Shown: positions 1 to 49,974 of the stretch, piece after piece
Numbering within the stretch: position 1 is the first letter of the stretch
How the letters are laid out: each line of letters begins with the position of its first letter
DNA from: Secundilactobacillus similis DSM 23365 = JCM 2765
GTDB lineage: Bacteria > Bacillota > Bacilli > Lactobacillales > Lactobacillaceae
DNA: 49,974 nucleotides
Assembly: GCF_001311075.1 (NCBI RefSeq)
Contig: NZ_BBAD01000017.1
Span: forward strand, 1 to 49,974
Reading direction: 5' to 3'
Translations under genes and position numbers: made by a program
The notes under the pieces: model-generated
Database searches by the model: none
What the model saw: the letters and a program-made list of their open reading frames with translations, nothing else
What the model was told of the DNA's origin: nothing

Positions 1-410
1 TGAATGGCTGCCATTAAAAATTGTTGAAAATCTTCCCGTTGAACTGGGGAGAGGTCTTGCGTTAATTCACGCTCTAATTGGCGTTGGGCGGCGGTCAGTG
101 GTTCTTTGAGTTTTAGGGCTTTATCAGTTGGTTGTAGCACCTTACGACGCTTATCATCAGCGTCTTCGATTTGTTTGATCAGACCCTTTTTGACCATGAG
201 TTTAACGTTGGTAGTTGCCGTGGAACTACGGATGTTGAAGGTACGTTCTAGGTCGGTTTGGTAGATGGGCTGTGTGGCATTTTCAAAAAAGAAGTTGAGG
301 AAAACGACTTCCATACTGCTGATTCCAAGCTGATCGCCAACTTTGACAAAGTAGCGAAAAATGTGCCGGTTAAGTACTTGAATGAGGTGTCCCAGATCTT
401 GAGTTGACAA
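1..410 (-). CDS. MarR-family transcriptional regulator (C-terminus cut by window edge)
   Basis: Translating the minus strand gives a winged-helix protein. An N-terminal helix (HLIQVLNRHIFRYF) is followed by the HTH region (YQTDLERTFNIRSSTATTN) and a basic wing (EDADDKRRKVLQPTDKA), the MarR pattern. MarR proteins are dimeric repressors that often respond to phenolics, drugs or oxidants. An ATG exists at 425, but a GGAGG motif lies 7 bases before a TTG at 410-408, so I place the start at TTG. About 136 residues are visible and the stop lies outside the window. The upstream side faces palindromic repeat A1, so its target is not evident here. Confidence 0.85.
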   Translation of the reverse strand, partial: MSTQDLGHLIQVLNRHIFRYFVKVGDQLGISSMEVVFLNFFFENATQPIYQTDLERTFNIRSSTATTNVKLMVKKGLIKQIEDADDKRRKVLQPTDKALKLKEPLTAAQRQLERELTQDLSPVQREDFQQFLMAAI

Positions 411-494
411 ATATAATGCCTCCATAGTTGCGAAATAGGGTTCATGAAAATGGTACGGGTAAATGGGCGAGAGGTCAAGCATTTTTAGAGAGTA

Positions 495-710
495 GAGAAG
501 GGCGGTTAGAAGGTGGTGTGCAAGCCAGGAAAGGCGAAATCCCCGGGTCTGGGATTTTGCCTTTCCTGGCTTGCATGCAACCTTCTGCCCTTCGGAACTC
601 GTTTCGGCGTAGCTGCCAGAAAGCACCATAGTAGCCACTCACTGAATAAATCAGCGTCCTAAAAAATACAGTCAAAAGCGGCGCCGAAACAAAGTAATCG
701 GAATGCACGT
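495..710 (+). repeat. Family A palindromic repeat, copy A1
   Basis: Outer arms GAAGGGC (497-503) and GCCCTTC (587-593) enclose AGAAGG/CCTTCT. Inside is an almost perfect 25-bp stem closing a short loop around 541-550. It is followed by TTTCGGCG (602-609) and, about 70 bases on, CGCCGAAA (682-689), then the tail AAAGTAATCGGAATGCACG. The same architecture recurs at 13801, 27380, 34586, 41501 and, inverted, 41821. Short reading frames inside are by-products of the palindrome. The rest of 411-981 holds nothing else I recognise. Confidence 0.85.
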
Positions 711-981
711 CGCGAATCGTACCCAGTAACCAGCGCTACTGACACACCTAGCTGATTGCAGTTCTTATTGAACACCTCACCCGCAGACTGTCCCGTTCCC
801 CAAGATTGACACCACCGCCCCAATCCTGTAAACTCACGGTACTAATTAAATCGCTAGTAGACCAATCATCATCGGGTGGTTGGAATAGGCATTTGCTTGT
901 AGTCGTAGATGCGACGCGCTTCATGGCGTCGAAGACTTCAAGGCAAGTGCCTTTTTGTTTGCGTAGAGGGAGAGTGACGTT

Positions 982-1605
982 GTGTCGGAAGTTATTTTAA
1001 AAGGAATGTTGATTAGTTTTGCGTTGGTGTCGTCGATTGGAATGCAAAACCTGTTTGTGTTTAACAACGCCATGAGTAATAAGCTTGGGCGGGCAATGTT
1101 GGTGGCAGGCTTTGTGTGGTTAGCGGATACGGCGCTGACGACGGTGGCCTTTCTTGGGATGGGCGCGTTGGTCAGCCGATATTTGTGGTTGAAGTTAGCA
1201 ATTATGCTGATTGGGGGCGTTATCGTGGCTTGGATGGGGTTTGGCATCTTACGGTCAGCTAACCAAATCGAGTTAGGTAAAGACGGGCAGCAGATGCCAC
1301 TAAAAGAGGCTTTTGTGACTGCGTGGGTCGTGGCTTTTGCGAACCCACAAGCCATTATTGATACCAGCGTGACGCTGGGTGCGTTACGTGGAACGTTGGA
1401 AAACTGGCAGGCGTTACCGTTCTTAGGCGGCATTGTTTTGGCGACGGCTATTTGGTTTAGTGGCATTACGTTGATCGTTGGTAGCTTGAAGAACCGGTTG
1501 CCGAAACGGGTGTTGATGTGGATCAACATTTTGTCGGGATTGATCGTGATGACTTACGGGGTTGTGCTGTTGATAAAGGCAGTTCAGATTCTGCTTCATT
1601 TATAG
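982..1605 (+). CDS. LysE/ArgO-family amino-acid exporter
   Basis: A 207-residue very hydrophobic protein with about six membrane spans, the usual LysE-family length. It opens with the typical N-terminal stretch ILKGMLISFALVSSIGMQN. The central cytoplasmic loop (IELGKDGQQMPLKEAFVTAW) is followed by an ANPQAIIDT motif that matches the conserved F-x-NP-x-x-x-x-D region. The family exports basic or other amino acids by proton exchange, and the substrate cannot be read from sequence. The start is GTG at 982, with an AGAGGGAGAG ribosome binding site before it. No regulator is adjacent, and element B1 begins about 10 bases after the stop. Confidence 0.85.
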   Translation: MSEVILKGMLISFALVSSIGMQNLFVFNNAMSNKLGRAMLVAGFVWLADTALTTVAFLGMGALVSRYLWLKLAIMLIGGVIVAWMGFGILRSANQIELGKDGQQMPLKEAFVTAWVVAFANPQAIIDTSVTLGALRGTLENWQALPFLGGIVLATAIWFSGITLIVGSLKNRLPKRVLMWINILSGLIVMTYGVVLLIKAVQILLHL

Positions 1606-1684
1606 ATTTAGATTGTCGTTTGTGTCCAGCGTAAGCATCTTCAGTTTGTGAAATGATTCTGGGGTTCTATAGTGGGAAGATGCC

Positions 1685-1876
1685 GCGGGAGGCTCCGGCG
1701 CTATGTGAGGCTGGAACGCAGTGGCGGGCCTACGAGCTAGGAATGGGCAAAACCCGCCCATGCCGGATCTCTCCGGACCCGCGTATGACATAAGGCACTC
1801 GCACCCCGAACCCCACGGGGCACGACTGCCTAAGTCATACCGACACTGCTGAGCCTCGCGCGCCTCCGCCTCCCGC
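1685..1876. repeat. Branched palindromic module D inside B1
   Basis: Outer arms GCGGGAGGC (1685-1693) and GCCTCCCGC (1868-1876) are extended inward by GAGGCT / AGCCTC and CAGTG / CACTG. The enclosed sequence folds into further hairpins. These are ATGGGC/GCCCAT near 1743-1762, CCGGA/TCCGG at 1763-1775, and a long arm pair GTATGACATAAGGCA (1783-1797) with TGCCTAAGTCATAC (1827-1840). The last of these encloses CCCCG/CGGGG. I see no second copy of this module in the window. Confidence 0.7.
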
Positions 1877-2211
1877 TACATGGTGCGTTGTTGGCAACCA
1901 GAATAGCTAACTATCACATGCTGAAGTTCACGCAACTACGTGCCGAAAACGTTAGATGGTAACTCGACAACTGCAGAAACGATTATGGTCAACGTTTCGT
2001 AACCACAACGAATCAACGATTGTGCTTGTGCGTTACGTTAGCATTAAGCGGGTATCGATGCCATATCCAGCACGATTATGAAACGGCAGTTGCTGTTCAA
2101 TTTTGTGTTTCTCGAATCAACGTTAGTGTTATTGCGATACCGCCGCAAGCTGTCTAGTTCAGCACTTGAAATGGTCTACAATGCTGCCGAATTGCGCCAA
2201 CGTAAGATGTA

Positions 2212-2391
2212 GGTAAGCGACTAGGTGTATGCTGTGTCGCGATGATTGGTGGTTGTCGGTGTTCTTCCGACAACCGCCAATCATCGGGGACAAATGTAAG
2301 ACTCGCACGGGTTTGAGCGAGGCTTACATTTGAGGTCTGAGACCGCTCTTTGGCTCAGGCCGGCCCCACAGCAGGAACCTAGTCGCTTACC
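2212..2391. repeat. Branched palindromic module of family B (copy in B1)
   Basis: Outer arms GGTAAGCGACTAGG (2212-2225) and CCTAGTCGCTTACC (2378-2391) are perfect complements. They enclose three hairpins. The first is a perfect-to-near-perfect 20-bp stem (2240-2259 with 2267-2286). The second is a 16-bp stem (2291-2306 with 2317-2332). The third is a short CTGAGACC/GGCTCAG stem (2337-2358). The layout equals that of 19428-19607 read on the other strand, with base pairs exchanged in matching positions. Confidence 0.8.
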
Positions 2392-2467
2392 GGAATCGCC
2401 AGTTCACGCAAATCAAACTTCACAAGTTAAACAGAAGAATGCTTACGCTGGACACAAACGTAAGCAA

Positions 2468-2508
2468 AGAAAGTGCCATTACCTCAAACGGGGCAATGGC
2501 ACTTTTTT
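2468..2508. terminator. Bidirectional intrinsic terminator
   Basis: AAAGTGCCATT pairs with AATGGCACTTT across about 16 bases and is followed by a T-run on the plus strand. It lies just past the end of the minus-strand metal ATPase, for which it would also serve. Confidence 0.75.
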
Positions 2509-2515
2509 AATTCAC

Positions 2516-4407
2516 TTATAGTCGTTGTAACCGCAATGCGTTCAACACTGCTAATAACGTCACGCCAACGTCCGCAAAGACTGCTTCCCACATGCCGGCG
2601 ATCCCGAGGCGCCGAGTGCTAAGAAGCCAATTTTGATGACGAGGGCGAAGATAATGTTTTGCCAAACGATTCGTTTGGTGTGGTGGGCAATGGTAATGGC
2701 TTGAGCCAGTTTGGATGGTTGATCGTCCATAATGACGATGTCAGCCGCTTCAATGGCGGCGTCTGATCCCAGACCACCCATGGCAATACCAACGTCTGCG
2801 CGGGCTAGAACGGGCGTATCGTTGATGCCGTCACCCACGAAGGCGACCTTTTGGTGTTGCGGGTGTGCTTGTTCGGTGAGGTCAGCCATCACGGCCACCT
2901 TTTGTTCTGGTAGGAGTTCGGCTTCAACCCGGTCTAAACCAAGTTGTTGGCCAATCGTGCCCGCAATGACGCGATTATCGCCGGTTAACAACACCGTCTG
3001 CGTCACGCCTTCTTGCTTCAGCGTTTGAATGGCTTTGGCAGCATCGGGTTTCGGCTGATCCGCAACGGTGATGCGACCAACGTACTGGCTGTTAACCGCT
3101 ACGTTGACTGTTGTTCCCAACGTTTCGGTATCGGGCACGGTGATTTGATGAGCGGCCATTGCCTTGGCATTTCCCACGACAACGGTTTGACCATCGACTG
3201 TAGCGGTAACGCCGTGGCCGGCCTTTTCGGTTAAGTCGCTCACGGCAACCTGACTAAGATCACCTTCGTAAGCCGTCACGATCGACCGCGCAATTGGGTG
3301 GGTCGATTGCTGTTCAACGGCGGCTGCGAGTTTCAATAGATCAGTTCCCGACATTGCAGCAGTAGCTGGTTCAACCCCGTTAACGGTAAATTGACCTCGC
3401 GTTAGGGTTCCAGTTTTATCAAATGCCACCGTCTTCACGGCAGTCAAGGCTTCAAGGAAGTTACTGCCCTTGATCAAGATCCCATGTCGAGAAGCCGCCC
3501 CGATGCCGCCGAAGAAACTTAGTGGTACTGAAATGACGAGGGCACAAGGACAACTGATAACTAAGAAAACCAGTGCTCGGTTGATCCAAGTCGCCCAATC
3601 CCCAACTTGAAGGAGCGGTGGCACGATGGCGAGTAGTACGGCCAAGCCGACCACAACGGGTGTGTAAATTTTCGCAAAACGCTTAATGAATTTTTCAGTA
3701 GTTGTTTTTTTCTGGTTAGCATTTTCAACCAAATCCAAGATTCGCGCAATTGTGGATTCTTGGTAGGGTTTGGTTACCAGCACTTCGATCATACCGGTCA
3801 AGTTAATGGAACCACTTAGAACGGCATCACCGGGTTGAACGTCTTGTGGGAGCGATTCGCCGGTAAGCGCCGAGGTATCTAAGCTGGTGGTCCCAGTGCG
3901 TAACTCGCCATCCAACGGGACCCGTTCACCCGGTTTGATGATTAGGAGTTGACCAGGCGTGACTTTTTCAGGGGCAACGGTTTTGGTACCCATCGCGGTT
4001 TTTACGGTCGCTGTAGTGGCTTTCACCGCCAGCAATGCTGAAATCGACTGTTTCGACTGGTTAACGGCAACGTCTTCAAACAGGTCGCCAACTTGATAAA
4101 ATAACATGACCGCAATGGCCTCTGGATAGTCGCCCAGTAAAAGCGCGCCAATCGTAGCCACGGCCATTAAAAAGTTTTCATCAAAGAGTTCTCCGTGACG
4201 AATATTTTGAATCGATTGCCAGAGAACGTCATAGCTAACTAATAGGTAACTAATTAAATAAGCAGAAATCATTGCCCATGACGCTGGTAAAAGTGGGGCA
4301 ATTAATAATATAATGGTTGAGCTGGCTAGCGTGGCAATTGTCCGTTTGTGTTCCAAGAGACTGCGGAGAGTCTGCCGGCGCCGAGCTGGGTTGATGGTTT
4401 GGTTCAT
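2516..4407 (-). CDS. Heavy-metal efflux P1B-type ATPase (Zn/Cd/Pb type), one frameshift near the C-terminus
   Basis: About 630 residues once a missing base near 2605-2612 is restored. As read, the frame stops at 2560 after GSPACGKQSL, while the next frame continues as GIAGMWEAVFADVG and ends at 2516, the normal end of this family. Motifs are the membrane CPCALVIS, phosphorylation DKTGTLT, STHPIA and hinge GDGINDTPVL. CPC followed by ALVIS suits the Zn/Cd/Pb-exporting group. There is no N-terminal metal-binding CxxC domain; the protein opens with a short basic tail then membrane spans. A GTG at 4416 is possible, but ATG at 4407 has GAGGTGATCGAA before it and is preferred. Divergent from an SmtB-like repressor across a shared operator, so metal-induced expression is expected. 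Confidence 0.88.
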
Positions 4408-4429
4408 TTCGATCACCTCATAACGTATC

Positions 4430-4455
4430 TACATATGAACATATCTTCATATGTA
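4430..4455. promoter_or_regulatory. ArsR/SmtB-type operator
   Basis: TACATATGAA (4430-4439) and TTCATATGTA (4446-4455) form a perfect 10-bp inverted repeat with a 6-base spacer. The TATGAA-N6-TTCATA pattern matches the known SmtB/CzrA/ZiaR operator type. It sits between the divergent ATPase and regulator genes, so one repressor could control both. Confidence 0.8.
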
Positions 4456-4505
4456 GTATAACAGTTGCTCATATAAATACAAGTCATGGAGGCAAATTAG
4501 TTAAG

Positions 4506-4856
4506 ATGGAAGACCCTAAACATTTGGAAATGGTTGAGCACCTAAAGCATCACTTAGGTGTTTCAGATGAACTGGAACGGATGGTTGCCCTGTTTAAAGC
4601 CTTGGGCGACGTTAACCGGGTCCGGATTATTTTAGCGTTGTCTCAAACGACGTTGAGCGTCACGGAACTGACAGAAGTTTTAGATTTAAGTCAATCGAGT
4701 ATTTCACACCAGTTGAGTATCTTGAAGCAACGTAATCTGGTAAAGGGCACTCGAAGCGGGAAGAACATTCATTATAGTTTGGCCGATCAGCATATTATGA
4801 GTGTTGTGGGATTGGTGAAGGAACATGTGGCTGAAAATGAAAAGAAAAACGATTAA
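4506..4856 (+). CDS. ArsR/SmtB-family metal-sensing repressor (alpha-5 Zn/Co site)
   Basis: A 116-residue winged-helix protein, usual for the family. The recognition helix region is VTELTEVLDLSQSSISHQLS. It lacks the CxC of cadmium/lead (alpha-3) sensors. The C-terminal helix reads D-Q-H, ten residues, then H-x-x-E, which is the alpha-5 ligand set D-x-H-x10-H-x2-E seen in SmtB. A Zn(II) or Co(II) sensor is therefore the best inference. Metal binding would release the operator at 4430-4455 and de-repress the divergent ATPase. The GGAGG before the ATG is about 13 bases away, rather far. A strong terminator follows. Confidence 0.9.
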   Translation: MEDPKHLEMVEHLKHHLGVSDELERMVALFKALGDVNRVRIILALSQTTLSVTELTEVLDLSQSSISHQLSILKQRNLVKGTRSGKNIHYSLADQHIMSVVGLVKEHVAENEKKND

Positions 4857-4866
4857 CGGATGGTAC

Positions 4867-4914
4867 AAAAGAGAACGCAACTGATATTGGTCAATATCAG
4901 TTGCGTTCTCTTTT
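4867..4914. terminator. Bidirectional intrinsic terminator
   Basis: A near-perfect hairpin (AAAAGAGAACGCAACTGATA paired with its complement, 2-base loop) sits between the convergent repressor and aminotransferase genes. A-runs and T-runs flank it on both sides. Confidence 0.9.
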
Positions 4915-4936
4915 GGATTTTGGTTAAGTAACGCCC

Positions 4937-6058
4937 TTAGAGTGTCTGCATAAATGCGCTTAATTGATTTAAGCCATTTTGCAGTTCCGCATCTTCAAAG
5001 GCGTACCCGATGCGAAGCGCGTGTTCAACGTCAAACTCAGCGCCTGGAACGAGTAACACGCCCGTGGCTTTAAATAATTGGTCACAGAAGGTTTCGCTTG
5101 GTATATCAAAATCATATTGTAATAGTGCGGTTGTCCCAGCTTGGGGTTTTAGCCAACTAATATGTGGCTGTTGGTCGACCCAATCGCTTAATAACTGTAA
5201 ATTGTGCCGGACGATGGCCCGATTGCGCTTTAAGATAATTTCTTTGTTGGCTAGGGCAACTTCAGCAATCATTTCATTAATAACGCCGCAGCTGATCGTG
5301 TTGTAGTCACGATGTGAGAATAAGGTGTTCATGAACGCATCATCGTGAGAGGCAATCCAACCAAGCCGTAAGCCGGCTAACGAGAAGACCTTGGACATGC
5401 TGCTTGTAGAAATGCCTTTATCGTACAAGTCGATAATCGAAGGGGAATAGTCGTCCGTTTGGGTCAAATGACGGTAAACCTCATCGCATAAAATATAGGC
5501 GTCGACTGATTGAGCAACGTTCACAATATGTTGAAGGTGTTCTCGTGGCATTAACGACCCAGATGGATTGTCGGGGTTGTTTAACACGATCAGTTTGGTT
5601 TTATCACTGACAAGTGATGTTAACTGATCAATATCGGGTAAGTAGTCATTTTCAGGAGTTAGGGCCAGTAACTTAACGGTAGCGCCGATTGATTCTGGAA
5701 TGGACTGTAGTTGTTGATAGGTTGGGGTGACGACCACAACTTCATCACCGGGCTCAACGAGGGTGGTTAACGCGAGACTATTTGCCCCGATGGCACCGTG
5801 GGTGGTCACAACCTGGTTAGAACTCAAATGTTGATAAAGGTGCGTGATGTTTTCCAACAGGTCAGGCGCACCGACAATATCGCCGTACGTTAAGCGGGTC
5901 GTTAGCAATTTGTTGGTAAATGCCGCTTCATCAGTGTGAGTGAGCGCCAATAAATCTTGTAATGAGAGTGGCGAGACACAGGTTTCACCCAAGTTATACG
6001 TTGCGGTCGTTTCGTAATCGTTCATCCATTGTTCAACGCCAAATGTTTTTAGTTTCAT
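4937..6058 (-). CDS. PLP-dependent aminotransferase, class I/II
   Basis: A 373-residue fold-type I aminotransferase. The conserved NNPDNPSG stretch (substrate/PLP region), DEVYRHL (PLP-binding Asp and Tyr) and SMSKVFSLAGLRLGW (Schiff-base lysine in SxSK) are all present. These enzymes transfer an amino group between an amino acid and a 2-oxo acid. The true substrate is unknown. It lies 12 bases downstream of an ornithine-cyclodeaminase-family gene with AGGAGG at the right spacing, so the two form one operon. That pairing suggests metabolism of an unusual or basic amino acid, or of an imine product. The leader of the operon carries a terminator hairpin (7149-7221). Confidence 0.85.
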   Translation of the reverse strand: MKLKTFGVEQWMNDYETTATYNLGETCVSPLSLQDLLALTHTDEAAFTNKLLTTRLTYGDIVGAPDLLENITHLYQHLSSNQVVTTHGAIGANSLALTTLVEPGDEVVVVTPTYQQLQSIPESIGATVKLLALTPENDYLPDIDQLTSLVSDKTKLIVLNNPDNPSGSLMPREHLQHIVNVAQSVDAYILCDEVYRHLTQTDDYSPSIIDLYDKGISTSSMSKVFSLAGLRLGWIASHDDAFMNTLFSHRDYNTISCGVINEMIAEVALANKEIILKRNRAIVRHNLQLLSDWVDQQPHISWLKPQAGTTALLQYDFDIPSETFCDQLFKATGVLLVPGAEFDVEHALRIGYAFEDAELQNGLNQLSAFMQTL

Positions 6059-6070
6059 TTGCTTTTCCTC

Positions 6071-7116
6071 CTAAAGGTCGATCGAGTGACCAGCCGTTAA
6101 TGTTTCAGCCTTTTCAAGGGCTAAGTTGGCGGCCGCGATATCCTGCAATGCGATGCCGGTACTATCAAATAAAGTCATTTGATTTGGCGTCCATTGATTT
6201 TGAGTTGAAGTAGCCAGTAGATCACCAATTTCAGTCAGTTGATCTTCTTGCAAAATATTGGCGCGAATCGCATTTTGCGTTTCGCCAACTTGAGCAGCTT
6301 GTTGCCGATCATCAACGTAACTGTTGGCAGTTTTAAAGATGGTTTCGTCGACTTCTTGCTTCCCGGTCATATCAGCGCCGATGGTATTGAGGTGAGTGCC
6401 TGGTTGAACCCAGTCTGATTGAATCATTGCCTTAGTCGAAGGGGTTGCAGTGACGATGACTTGAGCGGTTTTAGTTGCGTTTTCGAGGTCATCACTAGCG
6501 GTTACCGTCAAATGAGATAGTTGGGTTGTTAGTCGTTCATAAACGGCGGCGTGAGTATCGATCGTTGGAAGGAATTGTTCTGACAATTGTTGAGTCAATG
6601 TTTCGGCTAGTTGGGTCGCTTTTTGTGGCGCAACTAAATCGACAATGGTGACGGTTGAAATGTGAGGTAACACGGTCAATTGGGCCATGATCTGGTAAAG
6701 TGCTTGGGCACCAGCACCAACAATCAGCAAGTTTGTGGCATCGGGGTTAGCCAAAAGGCGACTCGCAACCGCGCCGGCAGCCCCAGTTCGATAACCAGTT
6801 AAAGCGGCTGCGTTAACAACCCCCTTTGGTAACCCAGTTTGATCATCGTAAATGGTAACGGTGCCGTTTAGTTCCGGCAGTCCCTTCGCTTCATTTTCAG
6901 CGAACCAAGATAACAATTTAACGCCATACGCATGTTGAGATTTTAGATAACCCGACCGAATATCCATGTCAGCTTGATCTGAAATAAATTCATGGTAGAT
7001 CATGGGCCAAATAACGCCCTGACCGGTGCCTTTATCTTGATAAGCCGTTTCAACGGCATCAATCACACTCGGAAAATCAAGTAACGTTTGTAAGTCACTA
7101 CTAGTAAGATACGCAT
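6071..7116 (-). CDS. Ornithine cyclodeaminase / mu-crystallin family protein, N-terminal frameshift
   Basis: The Rossmann domain reads NLLIVGAGAQALYQI, preceded by the family segment ALTGYRTGAAGAVASRLLA. Members are NAD(P)-dependent enzymes: ornithine cyclodeaminase, ketimine reductases, or alanine/opine dehydrogenases. The longest open frame begins with GTG at 7066, too short at the N-terminus. An ATG at 7116 with AGGAGG 8 bases before it starts MRIL. Restoring one base near 7100-7108 yields TSSDLQTLLDFPSVID, the expected family N-terminus. The full protein would be about 348 residues. First gene of a two-gene operon with the aminotransferase. Confidence 0.82.
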
Positions 7117-7148
7117 GATAACAACCTCCTGAGTTTTAGCGAATAACC

Positions 7149-7221
7149 AAAAAATGGTATCCATCGTCCTACTCTTATAACACAAATGCGCCGTACCTAC
7201 GAGTAAGACAATGAATACCAT
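7149..7221 (-). terminator. Attenuator-like terminator in the leader of the aminotransferase operon
   Basis: On minus-strand RNA the arm at 7221-7201 pairs over 21 positions with the arm at 7174-7154. Three pairs are G-U, which would be A-C mismatches on the opposite strand, so the structure is an RNA of this strand. A 26-base loop separates the arms. Six Us follow, then the ribosome binding site and ATG at 7116. It lies between the probable promoter and the first gene, so it should stop transcription unless antagonised. Confidence 0.7.
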
Positions 7222-7231
7222 CCATCTTAAA

Positions 7232-7259
7232 GTTGATTATACCCGGTGATATAATCAAC
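7232..7259. promoter_or_regulatory. Palindromic operator or promoter region of the aminotransferase operon
   Basis: GTTGATTATA (7232-7241) and TATAATCAAC (7250-7259) are perfect inverted repeats with an 8-base spacer. A TATAAT on the minus strand (7241-7236) falls inside and could be the -10 box, which would place the start of transcription just before the leader hairpin. No convincing -35 box is seen. The stretch 7260-7450 holds nothing else I recognise. Confidence 0.55.
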
Positions 7260-7454
7260 ACGATTATTCTGTTGGGATAAATGTAGCATGAGTGCTAAAG
7301 GATGTCAAAATCATTTTTTATTTAGAGGCCATCGTGAATCAAGTCAATTTTAAGACGGGATACCGTCAAATGGCGTAATGACGGCAAATATTTTCAATGA
7401 GAGAAAGGTCCCACAGTTGAATTTCAATCAAATTTAAAATGATTAGGGTTTTAT

Positions 7455-7509
7455 ATTGACAATTGTAAACAACGGCGCTATGATAATTACGAAGTTTACA
7501 AATGTAAAC
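7455..7509 (+). promoter_or_regulatory. Copper operon promoter with two CopY-type boxes
   Basis: The -35 TTGACA (7456-7461) and -10 TATGAT (7479-7484) are 17 bases apart. Two Cop boxes flank the promoter. The first, GACAATTGTAAAC, overlaps the -35. The second is GTTTACAAATGTAAAC at 7494-7509, with the core TACAAATGTA (7497-7506) matching the CopY consensus TACAnnTGTA exactly. This predicts repression by a CopY-family protein, not encoded in the window, and release by copper. Confidence 0.85.
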
Positions 7510-7547
7510 GAAAAATACATAACCAACAAAAAGGGAGCGTGAGCAAC

Positions 7548-7919
7548 ATGATTAAACTGATTGTCCTGATCGTCGGGCTGGCCTTGATTGGCTTCATCGC
7601 TTGGTGGTTCTTCGGTAAGCACGAAGCGGCAACCGGAACCGCCACTGTTACAGATGATGTCCAAAGTATCGACGTGAACGTTAAAGGCGGCTACGACCCA
7701 GAAACGGTCGTCCTCAAGCAGGGGGTTCCCGCTGTGCTGAATTTTACCCGGCAAGATCCGTCGAGCTGTTTGGACCGGGTCGTCTTTCCGGATTTCGGGA
7801 TCAACCGGGAATTACCAAAGGGTGAAGAACAGTCAATTAAAATCGATACCAGCAAGGCCGGCGAATACCAGTGGGCTTGCGGGATGGACATGTTTCACGG
7901 TAAGTTGATTATTAAATAA
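7548..7919 (+). CDS. Membrane-anchored cupredoxin-like copper protein
   Basis: About 123 residues. An N-terminal membrane helix (IVLIVGLALIGFIAWWFFG) anchors a beta-rich domain of the cupredoxin type. Likely ligands are a cysteine in SSCLDRVVF and the C-terminal CGMDMFHG cluster. This set (Cys, then C-G-M-x-M) differs from classical blue-copper His-Cys-His-Met. ATG at 7548 has AAGGGAG about 10 bases before it; the in-frame GTG at 7539 touches that site and is unlikely. First gene of the copper operon, probably presenting or binding Cu(I) near the membrane for the ATPase. Confidence 0.8.
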   Translation: MIKLIVLIVGLALIGFIAWWFFGKHEAATGTATVTDDVQSIDVNVKGGYDPETVVLKQGVPAVLNFTRQDPSSCLDRVVFPDFGINRELPKGEEQSIKIDTSKAGEYQWACGMDMFHGKLIIK

Positions 7920-7942
7920 CGAAAGTCTAGGAGGACACGATC

Positions 7943-8215
7943 ATGAGTGAAAACGTACAAAATGCTAAAGTTGAAGTTGCCGGGGGCTACAACCCAGAAG
8001 TTGTCACATTGAAGCAAGGCGTGCCTGCCACCATTACCTTTACCCGGACGAGTGATCAAGGTTGTCTTGATGTGGTTCACTCTAAGGATTTTGATTTCGA
8101 AACCGAACTGCCATTAAACGAAGCCAAGACCGTCACCGTAAACACGGATCAGGCGGGTGAATTTAACTTCAGTTGCGGGATGGACATGTTCTTCGGGAAA
8201 GTGGTGATCAAGTAA
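7943..8215 (+). CDS. Small soluble cupredoxin-like copper protein
   Basis: A 90-residue paralogue of the preceding protein without the membrane helix. It keeps the shared features: [18 protein letters not shown], the first cysteine in GCLDVV, and the terminal [13 protein letters not shown]. It could act as a cytosolic Cu(I) carrier in place of CopZ, which is not seen here; that is inference. The start has AGGAGG at 7930-7935. The stop overlaps the ATG of the copper ATPase by one base (TAATG), indicating translational coupling. Confidence 0.8.
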
Positions 8216-10142
8216 TGAGTATTAACAGTCGCTTTTGGGTGTCATTGGTGATGTCCGTGCCAATGGTAGCCGAAATGGTGCTTCACCCGTTGACCGGGTG
8301 GATGCTGCCTGGCGGCGAATGGACAATGCTGGGATTGACGACCATCGTAATGGCGGTGTCAGCCGGCCCGTTCATGCAAAGTGCCTGGGCATCATTTCAA
8401 AAGCACCACTCTAACATGGATACCTTAGTTGCGATTGGGACGGCGACGGCTTATCTGTATAGTATTTATGCGATGATCACCCATCAAGCCGTGTTCTTTG
8501 AATCAGCTGCGGTAGTGACGACCTTCGTGCTACTTGGCCAGGTATTTGAGGAACGGATGCGTAACAACGCATCAAATGCCGTGGAAAAGCTGGTCGATTT
8601 GCAAGCGAAAACCGCCGAAGTATTACGTGACGGCGAGTTCGTCAAAGTCCCACTTGCTGAAGTGGTCGTTGGCGATACGATCCGGGTCAAACCGGGCGAA
8701 AAGGTGGCTGTTGACGGCGTGATCACGCAAGGCACTTCAACCATCGATGAATCGATGGTCACCGGTGAAAGCATGCCGGTGGAAAAGGGTGTCGGTGACC
8801 ACGTCATCGGTTCAACCATCAACAGTAACGGGAGCTTCCAGTTCCAAGCTGAAAAGGTTGGCGAAGATACCATGCTGGCCCAAATCGTGGAACTGGTCAA
8901 AAAGGCTCAAAACAGTCACGCTCCAATTCAAAAGTTAACGGATAAGGTGTCAGACATCTTCGTGCCAATCGTGTTGATGTTGGCGATTTTAACCTTCTTA
9001 ATTTGGTACGTGTTCATTGGTGCCAGTGTTGCGAATGCCTTGATTTTTGCGGTGTCAGTTGTCGTGATCGCCTGCCCATGTGCGCTTGGCCTAGCCACCC
9101 CAACGGCCTTAATGGTCGGGACGGGTCGGAGTGCCAAGATGGGTATTTTGATCAAAATGGTGAGGTCCTTGAAGCCGTGAACGATGTGACAACGGTGGTG
9201 TTCGATAAAACCGGGACCATTACGGTTGGGCAACCAGCTGTGACGGATATCATCGGTGACGCAACGCAAGTGTTGACCGTTGCGGCTGGACTGGAAGAAG
9301 CCTCGGAACACCCACTGGCAACGGCGATTATGACTAAGGCAAAGACCGATGAGATCACTGTGCCAGCAGCGAGCGATTTCAAAGCCATCGAAGGTAAAGG
9401 CGTTGAGGCCAGCGTTGACGGTCAGACCGCCTTTGTCGGCAACGATAAACTACTGGCAGATTACCAAATCAGTGCTGATTTGAAGCAACGGGCGCAACAA
9501 CTACAAGATGAAGCTAAGACGGTGGTTTACGTTGGGCTAAGCGCTCAAGTGATTGGCTTGATTGCCATTCAGGATGCGCCAAAGCCAACCTCTAAAGAAG
9601 CTATCGCTGCATTGAAGTCACGGGGCTTGAAGACCGTGATGTTGACTGGTGATAACCAACGGGTTGCGCGAGCGATTGCGGACCAAGTTGGCATCGACGA
9701 CGTGATCGCGGATGTTTTGCCAGGTGATAAAGCTGACCACATCAAGACCTTACAGCAAGACGGTAAAGTCGCCTTTGTTGGTGACGGGATCAACGATGCG
9801 CCAGCGTTGACGACTGCTGACGTTGGGATTGCCATGGGTTCTGGGACTGATATCGCCATTGAATCTGGTGGTATCGTGTTGGTGAAGAACGATCTCCGTG
9901 ACGTTGACCGGGCGTTAGCCTTGAGTAAGAAGACCTTTAACCGGATCAAACTGAACCTATTCTGGGCGTTCATCTACAACGTGCTTGGGATTCCGGTGGC
10001 GGCTGGGGTGTTCTTCGCAATCGGCGTTACGTTGAGTCCGGAACTCGCTGGGTTAGCGATGGCGTTTAGCTCACTATCCGTTGTGACGAGTTCGGTACTG
10101 TTAAATAAGGCGAAGATTTCAACGCGGGTCCAACCTGCCTAA
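8215..10142 (+). CDS. copA: Copper-exporting P1B-type ATPase CopA, one frameshift
   Basis: About 642 residues after restoring one A in the A-run at 9154-9157. As read, the frame stops at 9180, and the other frame resumes with [20 protein letters not shown]. Motifs in order are [10 protein letters not shown], membrane [27 protein letters not shown] and [20 protein letters not shown] with the terminal [10 protein letters not shown] and MAFSSLSVV segments is the Cu(I) type. It has no N-terminal HMA domain; the chain begins directly at [11 protein letters not shown] before the first spans. Two cupredoxin-like genes lie immediately upstream in the same operon, under Cop boxes. Confidence 0.9.
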
Positions 10143-10150
10143 AGCATTAG

Positions 10151-10197
10151 AAAAGTATCATGAACGGCTCTCCTTGGGCGTTCATGGTACTTTTTTT
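10151..10197 (+). terminator. Intrinsic terminator of the copper operon
   Basis: AAAGTATCATGAACG pairs with CGTTCATGGTACTTT, followed by a T-run up to 10197. The MerR gene promoter (TATGATAAT near 10203) begins right after. Confidence 0.85.
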
Positions 10198-10230
10198 CAT
10201 GGTATGATAATTAAAAAGGAGGTGGCCACT

Positions 10231-11046
10231 ATGCAGAATCGTTTTTCAATCGGTGAAATGGCCAAATTACACCAAACGACAGTCAAGACGTTACGGTATT
10301 ACGACCAAATCGGCCTATTTAAACCGGCCGAAACCGCACCGCAAAGTGGCTACCGATATTACACAACGGCCCAGTTTGAACGGTTAAATACGATTCAGTA
10401 CCTCCAAGCATTGGGGTTATCGCTCAAAGAGATTCAAGCGCACTTGGCGCAACTGGACTTAGGCACGTTTAGGACGTTACTCCAAGAACAGGAACACCTT
10501 GCAGATCAGCGCATTCAAGAACTTATTCGCATGAAGCGCCGGTTTCACGCACGCCTGCAAGACCTTGACGAAGCGCAACGGGTCGACCAACTGGAAATGC
10601 CAGTTATCCAAACGTTGCCAGTTCGACAAATCGTGTCACTGGTACAACCGATTCGGAGTGAACCAGAGTTAGAACTTGCGCTTCGACACTTGGCGACGCA
10701 AGCGGGGTTAGCGCCAGCGATTTTCATCGGTGGCGTTGGCTTAACCATTTCCCGGGAAAACATTCTGGCGCGTCATTTTCAAAGTTACCAAAGTGTCTTC
10801 ATTCTGGTACCGGAAGCCGTTACTGGCCCGTTGGCGGGGACGTTACCGGCTGGTGATTACGCTTGTATTTACTATAATGGTAATCATCAACAATCACGTG
10901 CGGCGTACGAAAAGTTGCTGACCTTTGTGCAAACAGCCGGTTACCAAATTATTGGTGATGCGGTGGAACGCACCGTGATCGACCAGTACGTATCAAAAAA
11001 TGCCACGGATTACCTTACCACGATTCAACTCCCAATTCAGCGTTGA
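10231..11046 (+). CDS. MerR-family regulator with GyrI-like effector domain
   Basis: About 271 residues. The N-terminal HTH reads FSIGEMAKLHQTTVKTLRYY and is followed by the MerR wing FKPAETAPQSGYRYY. A helical linker (EEQ-rich coiled region) leads to a C-terminal domain of the BmrR/GyrI-like small-molecule binding type. Such proteins activate drug-efflux genes when bound by hydrophobic cations. The start ATG has AAGGAGGTGGCCACT before it. The downstream DUF554 gene is 56 bases away. Its targets cannot be read from the context. It lacks the cysteine-rich metal loop of CueR, so it is probably not the copper regulator. Confidence 0.85.
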   Translation: MQNRFSIGEMAKLHQTTVKTLRYYDQIGLFKPAETAPQSGYRYYTTAQFERLNTIQYLQALGLSLKEIQAHLAQLDLGTFRTLLQEQEHLADQRIQELIRMKRRFHARLQDLDEAQRVDQLEMPVIQTLPVRQIVSLVQPIRSEPELELALRHLATQAGLAPAIFIGGVGLTISRENILARHFQSYQSVFILVPEAVTGPLAGTLPAGDYACIYYNGNHQQSRAAYEKLLTFVQTAGYQIIGDAVERTVIDQYVSKNATDYLTTIQLPIQR

Positions 11047-11102
11047 CTCTCCGGTAAGGGGAGGGTTTAAACTAGAAGCATTAACTTAAGGGAGTCGTTA
11101 AC

Positions 11103-11789
11103 ATGATTGGGACGATATTTAACACGATAATGATCATTGTGGGGAGCACGGTGGGCAGTATTTTTAAACGGGGACTTAAACCCCAGTATCACGATATTTT
11201 GATGCAGGCGCTAGGGCTCGCCGTTGTTGGGTTGGGGTTAAATGCCACGATTCAGCACATGCCTGATAGCCACTATCCGGTGCTATTTATTGTCAGTTTG
11301 GCGTTGGGTGGTTTGATTGGACAGTGGCTAGATCTGGAAGGTCGCTTTAATCGCGGATTGGCGCGGTTTTCCGGTAAGAGCAACCTTGCTGAAGGGCTGT
11401 CGACGGCGATTTTGCTGTTTTGTATCGGGACTTTGTCGATCGTGGGGCCAATTGAAGCGGCGTTGAAGCATGACTATACCTACTTGATGACTAACGGGAT
11501 GCTGGATGGGATTACGTCGATGGTGCTGGCGGCATCTTTTGGTATCGGCATCATGATTGCGGCGGCGGTGCTGTTTACTTGGCAGGGGAGTATCTACCTG
11601 TTGGCAACGCTGATGCATGCGGCCATTAGTAATGCTTTATTGAATGAAATCTCAATCGTTGGGGGCATTTTGATTCTGGCTTCGGGATTGAGTATTCTTG
11701 AGATTAAGAAAGTTCATACGTTGAATTTACTGCCGTCGTTGGCGGTGCCACCGCTGTTTTTTATTGCGTTGGCGTTGTTTGGTCGGTAA
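11103..11789 (+). CDS. DUF554 family membrane protein
   Basis: 228 residues with about six or seven hydrophobic spans. The opening IGTIFNTIMIIVGSTVGSIF and the central LLFCIGTLSIVGPIEAAL segment are characteristic of DUF554 (YqgA/YdfK), a possible small-solute transport family without a proven substrate. The ATG follows a GGGAG motif. A terminator closes the gene at 11794-11822, so it may be co-transcribed with the MerR gene. Confidence 0.85.
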   Translation: MIGTIFNTIMIIVGSTVGSIFKRGLKPQYHDILMQALGLAVVGLGLNATIQHMPDSHYPVLFIVSLALGGLIGQWLDLEGRFNRGLARFSGKSNLAEGLSTAILLFCIGTLSIVGPIEAALKHDYTYLMTNGMLDGITSMVLAASFGIGIMIAAAVLFTWQGSIYLLATLMHAAISNALLNEISIVGGILILASGLSILEIKKVHTLNLLPSLAVPPLFFIALALFGR

Positions 11790-11793
11790 GGCG

Positions 11794-11822
11794 GAAGTTC
11801 TGGTTGGTAGCCGGAACTTTTT
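11794..11822 (+). terminator. Intrinsic terminator after the DUF554 gene
   Basis: GAAGTTCTGG pairs with CCGGAACTTT around a 7-base loop, with a T-run after it. Confidence 0.75.
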
Positions 11823-11921
11823 TAGTATGCAGGCGATAATCAATTTTTGAAGTGGGGGAACTACCGGGAAATCAGGCATGATACCATTTTATATTCTGGC
11901 AAGTTTTATCGATCGATATTA

Positions 11922-11970
11922 AAAACCGACCATCTGAGTTAGCCACGTGCTAACTCAGATGGTCGGTTTT
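11922..11970. terminator. Strong bidirectional terminator
   Basis: AAAACCGACCATCTGAGTTA and its complement form a 22-bp stem with a 5-base loop, flanked by A and T runs. It ends the minus-strand membrane gene that follows. Confidence 0.85.
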
Positions 11971-12346
11971 AATGTTCATCATTAGATTTCAACTTTGTAA
12001 AGCAAGCCACGATGACGTTGGTCACCATAATCGATCCGTAAATCGTCACGAAGTTCAAAACGGGTGAATTCAACCAGCGGTCATTTACAATGATCACTGC
12101 CAGATAGCCTACCAACCAAACAACCGTCAACCCGCCTCGCAGCCAAGGCAGGGTACTGACCCGGTTGCGTTGTTTAAGCGTTGGATAATGCCGTTCAATC
12201 AAAGTGATCACCAGCATGTAGATCACCAAAATCAACGCACCATATAAGATGATTTGACCGAACGACAAGCGAACCAGTGGTACCATCAATGCCATCAAAA
12301 TCAACCAACTAACCAACGTATACGCACCGTATTTTAAATCAACCAT
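11969..12346 (-). CDS. Small four-span membrane protein, unknown function
   Basis: 125 residues. Hydrophobic stretches near residues 8-28, 33-50, 68-87 and 94-114 predict four membrane helices. The loop between the second and third is basic (ERHYPTLKQRNR). I do not recognise the family. The gene is preceded by GGGAGGAAATCGAG before the ATG and ends in a strong terminator. It lies 80 bases from the NhaC gene on the same strand and may be transcribed with it. Confidence 0.7.
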   Translation of the reverse strand: MVDLKYGAYTLVSWLILMALMVPLVRLSFGQIILYGALILVIYMLVITLIERHYPTLKQRNRVSTLPWLRGGLTVVWLVGYLAVIIVNDRWLNSPVLNFVTIYGSIMVTNVIVACFTKLKSNDEH

Positions 12347-12425
12347 CTCGATTTCCTCCCATCACCTAGAAGGTATCATACCGAGTGCAATTTGTCGTAA
12401 CCGGTGACTTCATTTTGACTGACTG

Positions 12426-13736
12426 CTAAAACTGTTCCAAAAGATCGTGCTTGGGTGAGTAGCGGGTCAATAGAAAAATCACCGAAACGATACCTAATAC
12501 GATGCAGTACCAACTATACGGCACGATTGCCGCGGCTGAAATCTGGCGATTGCGCCAGCCATCAGTAGTTGACCACCATATGGAATTAGCCCCTGTCCCA
12601 CGCAGGAGAAGACGTCGAGGATGCTGGCCGTATACGATCTAGAGATGCCATAGGTTTCCGATAAATCTCTAGCGATTGGGCCCGCAATCATAATCGATAC
12701 GGTGTTATTCGTCGTGATCACGTCCAGTAACAGAATCAAAAAGGCAATCGCAAACTTTCCACCACGAGTTCCCCGTGCGTGCTTCGTGATCTTATCCAGC
12801 AACCACTGAATGCCACCCATATGAGTCATTAGCGCTGCCAAGCCACCAACCACGATTGAAATCAACGAAATATCAGCCATCGCTAACATTCCTTTGTGGG
12901 CCGCATCCATTGCACCGATGAAGTCAAATTCACCGTAGCCCATGCCGATCACCACGCTGATACGATACCCAGTAATAGGACTAATAGCACGTTTAAATTT
13001 AAAAACGACAGCCCAATCACCACTAGGTACGGTAGAATTTTCAGCCAGTGGATTGCACCTAAGTCACCTAAATGTGCTTGGCCAACCGGCGCCATCATCA
13101 GTAGCGCAATGGTGATCGCTACCGCTGGAATCACCATGATCAGGTTCGTCTTGAATTTAGCGAAAATGGTCACGCCCTGTGTTTTAGCAGAAACGATGGC
13201 GGAACCCGAAATCAGTGAGAGGTCATCGCCAAACATGGCGCCACTCACGACTACCCCGGCCATTAGTGCCATGTTGATATGAGCGATTTGGGCAATGCTA
13301 GCCGCAATTGGCATCAACGCCGCAACGGTTCCCATAGACGTCCCCATCGCAAAACTTAGGATACAGCCAAGGATGAAGACTCCTGGTACCAAGAAAGAAT
13401 GGGGGAGGTACGTCAGACCAATATTGGTGATCGTCTCCACCGCGTGCATCGCTTTCGTCACGTAGTAAAAGGCCCCGGCCAACATGAAGATCACGATCAT
13501 CAGCATCATAGTGTCCTGCCCGGCACCCTTGAAGAACACGGTCAACTTGTCATTGAATTTATCATCACGTTATCACCCTTCAAACAAAAGGCCACGACGC
13601 TTGCCATCACCATGGCCACCAATAATGGCAAATTATCAAAGCTTCCAGTCAAAATGCCCGAGCTAATGTATAAAATCAGAAAAAAGAGCAGTGGTAACAA
13701 CCCAACGAAGTTACCCTGCGGTGTCTTAGAGTTCAC
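12426..13736 (-). CDS. nhaC: NhaC-family Na+/H+ antiporter, three frameshifts
   Basis: Three overlapping frames (13736-13542, 13545-12949, 12955-12494) plus a fourth tail to 12426 join into one antiporter of about 437 residues. Each junction needs one added base, near 13563, 12955 and 12543. Recognisable segments are FAMGTSMGTVAALMPIAA, MFGDDLSLISGSAIVSAK and DVITTNNTVSIMIAGPIA, with a tail ending in RYSPKHDLLEQF. The family exchanges Na+ for H+; some relatives (MleN) exchange malate and lactate. The start is GTG at 13736 with AGTAGGA upstream. Confidence 0.85.
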
Positions 13737-13800
13737 AATAGTTCCTACTTTCAGTTAGTTTTCCGACTGATTATAGCAAGTGGAATTGGGAATTTAATGA

Positions 13801-14005
13801 GAGTGTGCGGAGCGAGGCGGTTAGAAGGCGGCGTGTAATGGGCGCTCAGCTAAACTACCGGTTTTTGGTAGTTTGGCTGAGCGCCCATTACACATAGCCT
13901 TCTGCCTCGCGTAGCACTATTCGGCGTGGTAGCCAGAAGGCACGTGGTTGACAAACTCCTCCTACGTCAGGAACCCTAGAAATAACAACCCAAGCGGCAC
14001 CGAAT
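13801..14005 (+). repeat. Family A palindromic repeat, copy A2
   Basis: Outer arms GCGAGGC (13812-13818) and GCCTCGC (13904-13910) surround AGAAGGC/GCCTTCT and an inner stem of about 25 bp with loop GGTTTTT. TTCGGCG follows at 13920 and a degenerate partner GGCACCGAA at 13996-14004. The inner arm sequence is unrelated to that of A1, although the layout is the same. I see nothing else in 14005-14156. Confidence 0.85.
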
Positions 14006-14156
14006 TTTGTCGCCCGAACGAGCGCCTTTCACGGCGACTTTGGCGAGCGAAGCGATGCCAAACAGCATACATCCAAAATCAAACCTAACGCTTGCGCTTT
14101 TCACAAACAACAAAAAAACCGAACACAAAAAGCGTGCTCGATTCAGTAAAACGAAT

Positions 14157-15563
14157 TTAATCATTCAAAGTAAATTGCAACTTCATCTGTGGTTCACCCA
14201 GTGCCAGCATCTGCCCGAGAAGCTTATTGGCGTTCTTGCGGGTAACATCGGCCATTTGGTTGTTGATGTCTTCGAGGTAAGCAGGCAAGTCGGCTTGATC
14301 AGCAGCGGCCTTGTCAGCTTGAATCTGAAGGTTACGGCAAGCGGCAACGGTGTGTTCTTCAAACAGGTTTTCCTGATCTTCGTACAGACCGAAGTTGCTG
14401 TCGCCGATGAGGGCCATGATGTTGCTCAACCAGTACATGTTGGTTGGGTCGCATTCGCCAGTAGTGCTCTTGTAAGCCAGTGGCGTGTCTTTAACGTTGG
14501 CGTAGAATGGCACAACGGCGTTAAAGGTGTTAGGGCCAAATGCTAACCAGTGAATACCAGCGATTTCAGCTGGAACATCGTTTCTAATCTGGAGAATGTG
14601 TAATTCCTGGTTCCGATTAATCCCGATTGGCCGGAACTGCTTCTTCTCGGCTTCGGTCCCGGTACCATAAGGATCGTAAGGGGTGTTTTGGTAGTGAGAA
14701 CTCAACACGAACTTAACGTCTTCCACGCTGATCTTCTTTTGCGTCCGGCAAATAAATGGCAGATCCTGATCGATTGGCGTGGTGTCAAATTCAGGGTTGA
14801 AATACTTTTGACCATACCAAGCCCGTGGATTGTTGTAACGGGTATCCTTGATCGTGGCACTCCCGAAGATGTGGCGAAGGTTTACTTGGTCACGGTCGGG
14901 GTTCAAGTGGTAGGTTTCAATCAATTCTGGGAGATCAGCGGCGTAAAGCGTGTCATCTGAATCAAAGTCGAATTGGTCGATGTTCATGCGGTTAGGGGCG
15001 ATGACGTAAGCATCGTCTGGAATCCGGATGGCAGCCCAGTGGTGACCGGCGATGGACTCAAAGTACCAAACTTCATCTTTGTCAGAGAAAGCCATGGCGT
15101 TGAGTTCGTAAGTCCCGTATTTTTCCAACAAGGCCCCTAAGCGTTTAACGCCTTCGCGAGCGGAGTGGATGTAAGGTAGGGTGATCGTTGTAATGTCTTC
15201 TTCACCGATCCCGTCGTCAACTAAGGGATCGACCCCTAAAATTCGGGAGTTGGAGGTGATGGTTTCCGTAGCGGTCATGGCCACGTTATCACTGTTGATC
15301 CCGGCAGCGGCCCAGAGTCCGTGGCCGTCAGTGCCTTCTGGGGTTGAGGTGTAAGCCAGTGGGTTGTCAGGGAGGTCAATGGCGACCTTACTGAGTACCG
15401 ATTGGTAGTGGCGTGGTTGGTCTTCAGGCTTAACCACCACAAACTTCTGAGGGTCCAATGGTGCAGCCCCGTCTTCGTTTCGAGCAATCATGGTTGAGCC
15501 GTCAATGGAAGCGTTCTTTCCCACTAGTACTGTGGTACAAGAACCCTTGATCCGTTTAGTCAT
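14157..15563 (-). CDS. pepD: C69-family dipeptidase PepD
   Basis: A 468-residue Ntn-hydrolase of family C69, the normal length for lactobacillal dipeptidase A. The likely nucleophile is Cys9 in [14 protein letters not shown], exposed after removal of a short propeptide. Family signatures [31 protein letters not shown] and [20 protein letters not shown] are present. It cleaves a broad range of dipeptides in the cytoplasm, supplying amino acids from peptides. GAGGAGATGCTC stands before the ATG. It is monocistronic, bounded by repeat A2 and the parS-like site. Confidence 0.93.
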
Positions 15564-15655
15564 AAATAGAGCATCTCCTCAATTAGAATTACGGTTTAAT
15601 TGTAGGGCATTTATCGGTAAAAAGCGAGGTTCTGGCTTGCTGAAAAAATGGTGAA

Positions 15656-15671
15656 TGTTTCATGTGAAACA
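15656..15671. promoter_or_regulatory. parS-like palindrome
   Basis: TGTTTCATGTGAAACA differs from the ParB-binding consensus TGTTTCACGTGAAACA at one central base. It lies between the dipeptidase and SMR genes, 20 bases before the SMR promoter. It could be a chromosomal parS site or simply a local operator. Confidence 0.55.
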
Positions 15672-15690
15672 TTTAATTGATTGCCACAAG

Positions 15691-15719
15691 TTGCCCCAAA
15701 TTTTTCAATGTGATAGGAT
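15691..15719 (+). promoter_or_regulatory. Promoter of the SMR exporter gene
   Basis: TTGCCC (15691-15696) and TAGGAT (15714-15719) are 17 bases apart. Transcription would begin near 15726 and give a leader of about 120 bases. Confidence 0.55.
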
Positions 15720-15739
15720 ACAAGGAACAAAACAGCACA

Positions 15740-15813
15740 TTACCACCGGGTAAGCAGCACGAGGTGGCATTCCGTTAGGTCGTTGAAGGAATGCCGCAGC
15801 GGGCTGCTTTTTT
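15740..15813 (+). promoter_or_regulatory. Structured leader with intrinsic terminator, riboswitch-like
   Basis: AAGCAGC (15752-15758) pairs with GCTGCTT (15803-15809), followed by Ts to 15813. Inside, GGCATTCC (15766-15773) pairs with GGAATGCC (15788-15795). An alternative pairing, CCACC (15743-15747) with GGTGG (15763-15767), would disturb the inner stem. TTACC/GGTAA at 15740-15753 is a further small hairpin. The gene it controls resembles guanidinium exporters, which are often riboswitch-controlled. I could not match it to a known guanidine class. Confidence 0.55.
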
Positions 15814-15848
15814 GCGTTGGTAGTGAGGCCAATATTTAGGAGGACAAG

Positions 15849-16169
15849 ATGATGGCTTGGATTTATTTAGTGATTGCGGGAATTTTTGAAGTAGTTTGGG
15901 CGAGTTTTTTGAAGTTGAGTGAAGGGTTCTCACACTTGGGCTGGTCGGTTGCAACGATCATTGGGATGGTGTTGAGCTTTCTCTTCTTAGCGAAGGCCAC
16001 GCATCAATTACCGTTGAGTTTGGCTTACCCGATTTGGACCGGCATCGGCGCCCTTGGGACGGTAATCGTTGGGGTTATGGTGTTTGGTGATCGTTTGAAT
16101 CCGTTGACTTGGGTGTTTGTTGGCGTACTGTTAATTGGGATTATCGGCATTAAGTTAACGACAAACTAA
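15849..16169 (+). CDS. SMR-family exporter, SugE/Gdx type
   Basis: About 105 residues with four membrane helices. The essential glutamate is in IAGIFEVVWA, and the SugE/Gdx-like segment YPIWTGIGALGTVIVGV is present. Gdx proteins are dual-topology homodimers exporting guanidinium; other SMRs export quaternary ammonium compounds. The lack of a second SMR gene nearby fits a homodimer. Two adjacent ATGs (15849, 15852) both suit the AGGAGG at 15838-15843. Expression probably depends on the terminator in its leader. Confidence 0.88.
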   Translation: MMAWIYLVIAGIFEVVWASFLKLSEGFSHLGWSVATIIGMVLSFLFLAKATHQLPLSLAYPIWTGIGALGTVIVGVMVFGDRLNPLTWVFVGVLLIGIIGIKLTTN

Positions 16170-16200
16170 AAACACCGGCACCCTTGAGACACCAGTGTTA
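16168..16200. terminator. Terminator between convergent SMR and EAL genes
   Basis: On the minus strand AACACTGG pairs with CCGGTGTT and is followed by five Ts. It ends the EAL gene and perhaps the SMR gene as well. Confidence 0.6.
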
Positions 16201-16227
16201 GCTAAGAAGTAGCTGACCTTTAAGTGA

Positions 16228-16917
16228 TTAACTTTCGCAGATGGCACCGTCCGCGTTATTTGGCAATAATGCGGGTTTGCCCGTGTAGTATCCTTGCACG
16301 ATATCACAGGGGTAATCGTGTTGCACAACGGCGAGGTCGTGGGCACTTTCAAGCCCCTCAATCGCTAGCATCTTGTCGTTTTCTTGCGAGAGGTCGTACC
16401 AAAAATTCAGCTCTGGCGCGATATCGCTAATGTGGGCGAATGGCCGGAAATTTTGGAAGGCAAACTTGTATTCATCGATGTAGTCGTTGAGTTTGAACAC
16501 GAGACTAGGCGTGTTATCGCCGGTGCCAACGTCATCCATGCAAACCAGTAACCCGTAATCGTGGAACCGCTTGGCTGCCGCGAGTAATTGCGAGTCAGTA
16601 ACCCGTGGATCAGTGCGTTCGGTTAGCTCAGTGAACAGCCGAATTGAGGTTGTCGCTTGAACGCGAGCGACCATGTCAATGTATACCGGATCAATGAACT
16701 GTAGCTGTTCAAGGTTAAACGATAAAATGGTGATCGATTCAGGCATGGTACGTAGTGCTTTGGTTAATAGGCGTTCGATTTCGTCTGCCGAAATATCGCC
16801 GAAGTTGGTAGGCAAAACCCATTGATTGCCGCGGTATTCACGAATAAAGAGCTCGTAGCCGACTGGCACGTCAGTCGGCTGTTGCGCTGCAAATTTGGGT
16901 TGGCCGTAAAACGTCAT
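16228..16917 (-). CDS. EAL-domain protein, divergent signature
   Basis: About 229 residues, a stand-alone EAL domain of normal size. The signature E-A-L is E-L-F at residues 22-24. Other active-site positions look retained: N in LSFNLE, E in FTELTE, paired D in MDDVGTG, E in AIEGLE and Q in DIVQGYY. EAL domains hydrolyse cyclic di-GMP or serve as its receptors. No GGDEF gene is in the window, so catalysis is uncertain. ATG at 16917 follows GGAGGG with 10 bases between (a TTG three bases earlier is possible). A terminator hairpin lies in its leader. Confidence 0.82.
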   Translation of the reverse strand: MTFYGQPKFAAQQPTDVPVGYELFIREYRGNQWVLPTNFGDISADEIERLLTKALRTMPESITILSFNLEQLQFIDPVYIDMVARVQATTSIRLFTELTERTDPRVTDSQLLAAAKRFHDYGLLVCMDDVGTGDNTPSLVFKLNDYIDEYKFAFQNFRPFAHISDIAPELNFWYDLSQENDKMLAIEGLESAHDLAVVQHDYPCDIVQGYYTGKPALLPNNADGAICES

Positions 16918-16951
16918 CAATAGATATCCCTCCAATTTTATCAGGTGAATT

Positions 16952-16996
16952 AAAAACGACCCGAGCATGTCGTATAAGAACACATGCGCGGGTCGT
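16952..16996 (-). terminator. Terminator hairpin in the leader of the EAL gene
   Basis: On the minus strand the arm at 16996-16982 pairs with the arm at 16970-16956 (core CGACCCG/CGGGTCG plus ACATGC/GCATGT). A U-run follows before the ribosome binding site of the EAL gene. It lies downstream of a good minus-strand promoter, so it looks like an attenuator. Confidence 0.65.
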
Positions 16997-17064
16997 GGCG
17001 TTGGTTAAGTCCAACACTTGAGCGTTTTTTACATTTAATTTTTAATTCCTGATTTACTGCCTCC

Positions 17065-17093
17065 AGTATACGGGGTTAACTAATGAAGTTCAA
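17065..17093 (-). promoter_or_regulatory. Promoter of the EAL gene
   Basis: On the minus strand TTGAAC (17093-17088) and TATACT (17070-17065) are separated by 17 bases. The predicted leader is about 140 bases and includes the terminator at 16952-16996. Confidence 0.65.
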
Positions 17094-17188
17094 GGGTAAA
17101 TTTAACAAATTCTAATATAAGTAATATTGAGAAACAACAGCGCAAAAATGTTTGGACCGGTGACAAAATCGAATCATTTAAAAATTAA

Positions 17189-17241
17189 TTGACATATTCA
17201 CGTTGTAGTTTACAATACTACGTAACTAGTATTCAAAACTA
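17189..17241 (+). promoter_or_regulatory. Promoter with tandem operator boxes, FakB/DegV operon
   Basis: The -35 is TTGACA (17189-17194) and the -10 is TACAAT (17211-17216). Two similar 15-bp boxes of form TAGT-N7-ACTA lie at 17206-17220 and 17227-17241. They are exactly 21 bases apart, two helical turns, so two protein dimers could bind one face. The first covers the -10 box, which predicts repression. No matching regulator gene is adjacent. Confidence 0.65.
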
Positions 17242-17263
17242 CGAAAAAGATGAGGGTCATGAG

Positions 17264-18130
17264 ATGCAAACAAAAATCGCGTTGATCGTGGATTCAGCTT
17301 CCGACGTACCGGGAGAAATTCTGGCACAGTACCAAAATATTGAAGTCGCACCGATGCTGGTCACGATGGCAGATGGGAACACCTATCTTGACCGTGAAAC
17401 CATTCAACCAGATGAATTTTATCAACAATTGGCGGCTAACGATACGTTGCCTAAAACGGCGAGTCCCACTGTTGGTAGTGTGAAGGCCCAAGTTGAGCGA
17501 TTGCAGGAACAAGGCTTTACACAGATTATTGGCATCACAATTTCAAGTGGGTTATCAGTGAGCTATTCGGTATTCAAGCAGGTCGCGGCCGACGCTGAGG
17601 CTGAGATGACGGTGGTGGACACCAAGAATATCGGTATCGGCAGCGGGTTATTCGCAGTTTACGCGGAACAACTGATCGATAACGGCCTCGCCTACCACGA
17701 CATCGTGGCCCGGCTTCAAAACGCGGTGGCCGACAGTAAGGTGTATTTTTACATTCCAACGTTAAAATACCTGCGGGCGGGTGGTAGAATTGGAAGGGTA
17801 GCTGGTTTACTGGGCACGATGCTCAGTATCAAGCCAGTCATTTCCTGCGATGAGAATGGTATCTACTATCCGATGACCAAAGCGCGTACTGAAGCGAAAG
17901 CTGTTTCCAAGCTGATTGCGGCGGCGGTTGCTACCGCTGAAGGGCAACCCGATTTTCGAATTGCGGTGACGCAAGGGGTAAATCCAGCGCTGCTGACGAA
18001 GGTGGTTGCTGAATTGCAAGCGCGGTTTCCGAACCAGTTGATCTACACCGGTAACGTGTCACCCGCATTAGGCGTCCACACGGGCCCTGGTTTGGTGGGC
18101 GTTGCGGTGCAAGTGGGCGTGACCCACTAA
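17264..18130 (+). CDS. DegV-family fatty-acid-binding protein (FakB type)
   Basis: About 288 residues, full length for the family. Family motifs are VDSASDVP at the start, the lipid carboxylate loop TISSGLSVSYS, TLKYLRAGGRIGR and the C-terminal HTGPGLVGVAV. FakB proteins hold a fatty acid while the FakA kinase phosphorylates it, feeding host or medium lipids into phospholipid synthesis. The kinase is not in this window. ATG at 17264 has GAGGG at the right distance; the longer in-frame extension begins inside the promoter and is rejected. Followed 55 bases later by a DUF1836 gene. Confidence 0.9.
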   Translation: MQTKIALIVDSASDVPGEILAQYQNIEVAPMLVTMADGNTYLDRETIQPDEFYQQLAANDTLPKTASPTVGSVKAQVERLQEQGFTQIIGITISSGLSVSYSVFKQVAADAEAEMTVVDTKNIGIGSGLFAVYAEQLIDNGLAYHDIVARLQNAVADSKVYFYIPTLKYLRAGGRIGRVAGLLGTMLSIKPVISCDENGIYYPMTKARTEAKAVSKLIAAAVATAEGQPDFRIAVTQGVNPALLTKVVAELQARFPNQLIYTGNVSPALGVHTGPGLVGVAVQVGVTH

Positions 18131-18185
18131 CGGATTGAATCGGCACTGATCTGAGCAGGAACCTTAACGATAACTGGAGGCAAAT

Positions 18186-18685
18186 ATGACGATGCAGACG
18201 ACCGACCCAACTGAATTAAGATTACCGCTGTGGGCTGAATTACCGCAATTTAGTCTGCATTTGGACCAATTATTAGACATTACCAACATGGTGCTGACGC
18301 CGATTACGGATGATCAAGTGACCAAGACTATGATGCACAACTACTTTAAGGCCGAGATTATCATGGCGCCGGTGAAAAAACGCTACACGCAAGGCACTTA
18401 GCTGGTGCCATTGTGGTGGGGTTACTGAAAAACGTGTTCGCGCTGACTGAGTTGAAGCAGGCGATGGGCTGGTTGCTGGCGGATGCACCGGCACAGGAAG
18501 CCTATGATAACTTTGTGAAGTTGTTTAATGAGCAGGCGGCGCAACAGGGCCAGTTAGCCACGCAGGAACCAGTCAGTGTTGATTTAACGACTGCTTCGCC
18601 GGCAACCGTGATGCAGTATGAAGCCGTTCAAGCCGTGTTGCACTGGTTGGCGGCCAAGCGAGTATTGAAGGCCTACGAAAAATAG
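18186..18685 (+). CDS. DUF1836 family protein, one frameshift
   Basis: Two frames join into about 166 residues. The first ends at 18401 after KKRYTQGT; adding one G near 18393 gives QGHLAGAIVVGLLKNVFALTEL, the continuous DUF1836 pattern. The N-terminal part has the typical acidic LPQFSLHLDQLL and the KTMMHNYFKAEI-MAPVKKRYT stretch. This resembles a MerR-like helix-turn-helix, so a DNA-binding role is likely but unproven. GGAGG is 5 bases before the ATG. It may be co-transcribed with the FakB gene. Confidence 0.82.
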
Positions 18686-18802
18686 CTATATACCTATGAG
18701 GGGTATATCGAGATACCACAAGAAAGATAATTCGGTGGGCTTGTAAGCGAATTCACGTTATAATGGAAGGTATCAATCTAATTAGATAAAGAGGACTTCC
18801 AC

Positions 18803-19327
18803 ATGATTATTAATCCACTGAAACAAGCAGTTCCGCACTACACAGGGATTCCAGCGACTGATGAGCCGGAAGTGGCCATCATTACTGCTCGGCAGGCACC
18901 ATTTTACTCATGGCACGCCAGCGCATTCGTCCACGACCACAAGACCGTGTTGGTGCTGGCAAATGACCGAACCAAAACGGCAACGTTGTTGATCGGCGTT
19001 GATGATGCTGATCAATCGCAGTTAGCTGAACAAATCAAACAAGCCATTCGGGTGGCTTTTGAAGCCAGCGACGTGGCTGAAGCCGATATTGACACCTACT
19101 TTAAAAACGCGGGTGACTTAGCGTTAGGTGAAGCTTTCGACCGCTCAACGTTACCGGTTATCAAAGACTTTGTGAGCTGGTTACAGGCCAACTATGGCCC
19201 TGGTGAACTCCCGCTTGATCAGGTAGTGAACCGAGCTGTCATTGAACGGTTAGTGAGCGTGCCCGTGTTGACGGTACCTTCGCATTCGTCGAAGAGTGAG
19301 TTGGCAACGGCGATTAGTGAGGTTTAA
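18803..19327 (+). CDS. DUF6933-like protein of unknown function
   Basis: 174 residues, soluble and acidic. The segment YSWHASAF-(8)-VLVLANDRTKTATLLIGV resembles the WHAN...NxxT core of DUF6933-type proteins. The N-terminus MIINPLKQAVPHYTG fits the same group. I know no function for it. AAGAGGA precedes the ATG, and a strong terminator follows. Upstream, 18686-18802 carries a probable promoter (TATAAT near 18759). Confidence 0.6.
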   Translation: MIINPLKQAVPHYTGIPATDEPEVAIITARQAPFYSWHASAFVHDHKTVLVLANDRTKTATLLIGVDDADQSQLAEQIKQAIRVAFEASDVAEADIDTYFKNAGDLALGEAFDRSTLPVIKDFVSWLQANYGPGELPLDQVVNRAVIERLVSVPVLTVPSHSSKSELATAISEV

Positions 19328-19342
19328 AGCACAGATAAATTG

Positions 19343-19389
19343 AAAAGGTCACCGTAGATTCCGGTTTTAGGAATTTGCGGTGACCTTTT
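19343..19389 (+). terminator. Intrinsic terminator
   Basis: AAAAGGTCACCG pairs with CGGTGACCTTTT around a 23-base loop with internal pairing. Element B2 starts immediately after, as if inserted at the terminator. Confidence 0.85.
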
Positions 19390-19828
19390 CAGTTTGTGAA
19401 ATATGATTTGCGTAAACTGTCGATTCCGGTAAGCGACTAGGTTCATGCTGTGGGGCCGGCCTGAGCCGAAGAGCGGTCTCAGTCCTCGAATTCAAGCCTC
19501 GCCAAAATTCATGCGAGTCTTCAATTCGTTCCCGATAATTGGCGTTGTTGGGAAAAGCACCAACAACCGCCAATTATCGCGACACAGCAGGAACCTAGCC
19601 GCTTACCTCCATCTCACATTGCGCAGTTCGGCACTATCGCAGAACATCTCAAAACACGTTGAACGGAAATATTGTCTCATCGAATCAGCATAAACGCGAC
19701 GTTCAACTGATGAAGACCAGCATCACATAATCGTTGGTTCATTGCGGTTACTAAACGTTGGTCACAATCGTTTCTGCAGTTATTGAGTTACCATCCGGCG
19801 TCGGTTATTACGCTGGACACAAGCGTAA
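19390..19828. mobile_element. Family B element, copy B2
   Basis: The branched module at 19428-19607 has outer arms GGTAAGCGACTAGG and CCTAGCCGCTTACC and is the reverse-strand equivalent of 2212-2391 in B1. The following 200 bases match B1's connector, including AATCGTTTCTGCAGTT and GAGTTACCATC. The right end is TTACGCTGGACACAAGCG, the family terminus. The left end keeps only CAGTTTGTGAAAT and lacks the outermost TGTGTCC segment, so it may be truncated. It holds no gene. Confidence 0.75.
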
Positions 19829-19833
19829 ATAAA

Positions 19834-19881
19834 AAAAGTAACGCAGTGGATGCAAGTCAGCATCTTCTGCGTTGCTTTTTA
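19834..19881. terminator. Terminator of the MATE gene
   Basis: AAAAAGTAACGCAG pairs with CTGCGTTGCTTTTT, with an inner GGATGC/GCATC stem. It separates B2 from the minus-strand transporter. Confidence 0.75.
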
Positions 19882-19891
19882 AGTCTCAAAG

Positions 19892-21239
19892 TTAATCAAT
19901 CTGTTTTTGCTTCTTCGGTGCCGCCAACGTTCGATACAGCCATAACCCCATGATGCAGGTAATGACGTCTGCGATGGTTGGGCCCAAACCGCACGTGGTA
20001 GCCGAAGATGTGAGCTGCAATCAAAATCACGATGTAAAAGACGACCCCTTGCCGTGAAATTGACATGATGAAGGCGCCCAGTGGACTACCAATCGACTGG
20101 AACATGGTGGTGAAGACGAGTACGCCACCCACGAACGGTGTGGTGATTAAGAAGGCCCGCAGCATGTACGTGCCGGCGGTAATGACAGCCGCTTTGTTCA
20201 AGAACAGTGCCACGATTTGCGGCGCAAAAATCATCAAGATAGCTGCCAGCACTAACGAGTACCCAACGTTAACGGTCAGATCAAAGCGGACCGTTTCTTT
20301 GAACCGCTTCATGTCCTTAGCGCCGTAAGTGTAACCAATCAACGGTTGGGCACCAAAGGCGAAGCCAACCATGATCAACGTGACGATGGTGTAGATTTTC
20401 ATAACGATGCCTAACGCGGCCACTTGGGTTGCCCCGTATTCTGCCAAATACCGGTTCAAGACCATTGTTCCAAAGGCGGTCATAATGTTTGTAATGGCAG
20501 CCGGAATCCCAATCAGCAACACCTGACGGATGAAGCTAAATGGAATGCGGCGTTTGCTGAAGGAGAGGGAGATGATCTTACAGTATTTGGCAGTTAACCA
20601 GATGAAAACCAAGTCCGTGCAACCGTAGCCGATGATGGTGGCTAGGGCAGCTCCGGCAGCACCCATGTTGAGGCCGAGGATGAAAATTGGGTCTAAGATG
20701 ATCGTCACGATAGTCCCGACAACCGAGCCGACCATGGACTGAACGGCGAGGCCTTCAGTTCGGATGATGTTGTTAGGCACCAGCGAAACGATAACCAGTG
20801 CGGCTCCGGCTGACATGATGCGGTAGAAATCAGCGGCGTACTGGTAGGTTTCAGCGTTGGCGCCGAACATGTACAGAATCGGGCGTTCAAAGACCAGCAG
20901 TAACACCGTGATCACGAGGCCGAACGCAATTGCGGCGTAGAAGCAGAAGCTGCTGATCCGAGCAGCATTGTCGAAGGCCTTTTGACCCATCAACCGGGAA
21001 ATAAACGAGCTGCCACCTAAGCCGAAGATATCACCGATGGCAATTAAGAATGAAAATAGGGGCGTGCAAAGCGAAACGCCCGCAACCAGTGCGGTATTTT
21101 GCGTTTGCGACACAAAAAAGGTGTCCGCAAGGTTATAGACCATACTAAACACCATTCCCAGCACGATGGGGAATGCGAGTTTGAAGAAGGCCTTGGGAAT
21201 GGACGTTTTCTCAAAAAGCTCTTGCATGAAACGTGTCAC
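19892..21239 (-). CDS. MATE-family efflux transporter, C-terminal frameshifts
   Basis: About 449 residues with twelve predicted spans in the MATE pattern; both halves carry the FxL.P..........D motifs (LADTFFVSQTQN, QPLIGYTYGAKD). As read, the last 35 residues are basic and unlike the family. Restoring one G (CACGTGCGG to CACGGTGCGG near 19990) and one C (near 19975) gives GYHGAVWAQPIADVITCIM, then GLWLYRTLAAPKKQKQID ending at 19892. MATE proteins export cationic drugs and metabolites using Na+ or H+. The start is GTG at 21239; ATG at 21227 is an alternative with similar support. Confidence 0.88.
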
Positions 21240-21418
21240 TTCCTATTCAGTTATTTTGGACGTTAAAAACGTTGATTCTTCCATTATAAGTTCTAAAATG
21301 AGAAACGTGTAAGGGAAAATGCAAAATTCTTAAAATGCCATAAAGATTTGCCATTTTATAGAATGGTTAAGGTTAATGCGTCATAATCGAGGCATGATTG
21401 AAAAAAGGAGCGACGACA

Positions 21419-22815
21419 ATGACGCGAGAAGCGAAGCAACGCAAACACCGTGGCTCACACCGTTGGCTGATCGCGGTGGTGACCTGTCTCATCGCCCTTG
21501 GGGTGGGCAGCTTAGGCTACGCAAGTTACTACCATCAGCGGTTTAAGCCCACGCAGATCAACGGCGTGACGGTGACGAATCTAACGGTCGCGCAAGCAAC
21601 CAAGAAATTGAATCAAAGTACCGGGAGTCAGTCCAGTAAAGCGATTACGGTGGCTAAATCCCGGGTTAAAGTCAGCCAAGCATCGGTTGCCAAGTTACTG
21701 ACGAAACGAAATGGTGAAGCTGGTCACATGGTGGACACCGTTTCAATGAAGTTAACGACGCAGGTATCCGCAAGTGCTCAGCAGTACCGGTTGACGACAC
21801 TGTTACCGGCATTTGAAAAGCAAATCGATACCATCAAGCTATTCGCAAGACGCCAATTGACGCCAAAGTGGTCTTGAAGAACGGTCAACTGAGTGTTACT
21901 CAGGGCCAGTCTGGGACGGCACTGGACAAGGCAACGATGGTGGCAGACTTCAAACAGCAAGCGAAGACCGAAGCGGTGATCAGCGTCAACAAGGTTACCA
22001 AACAGGCGGTCAAGGCCGACAGCAAGACCATCAGTCAAGTGAAGGCCAACCTGCAAAAGTTGCTGACCCAGACGGTGACGCTGAACGTGTCAGGCACCAA
22101 CATCACGTTTAAAGCTAGTGATTACCTGAAAAACGGGACGGCAACGGCGGATGGCAAGTACCAGTTTGACACGACGCTACTGAAGCAAAAAGTGGCGGCG
22201 TTAGCAACCAAGTACGATACCAAAGGCAAGTCGGCGAAGTTCAAGACCCACAGCGGGAGCACGATTACAGTCCCTGCCGGCGGCACTTGGGGTTGGTCAA
22301 TCGCCCAAACGAAGCTGGTCAAATACATTCTGTATGGCTTTGAACACCCAAGCAGCCAGACGTTGAACCTGAAGCATTTCGTTACTGGCACGGGTTACGG
22401 CAAGACGAACACGGTCGGTGACACGTACATCGAAGTTAACTTGAAGACGTTGCACGAATACGCCTACGTTAACGGCAAACTGGTCTTCTCAACGCCCGTG
22501 ATGTCCGGGACGATCACCGGTGGCAATAAGACGCCACAGGGGTTGTACTACATCATGTACAAGCAACGCAACACCACGCTGACGGGCCAAAACGATAACG
22601 GTTCAACCTATAATTCTAAGGTTAAATACTGGATGCCAATCACCAACTCCGGTGTTGGCCTCCATGATTCTTCGTGGCAACCAAGCTACGTCTACGGCAA
22701 CACGAGTTACCGAGCAGATTACCATTCTCACGGATGTATCAACAATCCACCTTCGAAGATGGGCAAGCTTTACTCGGTTTCGTATGCTGGGGAGCCGGTT
22801 GTGGTTTACTATTGA
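21419..22815 (+). CDS. L,D-transpeptidase (YkuD) with peptidoglycan-binding-like domain, one frameshift
   Basis: About 465 residues once one base is restored near 21838 (as read, the first frame stops at 21877). It has a basic N-terminus, then membrane anchor WLIAVVTCLIALGVGSLGYA. A PG_binding_4-type region (INGVTVTNLTVAQATKKL) follows, and then the YkuD domain, whose catalytic motif is H-S-H-G-C in ADYHSHGCINNPPSKMG. These enzymes act outside the cell, forming 3-3 cross-links in peptidoglycan or anchoring proteins. ATG at 21419 has AAAAAAGGAG at the right distance. Terminator follows at 22833. Confidence 0.9.
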
Positions 22816-22832
22816 TGATTAATTGATTGAAG

Positions 22833-22866
22833 CGTTCAACTTATGATGAGTTGAGCGCTTTTTTGT
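22833..22866 (+). terminator. Intrinsic terminator of the L,D-transpeptidase gene
   Basis: GCGTTCAACT and AGTTGAGCGC pair around a 7-base loop, followed by a T-run. Element B3 begins about 15 bases later. Confidence 0.85.
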
Positions 22867-22879
22867 TGTTGTTTATGAA

Positions 22880-23430
22880 GTGTGGTGATTTGCGTGGACT
22901 GTCGATTCCGGCAGGCGGCTAGGTTCCAGCTATGGGGACCGGCCTGAGCCAAAGGGCGGTCTCAGACCTCGAATTCAAGCCTCGCCAAACCCCGCGAGTC
23001 TTGAATTCGTCCCCGATAATTGGCGCAGTTCGACACTATCGCAAACATCTCAAGTACTTAACTGTGCGGTTGGCTACAAAATTGCAACAGTCAACTGTCA
23101 ATTCATTCTGAACGTTCATTCAACGTGCTTGATTGCACAGTGAATTTACGCTGTAACGTTGTCGTTCAGCGTCTATTGAGATGTTTGCGATTGTTATCAT
23201 ACGACAGTTTGGCCTTCATGATAAATTTTCGGGAGTGCGGTAATCGATGCCGAAAGCCCGCAAACAAGAGGTCGGTCAGAAAATTGGGCTCAGAATCGTG
23301 CCCGCGGCGTTCCAGCCAAATTTTCAGATCGACCGGTTGTGCCCACAATATCATCCATGATTAACGCGTCAACGAAGCCAAATTTCATAAACTTCGCACA
23401 CTATCGCCGGACACAAACGACAATAAAACA
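22880..23430. mobile_element. Family B element, copy B3 (internally deleted)
   Basis: It opens like B2 (GATTTGCGTGGACTGTCGAT), then carries the left outer arm and two hairpins of the branched module. The right half of the 20-bp hairpin and the right outer arm are missing. The junction is at a shared GCG, where GATAATTGGCG runs straight into CAGTTCGACACTATCGCA of the downstream connector. A different palindromic module follows (23270-23333, arms GGTCGGTCAGAAAATTGGGC and a near complement). The end is GCCGGACACAAACG. It holds no gene; the only open frames are by-products. Confidence 0.7.
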
Positions 23431-23479
23431 CCCAAAAAGACAGTTAACGGAAGTGTGTCCAATAAGCCAAGTGAAAACA

Positions 23480-23507
23480 TTGACAAAGTAACTGTAAGCA
23501 GTATCCT
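23480..23507 (+). promoter_or_regulatory. Probable promoter of the type II P-type ATPase gene
   Basis: TTGACA (23480-23485) and TATCCT (23502-23507) are 16 bases apart. The leader to the start codon is about 95 bases and can form a GGTCAGT/ACTGGCC hairpin. I do not recognise a known riboswitch in it. Confidence 0.5.
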
Positions 23508-23605
23508 TTAGGTGAAAAAGAGAACTGATTTGAGCTAAGAAGTGGCGGTTTTGCTGGTTGAAACGGTCAGTGGTGAACTGGCCACCTCAAAGGAAGTGAC
23601 TCGTG

Positions 23606-26377
23606 ATGGCAACGACAAAGAAGCGGCAGTGGTACGCAGAAGCGGACTTATCGGAAGTTGAACAGGAATTGGCAACTTCGGCGACGGGGTTAACGCAAAA
23701 AGTGGCTGAAGAACGGCTACAACGAGATGGTGACAACACCATTAATCGCGCACAGGGTCAATCGCAACTGAAGGTTTTTTTGATGAATTTTGTGAGCCTG
23801 ATGGCGATTTTGCTGTGGGTGAGTGGACTGATTGCGATACTGTCTGGGACGTTGGAATTAGGCATCGCCATTTGGCTAGTTAACGTGATCAACGGGTGTT
23901 TTAGTTTTTGGCAACAGCATCAGGCCCAAAAAGCAACGGACTCGTTGATGGCGATGTTACCGACTTACACGCAGGTTTACCGGGATGGTAAGGTGCAGAA
24001 GCTGGATGCTAAAGACCTCGTCGTGGGCGACGTCTTTCAGCTTCAGGCGGGTGATGCGGTTCCCGTTGACGCGCGGTTGATGACCGCCACCTCGATGCAG
24101 GTCGATCAATCAGCATTAACTGGCGAACCAGTGCCAGAATCAAAGCGGGCGGATTACCGGCAGGGTGATGGCGAATTTGCCGAATCGAATTTAATTTATG
24201 CCGGGACAACGGTTGGGGCTGGTACCGGGACCGCTGTGGCGATTGCGACTGGGATGCATACGGAATTTGGGCAAATTGCGGCCCTGACGCAACAGCAGGG
24301 CAAGCAAAACAGTCCGTTACAGTTGGAGTTGAATCGACTGACGAAACAAATTTCAGTGATTGCGATTGGCATCGGACTAGCCTTTTTCGTGGCGGCGATT
24401 TGGTTCGTGCATTATCCGGTGGCGAAATCCTTTATTTTTGCGCTTGGGATGATTGTGGCGTTTATTCCGGAAGGCCTCCTACCAACGGTGACGCTGTCGT
24501 TAGCGCACGGGGTGCAACGGATGGCGAAGCGTCACGCGTTAGTCAAGGAACTCAGTAGTGTCGAAACGTTGGGTGAAACCACGGTGATCTGCTCGGATAA
24601 AACGGGGACGCTGACCCAAAATCAGATGACGGTCAACCACGTCTGGCTACCACACCAAACCTACACCGTTTCGGGACAGGGTTACGTCAATAATGGTGAG
24701 ATTCAGCTCAACGGCGCACCGGTCGCCTATCAAGACGATGCGGATTTGGCACGCTTATTGCGGGTGTCAACGTTAAATAACGATACGCGGGTTCAACTTG
24801 ATCCCAAAACGCAGCAGCCAAAATTACTGGGAACGCCAACCGAAGCCGCGTTAATGATTTTGGCGGAAAAGGCGGGGTTTGACGTTGATGCCGAAACCGC
24901 TAAAACGCCTCGGTTAAAGGAGTTACCGTTTGATTCGGACCGAAAACGGATGACGACGATCCACCAGCACGATGCAAGAACGTTGTCGATTTGTGTGAAG
25001 GGCTCGTTAAGTGATTTATTGCCACTGTGCCCAACGATTCAAATTGCGGGGCAGGCGCGACCGATGACGGATAAGGATCGGCAGGCCATCAACGATGCCA
25101 ACCAACACTATGCAGCACAGGGATTACGGTCGCTGGCGGTGGCCTATCGAGCAGTACCAGCCGAAGCGGATCAGCAGGCACAACTAGACGGGCTCACGAT
25201 TGAAACTGCCGAACAGCAATTGACGTTTCTGGGGTTAACGGTCATGGCTGACCCACCACGTCCGGAAGTGATTGAAGCAGTTCAAAAATGCCACGATGCC
25301 AGCATCCGCATCATCATGGTGACCGGTGATAGTTCCCTAACGGCCAAATCAATCGCGGTCAAAATCGGGTTAAATACGGACAAAGTTCGCGTCGTCACCG
25401 GGACTGAATTAGCTGCGATGCCAGATGATGAGCTGAAAACGGCACTTAAAGGCGAGATTCTGTTTGCGCGGGTGGCACCAGAACAAAAGTACCGAATCGT
25501 CTCCACGTTACAGTCGCTGGGCGAAATTGTCGCTTCGACTGGTGATGGTGTGAACGATGCACCGGCTTTGAAGAAGGCCGATATTGGTGTTGCGATGGGG
25601 GTCACCGGGACTGACGTTGCTAAGGATGCGGCCGACATGATTTTGACCGATGATAACTTTGCATCGATCGTGGCCGCAATCGAAGAGGGGCGAACGGTTT
25701 ACAGCAACCTGCAGAAGTTCCTGCTGTACATCTTTAACTCCAACGTCCCAGAAGCGATTCCATCGGTGCTGTTCTTGTTTAGTCGCGGTCTTGTGCCGTT
25801 ACCGTTAACGGTGATGCAGATTTTAACCGTTGATTTGGGCACGGACATGTTGCCAGCGCTGGGTCTTGGTGCCGAACGCGCTGAACCGGGGATCATGCAG
25901 CAGCCACCGCGGGCGAAAACGGCGCATTTGTTGAATAAGCACCTTGTGTGGAAAGCCTTTGCTTGGTACGGATTGCTGGCATCAGCAGTCTCGACCGGCG
26001 CCTACTTCTTTACGAATTGGCAGGCAGGGTGGCCGAGGCAAGCGCTTGCGGGAAGCGGTATTGGTTACGCCCGAGCCACCACGATGACGCTAGCGGCAAT
26101 CGTCTTCTGTCAAATCGCCGCGGCCATCAACTGTCGAACCACGGTGACGTCGCTGTTTAAATTCGGCCTGTTCAGCAACAAGCGCGTTTGGGCCGGGATT
26201 GGTTTTGAAATTGTTTTACTGGCGGTGCTGGTTTATGTACCGGTGTTACAACCGATTTTCAATACCGCGCCGTTGATGTTAAATGACTGGCTGTTCCTGT
26301 GTGCCATTCCAATTCCGATTTTTCTGATTGAGGAAGCGCGGAAGTGGCTGGTTCGGAGAAAAACGATTACGAGTTAA
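23606..26377 (+). CDS. Type II cation P-type ATPase, Na,K/H,K-ATPase (P2C)-like
   Basis: About 923 residues, intact, with ten predicted spans. Motifs in order are TGEPVPES, the TM4 PEGLLPTVTLS, DKTGTLTQNQM, KGS, TGDGVNDAPAL, NSNVPEAIPS in TM5 and DLGTDMLPALGLGAE in TM6. The PEGLL, LxVETLG and DLGTDM-PA-x-L-x-x-E blocks resemble the Na,K-ATPase alpha-chain (P2C) group rather than SERCA (PEGLP). In TM4 the asparagine before PEGLL is replaced by phenylalanine-isoleucine (VAFIPEGLL). Probable ions are Na+, K+ or H+, by inference. ATG at 23606 follows AAGGAAG; the GTG at 23603 is close behind it. Confidence 0.88.
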   Translation: MATTKKRQWYAEADLSEVEQELATSATGLTQKVAEERLQRDGDNTINRAQGQSQLKVFLMNFVSLMAILLWVSGLIAILSGTLELGIAIWLVNVINGCFSFWQQHQAQKATDSLMAMLPTYTQVYRDGKVQKLDAKDLVVGDVFQLQAGDAVPVDARLMTATSMQVDQSALTGEPVPESKRADYRQGDGEFAESNLIYAGTTVGAGTGTAVAIATGMHTEFGQIAALTQQQGKQNSPLQLELNRLTKQISVIAIGIGLAFFVAAIWFVHYPVAKSFIFALGMIVAFIPEGLLPTVTLSLAHGVQRMAKRHALVKELSSVETLGETTVICSDKTGTLTQNQMTVNHVWLPHQTYTVSGQGYVNNGEIQLNGAPVAYQDDADLARLLRVSTLNNDTRVQLDPKTQQPKLLGTPTEAALMILAEKAGFDVDAETAKTPRLKELPFDSDRKRMTTIHQHDARTLSICVKGSLSDLLPLCPTIQIAGQARPMTDKDRQAINDANQHYAAQGLRSLAVAYRAVPAEADQQAQLDGLTIETAEQQLTFLGLTVMADPPRPEVIEAVQKCHDASIRIIMVTGDSSLTAKSIAVKIGLNTDKVRVVTGTELAAMPDDELKTALKGEILFARVAPEQKYRIVSTLQSLGEIVASTGDGVNDAPALKKADIGVAMGVTGTDVAKDAADMILTDDNFASIVAAIEEGRTVYSNLQKFLLYIFNSNVPEAIPSVLFLFSRGLVPLPLTVMQILTVDLGTDMLPALGLGAERAEPGIMQQPPRAKTAHLLNKHLVWKAFAWYGLLASAVSTGAYFFTNWQAGWPRQALAGSGIGYARATTMTLAAIVFCQIAAAINCRTTVTSLFKFGLFSNKRVWAGIGFEIVLLAVLVYVPVLQPIFNTAPLMLNDWLFLCAIPIPIFLIEEARKWLVRRKTITS

Positions 26378-26398
26378 TGGGTTCTTAAAATAAACGTG

Positions 26399-26441
26399 AA
26401 ACGCCTCGAATTACTGAACAATTAGCAATTCAAGGCGTTTT
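26399..26441 (+). terminator. Intrinsic terminator
   Basis: AAACGCCTCGAATT pairs with AATTCAAGGCGTTT, followed by Ts. Confidence 0.8.
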
Positions 26442-26534
26442 TAAGCGATCAATTCAGTTGCCTACAGCTCAACTTGCAGTTCCAGCGATAACCCGTTACG
26501 CTTATAGGAAGATAACGGATAGACGGAGGACATT

Positions 26535-27368
26535 ATGACTAAATCGGTGGTTCAAAGAGGCTTGCGAATTATATTGGGGGCGGCGGTTTACGCAGTCGCC
26601 ATTAATTACTTTTTGATTCCAAGTCGAATTGGTGAAGGTGGCGTCACTGGCCTGACAACGATTGGGTACTATACGTTGCGCATCTCACCCGCGTTAACCA
26701 ACTTAGTGCTGAATGGCATCTTGATTGCGATCGGCTTTCGGTATTTAAAACGCGAAACGGTGTTTTACTCACTGTGGGCGGTGTTGTGGATCTCGATTTT
26801 CTTGCGAGTACCCGTTTTTTGGCCATATCAGACGCACCAAACGCTGATTGCGGCAATCACCGGTGGCGTGTTGATGGGTATCGCAATGGGCCTGATTTTT
26901 CGGGCAGGTGGCACGATTGCGGGGAGCACCATCCTGGCAAAAATCGTGAATCGCTACTTTGGCGTGCAAAACGGCTCAGCAATGCTGTTCTTCGACTTAA
27001 TCGTGGCGATTCCATCGGGACTCGTCATCGGGTTTGAAAACATGTTGCTAACGGTCGCCGAACTCTACATTTCAGCGGTGGTATTGAACAAATACCTCGA
27101 CACATTCGGCGCCAAACGCTCACTACTGGTCATCTCAGCGCAAAACCAAAAAATCGCTACGGCGCTGTCAGATAAGCTGGGTCATGGCGTAACGCTGTTA
27201 AAGGCAACCGGTTTCTACAAGCAACATAACCAAGACGTCCTGTACTTCATCTGCACGGTGCGCGAGTGGCCAGCAGTGATGACGATCATCAAGCAAACCG
27301 ACCCAGAGGCATTAGTGGTGACGGATCGGATTCGGAGTGTTCGGGGGATGGAGTTGGAGGAGTTATAG
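26535..27368 (+). CDS. YitT-family membrane protein with DUF2179 domain
   Basis: 277 residues. Five or so membrane helices in the first 185 residues include the family opener VYAVAINYFLIPSRIGEGGVTG and RAGGTIAGSTILAKI. A soluble C-terminal DUF2179 domain (LVISAQNQKIATALSD and VVTDRIRSVRGMEL) follows. Members are abundant in Firmicutes, and no transport substrate is established. GGAGGACATT stands before the ATG. The stop codon is followed within about 12 bases by repeat A3. Confidence 0.9.
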   Translation: MTKSVVQRGLRIILGAAVYAVAINYFLIPSRIGEGGVTGLTTIGYYTLRISPALTNLVLNGILIAIGFRYLKRETVFYSLWAVLWISIFLRVPVFWPYQTHQTLIAAITGGVLMGIAMGLIFRAGGTIAGSTILAKIVNRYFGVQNGSAMLFFDLIVAIPSGLVIGFENMLLTVAELYISAVVLNKYLDTFGAKRSLLVISAQNQKIATALSDKLGHGVTLLKATGFYKQHNQDVLYFICTVREWPAVMTIIKQTDPEALVVTDRIRSVRGMELEEL

Positions 27369-27379
27369 AGAGTAAAGAG

Positions 27380-27836
27380 AGTGGAACGAAGCGGTTAGAG
27401 ACCGGAGCATAAGCCCTCTCACCATAAACTCCGGTTTTTGGGGTTTGTGGTGAGAGGGGCTTATGTGCAGGTCTTTGCTTCGTGGAACTCATTTCGGCGC
27501 AGGCTAATCAAACTAGTCACGTGAACAAACTTCACGATGGTGTCAATCATTGCTAACTAAAGCCTAACTGGCGCCGAAATTACGTAATAGCAATGCGCGT
27601 TGCCAGCACCACTCATCAAATTAATGCGTCATCTGGTTTTTGGGGTTTGTGGTAAGAGGGGCTTATGTGCAGGTCTCTGCTTCGTGGAACTCATTTCGGC
27701 GCAGGCGAATCAAAGCACGCACGTTAACAAACTTCACTAAGTCACCGATAATCGCCAACTAAAGCCTAACTGGCGCCGAAAATAAGTAATCGCAATGCGC
27801 GTTGCCAACATCACTCAGCAAATTAATGTGCCATCC
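27380..27836 (+). repeat. Family A repeat, copy A3, with a 202-bp tandem duplication
   Basis: The hairpin at 27386-27484 has outer arms ACGAAGC/GCTTCGT and inner arms around CATAAGCCCTCTCACCA. TTTCGGCG (27492) and CGCCGAAA (27572-27579) follow, then the conserved tail. From the loop (27433) to 27634 the sequence is repeated as 27635-27836 with about 85-90% identity by eye. The second unit therefore has a 3' hairpin arm and tail without a 5' arm. Both tails end in the same CACTCA-CAAATTAATG-GCCATC type sequence. Confidence 0.8.
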
Positions 27837-27881
27837 GGTTTTCATGTCACCAACACCACACGTTTCCAAAATTCAGAAGCC

Positions 27882-27929
27882 AAAAAAGCCTCAGTTAAGC
27901 GCCAACCAAGCACTTAACCGAGACTTTTT
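27882..27929. terminator. Bidirectional terminator of the MFS gene
   Basis: CTCAGTTAAG and CTTAACCGAG pair around a 12-base loop, with A-runs and T-runs outside. Confidence 0.7.
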
Positions 27930-27945
27930 GAATATCAGTAACTCA

Positions 27946-29152
27946 TCACTGATCAATCTTATCAATATTAACAACCCGCAAACAAGCCACCAGCATCATC
28001 ACCACAATCGCCACGTAAACCACGTTCTGCAAGTTCCCCGCAGGATTACTAGCGAACGCCATCCCGTACAACGATGGACCAAATGCTGAGAGGCAGTACC
28101 CGCCGGCTTGTGCCATCCCAGAAAGTTGAGCGGTTTCGTATGGTGAGTCGGTTTTAACGGCAAACATGGTCATGGTGGTCATAAAAAAGAACCCAATCGC
28201 AACGCCGACTAGGGCGCCTTCCAGTAACCAAAAAAACATCGAGGAAGTATGCTGCCAAAACAGCATTGAACTCGCAATCAGCCCCAAAACGCCCGCAAAA
28301 ACGGTGAGCCGAGTTAACGTGCGTTTACTGAGTACCGTTAGCATTTGGGGCAAGAAAACGGAAACGGGAAGGCCAATCAAGCGTAGACTGCCATGACGAT
28401 GCCGGCGTGGCCAGCGCTCACGTGGTGGTATTCCATCAAGGCGGGCATCCAGGCGGTCACCGTGTAGCTCAACGTGGCTTGGCCACCGAAAGTGAGGAGA
28501 AATGGCCAAGCGTGGGGGTTGGTCCAGAGGTGCATTTTTGGTTTTGGGGTGGTCGAGGTTGCCGTATTTGACCGTTGGGGGTGCACTTTTTCAGGGACTA
28601 GGCGGCCAACTATCAGCACGCCATAAAGCTAATGGCCGGAATAATCAGCAACAGCAGCAGAATCATTTGCCAGCCGAAGCGACTGCTGATGGGCGCAGTG
28701 ATTAGGTTGAACGTCATGTTCCCGAAAATCATCGTGAACGAATAAAGGGTGGTGTACAGCCCGATTTTATTTGGAAAATACGCCGAGACCAATGAGGGCA
28801 TAAACACGTTGATGTGGGCGATACCGATGCCAATTAGAATCGTACCGAGAATCATAGTTGGCATCGTGATGACTAGCCGCAACGCCGATCCAATGACGAT
28901 ACAGCCGAGGGCTAAGAGCAGGGCCTTTTTCAGGCCAAACCGTAACATTGGCTTTGAAGCAAAATTTGAAAATAGCATAAACATTACTAGCGGCAGCGTG
29001 GTGAGGATCCCCAGCTGACTTTGTTGCGTATGTAAGGCGTTGGCAAGTTGACTAAGTAGGAGTGGCGGGGTGGTAATGGGGGAACGCATGATGAAGCCAA
29101 TCAAAATGATGACGATCAGCAACCAGGTTCCCCGGCGTTTCAGCGTGGACAT
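27946..29152 (-). CDS. MFS transporter, CynX/NimT type, two frameshifts
   Basis: Three frames (29152-28613, 28619-28377, 28383-27946) join into about 402 residues with twelve spans. One base is needed near 28617 (FMA then VLIVGRLVPEK) and one near 28380 (VMAVYA then LIGLPVSVFLPQM). The N-terminal RSPITTPPLLLSQLANAL segment resembles the CynX/NimT group, whose members carry cyanate, nitroimidazoles or other small solutes. The substrate is unknown. The second of two ATGs (29152) is best placed behind AAGGAAG. The gene is divergent from an acyltransferase. Confidence 0.82.
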
Positions 29153-29366
29153 GGACATCTTCCTTTCTGCGCGTGGTCTAGGTTGCGCTCTTTCCAATAT
29201 AAGCGTTTTTTAGGGGACTTGAAAGCTTAACTTAACAACTGGTCTACAGAAAACGGTTTCAGTGTTCGGTGATAGTTACGTGAACGACCCGAATCGCTGT
29301 AATCGACCTTCACAACTCGCAATTTTCAGCTTAAAATAAGTCAAATAAGAAAGTGATGGTGATTTT

Positions 29367-30488
29367 TTGGCAACTCAACGACCTGCAGTTCAAGCTGATA
29401 TTGGCGATTATCTCAAACTGGTCGCCTGTACCTCGGTGATGCTGCAACCGATTTTTAGCCTTGCGCTGACGACCCAACCGTCCGCACCGGCGCAAGTGGG
29501 GATTGGCTTTTTGTATAACTTAGTTAAGTTCACGGCACCGGCGTTCATTTTTGGCATCCTGTATTCAACGATCCGAACGACGATCAACACGGACCTTACA
29601 TATGGCGGTTATTTAAAGCGAATGTGGCACGCGCTGTTTGTGCCAACCCTTTGGTGGACGAGTATTTATCTGCTGGTCATGCCGTGGGTGCAACAAGTGA
29701 GTCGCTATCATAGCGTTGGGGGCTTTTTCTGGCAGTTTATTAACGGCAATGCAGCGCCGCATTTGTGGTACAACACGATGATGTTGCAGTTTATCTTTTT
29801 GATGCCACTGTTTTGGGCAATTGGTCGTTGGTGTGGGACGGATGCGAAACGGGGCTGGTTGGCAGTCGGCGTAACGGTGCTCATTACCGGTTTATGGTTA
29901 GTGCTGTACGATACGCAGGTCTTTCACGGCCCTCACATGAGGGATTGGTACCTATTGGACCGGCTGTTCATTAGTTTTTTGATTTACGGTGTTTTCGGAA
30001 CATTGGCATGGCAGTATCGGCAAGTGGTTAACCCTTGGTTGCAGAAGTGGTGGTTAGCGTTAGTTGCTGGTTTCTTGGCTAGCTTTTACTGGATCAACCG
30101 TGAGTTATTTGCGTTTTCATTTCCGGTAAAATTGACTAATGCGCCGTATTATAAGCCGTCGATGGTGATTTATGATTTGATTGCGATTGCGTTGGTTGCA
30201 GCGTTGGCGGTGACGCAAATTCAACGGCGGAGTCGGGTAACTGGATTTGTTCACCGGTTTGCGGGCTTTGCGTACAAGGCCTTCTTATCCAACGTGTTTT
30301 GGGAACAGTTGGTTTGGCTGGGATTTGGTAAGGCGCTGACGCAGAACCACGTTGGTTTGGGGATTTTGGTCACTTATGTGCTTACTTGGAGTCTGTCGTT
30401 TGCATCAGCCTTTGGCATTCATTTTGGGTGGCAATGGTTGAAGCGGATGATAACTAAGAATAAGCTGCCTGTGGGTACCGCTGATTGA
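29367..30488 (+). CDS. Membrane acyltransferase, acyltransferase-3 family
   Basis: 373 residues with about ten membrane spans. The early DIGDYLKLVACTSVMLQPI segment corresponds to the family's D-x-x-K-x-x-x-x-x-x-V-x-x-H block, with glutamine in place of the usual histidine. The HLWYNTMMLQFIFLMPLFW stretch matches the conserved HLWFL..L region. Such proteins O-acetylate or otherwise acylate cell-wall sugars. The start is TTG at 29367; no ATG in frame fits. No partner gene is adjacent. Loss of the usual histidine leaves activity open. Confidence 0.72.
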   Translation: MATQRPAVQADIGDYLKLVACTSVMLQPIFSLALTTQPSAPAQVGIGFLYNLVKFTAPAFIFGILYSTIRTTINTDLTYGGYLKRMWHALFVPTLWWTSIYLLVMPWVQQVSRYHSVGGFFWQFINGNAAPHLWYNTMMLQFIFLMPLFWAIGRWCGTDAKRGWLAVGVTVLITGLWLVLYDTQVFHGPHMRDWYLLDRLFISFLIYGVFGTLAWQYRQVVNPWLQKWWLALVAGFLASFYWINRELFAFSFPVKLTNAPYYKPSMVIYDLIAIALVAALAVTQIQRRSRVTGFVHRFAGFAYKAFLSNVFWEQLVWLGFGKALTQNHVGLGILVTYVLTWSLSFASAFGIHFGWQWLKRMITKNKLPVGTAD

Positions 30489-30562
30489 CGGGAGTGAAAG
30501 TTAAAGTTTAAGGTGCAATAGTCGTTAACACCGTGTCTTTTAATCGAGATTATTGTTTAAAT

Positions 30563-30654
30563 TTTAAAGAATGAAGCTACAAAAATGTAAAGAATGGAAC
30601 GACATTTTTGTAAAGAATCGACCGATAAATTTGTAAACTTTATTATTCGAAATA
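30563..30654. repeat. Iteron-like direct repeats, 23-bp period
   Basis: TTTAAAGAATGAAGC (30563), TGTAAAGAATGGAACGACA (30586), TGTAAAGAATCGACCGATA (30609) and TGTAAAC (30632) start exactly 23 bases apart. Three units are clear and the fourth matches only in its first six bases. Confidence 0.7.
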
Positions 30655-31032
30655 CTTATAAATACCGGTGCGATAATGATTAATTAGGTGCGATTTTTTA
30701 AATTAAAAAAGCGAATTATGAATCAAAATTTCATCGTGAATATAGTTTAAAAAACATAAATTTAATAACCCATTCGTCATTCTTTTAGGAGAGTGGACAC
30801 TGGATGAACTAGTGACAATTGCTCGTCCAGGTAAACAAAGTACCTTTTTGACAAGCTTTTTTAAAAGTACGCGGATGACTTTAATTTCGAAGAACCACAT
30901 GCTACAATTGCATCGGAAATCAAAAAGCCCGTGACGGGAATCACGGACTTAGTGCTAAAAGCGCAATGCTTACAGCGTGTAAGTATAACTTGGCGGCACT
31001 GCGATGGTATTTCTATAGAATTAAAAACATGA

Positions 31033-31056
31033 AGGACTGTGCCCGCAGTCCTTTTT
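31033..31056 (+). terminator. Intrinsic terminator
   Basis: AGGACTG and CAGTCCT pair around a 6-base loop, followed by a T-run. No clear gene precedes it, which hints that something in 30655-31030 is transcribed. Confidence 0.7.
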
Positions 31057-31289
31057 CTTTTGCTGTCATTTTTGATAAATGACCCAAACCGATAGACACA
31101 GAAAACTTCTAACGTATTGATTATAGTTGACTTAGTTGATAATCACAATTCGTGATAGTTTATGCCGTGAATCATATTTGATATAATGATTAAAGGATTG
31201 GTTACGGTTTCCCGCATCACCTGTTCATCGCGTCTAAAAAACCTTACCATCGAGTTAGTAAGAGACTGATTTGTTACGGGAGAGATGAC

Positions 31290-34200
31290 ATGTTAAGGAA
31301 AGTCTATAACAAATTTCCGGTGTGGCTCGTCTACACCGTGGCGTTTACGCTAGTTGTGGTGTGTTCGTTTGGCGTCCTGCGCTTTGGGGGTCAGACGACG
31401 ATTTGGAATGTGGATGGGATCGCACAACATTACCCGATTTTGGAACAATTCTATCGCATTTTAAGGGGAACCGCCCACCAGTCACTGTTCGGTTGGTCCT
31501 GGACGTTAGGCCTCGGGGCGGATCAGATGACGACCTTTGCCTACTACGTGGTGGGAGATCCGTTTAGTTATCTGATTGCGCTATTCCCCGCGGATCGACT
31601 GGAACTAGGGTATCAACTACTGACGATTTTACGGCTATACGTCGTGGGCTTGGCCTTTATCGCGTTCGCCAAACAACTCAAACTCAAACGGGGTGGGACC
31701 CTGATTGGCACGTTGGTGTACACCTTCGGCAGCTATTCGTTTTATTCAGCCTATCACCACCCGTTCTTTTTGCTGCCATTGATTTTCTTCCCACTGGTTT
31801 GTCTGGCAATTGATCGCATCTATCAGGGTAAATCCTTCCTGTGGCTCGTCGTGATCACGGCGCTCGTCTTGATTAGCAACGTCTATTTCGCTTACGTGTT
31901 AGCGATTGGCGCGTTGGTGTTTGCGATTATGCGCTACCTTGATCTGAAACTAAAGGGTGAGTTGGTTCGACCGCTACCTTGGTCGTTGCTGTACTTTGGC
32001 TTAACCGTCGTGATGTCAACGTTGATGGCGGCGGTGGTGCTGTTACCCAACATCTTAGGGATGCTCAGTTCATCTCGTTCGGGGAGTGCTATTTTTGCGA
32101 GCGGATTGAAGTTTTACCCGTCAATTTATTACACGCATTTGCCAAATGCGATTTTAAATTCCAATGGGACCACCTACTACTGGTTAGTGATGGGGACGAG
32201 TGGCCTGACGTTTATCGCGATGGTGTGGACTATGCGCCATTTTCGGCGGTATCTCATGTTAAATGTGACGTTGCTGCTTGTGGCGGTCGGGTTGCTATTT
32301 CCGGCCGTTGCGGCGGTGATGAACGTGATGAGTACGCCGTCTAACCGGTGGGTGTTGTTAGTCCATCTGGCATTTGGTTTAGCTGCCGGGCACTTTATTG
32401 ACCACTTGCACGAGCTGGAACCGGCGGACTTTAAGTGGTTTATGGTGGCAACGGCGATTTTGCTGGCGCTGGTTTGGGTCGGCAACGGGTTTATCTTTAA
32501 GTTGCCGCAACACCACTTGATGACGTATGGGCTGTTGCTGGGCTTTATGATCGTGCTCGCGTACGCCATTATGACCGGTGCGACGGGCTTGCGCTTGAAG
32601 TGGGCGTTGTTGGGGCTAGTGCTCCTCAACGCGGCTAGCACCGGACTGGGATTTTACAGTCCGAACTACGCTTACGCTTCTCGGAGTGAATTGAGTCGCG
32701 GCGTCGCTAGTCACTGGTCAAAGGTGTTTTTCGATAAGGCTGACCAGTATTTGAAGCAAACGGATACCAGTTTTTATCGAACCGCCACGACCAAGGACTA
32801 CTACACCCTGCACAGTGCCGGCAACAACATGCCGATGCTGCTGGGGATGCACCAAATCGGCTCGTATTTCTCGGTTCAAAACGCAGCGGTCAACAGCTTT
32901 AACACTCAACTGTGGAACAGTGAAAATACGATGAATAATCCGACAAGAAACGCTGATGAACGCACAACCATGTTGTCGCTGTTGGGGGTCAAATACCTCT
33001 TTGCGCGACAGGATGAAATCAATAAAAATCGCGTCCCGTATGGCTATCAAATAGTGCGACGACGAAATGGCAAAGCGGTCTTTCGGGACCATCCAGTTTA
33101 CAGTCTAGGCAACGGGACGGGCACGGTATTACTGAAAAACAAGTACGCGTTACCGTTAGCATACACCCAAACGACGCAGTTAAATGCGAGTGCTTATCGC
33201 AAGCTAAGTGCGGTAGATAAGGAACAGGCACTGCTAAGTGGTGCTCAAACGAGTCAAAAAGTTAGTGGTGTGAAGACGGTCACGGCAAAGCGGGCGAGTC
33301 ACACGGTACCGTATACCGTTTCGATGACTAGCCAGCCGATCACAACGCTCACCCAAGCCATTAACTATCGGTTGCATCACAACACCAATCGGTCACTGTC
33401 TTATGGCATTACCGGTGATAAAACACCGGCTGAGGCCGAGAAGTATGCCGCAACGACGAACCTGTTAAAGCCAACGTTATCCGTTACCAAATTGTTGGCC
33501 CAAAACGCGGCAGTGATTGCAAAAAATAATCAGAAAAACACTAACGGGTTAAAGGAAATGACCGGCGACCTGCTTGGTCAAAATGCGCAGTATCAGCTGA
33601 CGATTAACAACCCCAATTCGTTGAAGAATTGCGAACTGTATTTGGAAATCGATGGCATCAAAGCCCAGTTTCCATCAACGAGTGAGCGGTTGGGTTATAC
33701 GGCCACTCGCGCAAAGCTGGCGGACGTGCCATTCTCGCACGAAACTAAGTTGAATACGTTGCGGGAAATCAATACGTCACCGTACTTTGACTCCTACTTC
33801 CTGAACGTCCAGTCCGGCACGCACAAAACATCAATTGACCAGCTAGGTATCAACAACATGTCCGACTACGAACCGAAGCACCACTTGCTGATCAACTTGG
33901 GCTATTCAACGAAGGCCCGGCAAACGATTAATTTGAGCTTCTACAAGGCCAATAAATTGACGTTTAAGCACGTTAAGATCATTGCGGTCCCATTCGGTGC
34001 TACCTACCGAACGAAGACGCAGAAGCTGCAAAAACAGGCCTTAAAGCACCTAACCGTCACTAATAATCACGTGACTGGGACGACGAACCAAAGTCGAGCA
34101 AGCGTGTTAACGACCTCGATTCCGTATTCTAAAGGCTGGCAATTAACAGTCGATGGTCAAGCAACAGCGATTCAAAAGGTAAATACCGGCTTTATCGGCG

Positions 34201-34409
34201 CCAAAATTCCAGCTGGCAAGCACCACGTTAAACTGAGCTACACGACCCCAGGATTACTGGCAGGTAAATGGTTGTCGATTCTCGGCTGGTTCGTGTTATG
34301 CTTAGCAGCGGGTTGGACAATGTGGCGTGGCTTGATTAAACGCCGGCGACCAAATACTGGTCAACATGCGCAACCGATAGTCGAATCTGAAACGAACAAT
34401 GAGGAGTAA
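31290..34409 (+). CDS. YfhO-family membrane glycosyltransferase-like protein
   Basis: 1039 residues, intact. About thirteen membrane helices fill the first 480 residues and another lies near 995-1015; between them is a large extracellular region. The opening block WNVDGIAQHYPILEQFY followed by WSWTLGLGADQMTTFAYY is the YfhO/GT-C signature, with Asp in NVDGIAQ the likely catalytic-site residue. YfhO proteins are implicated in decorating lipoteichoic or wall teichoic acids with sugars from lipid-linked donors. ATG at 31290 lies behind GGGAGAG. A 44-residue membrane peptide gene follows at 18 bases. Confidence 0.9.
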   Translation: MLRKVYNKFPVWLVYTVAFTLVVVCSFGVLRFGGQTTIWNVDGIAQHYPILEQFYRILRGTAHQSLFGWSWTLGLGADQMTTFAYYVVGDPFSYLIALFPADRLELGYQLLTILRLYVVGLAFIAFAKQLKLKRGGTLIGTLVYTFGSYSFYSAYHHPFFLLPLIFFPLVCLAIDRIYQGKSFLWLVVITALVLISNVYFAYVLAIGALVFAIMRYLDLKLKGELVRPLPWSLLYFGLTVVMSTLMAAVVLLPNILGMLSSSRSGSAIFASGLKFYPSIYYTHLPNAILNSNGTTYYWLVMGTSGLTFIAMVWTMRHFRRYLMLNVTLLLVAVGLLFPAVAAVMNVMSTPSNRWVLLVHLAFGLAAGHFIDHLHELEPADFKWFMVATAILLALVWVGNGFIFKLPQHHLMTYGLLLGFMIVLAYAIMTGATGLRLKWALLGLVLLNAASTGLGFYSPNYAYASRSELSRGVASHWSKVFFDKADQYLKQTDTSFYRTATTKDYYTLHSAGNNMPMLLGMHQIGSYFSVQNAAVNSFNTQLWNSENTMNNPTRNADERTTMLSLLGVKYLFARQDEINKNRVPYGYQIVRRRNGKAVFRDHPVYSLGNGTGTVLLKNKYALPLAYTQTTQLNASAYRKLSAVDKEQALLSGAQTSQKVSGVKTVTAKRASHTVPYTVSMTSQPITTLTQAINYRLHHNTNRSLSYGITGDKTPAEAEKYAATTNLLKPTLSVTKLLAQNAAVIAKNNQKNTNGLKEMTGDLLGQNAQYQLTINNPNSLKNCELYLEIDGIKAQFPSTSERLGYTATRAKLADVPFSHETKLNTLREINTSPYFDSYFLNVQSGTHKTSIDQLGINNMSDYEPKHHLLINLGYSTKARQTINLSFYKANKLTFKHVKIIAVPFGATYRTKTQKLQKQALKHLTVTNNHVTGTTNQSRASVLTTSIPYSKGWQLTVDGQATAIQKVNTGFIGAKIPAGKHHVKLSYTTPGLLAGKWLSILGWFVLCLAAGWTMWRGLIKRRRPNTGQHAQPIVESETNNEE

Positions 34410-34426
34410 GCGGAGGAATGGGCCTG

Positions 34427-34561
34427 ATGAGTTGGTTATTACTGATCTTTATTGCGCTATTGCTGGTGACTAGCATTAGCTATTACCGTCACTGGACCTG
34501 GCCGTTTCGGTTGGGATTGTTGGCAACGTTGATTTATGTTGCGTGGCAGGTTGGTTTGTGA
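34427..34561 (+). CDS. Small two-helix membrane peptide downstream of yfhO
   Basis: ATG at 34427, 9 bases after GGAGGA, encodes 44 residues. Helix one is WLLLIFIALLLVTSISYY, a basic/aromatic turn RHWTWPFR follows, and helix two is LGLLATLIYVAWQVGL. The first ATG (34418) touches the ribosome binding site and is unlikely. Only 17 bases separate it from the yfhO stop, so the two are probably co-transcribed. Function unknown; an accessory subunit of YfhO is a reasonable guess. Confidence 0.65.
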   Translation: MSWLLLIFIALLLVTSISYYRHWTWPFRLGLLATLIYVAWQVGL

Positions 34562-34585
34562 TGACGTTGATTGGAAGTATGTAGA

Positions 34586-34825
34586 GCGCGAAGTAAGGCG
34601 TTTAGAAGGCGAAATATAAGGGCGGGCCAAGCGAAGCTACCGGTTTTTGGTAGGTTTGCTTGGCCCGCCCTTATATGCAGCCTTCTGCCTTACTTCGCGC
34701 ATTTCGGCACGGTGGCCTAGATGCAATATCGCTGACAAACTTCACAATGAATCAGGCAAGCGGAACGGCAAAGTTCAAGTGGCGCCGAAAACAAAGTAAT
34801 CGGAATGAGCGTCGCCAGTAAATCA
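34586..34825 (+). repeat. Family A palindromic repeat, copy A5
   Basis: Outer arms GCGCGAAGTAAGGC (34586-34599) and GCCTTACTTCGCGC (34687-34700) are perfect complements. They enclose AGAAGGC/GCCTTCT and an inner stem around ATATAAGGGCGGGCCAAGC with loop ACCGGTTTTTGGT. TTTCGGC follows at 34702, then GGCGCCGAAA at 34781-34790 and the tail AAAGTAATCGGAATGAGCG. This is the best-preserved copy. I recognise nothing further in 34826-35019 except a TACAAT -10 box near 34975. Confidence 0.88.
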
Positions 34826-35019
34826 TCGATGAGTAACGCAGCTATCGATTATCAGCCGATGTGCGTTTACCAATCTTCGGCCCCAAATTAACCAATACTA
34901 TTCCTTCAAACCCTGCCCCAAAGAATATTTCCCAGGAAATTCCCCAAACCAACCCAATCGCCAAGTCAACATGATACAATAGACGCTATGTTAATTTCGA
35001 ACCAAGGGGGATTTAAAAA

Positions 35020-35649
35020 ATGAACGCAAAATGGGTAGTTGGGATCATCGCAGGCATCATTGGCCTGGGTGCCATTCAAATCATTCATACAACGGCGCGA
35101 GCTGAAGCTGGGTATGCCGTGACCACGAAAACGGTGCGGGTCGGACAGATTACGGTGCCGAAGAATACGCGGGTTTCAGTTGCCAGTCAGGTGACCCATA
35201 ACGGGCAACGATACGCGCGCGTGGAGATGCAACGGTTGCGGTATCAGTTGCGGCGACAAACAAGCCGGCGGTATTTAACGGTGCCGATGCAGGACTTAAA
35301 AGCGAGTCGGCGGGTTGCAACCGATCAGTTTAGTCAGCTTAAGCAACGGCGAGTCAACTATGATACAACGCAGCCGGTCATCAACGTGACCACGGACGGT
35401 CGGGTGGAAATGTACCGAGATGGTAGCGTTGATAATCAAGCGCCAGTCGCAAGTGCGCAAGTTACCAAGAGTTGGCGCAGTGGCCAAACCACGGTGTTGA
35501 CGTTGAAGACGTCGTTAGCGCGACTAACGACTGCACATACGAATCAACTCAAACTACGGGCGAACGGGGCGGTTGCAAACGGGACTTACGATAGTTACGC
35601 AGTCGGGCCGCAACGGCAAATTTATTACGTATGGACGGGCTTATCTTAG
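35020..35649 (+). CDS. Secreted basic protein of unknown function
   Basis: 209 residues. An N-terminal hydrophobic helix (VVGIIAGIIGLGAIQIIHTTA) ends near ARAEA and looks like a signal peptide or anchor. The remainder is hydrophilic, beta-rich and basic, with YAVTTKTVRVGQITVPKNTR suggesting an SH3-like wall-binding fold. No catalytic motif is visible. AAGGGGGATTTAAAAA precedes the ATG. Family not recognised. Confidence 0.65.
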   Translation: MNAKWVVGIIAGIIGLGAIQIIHTTARAEAGYAVTTKTVRVGQITVPKNTRVSVASQVTHNGQRYARVEMQRLRYQLRRQTSRRYLTVPMQDLKASRRVATDQFSQLKQRRVNYDTTQPVINVTTDGRVEMYRDGSVDNQAPVASAQVTKSWRSGQTTVLTLKTSLARLTTAHTNQLKLRANGAVANGTYDSYAVGPQRQIYYVWTGLS

Positions 35650-35783
35650 CCGTAATAACGGGCGTTTCCGGCTGGAAGCGTCTTTTTATTTGTGGTCAAA
35701 TACCGCCTGCAACCAAGCGGTGCGACCAGCTTGATCACCATCATGCTATGCTTTGAGTGTTAACAAAAGAGGAGGAGTCAGAC

Positions 35784-36298
35784 ATGCACATCGGCGCCAG
35801 GTTAAAACAGCAGCGGCAACAGCGGGGGTGGTCGCAACAAGAGTTAGCGGATCAGCTCCATATTTCCCGCCAATCGATTTCAAAATGGGAACAGGAGACG
35901 GCGTTGCCAAGCTTCGCCAACGTGGTGGCGATGAGTGATTTATTTGGGGTGTCGTTAGAGAGTTGATTCGAAAGGATGAGGCATTGATGCGAGAATTAAA
36001 GGATGCGCAGCGGGTAACGCCCGTTGAGAAGATTGTGTGGAATAGCATTGGGTTAGCGGCCATCGTCATGATCGTAATGTTGGCGATGCGGATTGATTTC
36101 AACGTTGTGGACACGTGGTTTAACTGGGGCGCCTTTGTCTTACTGATTGTTTGGTTGTTTACGTTGAACTGGCGGGCGGTTAATCAGTTGCTTTCACGGA
36201 AATCGGTTGTGCTTGGCATCGTGGTGTTCACGTTGTATCTGATTCCGTTTATTTATTCGTTTATTCAGGGGTTTATTGCTGGGTTCACGGGACAATAG
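35784..36298 (+). CDS. XRE-type HTH regulator with C-terminal membrane helices, one frameshift
   Basis: The first frame (HIGARLKQQRQQRGWSQQEL, then LHISRQSISKWEQE) is a classic Cro/CI-type HTH and stops at 35966 after GVSLES. Restoring one base near 35959 gives VSLDELIRKDEALMREL, the usual linker, leading into three membrane spans that end at 36298. The joined protein has about 171 residues. Such membrane-tethered XRE proteins are common in lactobacilli, and their targets are mostly unknown. ATG at 35784 has GAGGAGGAG in front. A similar protein is encoded at 45369-45911. Confidence 0.82.
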
Positions 36299-36316
36299 AA
36301 ATTTTCGGGGAAACAT

Positions 36317-36362
36317 AAAAAGCAGGTCACTTACACAGCAACTGTGCGAGTGACCTGCTTTT
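36317..36362. terminator. Bidirectional terminator
   Basis: AAAAGCAGGTCACT and AGTGACCTGCTTTT pair between the convergent HTH-membrane and P-type ATPase genes. Confidence 0.85.
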
Positions 36363-36383
36363 AGTTATTGATTAGGTTGAAGC

Positions 36384-39114
36384 TTAAGCAATCTTATCCC
36401 GGTGCATCTTATCCCACTGCAACCGGCCAAGTTTGACGATTTCCGTCACAATCAGGACCACGATCCCAGCGATGATCGGTACTAACCAACCGTACGTGAA
36501 GTTCGCGCTGGTGGTGTGGAAGATGTCTTGCATGAATGGCAGGTAGATAATGCCCATCTGCAGGACAATCAAAGCGGCGATGATGTAGAAAGCCATCTTG
36601 TTTTGGAAGAAGTATTTTGAAATAACGGGGTGGTTATTCCGCAAGTTGAACAGGTAGAAAATCTTACCGAAGATCACCACGTTTAACGTCATGGTACTGC
36701 CGACTAAGGCACTGATACCGTGGCCAACTAAGGCGTCGTAGGCGAACATTCCTAACCCGGCAATCAGTAACGAGACGTAAACCACTTCGAACACGTCCAT
36801 CTTGGACAAAATCCCAGCCTTAACGTCTCGCGGACCACGAACCATGATGCCACTTTCGACCGGTTCGAAGATGAAGGCAAATTGAATCGTTAACGCTGAC
36901 ACCATGTTGATCCACAACAGTTGAGTTGGGTAGAGTGGCAACGATTGGTCCATCACGATACTGAGGACCACGATCAGACCTTCCGCGAAACTGGTTGGTA
37001 ACAGGAAGCGAATCGTCTTACGAATGTTATCGAAGACGTGACGGCCTTCCTTAACGGCGGCGAGGATGGTGGTGAAGTCGTCGTTAGCCAGAACCATATC
37101 GGCGGCACCCTTGGCCACATCGGTCCCCTTGATCCCCATGGCAACCCCAATATCGGCTTGCTTGAGGGCGGGGGCGTCGTTGACCCCGTCACCCGTCATT
37201 GAAACAACGTGACCGTTGGCTTGTTGGGCGCGCACGATTCGCAGTTTATCAGCGGGGGTGGTTCGGGCGAAGACGGTGTAACTATCGATAACGTTTTGAA
37301 GCTGTTCATCAGACAGTTCGTTTAATTCAGGACCGGTAATCGCCTTCGGATTATCGGCTAAATTCAGTTGCTTAGCAATGGCAGCGGCCGTTTCAGGGTC
37401 GTCACCGGTAATCATCTTAACTTGGATCCCAGCGAAGCGTAACTGCTTCACAGCGTCCGCAACTTCAGGACGAGGTGGGTCAATGATGCCGACTAACCCG
37501 ACAAGCTTTAAGCCGTCACCGATTTGGTTGGCATCGATCTCGGTAATTTCCCGGGACATGATTTGGTAACCCATCGCAACCACTCGCTTACCTTGGCGAG
37601 TCAGTTGGCTCATTTGATCAGCCATACTGCCGGCTTCAACTTGGCCACCGTGGTCTTGAACCAGTTTGGCCAAGGTTTGTGGCGCCCCTTTCACAAGGAG
37701 GACGCGTTGGTCGTTAAAATCAACTAATCGAGCGGAATAACGGAAAGCGGAGTCGAATGGTAACGAATCGATTTCAGCCGCTTCCGGGGTTTCACCAGTT
37801 AACTTATGGAAGAGGGCGGTCAACGCCCCATCGGTTGGTTCACCGGTCAGTTGCCACTGGTCATTTTCAAAGTTGAAGACGGCGTCAGAAGTCTGACCGG
37901 CGATTTCAACTAACCAGTTTAAGTTGTCGTTATGACGCCAATCGACTTCTTGACCATCAGTTGTCAGGACTTGACCAGCATCATCGTAGCCAACACCAGA
38001 AACGGTATATTGATTATCGGCGGTCAGAATATCGGTGACCGTCATTTCGTTCTTGGTTAAGGTCCCGGTTTTATCGGTGTTAATGATGTCCACGGCCCCC
38101 AGTGTTTCAACGGCGGGCAACGTTTTAACGATCGCGTGTTGCTTGGTCAGTTGACGGGTTCCCATGGCCAGCACCACTGAGGTACTAGCGGGCAGTCCTT
38201 CAGGCATTGACCCAACGACCATTGTGACGACGGCGATTAACAGTTGGTAAACTGTAAACTTGGATGATTGCACCCAGGATGAACAGTAACACGGCAGCAA
38301 TCACAATCGCTAAGGATAAGCCGAACCCTAACCGATTCAGGTTTTGCATTAACGGCGTTGGCTTTTCCTTGACTTCAGCAACATCTTGTTGGATCTTCCC
38401 AATTTCGGTGTGCGCACCAGTGGCAATCACGATCCCTAACCCAGAACCGCTGGTAACGGCCGTCGAGGCAAATGCCTGGTTGCGACGTTCAGCTAGTGGG
38501 AGGTTCGCGTCATCAATGGCGTCTTCGATCTTTTCCTGGGAGTCAGTTTCACCCGTCAACACGGATTCTTGAATCTTCAAGTTATCCGCGTCGATCAAAC
38601 GAAGGTCGGCTGGCACTGAATCCCCAGCCTCTAGTCGAACCAAGTCACCCGTAACTAATTCACGTGACGGTAACGTGGTTAATTGACCATCCCGGATCAC
38701 GAAGCTTTCCGAAACTAAGAGTTCCTTGATCTTGGAAAGGGCGTTATCCGCAGAAACTTCTTGGAAATACCCGATAAAGGCGTTCGCAATGATCACCAGT
38801 CCGATAACGATTGAATCGGAGTAGTGGTGCAAGAAGAAGGTCAAAATTGCGGCGGCCGCCAAGATGTAAATGATACTGTTATTGAATTGCTTCAAAAACC
38901 GCAACAAGTTAGACACTTTTTTAGCTTCAAGTTCGTTCGGGCCTTGTTGGTTCAGTCGTTTTGTTGCCTCATCAGTGCTGAGACCTGCTTGACCGTCCGT
39001 TTGCCACTGTTGTTCCAAACCAGAAGTACTTTGTTGCCAGACTTGTTGCTGACTGGGTCCAGCGTCAGCGCTGTCTTCAGTCGGAGTTGTTAATTGATTG
39101 TCATCTAATGCCAT
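36384..39114 (-). CDS. Type II cation-transporting P-type ATPase, one frameshift
   Basis: The N-terminal frame (39114-38200) and the main frame (38300-36384) overlap and join to about 910 residues. The break lies around 38235-38270, after LFILGAIIQVYSLP and before LLIAVVTMVVGSMPEGLPAS. Unlike other breaks here it needs two added bases or one removed. Motifs are TGETDSQEK, PEGLPAST in TM4, DKTGTLTKNEM, KGAPQ, TGDGVNDAPAL and TSFAEGLIVV. PEGLP is the PMCA/SERCA-like type, suggesting Ca2+ or Mn2+. It is divergent from mntH with possible MntR boxes between, which favours a manganese-linked role. The start ATG follows AAAGGATGA. Confidence 0.87.
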
Positions 39115-39147
39115 GTTAAAAAATCATCCTTTCGTGTGTGCAAGTGA

Positions 39148-39186
39148 TTAGCGATCTGGAATTACCAAATTGTAACGATCTTCCAA
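39148..39186 (-). CDS. Possible 12-residue leader peptide of the P-type ATPase
   Basis: On the minus strand AGAAGGGATTAAC precedes a TTG at 39186 that opens MEDRYNLVIPDR and stops at 39148, 34 bases before the ATPase ATG. The ribosome binding site has correct spacing. The coding part overlaps a hairpin (TTGGAA/TTCCA with GTTAC/GTAA). Translation of this peptide could therefore change leader folding. Such a short frame can arise by chance. Confidence 0.35.
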   Translation of the reverse strand: MEDRYNLVIPDR

Positions 39187-39282
39187 GTTAATCCCTTCTT
39201 TCAGTAGTGTTAATTAATAGATTATCTAAGCTATCGCATAAAGGCAAGCTAATTCTCTCGAAAATGAGACGTTTACTTTATT

Positions 39283-39294
39283 TTGGCTAGCCAA
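39283..39294. promoter_or_regulatory. Possible MntR (DtxR-type) box 1
   Basis: TTGGCTAGCCAA is a perfect 12-bp palindrome in the intergenic region between the divergent ATPase and mntH. It resembles box 2 in its centre (GGCTA-CC). Confidence 0.45.
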
Positions 39295-39382
39295 CTTTTT
39301 TATCTAATTCTATTAAATCACATCAAGACCGTGGTTGTAACTAAGAAAGCGCTTTTTCAAAACCAAGTTATACCATCTTTGG

Positions 39383-39399
39383 TTTAAGGCTACCCTAAA
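39383..39399. promoter_or_regulatory. Possible MntR (DtxR-type) box 2
   Basis: TTTAAGGCTACCCTAAA is a near-palindrome of the form expected for manganese repressors of the DtxR family. It ends about 30 bases before the mntH -10 box (TACAAT, 39429-39434). Confidence 0.5.
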
Positions 39400-39472
39400 A
39401 AGTATTTTAAAAATTAAATAAACTATTGTACAATGACTGTGATTTAAAAATTCATGAAGGGTGGTCATTCAA

Positions 39473-41059
39473 TTGGAGAATGAAAACGTCCCTCGCAAAC
39501 ATCGGTTGATCGAGTATGCGAACGGGAAATCACTAGAAGAGATCAACGGTACGGTCGAAGTGCCAAAAGGCAAGGGGTTCTGGAAAACGCTGTTTATGTA
39601 CTCAGGGCCTGGCGCGTTAGTTGCGGTGGGTTACATGGATCCTGGTAACTGGTCAACGTCCATCACCGGGGGCCAAAATTTCCAGTACTTACTGATGTCT
39701 GTTATCTTAATGTCAAGTTTGATCGCGATGTTACTACAGTACATGGCGGCTAAACTTGGCATCGTGAGCCAGATGGATCTCGCGCAAGCCATTCGCGCGC
39801 GGACCAGTAAATCATTAGGTGTTGTGTTATGGCTATTGACCGAATTAGCGATTATGGCGACGGATATCGCCGAAGTTATTGGGGCAGCGATTGCGCTGTA
39901 CTTGTTATTCCACATTCCATTGGTGATTGCGGTGTTCATTACCGTATTTGACGTTTTATTACTGCTATTATTAACCAAAATTGGATTCCGGAAGATTGAA
40001 GCCATCGTGGTTTGTTTGATTTTGGTCATCTTGTTTGTGTTCTTGTACCAAGTGATTCTGTCACGGCCTGATTGGGGCGGTGTTTTTGCCGGCTTGATGC
40101 CAACGACCCGGACGTTCTCCGGTTCAGAACACGTTGCGGGCATGACCCCAATTTCAGGGTCATTAGGGATTATTGGGGCAACGGTGATGCCACATAACCT
40201 CTACTTGCATTCAGCGGTTTCTCAATCACGAAAGATTGACCATACCGATGAAGAAGACGTGGCTCGGACGGTTCGGTTCTCAACTTGGGACTCAAACATT
40301 CAATTATCATTTGCGTTCGTGGTCAACTCATTGCTGCTGATCATGGGGGTTGCGGTCTTCAAGAGCGGTGCCGTTAAGGACCCATCGTTCTTCGGCTTGT
40401 TCCAAGCACTATCAGATACGTCAATGTTAAGTAACGGTGTGTTGATTGGCGTTGCTAAATCCGGTATTTTGTCCATTTTGTTTGCGGTGGCACTGTTAGC
40501 ATCTGGTCAAAACTCCACGATCACCGGGACGTTAACGGGTCAAGTGATCATGGAAGGATTCGTCCACATGCGGATGCCACTTTGGCTCCGTCGTTTGGTT
40601 ACCCGGTTGATTTCTGTGGTACCAGTGTTGATTTGTGTTGGGTTAACGGGTGGTCAATCCGCTATTAAGCAACACGAAGCCCTGAATAATTTGATGAATA
40701 ATTCGCAAGTCTTCTTGGCGTTCGCCTTACCATTCTCAATGTTGCCACTGTTGATGATGACCAACAGTGAGTTAGAAATGGGCAAGCGGTTCAAGAACAA
40801 CTTCCTAGTTAAGTTGTTTGGCTGGATCTCCGTTATTGCGCTCACGTTCCTGAACATGAAGGGCCTACCGGGTTCCGTTGAAGGATTCTATGGCGACAAC
40901 GCAACGAAGGCACAGTTGATGCAGGCTGATGTTATTGCATACGTCTTGATTGCGGCCGTCTTAGCATTGTTGGTTTGGACCATCTACGATCTGCATCGCG
41001 GTAACAAGCGGTTAGCAGCCAAGTTGAACGGCACGGATGAAGCCGCTACGGAGGCGTAA
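39473..41059 (+). CDS. mntH: NRAMP-family Mn2+/H+ symporter MntH
   Basis: About 528 residues, eleven to twelve spans. The metal-binding motifs are intact: DPGNWSTSITGG in TM1 and GATVMPHNLYLHSA in TM6 (Asp, Asn and Met ligands). It imports Mn2+, which lactobacilli accumulate as an antioxidant and enzyme cofactor. The start is uncertain. GTG at 39461 lies directly on the AAGGGTGG ribosome binding site, so TTG at 39473 is preferred. A universal stress protein gene follows after 7 bases, forming an operon. Confidence 0.93.
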   Translation: MENENVPRKHRLIEYANGKSLEEINGTVEVPKGKGFWKTLFMYSGPGALVAVGYMDPGNWSTSITGGQNFQYLLMSVILMSSLIAMLLQYMAAKLGIVSQMDLAQAIRARTSKSLGVVLWLLTELAIMATDIAEVIGAAIALYLLFHIPLVIAVFITVFDVLLLLLLTKIGFRKIEAIVVCLILVILFVFLYQVILSRPDWGGVFAGLMPTTRTFSGSEHVAGMTPISGSLGIIGATVMPHNLYLHSAVSQSRKIDHTDEEDVARTVRFSTWDSNIQLSFAFVVNSLLLIMGVAVFKSGAVKDPSFFGLFQALSDTSMLSNGVLIGVAKSGILSILFAVALLASGQNSTITGTLTGQVIMEGFVHMRMPLWLRRLVTRLISVVPVLICVGLTGGQSAIKQHEALNNLMNNSQVFLAFALPFSMLPLLMMTNSELEMGKRFKNNFLVKLFGWISVIALTFLNMKGLPGSVEGFYGDNATKAQLMQADVIAYVLIAAVLALLVWTIYDLHRGNKRLAAKLNGTDEAATEA

Positions 41060-41066
41060 ATCGAAG

Positions 41067-41504
41067 ATGACAAAAACTGATTTTAAGCACATTTTAGTTG
41101 GAGTTGATGATTCAGCGGATGCACTGTTAGCGTTTGATTACGCGATTCATACGGCACAGCAATTAGGTGCGCGTTTGACGATCGTCTCCGTGTTAGAGAG
41201 TCACGAAATGAGCGTCTATCAAGTAATGGATAAGGACTACATTCACGGTGAACGCCGGGAATTGGAAGCCCATATCCAAAAATACCTCCAGCAAGCACAA
41301 GCGGCGGGCATCGAAAACGTCAATGCTATCGTGTCGGAAGGCAATCCGGGGGAAACGATTGTGAATGATGTGATCCCGCACGTCAAACCGGACTTGTTAG
41401 TAATTGGTTCCATTGCCAAGAAGGGCGTTCAACGTCGCTTTGGGAGCCAAGCGGCTTACATGGCGAAGTATGCGCCGGTGTCGGTGATGGTGATTAGAGA
41501 GTGA
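41067..41504 (+). CDS. Universal stress protein, UspA family
   Basis: 145 residues, a single Usp domain. The first strand holds HILVGVDDSADALLAFDYA. The C-terminal VIGSIAKKGVQRRFGSQAAY then VSVMVIRE approximates the nucleotide-binding loop G-x2-G-x9-G-S. Usp proteins bind ATP or other nucleotides and appear under stress. It is co-transcribed with mntH. The ATG at 41067 has GGAGG 12 bases away, inside the end of mntH. The stop codon (41502-41504) lies within the first arm of palindrome A4. Confidence 0.9.
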   Translation: MTKTDFKHILVGVDDSADALLAFDYAIHTAQQLGARLTIVSVLESHEMSVYQVMDKDYIHGERRELEAHIQKYLQQAQAAGIENVNAIVSEGNPGETIVNDVIPHVKPDLLVIGSIAKKGVQRRFGSQAAYMAKYAPVSVMVIRE

Positions 41505-41640
41505 AAAGGCGCGGTTAGGGCCCAGAATATAAGACAAATAAAGCGTAGCACCCCGGGTTTGGGTGCTACGCTTTATTTGTCTTATATGGCCGGGCCCTGC
41601 GCCTTTTCACTCGTTTCGGCTAGATGACAGTATTGAAGTA
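41501..41640 (+). repeat. Family A palindromic repeat, copy A4, overlapping the usp stop codon
   Basis: Outer arms GTGAAAAGGCGC (41501-41512) and GCGCCTTTTCAC (41599-41610) are perfect. GGGCCC/GGGCCC and a 27-bp stem starting ATATAAGACAAATAAAGCG lie inside, with a short loop. TTTCGGC follows at 41613, but no CGCCGAAA partner or tail is found, so the 3' half is missing or replaced. Confidence 0.8.
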
Positions 41641-41692
41641 ATTGAAATAGCTTTGATGATGTATCAGTTAGGAAGTCACGTTCGATGCTTAC

Positions 41693-41737
41693 CCAGCAAA
41701 TCTTTACGACCACAATGTAGTAGTGAAGATTTGCTGG
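41693..41737. repeat. Isolated 12-bp inverted repeat
   Basis: CCAGCAAATCTT (41693-41704) and AAGATTTGCTGG (41726-41737) are perfect complements with a 21-base loop. No T-run follows. It lies between repeats A4 and A6 and its role is unknown. Confidence 0.6.
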
Positions 41738-41820
41738 AAAGTAGGCTAATGACGTAGCCGGTGTAATCGATGATCCGATACAAAGAGGTTTATATGTAGG
41801 AAACGTTGCGGTTGACCATA

Positions 41821-42062
41821 ACAGAGTGGTCCTGGCGACGTGCATTCTGGCAACGTTTGTTTCGGCGCCATTGGAGATTGAATGTTCCGGGATTTGACGA
41901 CAATGTATGTACTAATTCAAAACCTTTTCCCTTCACCACGCCGAAACGCGTTCGGAGAAGCAGAAGGTTATGTCTAAGGCGGGCCAAGCAAAAGTACCCA
42001 AAAACCGGGTACTTTCACTTGGCCGCCTTAGACGCCACCTTCTAACCGCTTCTCCGAACGCT
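41821..42062 (-). repeat. Family A palindromic repeat, copy A6, inverted
   Basis: Read on the minus strand, the hairpin (42062-41948) has outer arms CGTTCGGAGAAGC/GCTTCTCCGAACG. The inner stem contains GGCGGCCAAG-type sequence close to that of A5. CGTTTCGGCGTGG, then GGCGCCGAAAC at 41868-41860, then the AATGCACGTCGCC tail complete the family order. 42063-42183 holds only the ATPase promoter (TACAAT near 42133). Confidence 0.85.
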
Positions 42063-42183
42063 CTAATATTCCAAAATCATAAACAATAATTATTCTAAGC
42101 TAACTGTTAGGAAACTCGGAATATCCTAGTGTACAATTGAGATAAGGAATAGTTCAACGATACACATATAGGAGGTGGCGACA

Positions 42184-43982
42184 ATGTTAAAGCTTTCGAA
42201 TTACAAACGGCTCTGGGCAGTTTTGATTGTTGGGGTGATTGCCCTGATCCTCAACTTCGGTCTTCAGCAGGCGCTTTGGGCACAAATCGTCGTGACCATC
42301 TTGGGCTCACTGATTGCGCTATTAATGTTGGTCGATATGGTCAAAACGCTTCGGTCAGGTAAATTTGGGGTCGACTTACTCGCAATCACTGCGGTGGTTG
42401 CGACGTTGGCAATTGGTGAATACTGGGCGGCTTGATCGTCTTATTGATGCTGACCGGTGGGGATGCGCTGGAAGACTATGCTGCGCACAAGGCCAACTCA
42501 GATTTGCAGGCGCTGTTGGAGAAATCACCTCAACAAGCGCATTTGATGAACGGGGATGCTGTGACGGCGATTCCGGTTGAAAAGGTTCAGGTTGGCGATC
42601 ATTTGTTGGTGAAACCTGGCGATGTTGTGCCGGTTGATGGCACGATTTTAAGTGGGCAATCATCACTGGATGAAGCCTCGCTGACTGGTGAATCCCGGCC
42701 CGTCGATAAAGTAGTTGGTGATACGTTGATGTCTGGATCAGTCAACGGTGATGGGTCGCTTGAAATGGTGGCTGATCAGCGAGCTGAAGACAGTCAGTAC
42801 CAAAACATCATTCGGTTAGTGAAGCAGGCGGAAGAACAACCGGCACACTTTGTTCGGATGGCGGACCGGTATGCGGTGCCGTTTACGATTTTGGCGTACA
42901 TTATCGCTGGAACGGCGTGGGCGGTTTCAAAGGATCCGACCCGTTTTGCACAAGTGTTGGTGGTGGCCTCACCTTGTCCGTTGATTTTGGCGGCGCCGGT
43001 GGCTCTGGTTGCCGGGATGAGTCGAGCCAGCCAAAGTGGGATCATCGTGAAGACTGGGACCACGTTAGAGAAGCTGGCGAAGGTCCAGACGGTCGCATTT
43101 GATAAAACTGGGACAATTACTCAAGGTAACTTAAAAGTGACGGAAACGCGGCCAGAAACGGGCTGGACGGCAGAGCAGGTGTTGACCCTTGCGGCGGCCG
43201 CTGAACAGCAGTCTAACCATATTCTTGCTCGGTCACTGGTTCAAGCTGCGCCAGCGCAATTACCAGCGGCAACCGCTGTCGTTGAAACCACTGGTGGTGG
43301 CGTTCAAGCTACTATTGATGGGCAGATTGTCAGAGCTGGTAAAGCTGATTTCGTGCTACCAGCCGGTGCGATTCAACGGGTTGATGAAACCGCAGTTTAC
43401 GTTGCGGTGGCTGAACAGTATATCGGCTGCGTTATCTTTGAAGACGAACTTCGACCAGAGGCGCCAGCAACGATGACGAAACTGCACCAAATGGGGATTC
43501 ATCACCTGATGATGATTTCGGGTGACCGCAAACCAATTGCTGAAAAGATTGCGGGTGCGGTTGGAATCGATGAAATTCACGCGGAATGTTTACCAAACGA
43601 TAAAATTGAAGTGTTGAAAGAAGTTGCCGAAGATCGCCGGCCAGTCGCCATGGTGGGGGATGGCGTTAACGATGCGCCATCCCTGGTCACCGCGGATGTC
43701 GGGCTGGCAATGGGCGCTCACGGTGCCACTGCGGCCAGTGAATCGGCGGATGCTGTCATTTTGAAGGATGACTTACAACGGGTGGCGACCGCGGTCGTTA
43801 TTTCCCGGGAAACGATGTCGGTTGCCCGGCAGTCAGTGTTGATTGGGATTCTAATTTGTACGATCCTGATGTTGATCGCCAGTTTTGGCGTGATCCCGAC
43901 GATCATCGGGGCGCTGTTCCAAGAAGTTGTCGACACCGTGACGATCCTGTGGGCCTTGCGGGCGCGGACGGCTAGAACGTGA
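42184..43982 (+). CDS. Heavy-metal P1B-type ATPase with SPC motif, P1B-5-like, one frameshift
   Basis: About 599 residues after one base is restored near 42430 (first frame ends IGEYWAA; the next begins LIVLLMLTGGDALEDYAA). Motifs are TGESRPVDK, SPCPLILAAPVALVAG in place of CPC, DKTGTIT, QSNHILA and GDGVNDAPSL. The terminal helix reads LFQEVVDTVTILWALRA. SPCPL with QE-x-x-D is unlike the Cu or Zn classes and nearest to the P1B-5 pattern (TPC plus QExxD) linked to Ni/Fe/Co. There is no N-terminal metal-binding domain. ATG at 42184 lies behind AGGAGGTGGCGAC. No regulator gene is adjacent. Confidence 0.85.
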
Positions 43983-44225
43983 GCGAATTTGGCGGCGTTT
44001 GGCACGGCGTTCCAGAATAAGTGACAAAACGAAGATGAGATTACTGATGAGGGCAAGTAAGCCTAAGACTACAGAAAATAGCAGATTATGATGGAACAGG
44101 CTAATAACAAATAGCGGCAGGGTAATGAGCAGGATAAGGGTATCAAAAACGTTTAACGCATGTGCCCAGCGGTTATAGGGTGGTTTAATAAATTGGTTTT
44201 GTTGGTGAAATTCAAATTTGAACAC
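43851..44225 (-). CDS. Small membrane protein convergent with and overlapping the P1B-type ATPase gene
   Basis: A GTG at 44225 follows AGGAGG with 7 bases between. About 75 residues contain two membrane helices (LNVFDTLILLITLPLFVISL and VVLGLLALISNLIFVLSL), then a basic ERRAKRRQIRSR stretch. Beyond that the frame is merely antisense to the ATPase. One missing base near 43990 would end the protein at a TAG at 43972. I suspect the true product is about 85 residues. Function not recognised. Confidence 0.5.
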   Translation of the reverse strand: MFKFEFHQQNQFIKPPYNRWAHALNVFDTLILLITLPLFVISLFHHNLLFSVVLGLLALISNLIFVLSLILERRAKRRQIRSRSSRPRPQGPQDRHGVDNFLEQRPDDRRDHAKTGDQHQDRTN

Positions 44226-44281
44226 TAAGTGACCTCCTATAGATGGTTGATACGTTAATCGTACTGCCCAAGCTACAAACT

Positions 44282-44326
44282 AAAAAGCAACTGATGGTTG
44301 ATTTCAACGACCATCAGTTGCTTTTT
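44282..44326. terminator. Intrinsic terminator of the hydroquinone reductase gene
   Basis: AAAAAGCAACTGATGGT and ACCATCAGTTGCTTTTT pair around an 11-base loop. Confidence 0.8.
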
Positions 44327-44335
44327 GAGTTACCC

Positions 44336-45256
44336 TTAATTTTCCCACTTACTCATATCTGGTCCCAGTGGTAAAACGTGGTCAAAATCGGTCACCGTTT
44401 CACTCACTTGGAAGAAGTGTTGCTTGATCGCCAGAAAGTCGGTATTTTGTTTAAATGCCGGAATCTGGTAACAAGCTTTTGCGTACCGCCAGAGGTTCGG
44501 GAAGTCCTCGAGCCGCTTTTGATTAAGTTTGTTTTGGAAGTAATAAACGAGATCAAACCGAACTAATCGAACGAATAACAGTAGGTCCGATAGCGTTACG
44601 TGGTCACCGAACAAGAAGGGTTGATCAGCGAGTCGGTCGTCAAATTCAGCCAGTTGATCAAAGAACTGGTTGGATAGTCGTTCGTAGTCGGCTTGCGTGG
44701 TCACGTCGTTGATTTCGTTAACCGGCTTAGAAAGGTTATCGATGATTTGCTGGTTCATGGCGAGAATCTCATCACGTTGGGCTGCGGGTAGAACATCTGG
44801 TGCATCGGCGGCAACGTAGTCGTGCCATTCGGTTGCGAGTTCGGGTAATAGCGTACCCGATTCGCCGTTAACGACTTTACCGGTTTGTCGGTCAACTAAA
44901 GCTGGCACCGAAGCTCGGGCGCTAAAGGTTGGATCGGCTTTGCGGTAACTCTCACCGAGACTGGTCGTGTGTAAAATTGGATCAGTATCTCCCTCGTGAG
45001 GGCCGTAGAACCAATCGTCGTTAATGCCATCGTGGCGAAGGGCGTAGACCGGACTTTTGGCGATGACGTGGTCTAAACCGAGAATATCAATCAACATTGC
45101 GACGGGCGTTGCCCAAGGACAGAATCGGCCCCAAACTAAGCTGTAACGGTTGGGTTCAACGGGAAGCTCGCCAGTTGAAAATTTTAAATCAAACGTTGAA
45201 TTAGTAGGCTGCTTGGGTTGCCAAGCACAAGCGGCGTTATCGGAAGTGGTTGCCAT
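44336..45256 (-). CDS. Xi-class glutathione transferase, S-glutathionyl-hydroquinone reductase
   Basis: 306 residues. The catalytic motif F-C-P-W-A (RFCPWATPVAML) and the tail YQIPAFKQNTDFLAIKQHFF are diagnostic of the YqjG/ECM4 family. These enzymes reduce glutathionyl-hydroquinones, removing glutathione from quinone adducts. Substrate-pocket residues such as GPHEGDTDPI look normal. The start ATG follows GAGGTCTTC with acceptable spacing. It is monocistronic. Confidence 0.9.
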   Translation of the reverse strand: MATTSDNAACAWQPKQPTNSTFDLKFSTGELPVEPNRYSLVWGRFCPWATPVAMLIDILGLDHVIAKSPVYALRHDGINDDWFYGPHEGDTDPILHTTSLGESYRKADPTFSARASVPALVDRQTGKVVNGESGTLLPELATEWHDYVAADAPDVLPAAQRDEILAMNQQIIDNLSKPVNEINDVTTQADYERLSNQFFDQLAEFDDRLADQPFLFGDHVTLSDLLLFVRLVRFDLVYYFQNKLNQKRLEDFPNLWRYAKACYQIPAFKQNTDFLAIKQHFFQVSETVTDFDHVLPLGPDMSKWEN

Positions 45257-45368
45257 GATGAAGACCTCGATTTCGTGTAAGTTAGGTTTAGTGTACCTAA
45301 TTTTAACGCGAAAGGGTATTGATTAGCTTGCGGACAATTGAATTTTGATGACGAAAAAGATGTGCTAC

Positions 45369-45911
45369 TTAGCGATACTGCTGGCGAAAATAATCCGTCG
45401 CCCAAAGACCATAAACCATGCTGCCTGGAATCAGGATCAATAAAAATATCCCTAGTTCAATGAGCATCGTGAGCGGATCCTTAAAGATGGGCTCGTGCCA
45501 GGCGAGCTGTTCGATAACGTAGATGACAATCATGACGACAAATGAGTAACTAAAAAATGTGCCACCAAACAGCCAGAAAATAAAGTTCTTCTTTCCCCAG
45601 CGTGGATCATTGTGGTAGTGCTTATAAAGCAGTGTTCCGATCGGGCCAAACCGAAACCGCATTTTTTTAAGGGTTTTCAGTTGGCGGGCATCCTTTTGAA
45701 GTTGGGTCATATAGCTTGCATCTCCCTTGAGCATGATATCCAGCGACAGGTCGTACAGGTCGCTGATTTTGATCAGAGTCGGGATGTCAGGATAGTTTTT
45801 GCCGGTCTCCCAATTTGAGACGGTTTGGCGCGCAACGTGGAGTTGATCGGCAACTTGTTGCTGAGTGAGACTCAGGTCCTCCCGACGTTGTTTTAGCGTG
45901 GTCCCTAACAT
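45369..45911 (-). CDS. XRE-type HTH regulator with membrane domain
   Basis: 180 residues. The HTH (LKQRREDLSLTQQQVADQL then HVARQTVSNWETGKNYPD) occupies the first 60 residues. A basic linker follows, then two or three membrane helices (FIFWLFGGTFFSYSFVVMIV, LTMLIELGIFLLILIPGSM). It has the same layout as the protein at 35784-36298 and is intact. AAAGGAGCACGTC precedes the ATG. Targets unknown; neighbouring genes give no clue. Confidence 0.85.
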   Translation of the reverse strand: MLGTTLKQRREDLSLTQQQVADQLHVARQTVSNWETGKNYPDIPTLIKISDLYDLSLDIMLKGDASYMTQLQKDARQLKTLKKMRFRFGPIGTLLYKHYHNDPRWGKKNFIFWLFGGTFFSYSFVVMIVIYVIEQLAWHEPIFKDPLTMLIELGIFLLILIPGSMVYGLWATDYFRQQYR

Positions 45912-46110
45912 GACGTGCTCCTTTCAATAACCATAGTGAGATATGAGCGCTACTTTTCCTAGCAAGTGTACCAAGCATTGCAGTGTCGGACAAGCAAGAG
46001 CCTCGGGCAAGGGGAAAATTCAGGATATTGAGTCGATTACCCGGGAAATATTTTTATCAAAACAGTTAATGTAACATTCCAAAAGTTTGTGCCGAACTTT
46101 CGACACTTGC

Positions 46111-46139
46111 TTGCATTACAACCGGTTTCATAGTACGAT
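46111..46139 (+). promoter_or_regulatory. Promoter of the riboflavin operon
   Basis: TTGCAT (46111-46116) and TACGAT (46134-46139) are 17 bases apart. The FMN riboswitch starts about 20 bases later. Confidence 0.65.
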
Positions 46140-46159
46140 GATGCCAATAACTGAATAGA

Positions 46160-46310
46160 TTTCTTCGGGGCAGGGTGTAATTCCCGACCGATGGTGACAG
46201 TCGCCGTACTTACGGGTACGGTTGACTGAAGTCCGTGACCCACGGTTTTCCGTGGTTGACCCAGTGCGAGTCTGGGACCGACAGTTAAAGTCTGGATGGG
46301 AGAAGAAAAA
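46160..46310 (+). promoter_or_regulatory. FMN riboswitch (RFN element)
   Basis: The conserved core is present: TTCTTCGGGGCAGGGTGTAA, TTCCCGACC, a GGTGACAGTC-type arm, GAAGTCCGTGACCC, GACAGTTAAAGTCTGGATGG and the closing GGAGAAGAA. Binding of FMN is known to favour a downstream terminator and so shut down riboflavin synthesis. Confidence 0.95.
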
Positions 46311-46392
46311 ACGCAACTTTTTCAAACCATGGGTGCAGTCTCTTTGCTGTACCGTGACTCGTTTGAAATCTTGTTTAGCTTATCAATTAATG

Positions 46393-46431
46393 AGCCCCGT
46401 TCGCCAAGCAGTTGGCGGTTGGGGCTTTTTT
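46393..46431 (+). terminator. FMN-controlled terminator in the rib leader
   Basis: AGCCCCGTTCGCCAA and TTGGCGGTTGGGGCT pair around 4 bases, followed by six Ts. The ribD ribosome binding site (GAGGTG) comes 5 bases later. Confidence 0.85.
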
Positions 46432-46448
46432 CGTGAGGTGAATGAGAT

Positions 46449-47492
46449 TTGACAGATCAAGACTATTTCAAGTTAGCGGTGGCAGCGGCGCATCAGGGGC
46501 TAGACACCTGGACCAATCCGCAAGTTGGTGCGGTGATCGTCAAGGATGGCCAAGTGATTGCTACCGGTTACCATCACCAGTTTGGTCAAGCGCATGCCGA
46601 AGTGGATGCGTTGAGTCAACTGGATGACGTGGCTGACGCAAAGGATTCTACCGTTTACGTGACGTTGGAACCTTGCAGTCACTACGGCAAGACGCCACCC
46701 TGTGCCAAGCGATTAGCGGAAGTTGGCGTTGCACGGGTCGTGATTGGTCAGCAGGATCCGAATCCACTGGTGAGTGGTAAAGGCATCCAACTGCTTGAAG
46801 ACCACGGCGTTGCGGTAACGGTGCTGAATCAGACCGCCGACCTCAACGAGGCGTACACCTACTTTTATCAGCACCACCAACCGTATTTTACTCTCAAATA
46901 CGCCATGTCATTGGACGGCAAGATCAACGGCGCTGGGATGACTAGAACGCAGCTGACGTCTGAACCGGCGCAACAGGACGTGCAGCAGTTGCGAAGTCGG
47001 CAACACGCCATTTTGATTGGCGAGCATACGCTACTAAATGATGACCCTCAATTGACGGTGCGCACGCGCCAACAGGCCTTTCCACCGATTCGAATCGCGT
47101 TGGTCCGGGATGCGAATCAGTTGGATCGGCGCCTAAAGCTCTTTAATAACGCGGCGCCAACCTGGTTCTTGAGCGAAACCGAAGTAACCACGTCGGTACC
47201 GGAAAACGTGAAGGTCGTGGTTCGGCCAGAATGGACGCCAGTGGTGATCAGTCAATATCTGGCTGAACAAGGGCTTCAAGCCGTGCTGGTTGAAGGCGGT
47301 AGTCAGGTTCAGGCGGCGTTTTTGGCGGCTGACTTGGTGAACGAATTGGTCGTTTATGTGGCACCGAAAGTGTTGGGTGGTGCTGGGTTACCCGCCGCAG
47401 TGGGCGAACCGCTGACGGCAGCGTTTAACCTCGGTGCGCCAACGATTACCCAGTTCGGTCACGATGTTCGCGTGCGTGCAAGGAGGGTGTAG
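46449..47492 (+). CDS. ribD: Bifunctional RibD: pyrimidine deaminase / uracil reductase
   Basis: 347 residues. The deaminase half carries zinc ligands His49 and Glu51 (HAEVDAL) with Cys76 and Cys85 (EPCSHYGKTPPC). The reductase half starts near residue 145 (YFTLKYAMSLDGKI). It carries out steps two and three of riboflavin synthesis from GTP. The start is TTG at 46449, 7 bases after GAGGTG. First gene of ribD-ribE-ribBA-ribH, with a 2-base gap to ribE. Confidence 0.95.
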   Translation: MTDQDYFKLAVAAAHQGLDTWTNPQVGAVIVKDGQVIATGYHHQFGQAHAEVDALSQLDDVADAKDSTVYVTLEPCSHYGKTPPCAKRLAEVGVARVVIGQQDPNPLVSGKGIQLLEDHGVAVTVLNQTADLNEAYTYFYQHHQPYFTLKYAMSLDGKINGAGMTRTQLTSEPAQQDVQQLRSRQHAILIGEHTLLNDDPQLTVRTRQQAFPPIRIALVRDANQLDRRLKLFNNAAPTWFLSETEVTTSVPENVKVVVRPEWTPVVISQYLAEQGLQAVLVEGGSQVQAAFLAADLVNELVVYVAPKVLGGAGLPAAVGEPLTAAFNLGAPTITQFGHDVRVRARRV

Positions 47493-47494
47493 CG

Positions 47495-48097
47495 ATGTTT
47501 ACAGGAATTATTAAAGGCGTTGGCCGGGTCGTGCAGCTCGATCAACAAGATGAAACGGCAACTTTAACGTTGCAAGCAGATTTATTTCGCGAGATTCAAC
47601 CGCAACTTGGCGATAGTATCGCCATTAACGGGACTTGTTTGACGGCTACGGCAGTGTCGACAGACCAAGTGACGGTTGAAGTGATGCCGGAAACCAGTCG
47701 CCGCACGAACCTTGGGGCGTTGGCAGTGGGGAGTCGGGTCAATTTGGAGCCAGCGCTACAGGCATCAGCTCGGTTAGACGGCCATTTTGTGTTGGGACAC
47801 GTGGACACCACCGCCGTGTTGACCGCTAAGCAAGCGGATCAAAACGCCATCGTATTGACGTTTGAACTTAGTGCTGAGTATGCGCCCTACATTGTTGAGA
47901 AGGGCTCGATCGCAATCGATGGCGTGAGCCTGACGATTACGGCAACCGACCAGACGCATTTTTCAGTCAGCTTAATTCCGTTCACCTTAGCCGAAACCGT
48001 GCTGGGTGACCGAGAACTTGGTGACCGGGTGAACATTGAAACGGATATTTTGGGCAAATACATTGTGGCAAACCAACCAGGAGGGACACGCGCATGA
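47495..48097 (+). CDS. ribE: Riboflavin synthase, alpha chain
   Basis: 200 residues with the signature start [12 protein letters not shown] and two homologous halves. The first half runs to the [10 protein letters not shown] motif and the second contains [12 protein letters not shown]. Two molecules of dimethylribityllumazine are converted to riboflavin and the ribityl-pyrimidine substrate. Its stop overlaps the ribBA start (ATGA), so translation is coupled. Confidence 0.95.
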
Positions 48098-49301
48098 TCG
48101 ATCAAGACGTTATTTCCACCATTGAAGCAGCTGTTGATGAGTTAAAGCAGGGCAAGTTAATTATTGTTGCGGATTCACTGGATCGAGAGGCTGAGGGTGA
48201 CCTGTTGGGATTAGCTGATTACGTCACGCCGGAGAACGTGAACCGGATGGTGACTAAGGCTCGCGGGTTACTGTGTGTGCCGATGAGCGCCGGCGTTGCT
48301 GAGCGGTTGGGATTAAAGCCGATGGTGTCCGATGCGACCGATGCGTTTGGAACAGCGTTTACCGTTAGTGTTGATGCCCGAACCACCAGCACTGGGATTT
48401 CCGCGTTTGATCGATCAGATACGATTGCGGCGTTGGCCAATGGCGATAGTACCTTCGACGACTTTTATCACCCGGGACATATTTTCCCACTGATTGCCCG
48501 GGAGAATGGTGTTTTGGAACGAGACGGCCATACTGAAGCTGCGGTTGATTTAGCACGGTTGACTGGTGGTAGTCCGGTGGCCTATATCTGTGAAGTTTTG
48601 AAGAAGGATGGTACGATGGCCCGGCGCAAGGACTTAAAGGCCTTTGCGGAAGGTACTCAGACCAAAATGATCACGATTGGCGACTTGATTCGTTACCGAC
48701 AGTTGAAGACGGTTGATGCAATCACCACGGTTGATTTACCAACGGACTACGGTCATTTTAAGATGGAAGCCTTTAAGACGAGTGACGAAGGGGAACCCAC
48801 GTTGCTGATCTCGAAGGGCGATTTAAGTGGTGATGTGCCGGTGTTACTACGACTGCATTCGGAATGCTTAACTGGCGATGTGTTCGGCTCTAAGCGCTGT
48901 GATTGCGGGGCGCAACTGCATGAAGCACTACGTCGAATCGAAGCGGCTGGCCGTGGCGCCGTGTTGTATTTGCGACAAGAAGGTCGTGGCATCGGGTTAG
49001 CTAACAAACTTAAGGCTTATAAGTTGCAGGAGCAGGGCTTTGACACCGTGGAAGCGAACTTGAAGTTGGGCTTACCTGCGGATGACCGGAACTACGGGTT
49101 AGCTGCCGCCATTCTCCGACAAAAAGGGGTCACCAACGTTGATTTGATGACCAATAACCCGGATAAAATCGAACAATTAGAAGCGCAGGCATCCACGTTC
49201 ACGCACGCCAATCACTGGAAGTCGGCGTGACCACGGAAAACGAAGCGTACTTAAAAACGAAAAAGCAAAAATTTCACCACATGCTAAAGGAGGTCATTTA
49301 A
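48094..49301 (+). CDS. ribBA: RibBA: DHBP synthase / GTP cyclohydrolase II, one frameshift
   Basis: The N-terminal DHBP synthase domain has DREAEGDL and [16 protein letters not shown] then [12 protein letters not shown]. The GTP cyclohydrolase II domain has zinc cysteines in [17 protein letters not shown] and RQEGRGIGL. As read the frame stops at 49230 after a non-family tail. One added G near 49188 gives [17 protein letters not shown] and a natural end at 49301, three bases before ribH. Joined length is about 402 residues. It supplies both precursors of lumazine. Confidence 0.93.
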
Positions 49302-49303
49302 AG

Positions 49304-49768
49304 ATGACAGTAATCAACGGAACACGAGACGGCAAGGGACTTAAGATTGGTATCGTCACAGCGCAGTTTAACGCGCTGGTCACTGAAAAGCTGCAGGCGG
49401 GCGCAATCGATCAGTTGAAAAAATACGGCATTGTGGAAGATGATATTACTGTGATGTCGGTGCCCGGGGCGATGGAATTGCCACGCATTACGAAGTTATT
49501 GGCAAGCAAGGGTAGTGTTGACGGCATCATCGCACTGGGTGCAGTCGTTCGCGGTGAAACGTCTCACTACGATTACGTTTGTTCTGAAACGGCTAGTGGG
49601 TTAGCGGACGTTTCGCTGAATGGACCGGTACCCGTGATGTTTGGCGTGTTGACGACTGATAACCTGGATCAGGCCATTAATCGTGCTGGTGGTAAGGGTG
49701 GTAATAAAGGTGCCGATTGCGCGGATGGTGTGGTTGAGATGATTAATTTGGAACGGGCACTCCGGTAG
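49304..49768 (+). CDS. ribH: 6,7-dimethyl-8-ribityllumazine synthase
   Basis: 154 residues, normal length. Motifs are TAQFNALVTEKL, VPGAMELPRI, LGAVVRGETSHYDYVC (catalytic His) and PVMFGVLTTDNLDQAI with the NKGADCA region near the end. It condenses the ribityl-pyrimidine with DHBP. AAAGGAGGTCATTTAAAG precedes the ATG. Last gene of the operon, closed by a terminator. Confidence 0.96.
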   Translation: MTVINGTRDGKGLKIGIVTAQFNALVTEKLQAGAIDQLKKYGIVEDDITVMSVPGAMELPRITKLLASKGSVDGIIALGAVVRGETSHYDYVCSETASGLADVSLNGPVPVMFGVLTTDNLDQAINRAGGKGGNKGADCADGVVEMINLERALR

Positions 49769-49780
49769 ATGAATATGATG

Positions 49781-49820
49781 AGCGAGTTCGGTTGTTGTTG
49801 TTGACTGAACTCGCTTTTTT
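49781..49820 (+). terminator. Intrinsic terminator of the riboflavin operon
   Basis: AGCGAGTTCGGT and ACTGAACTCGCT pair around a T/G-rich loop, followed by a T-run. Confidence 0.88.
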
Positions 49821-49822
49821 GC

Positions 49823-49974
49823 TGTCGATTGTGTCCAGCGTAAGTGTGCGAAGTTTGTGAAACTTGGCTTCGTCGGCGCGTTAATCATGGATAATATTGT
49901 GGGCACAGCCGGTCGGTCAGAAAATTTGGGCTGGAACGCCGTGGGCACGATTCTGAGCCGGAAAAGCACGTCTC
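49823..49974 (-). mobile_element. Family B element, copy B4, cut by window edge
   Basis: It starts with the family terminus TTGTGTCCAGCGTAAG, then GTTTGTGAAACTTGGCTTCG. Read on the minus strand it matches 23280-23420 of B3 closely, including the GGTCGGTCAGAAAATTTGGG arm and TTAATCATGGATAATATTG. The element continues beyond the window. Confidence 0.75.

Follow-up and report, generated by a model that had tools for sequence, protein, structure and literature searches.

The stretch of Secundilactobacillus similis DNA analysed here (49,974 nucleotides, hereafter the window) carries six copies of an element that, in the reading we favour, is a small, non-autonomous, mobile, REP-like hairpin that is widespread in Lactobacillaceae, is selected for its shape and has its arms rewritten through template switching and exchange. 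We give this reading a probability of about two in three. The element is small, non-coding, dispersed and apparently mobile. Its unit of ~118 bp consists of NAG, AG, a near-rigid hairpin and GTTT, the palindrome being nearly the whole unit, to which a body and a tail are added in many own-genome copies.

An earlier note on this DNA had described six dispersed hairpins with one architecture, and these proved real (Table 1). All six are end-to-end matches of a covariance model built from 35 own-genome sequences, at 108 to 126 bits, compared with 39 to 60 bits for their own reverse strands and 11 to 27 bits for the other matches in the window. The copies at 486, 34582 and 41939 (minus strand) were included in the model, and those at 13801, 27375 and 41495 were outside it. 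The common order of hairpin, body and tail, which the note had given to all six, is complete in four of them, with TTTCGGCG ... GGCGCCGAAA and the tail at 495, 27380, 34586 (there as TTTCGGCA) and 41821; the body is degenerate at 13801, and the copy at 41501 lacks this order, having another sequence after GTTTCGGCTAGAT and no tail. The copy at 27380 is indeed a hairpin with body and tail, to which we add a second unit behind it that had been missed: it is 202 bp long, lacks a left arm, starts at the hairpin apex and has 87% identity to the preceding 202 bp. The outer 3x3 loop is replaced by a full complement in copy 4 (GAA/TTC), copy 5 (GAA/TTC) and copy 6 (TCG/CGA). Copy 5, with an inner loop of the AGA/GGCC type and no GGCGCCGAAA body, lies at the end of a uspA-like gene (41037-41504; ATT AGA GAG TGA). 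At gathering score, Rfam gives only an FMN riboswitch in the window and nothing in six congener loci, and a relaxed search (E up to 5) of four own-genome loci gave sub-threshold matches only, mostly to microRNA families.

Table 1. Hairpin copies and associated features in the window.
Feature	Position	Strand	Evidence or content
Hairpin copy 1	486-609	+	Covariance model R1, 124.3 bits, full length; in source alignment A1 as L002:486-609
Copy 1 layout			TAGA, 4 bp, 3x3 loop, 7 bp, bulge GGTT, 7 bp, inner loop, ~26 bp inner stem, loop, right arm, GTTTCGGCG
Copy 1 body and tail	602-733	+	TTTCGGCG ... GGCGCCGAAA at 602-689, then CAAAGTAATCGGAATGCACGTCGC; pattern match and sequence
Hairpin copy 2	13801-13926	+	Covariance model, 124.2 bits; outside model source alignment
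Copy 2 degenerate body	13919-13926 and 13994-14004	+	ATTCGGCG and GCGGCACCGAA, respectively; sequence
Hairpin copy 3 (full unit of tandem pair)	27375-27499	+	Covariance model, 126.1 bits; outside source alignment
Copy 3 body	27492-27579	+	
TAG stop of upstream gene 26535-27368	27366-27368	+	Within repeated TAGAGAGTAAAGAGAGTGG start of copy 3
Half unit after copy 3	27630-27833	+	Apex, right arm, body (27694-27781) and tail, without left arm
Hairpin copy 4	34582-34709	+	Covariance model, 123.1 bits; member of A1
Copy 4 body and tail	34702-34816	+	Body TTTCGGCA ... GGCGCCGAAA, tail AACAAAGTAATCGGAATGAGCGTCGCC; sequence
Hairpin copy 5	41495-41621	+	Covariance model, 108.3 bits; outside source alignment
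Hairpin copy 6 (inverted)	41939-42065	-	Covariance model, 116.6 bits; in A1 as L024:1580-1706:-
Copy 6 body and tail	41821-41946	-	Body at 41860-41946; sequence and pattern match

Beyond the window, we read 99 distinct copies in the own genome from the window plus 81 further loci (82 sources in all; others, mostly overlapping, were left out). The architecture is near fixed, with 4 bp, a 3x3 loop, 7 bp, a 4-nt bulge, 7 bp, a second 3x3 loop and an inner stem whose length, earlier put at about 25 bp, ranges from 24 to 31 bp in the 99 parsed copies. The tag is TAGA in 52 copies, CAGA in 20, GAGA in 13, AAGA in 8 and of other types in 6. The first parse fixed the bulge at 4 nt; when repeated with a free length (0 to 8), 4 nt was still best in 97/99 copies, one copy having 3 and one 6, and the inner 3x3 loop was fully complementary in none of the 99. 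The arms are not completely different from copy to copy, as had been stated, and vary position by position while certain pairs (e.g., AAG/CTT) stay invariant. Among 35 own-genome copies, 35 of the 42 pairs display two-sided changes, 97.5% of cells are paired versus 72.4% after shuffling (none of 500 shuffles was as high) and the covariation score is 0.726 versus 0.241, bearing in mind that these shuffles ignore relatedness and phylogeny. Sliding the partner by 1 to 3 columns lowered pairing to 35 to 53% in the same copies. The body (TTTCGGCG/CGCCGAAA) displayed no covariation.

The earlier proposal that the structure is selected or actively regenerated is supported in both halves, by the fixed bulge and loop on one side and by the scarcity of G-U pairs and the arm complement on the other. 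Arm copying alone would erase the 4-nt bulge and the non-complementary inner loop, which argues for selection; since the bulge is kept in 97/99 and the inner loop in 99/99 own copies, the structure is very likely selected. The inner-loop rule is not absolute, because two plasmid copies (pWX3 A and L1 p1 B2) have lost this loop. For the comparison of outer helices and inner stem, rows with a parse score below 31 were dropped (90/99 kept) and identical rows were merged. Non-Watson-Crick pairs of the inner stem (90 copies, first pair omitted) comprise 108 G-U versus 6 C-A, indicating that the gene-sense strand folds, with a weak bias in the outer helices (14 G-U, 8 C-A). G-U is tolerated at some inner-stem positions and makes up 1.0% of cells in the outer 18 bp versus 16.6% in an SRP RNA control, for which 25 of 30 fetched loci were used (5 without the motif were dropped), drawn from 57 matching genomes, two of them above the family cut-off.

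Between nearest copies, pair changes in the outer helices were two-sided in 126/141 cases versus 24/53 in SRP RNA (Fisher p 6e-10). Complementary positions in the outer 3x3 loop numbered 0 in 70 copies, 1 in 13, 2 in 3 and 3 in 13, and the 13 fully complementary loops comprised five different sequence combinations; this distribution and these combinations point to block replacement more than to stepwise repair. In two nearly identical L. paracasei loci, the longest exact arm complement is 9 nt in pWX3 B and 28 nt in L1 p1 B2, whose left arm exactly complements its right arm across these 28 nt; the direction of the B1/B2 change rests on the assumption that the consensus GGA/GCA loop is ancestral. 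The few outer-helix G-U intermediates, together with this 28-nt complement in one of two near-identical loci, argue for regeneration of the arms.

Exchange of hairpins is suggested by the PTS IIC-IIB site of L. paracasei MGB0245 and MGB0734, where hairpins differing by 24 mismatches and 5 gap positions lie between nearly identical flanks (709/714 and 499/500). Distances of the outer, middle and inner arms are weakly correlated (Spearman 0.13 to 0.37, 89 own copies); the correlation of arm and body distances (0.01 to 0.06) was computed without aligning the sequences and is hardly informative.

Insertion was followed at the copper-oxidase site of L. plantarum and P. pentosaceus plasmids, where 3 empty and 5 filled records were viewed out of 239. 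The filled state differs from the empty one by a single 118-bp unit between CAG and AGGGGG, just upstream of a gene and not at a 3' end. Flanks of the filled X7021 match those of the three empty records at 120 to 123 of 130 positions on the left and 283 to 290 of 300 on the right, the bases just left being TTTGATTCAG when filled and TTTTTGTCAG or TTCTTGTCAG when empty. We infer that the filled state is a gain. No target duplication is visible at this one site aligned base by base, where a possible 2-bp AG remains. Insertion without target duplication is usual for IS200/IS605-type movement. Decay was also observed: in L. paracasei L1 p2, 57 nt are missing from between two GCGGT repeats of a hairpin that is whole in L. 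rhamnosus k32, the DNA outside this deletion being 99.9% identical, and comparisons of hairpins with remnants reveal deletions inside the palindrome. The L308 and PTS sites were considered as empty sites and rejected, both being deletion remnants. At the man locus (3 of 6 State 0 records viewed), a deletion from pWX3 across a 14-bp repeat could equally have given rise to the State 0 plasmids.

The element is often tied to stop codons, 48/99 copies beginning at, or at most 12 nt after, a TAG stop. In 28/99 copies, an upstream sense ORF of 60 codons or more terminates with the TAG of TAGA; in 23 more the stop lies 1 to 12 nt upstream, 20 of these 23 being TAG; an upstream sense ORF end is far away in 23/99 and none lies nearby in 17/99. 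TAG is used by 27/33 stops with an AGAGNG motif at the stop versus 9/41 without it, a comparison that is slightly circular because TAGAG contains AGAG. The upstream gene is untruncated at the sites compared. At one genus-wide intergenic site, where alignment of the gene's final 120 residues reaches its end in 12/12 readable genomes, 8 have hairpins of differing families or orientation (judged by eye) and the other 4 plain terminators. A sister family in congeners has, by eye, inverted ends and A/T-run stems resembling bidirectional terminators. In a scan of 26000-45000 for terminators, marked by a GC-rich stem with a U-tract behind it, the 41495 copy contained one on the minus strand and the 34582 copy a weak apical one, and the own right arms viewed mostly lack a long T run.

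The six copies are a small sample of the family, since the tail pattern alone occurs at 55 places in the genome. Searching with the covariance model, as had been proposed, recovered further copies in the own genome, the genus and the family. At least 150 own-genome candidates match the model, a few of which may represent a single hairpin matched on opposite strands, and the density in the window suggests ~400 copies in this genome; some lactic acid bacterial genomes probably contain hundreds. The class is present in 72/161 family genomes (21/40 genera), in 15/15 genomes of the genus and on named Lactobacillaceae plasmids; three element queries gave no match in searches against plasmids or phages. 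Restriction to one species was considered and is wrong for the class, the tail pattern marking the own-genome tail only: it gave 0 matches in 40 relatives and 8 scattered MAG matches in a contig collection, which are probably due to chance, given 3 to 4 estimated from the collection size.

In the model that we propose, the element would insert at new places, often right at gene stop codons. Its folded gene-sense strand would be recognized, as single-stranded DNA in transposition or as RNA, and this recognition would keep the bulge, loops and lengths. During replication of the hairpin, the nascent strand may switch template and copy one arm from the other, restoring strict Watson-Crick pairing with new letters; with one arm overwritten from the other, the hairpin shape would be kept while its letters change. 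Whole hairpins would also be swapped between copies.

Several features recall the GTAG REP/REPIN elements and their RAYT transposases, namely a short tag beside an imperfect hairpin and many dispersed copies, often beside gene ends. In PMC3733652, the TAG of the GTAG tag supplies stop codons to flanking ORFs, as the TAG of our element often does; the word Firmicutes is absent from the main text of that paper. Hence, a classical REP family could be envisaged, in which a Y1 transposase (RAYT or IS200/IS605) would cleave next to the AG tag and integrate the unit without duplicating the target, in line with the copper-oxidase site and with the one Y1 gene of the own genome. We consider this quite unlikely, and the earlier suggestion of an encoded Y1/REP-type partner was not supported: Y1 genes occur in 24/72 element-positive versus 21/89 element-negative genomes (Fisher p 0.22), 10 of the 13 genomes with at least 21 scored element matches have no Y1 match, the tag is NAGA instead of GTAG, and the unit, with its near-fixed multi-loop geometry, is ~118 bp long compared with 20 to 40 bp for REPs. 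MITEs are defined by terminal inverted repeats and target-site duplication; inverted ends were seen in the sister family, and no such duplication in the single alignment described above, apart from the ambiguous AG. An element without its own enzyme, whose hairpin provokes replication template switching that both repairs the arms and copies the unit to short AG microhomologies, appears similarly improbable; if true, the element would live on host replication errors.

A structured 3' untranslated region RNA (terminator, stability or processing) under selection, with spread being secondary, is another reading, in which the element would begin where it does because ribosomes terminating at the stop codon then rest on its base. 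Its link with stop codons and the G-U bias of the sense strand also agree with a role of the RNA in 3' untranslated regions, as do the terminator-like stems of the sister family and the plain terminators at the same sites in other species. Such a reading is nevertheless unlikely, as so low an outer-helix G-U content is unusual under RNA-level selection, most own inner stems viewed lack a long U-tract, the copper-oxidase copy lies upstream of its gene, and terminator-like hairpins remain beside some copies (by eye). Bidirectional intrinsic terminators, to which the inner stem of the sister family is similar, are found at the same sites in congeners, but they lack the conserved outer frame, bulge and loops of the element. 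That ordinary long hairpins or terminators are alike by chance is already refuted: gene ends frequently have terminators, some of which give weak scores with the model, but the gap between the six copies and the other window hairpins is wide and covariation exceeds that of every shuffle. Ordinary compensatory mutation with strong selection against mismatch and wobble, without templated copying, could also keep the pairing, and would agree with the constant bulge and inner loop, the G-U states of the inner stem and the partial complementarity of 16/99 outer loops. It is rendered improbable by the 126 to 15 ratio of two-sided to one-sided changes, by the block replacement in 13/99 outer loops and by the 28-nt complement of B2 compared with 9 nt in its near twin. 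Multi-base compensatory changes in which an arm becomes complementary to the other without passing through G-U states are described, in Monttinen and Loytynoja 2022 (PMC8794818), for template-switch hairpins in RNA genes with reconstructed ancestral histories, whereas here the hairpin is a dispersed, apparently mobile element and the evidence comes from nearly identical plasmid loci.

With its numerous paralogues per genome, its half units and its near-identical plasmids with different arms, this element makes countable and testable, in food-grade bacteria, the open question of whether the evolution of long stems proceeds through stepwise compensatory mutation or through templated copying; the half units may preserve older arm states. 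Our study adds to Lactobacillaceae a family-wide REP-like element, of which we found no description there in the open-licence literature, and which furnishes stop codons and lies at sites of terminator action.

The six hairpins that an earlier note had placed in the window (contig C17 of a 3.45-Mb draft assembly of 176 contigs) were all matched at full length, at 108 to 126 bits, by R1, a covariance model built from 35 own-genome hairpins, of which three were window copies while the other three window copies were left out. These six are the full-length matches in the window; their own reverse strands score next (39 to 60 bits), followed by other hairpins (11 to 27 bits). In element order, the outer part consists of NAGA, 4 bp, a 3x3 loop, 7 bp, a 4-nt left bulge and 7 bp, and the inner part of a 3x3 loop, 24 to 31 bp, a short loop and then mostly GTTTCGGC. 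Among 99 copies (unique copies from 104 matches in 82 sources), the outer loop is GGA/GGA in 58, the inner loop GGA/GCA in 64, and the bulge GGTT in 55, GTTT in 19 and GCTT in 12. Tail-bearing copies continue with TTTCGGCG, ~70 nt, GGCGCCGAAA and the tail. This body and tail, previously thought common to all six window copies, is full in four, degenerate at 13801 and absent at 41495. Second units of tandems begin at the apex, without the left arm.

The proposal that the structure is under selection was borne out by the 35 own copies, in which pairing holds in 97.5% of cells, 35 of 42 pairs show changes on both sides, and covariation reaches 0.726, compared to 0.241 when shuffled and at most 0.152 with slid partners. 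Moreover, the best-fitting bulge length is four bases in 97 of 99 copies, and full complementarity of the inner loop occurs in none of the 99 own copies; this loop is lost in two plasmid copies of other species. G-U outnumbers C-A 108 to 6 among non-Watson-Crick pairs of the inner stem (90 copies, first pair excluded) and 14 to 8 in the outer helices. The folding strand is thus the gene-sense strand, which is compatible with RNA and with single-stranded DNA alike.

Between nearest copies, two-sided changes exceed one-sided ones in the outer helices (126 versus 15) and in the inner stem (182 versus 78), compared to 24 versus 29 in the SRP RNA control from 25 family genomes, and the G-U share of the outer 18 bp is 14/1422 cells versus 91/549 in SRP RNA. 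The outer loop is complementary at all three positions in 13 of 99 copies and at two in just 3. In hairpin B of L. paracasei plasmids, the left arm exactly complements the right over 28 nt in L1 p1, where the consensus GGA/GCA loop is missing, and over 9 nt in pWX3. The arms thus appear to be rewritten, in a pattern that fits what PMC8794818 predicts for template switching.

Whole hairpins also appear to be exchanged between copies. At the PTS IIC-IIB site, the flanks of L. paracasei MGB0245 and MGB0734 are identical at 709/714 and 499/500 bases, and those of MGB0245 and Pediococcus BC1 at 711/714 on the left, with 10 mismatches and 4 gaps on the right. The MGB0245 hairpin nevertheless differs from those of MGB0734 and BC1 by 24 and 23 mismatches over ~110 positions, while the latter two differ by one mismatch and two gaps. 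Distances between arm modules are weakly correlated in 89 own copies (outer-inner, 0.13; outer-middle, 0.18; middle-inner, 0.37), and two tandem pairs (L006 and L028) have the outer right arm and body in common and different inner stems.

Counting upstream sense ORFs from 60 codons up, the TAG of TAGA is the stop codon in 28 of 99 copies; the stop lies 1 to 12 nt before the element in 23 (TAG in 20), up to 25 nt inside it in 8 and far away in 23, and 17 have none. The copy at uspA (41495) reads ATT AGA GAG TGA and the gene ends with Ile-Arg-stop in relatives, as expected if this unit had entered behind a pre-existing TAGA.

A search for the tail pattern gave 55 places in the own genome (56 matches, one place being matched on both strands) and none in the 40 relatives searched. 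The search with R1 reached wider, with matches in 15/15 genomes of the genus, from 2 to at least 150 each (at least 150 in the own genome and G006), opposite strands of one hairpin possibly being counted twice. R1 was positive in 72/161 family genomes from 21/40 genera (E value, 1e-6; up to 21 candidates scored in each genome) and in 10/198 of an order-wide draw, including four from outside the family. Extrapolation from six per 50 kb gives ~415 copies in the own genome. With blastn, one copy from the family (L206) matched 15 Lactiplantibacillus and Lacticaseibacillus plasmids, which is among the grounds for taking the family of the window to be Lactobacillaceae. In G016 and G291, complete hairpins stand head-to-tail in arrays with a period of ~125 to 133 bp (loci L214 and L216; examples in the table).

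Coordinates of hairpin arrays and other features
Feature	Location	Remark
Hairpin array	G016:C1:16171-16570	
Hairpin array	G291:C21:319704-319953	
Second repeat family copies	window 1607-2471, 19337-19839, 22886-23030, 23287-23428, 49815-49959	
FMN riboswitch	window 46157-46311	score exceeds gathering cut-off

Also dispersed over the window are copies of a second repeat family, whose ends are TTACGCTGGACACAA / TTGTGTCCAGCGTAA and whose 19337 copy opens with a hairpin (loop CCGGTTTTAGG; partial R1 match, 26.6 bits). An FMN riboswitch lies upstream of ORFs, one of which (48094-49230) matches the RibA/RibB families. A sister family, GGTAGATTCCAGAATTTAA, is matched 8 to 67 times in each of seven congeners, once in the own genome (loci L087 to L116; L093, own) and not at all in seven other congeners searched. 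Its ends are inverted (TGTGACA/TGTCACA), its inner stem resembles a bidirectional terminator, and some copies span the entire gap between two convergent stop codons.

The nearest known system is that of tagged REPs, from which the element differs in length, tag and Y1 association. Y1 transposase genes, suggested earlier as a partner, occur in 45/161 family genomes, showing no association with the element (24/72 positive versus 21/89 negative genomes; P = 0.22), and are absent from 10 of the 13 genomes with at least 21 matches. Classical RAYT mobilization is therefore not supported and, as the length, tag and Y1 tests all failed, the element is REP-like without being a REP of the GTAG system. 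According to PMC3733652, GTAG REP ends often supply TAG stop codons, and CGTC REPs apparently have no dedicated transposase. The genome list in PMC2267715 includes one lactobacillus, L. johnsonii, and no description of the element in lactobacilli was found in the literature searched.

Copies also decay. The hairpin of L. paracasei L1 p2 is without 57 nt between two GCGGT repeats and is whole in L. rhamnosus k32, the DNA outside this deletion being 99.9% identical. In the sister species G007 and G012, whose long syntenic blocks are mostly 83 to 92% identical, one element has shrunk in G012 to about its first 16 nt, and another, common to both, has arms differing by a paired insertion. Such deletions explain element remnants and perhaps half units too.

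In an L. plantarum 6.3-kb plasmid (element at L321:1235-1358), homology to 36 plasmids among the matches listed, which have just the adjoining toxin-antitoxin module in common with it, starts directly behind the right end of the element, so plasmid modules may join there.

The 27380 site is occupied in 5/12 genomes, the own one counted, and the uspA site carries like hairpins in 4/11 congener loci, a fifth being possible. One convergent intergenic site, readable in 12 of 15 genus genomes with full gene length in all 12, holds elements in 8, by eye of at least three kinds or reversed, and plain terminators in 4. Finally, a copper-oxidase site is empty in three viewed plasmids (P-8, MF1298 and P. 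pentosaceus; ...TTGTCAG|AGGGGG...) and filled in five viewed L. plantarum plasmids. The X7021 insert is 118 bp long, with CAG on one side and AGGGGG on the other; a few bases immediately to the left differ, and no target duplication is visible in the alignment, 2 bp (AG) being ambiguous. We infer that the filled state is a gain, and comparison of these sites argues for an element that moves.
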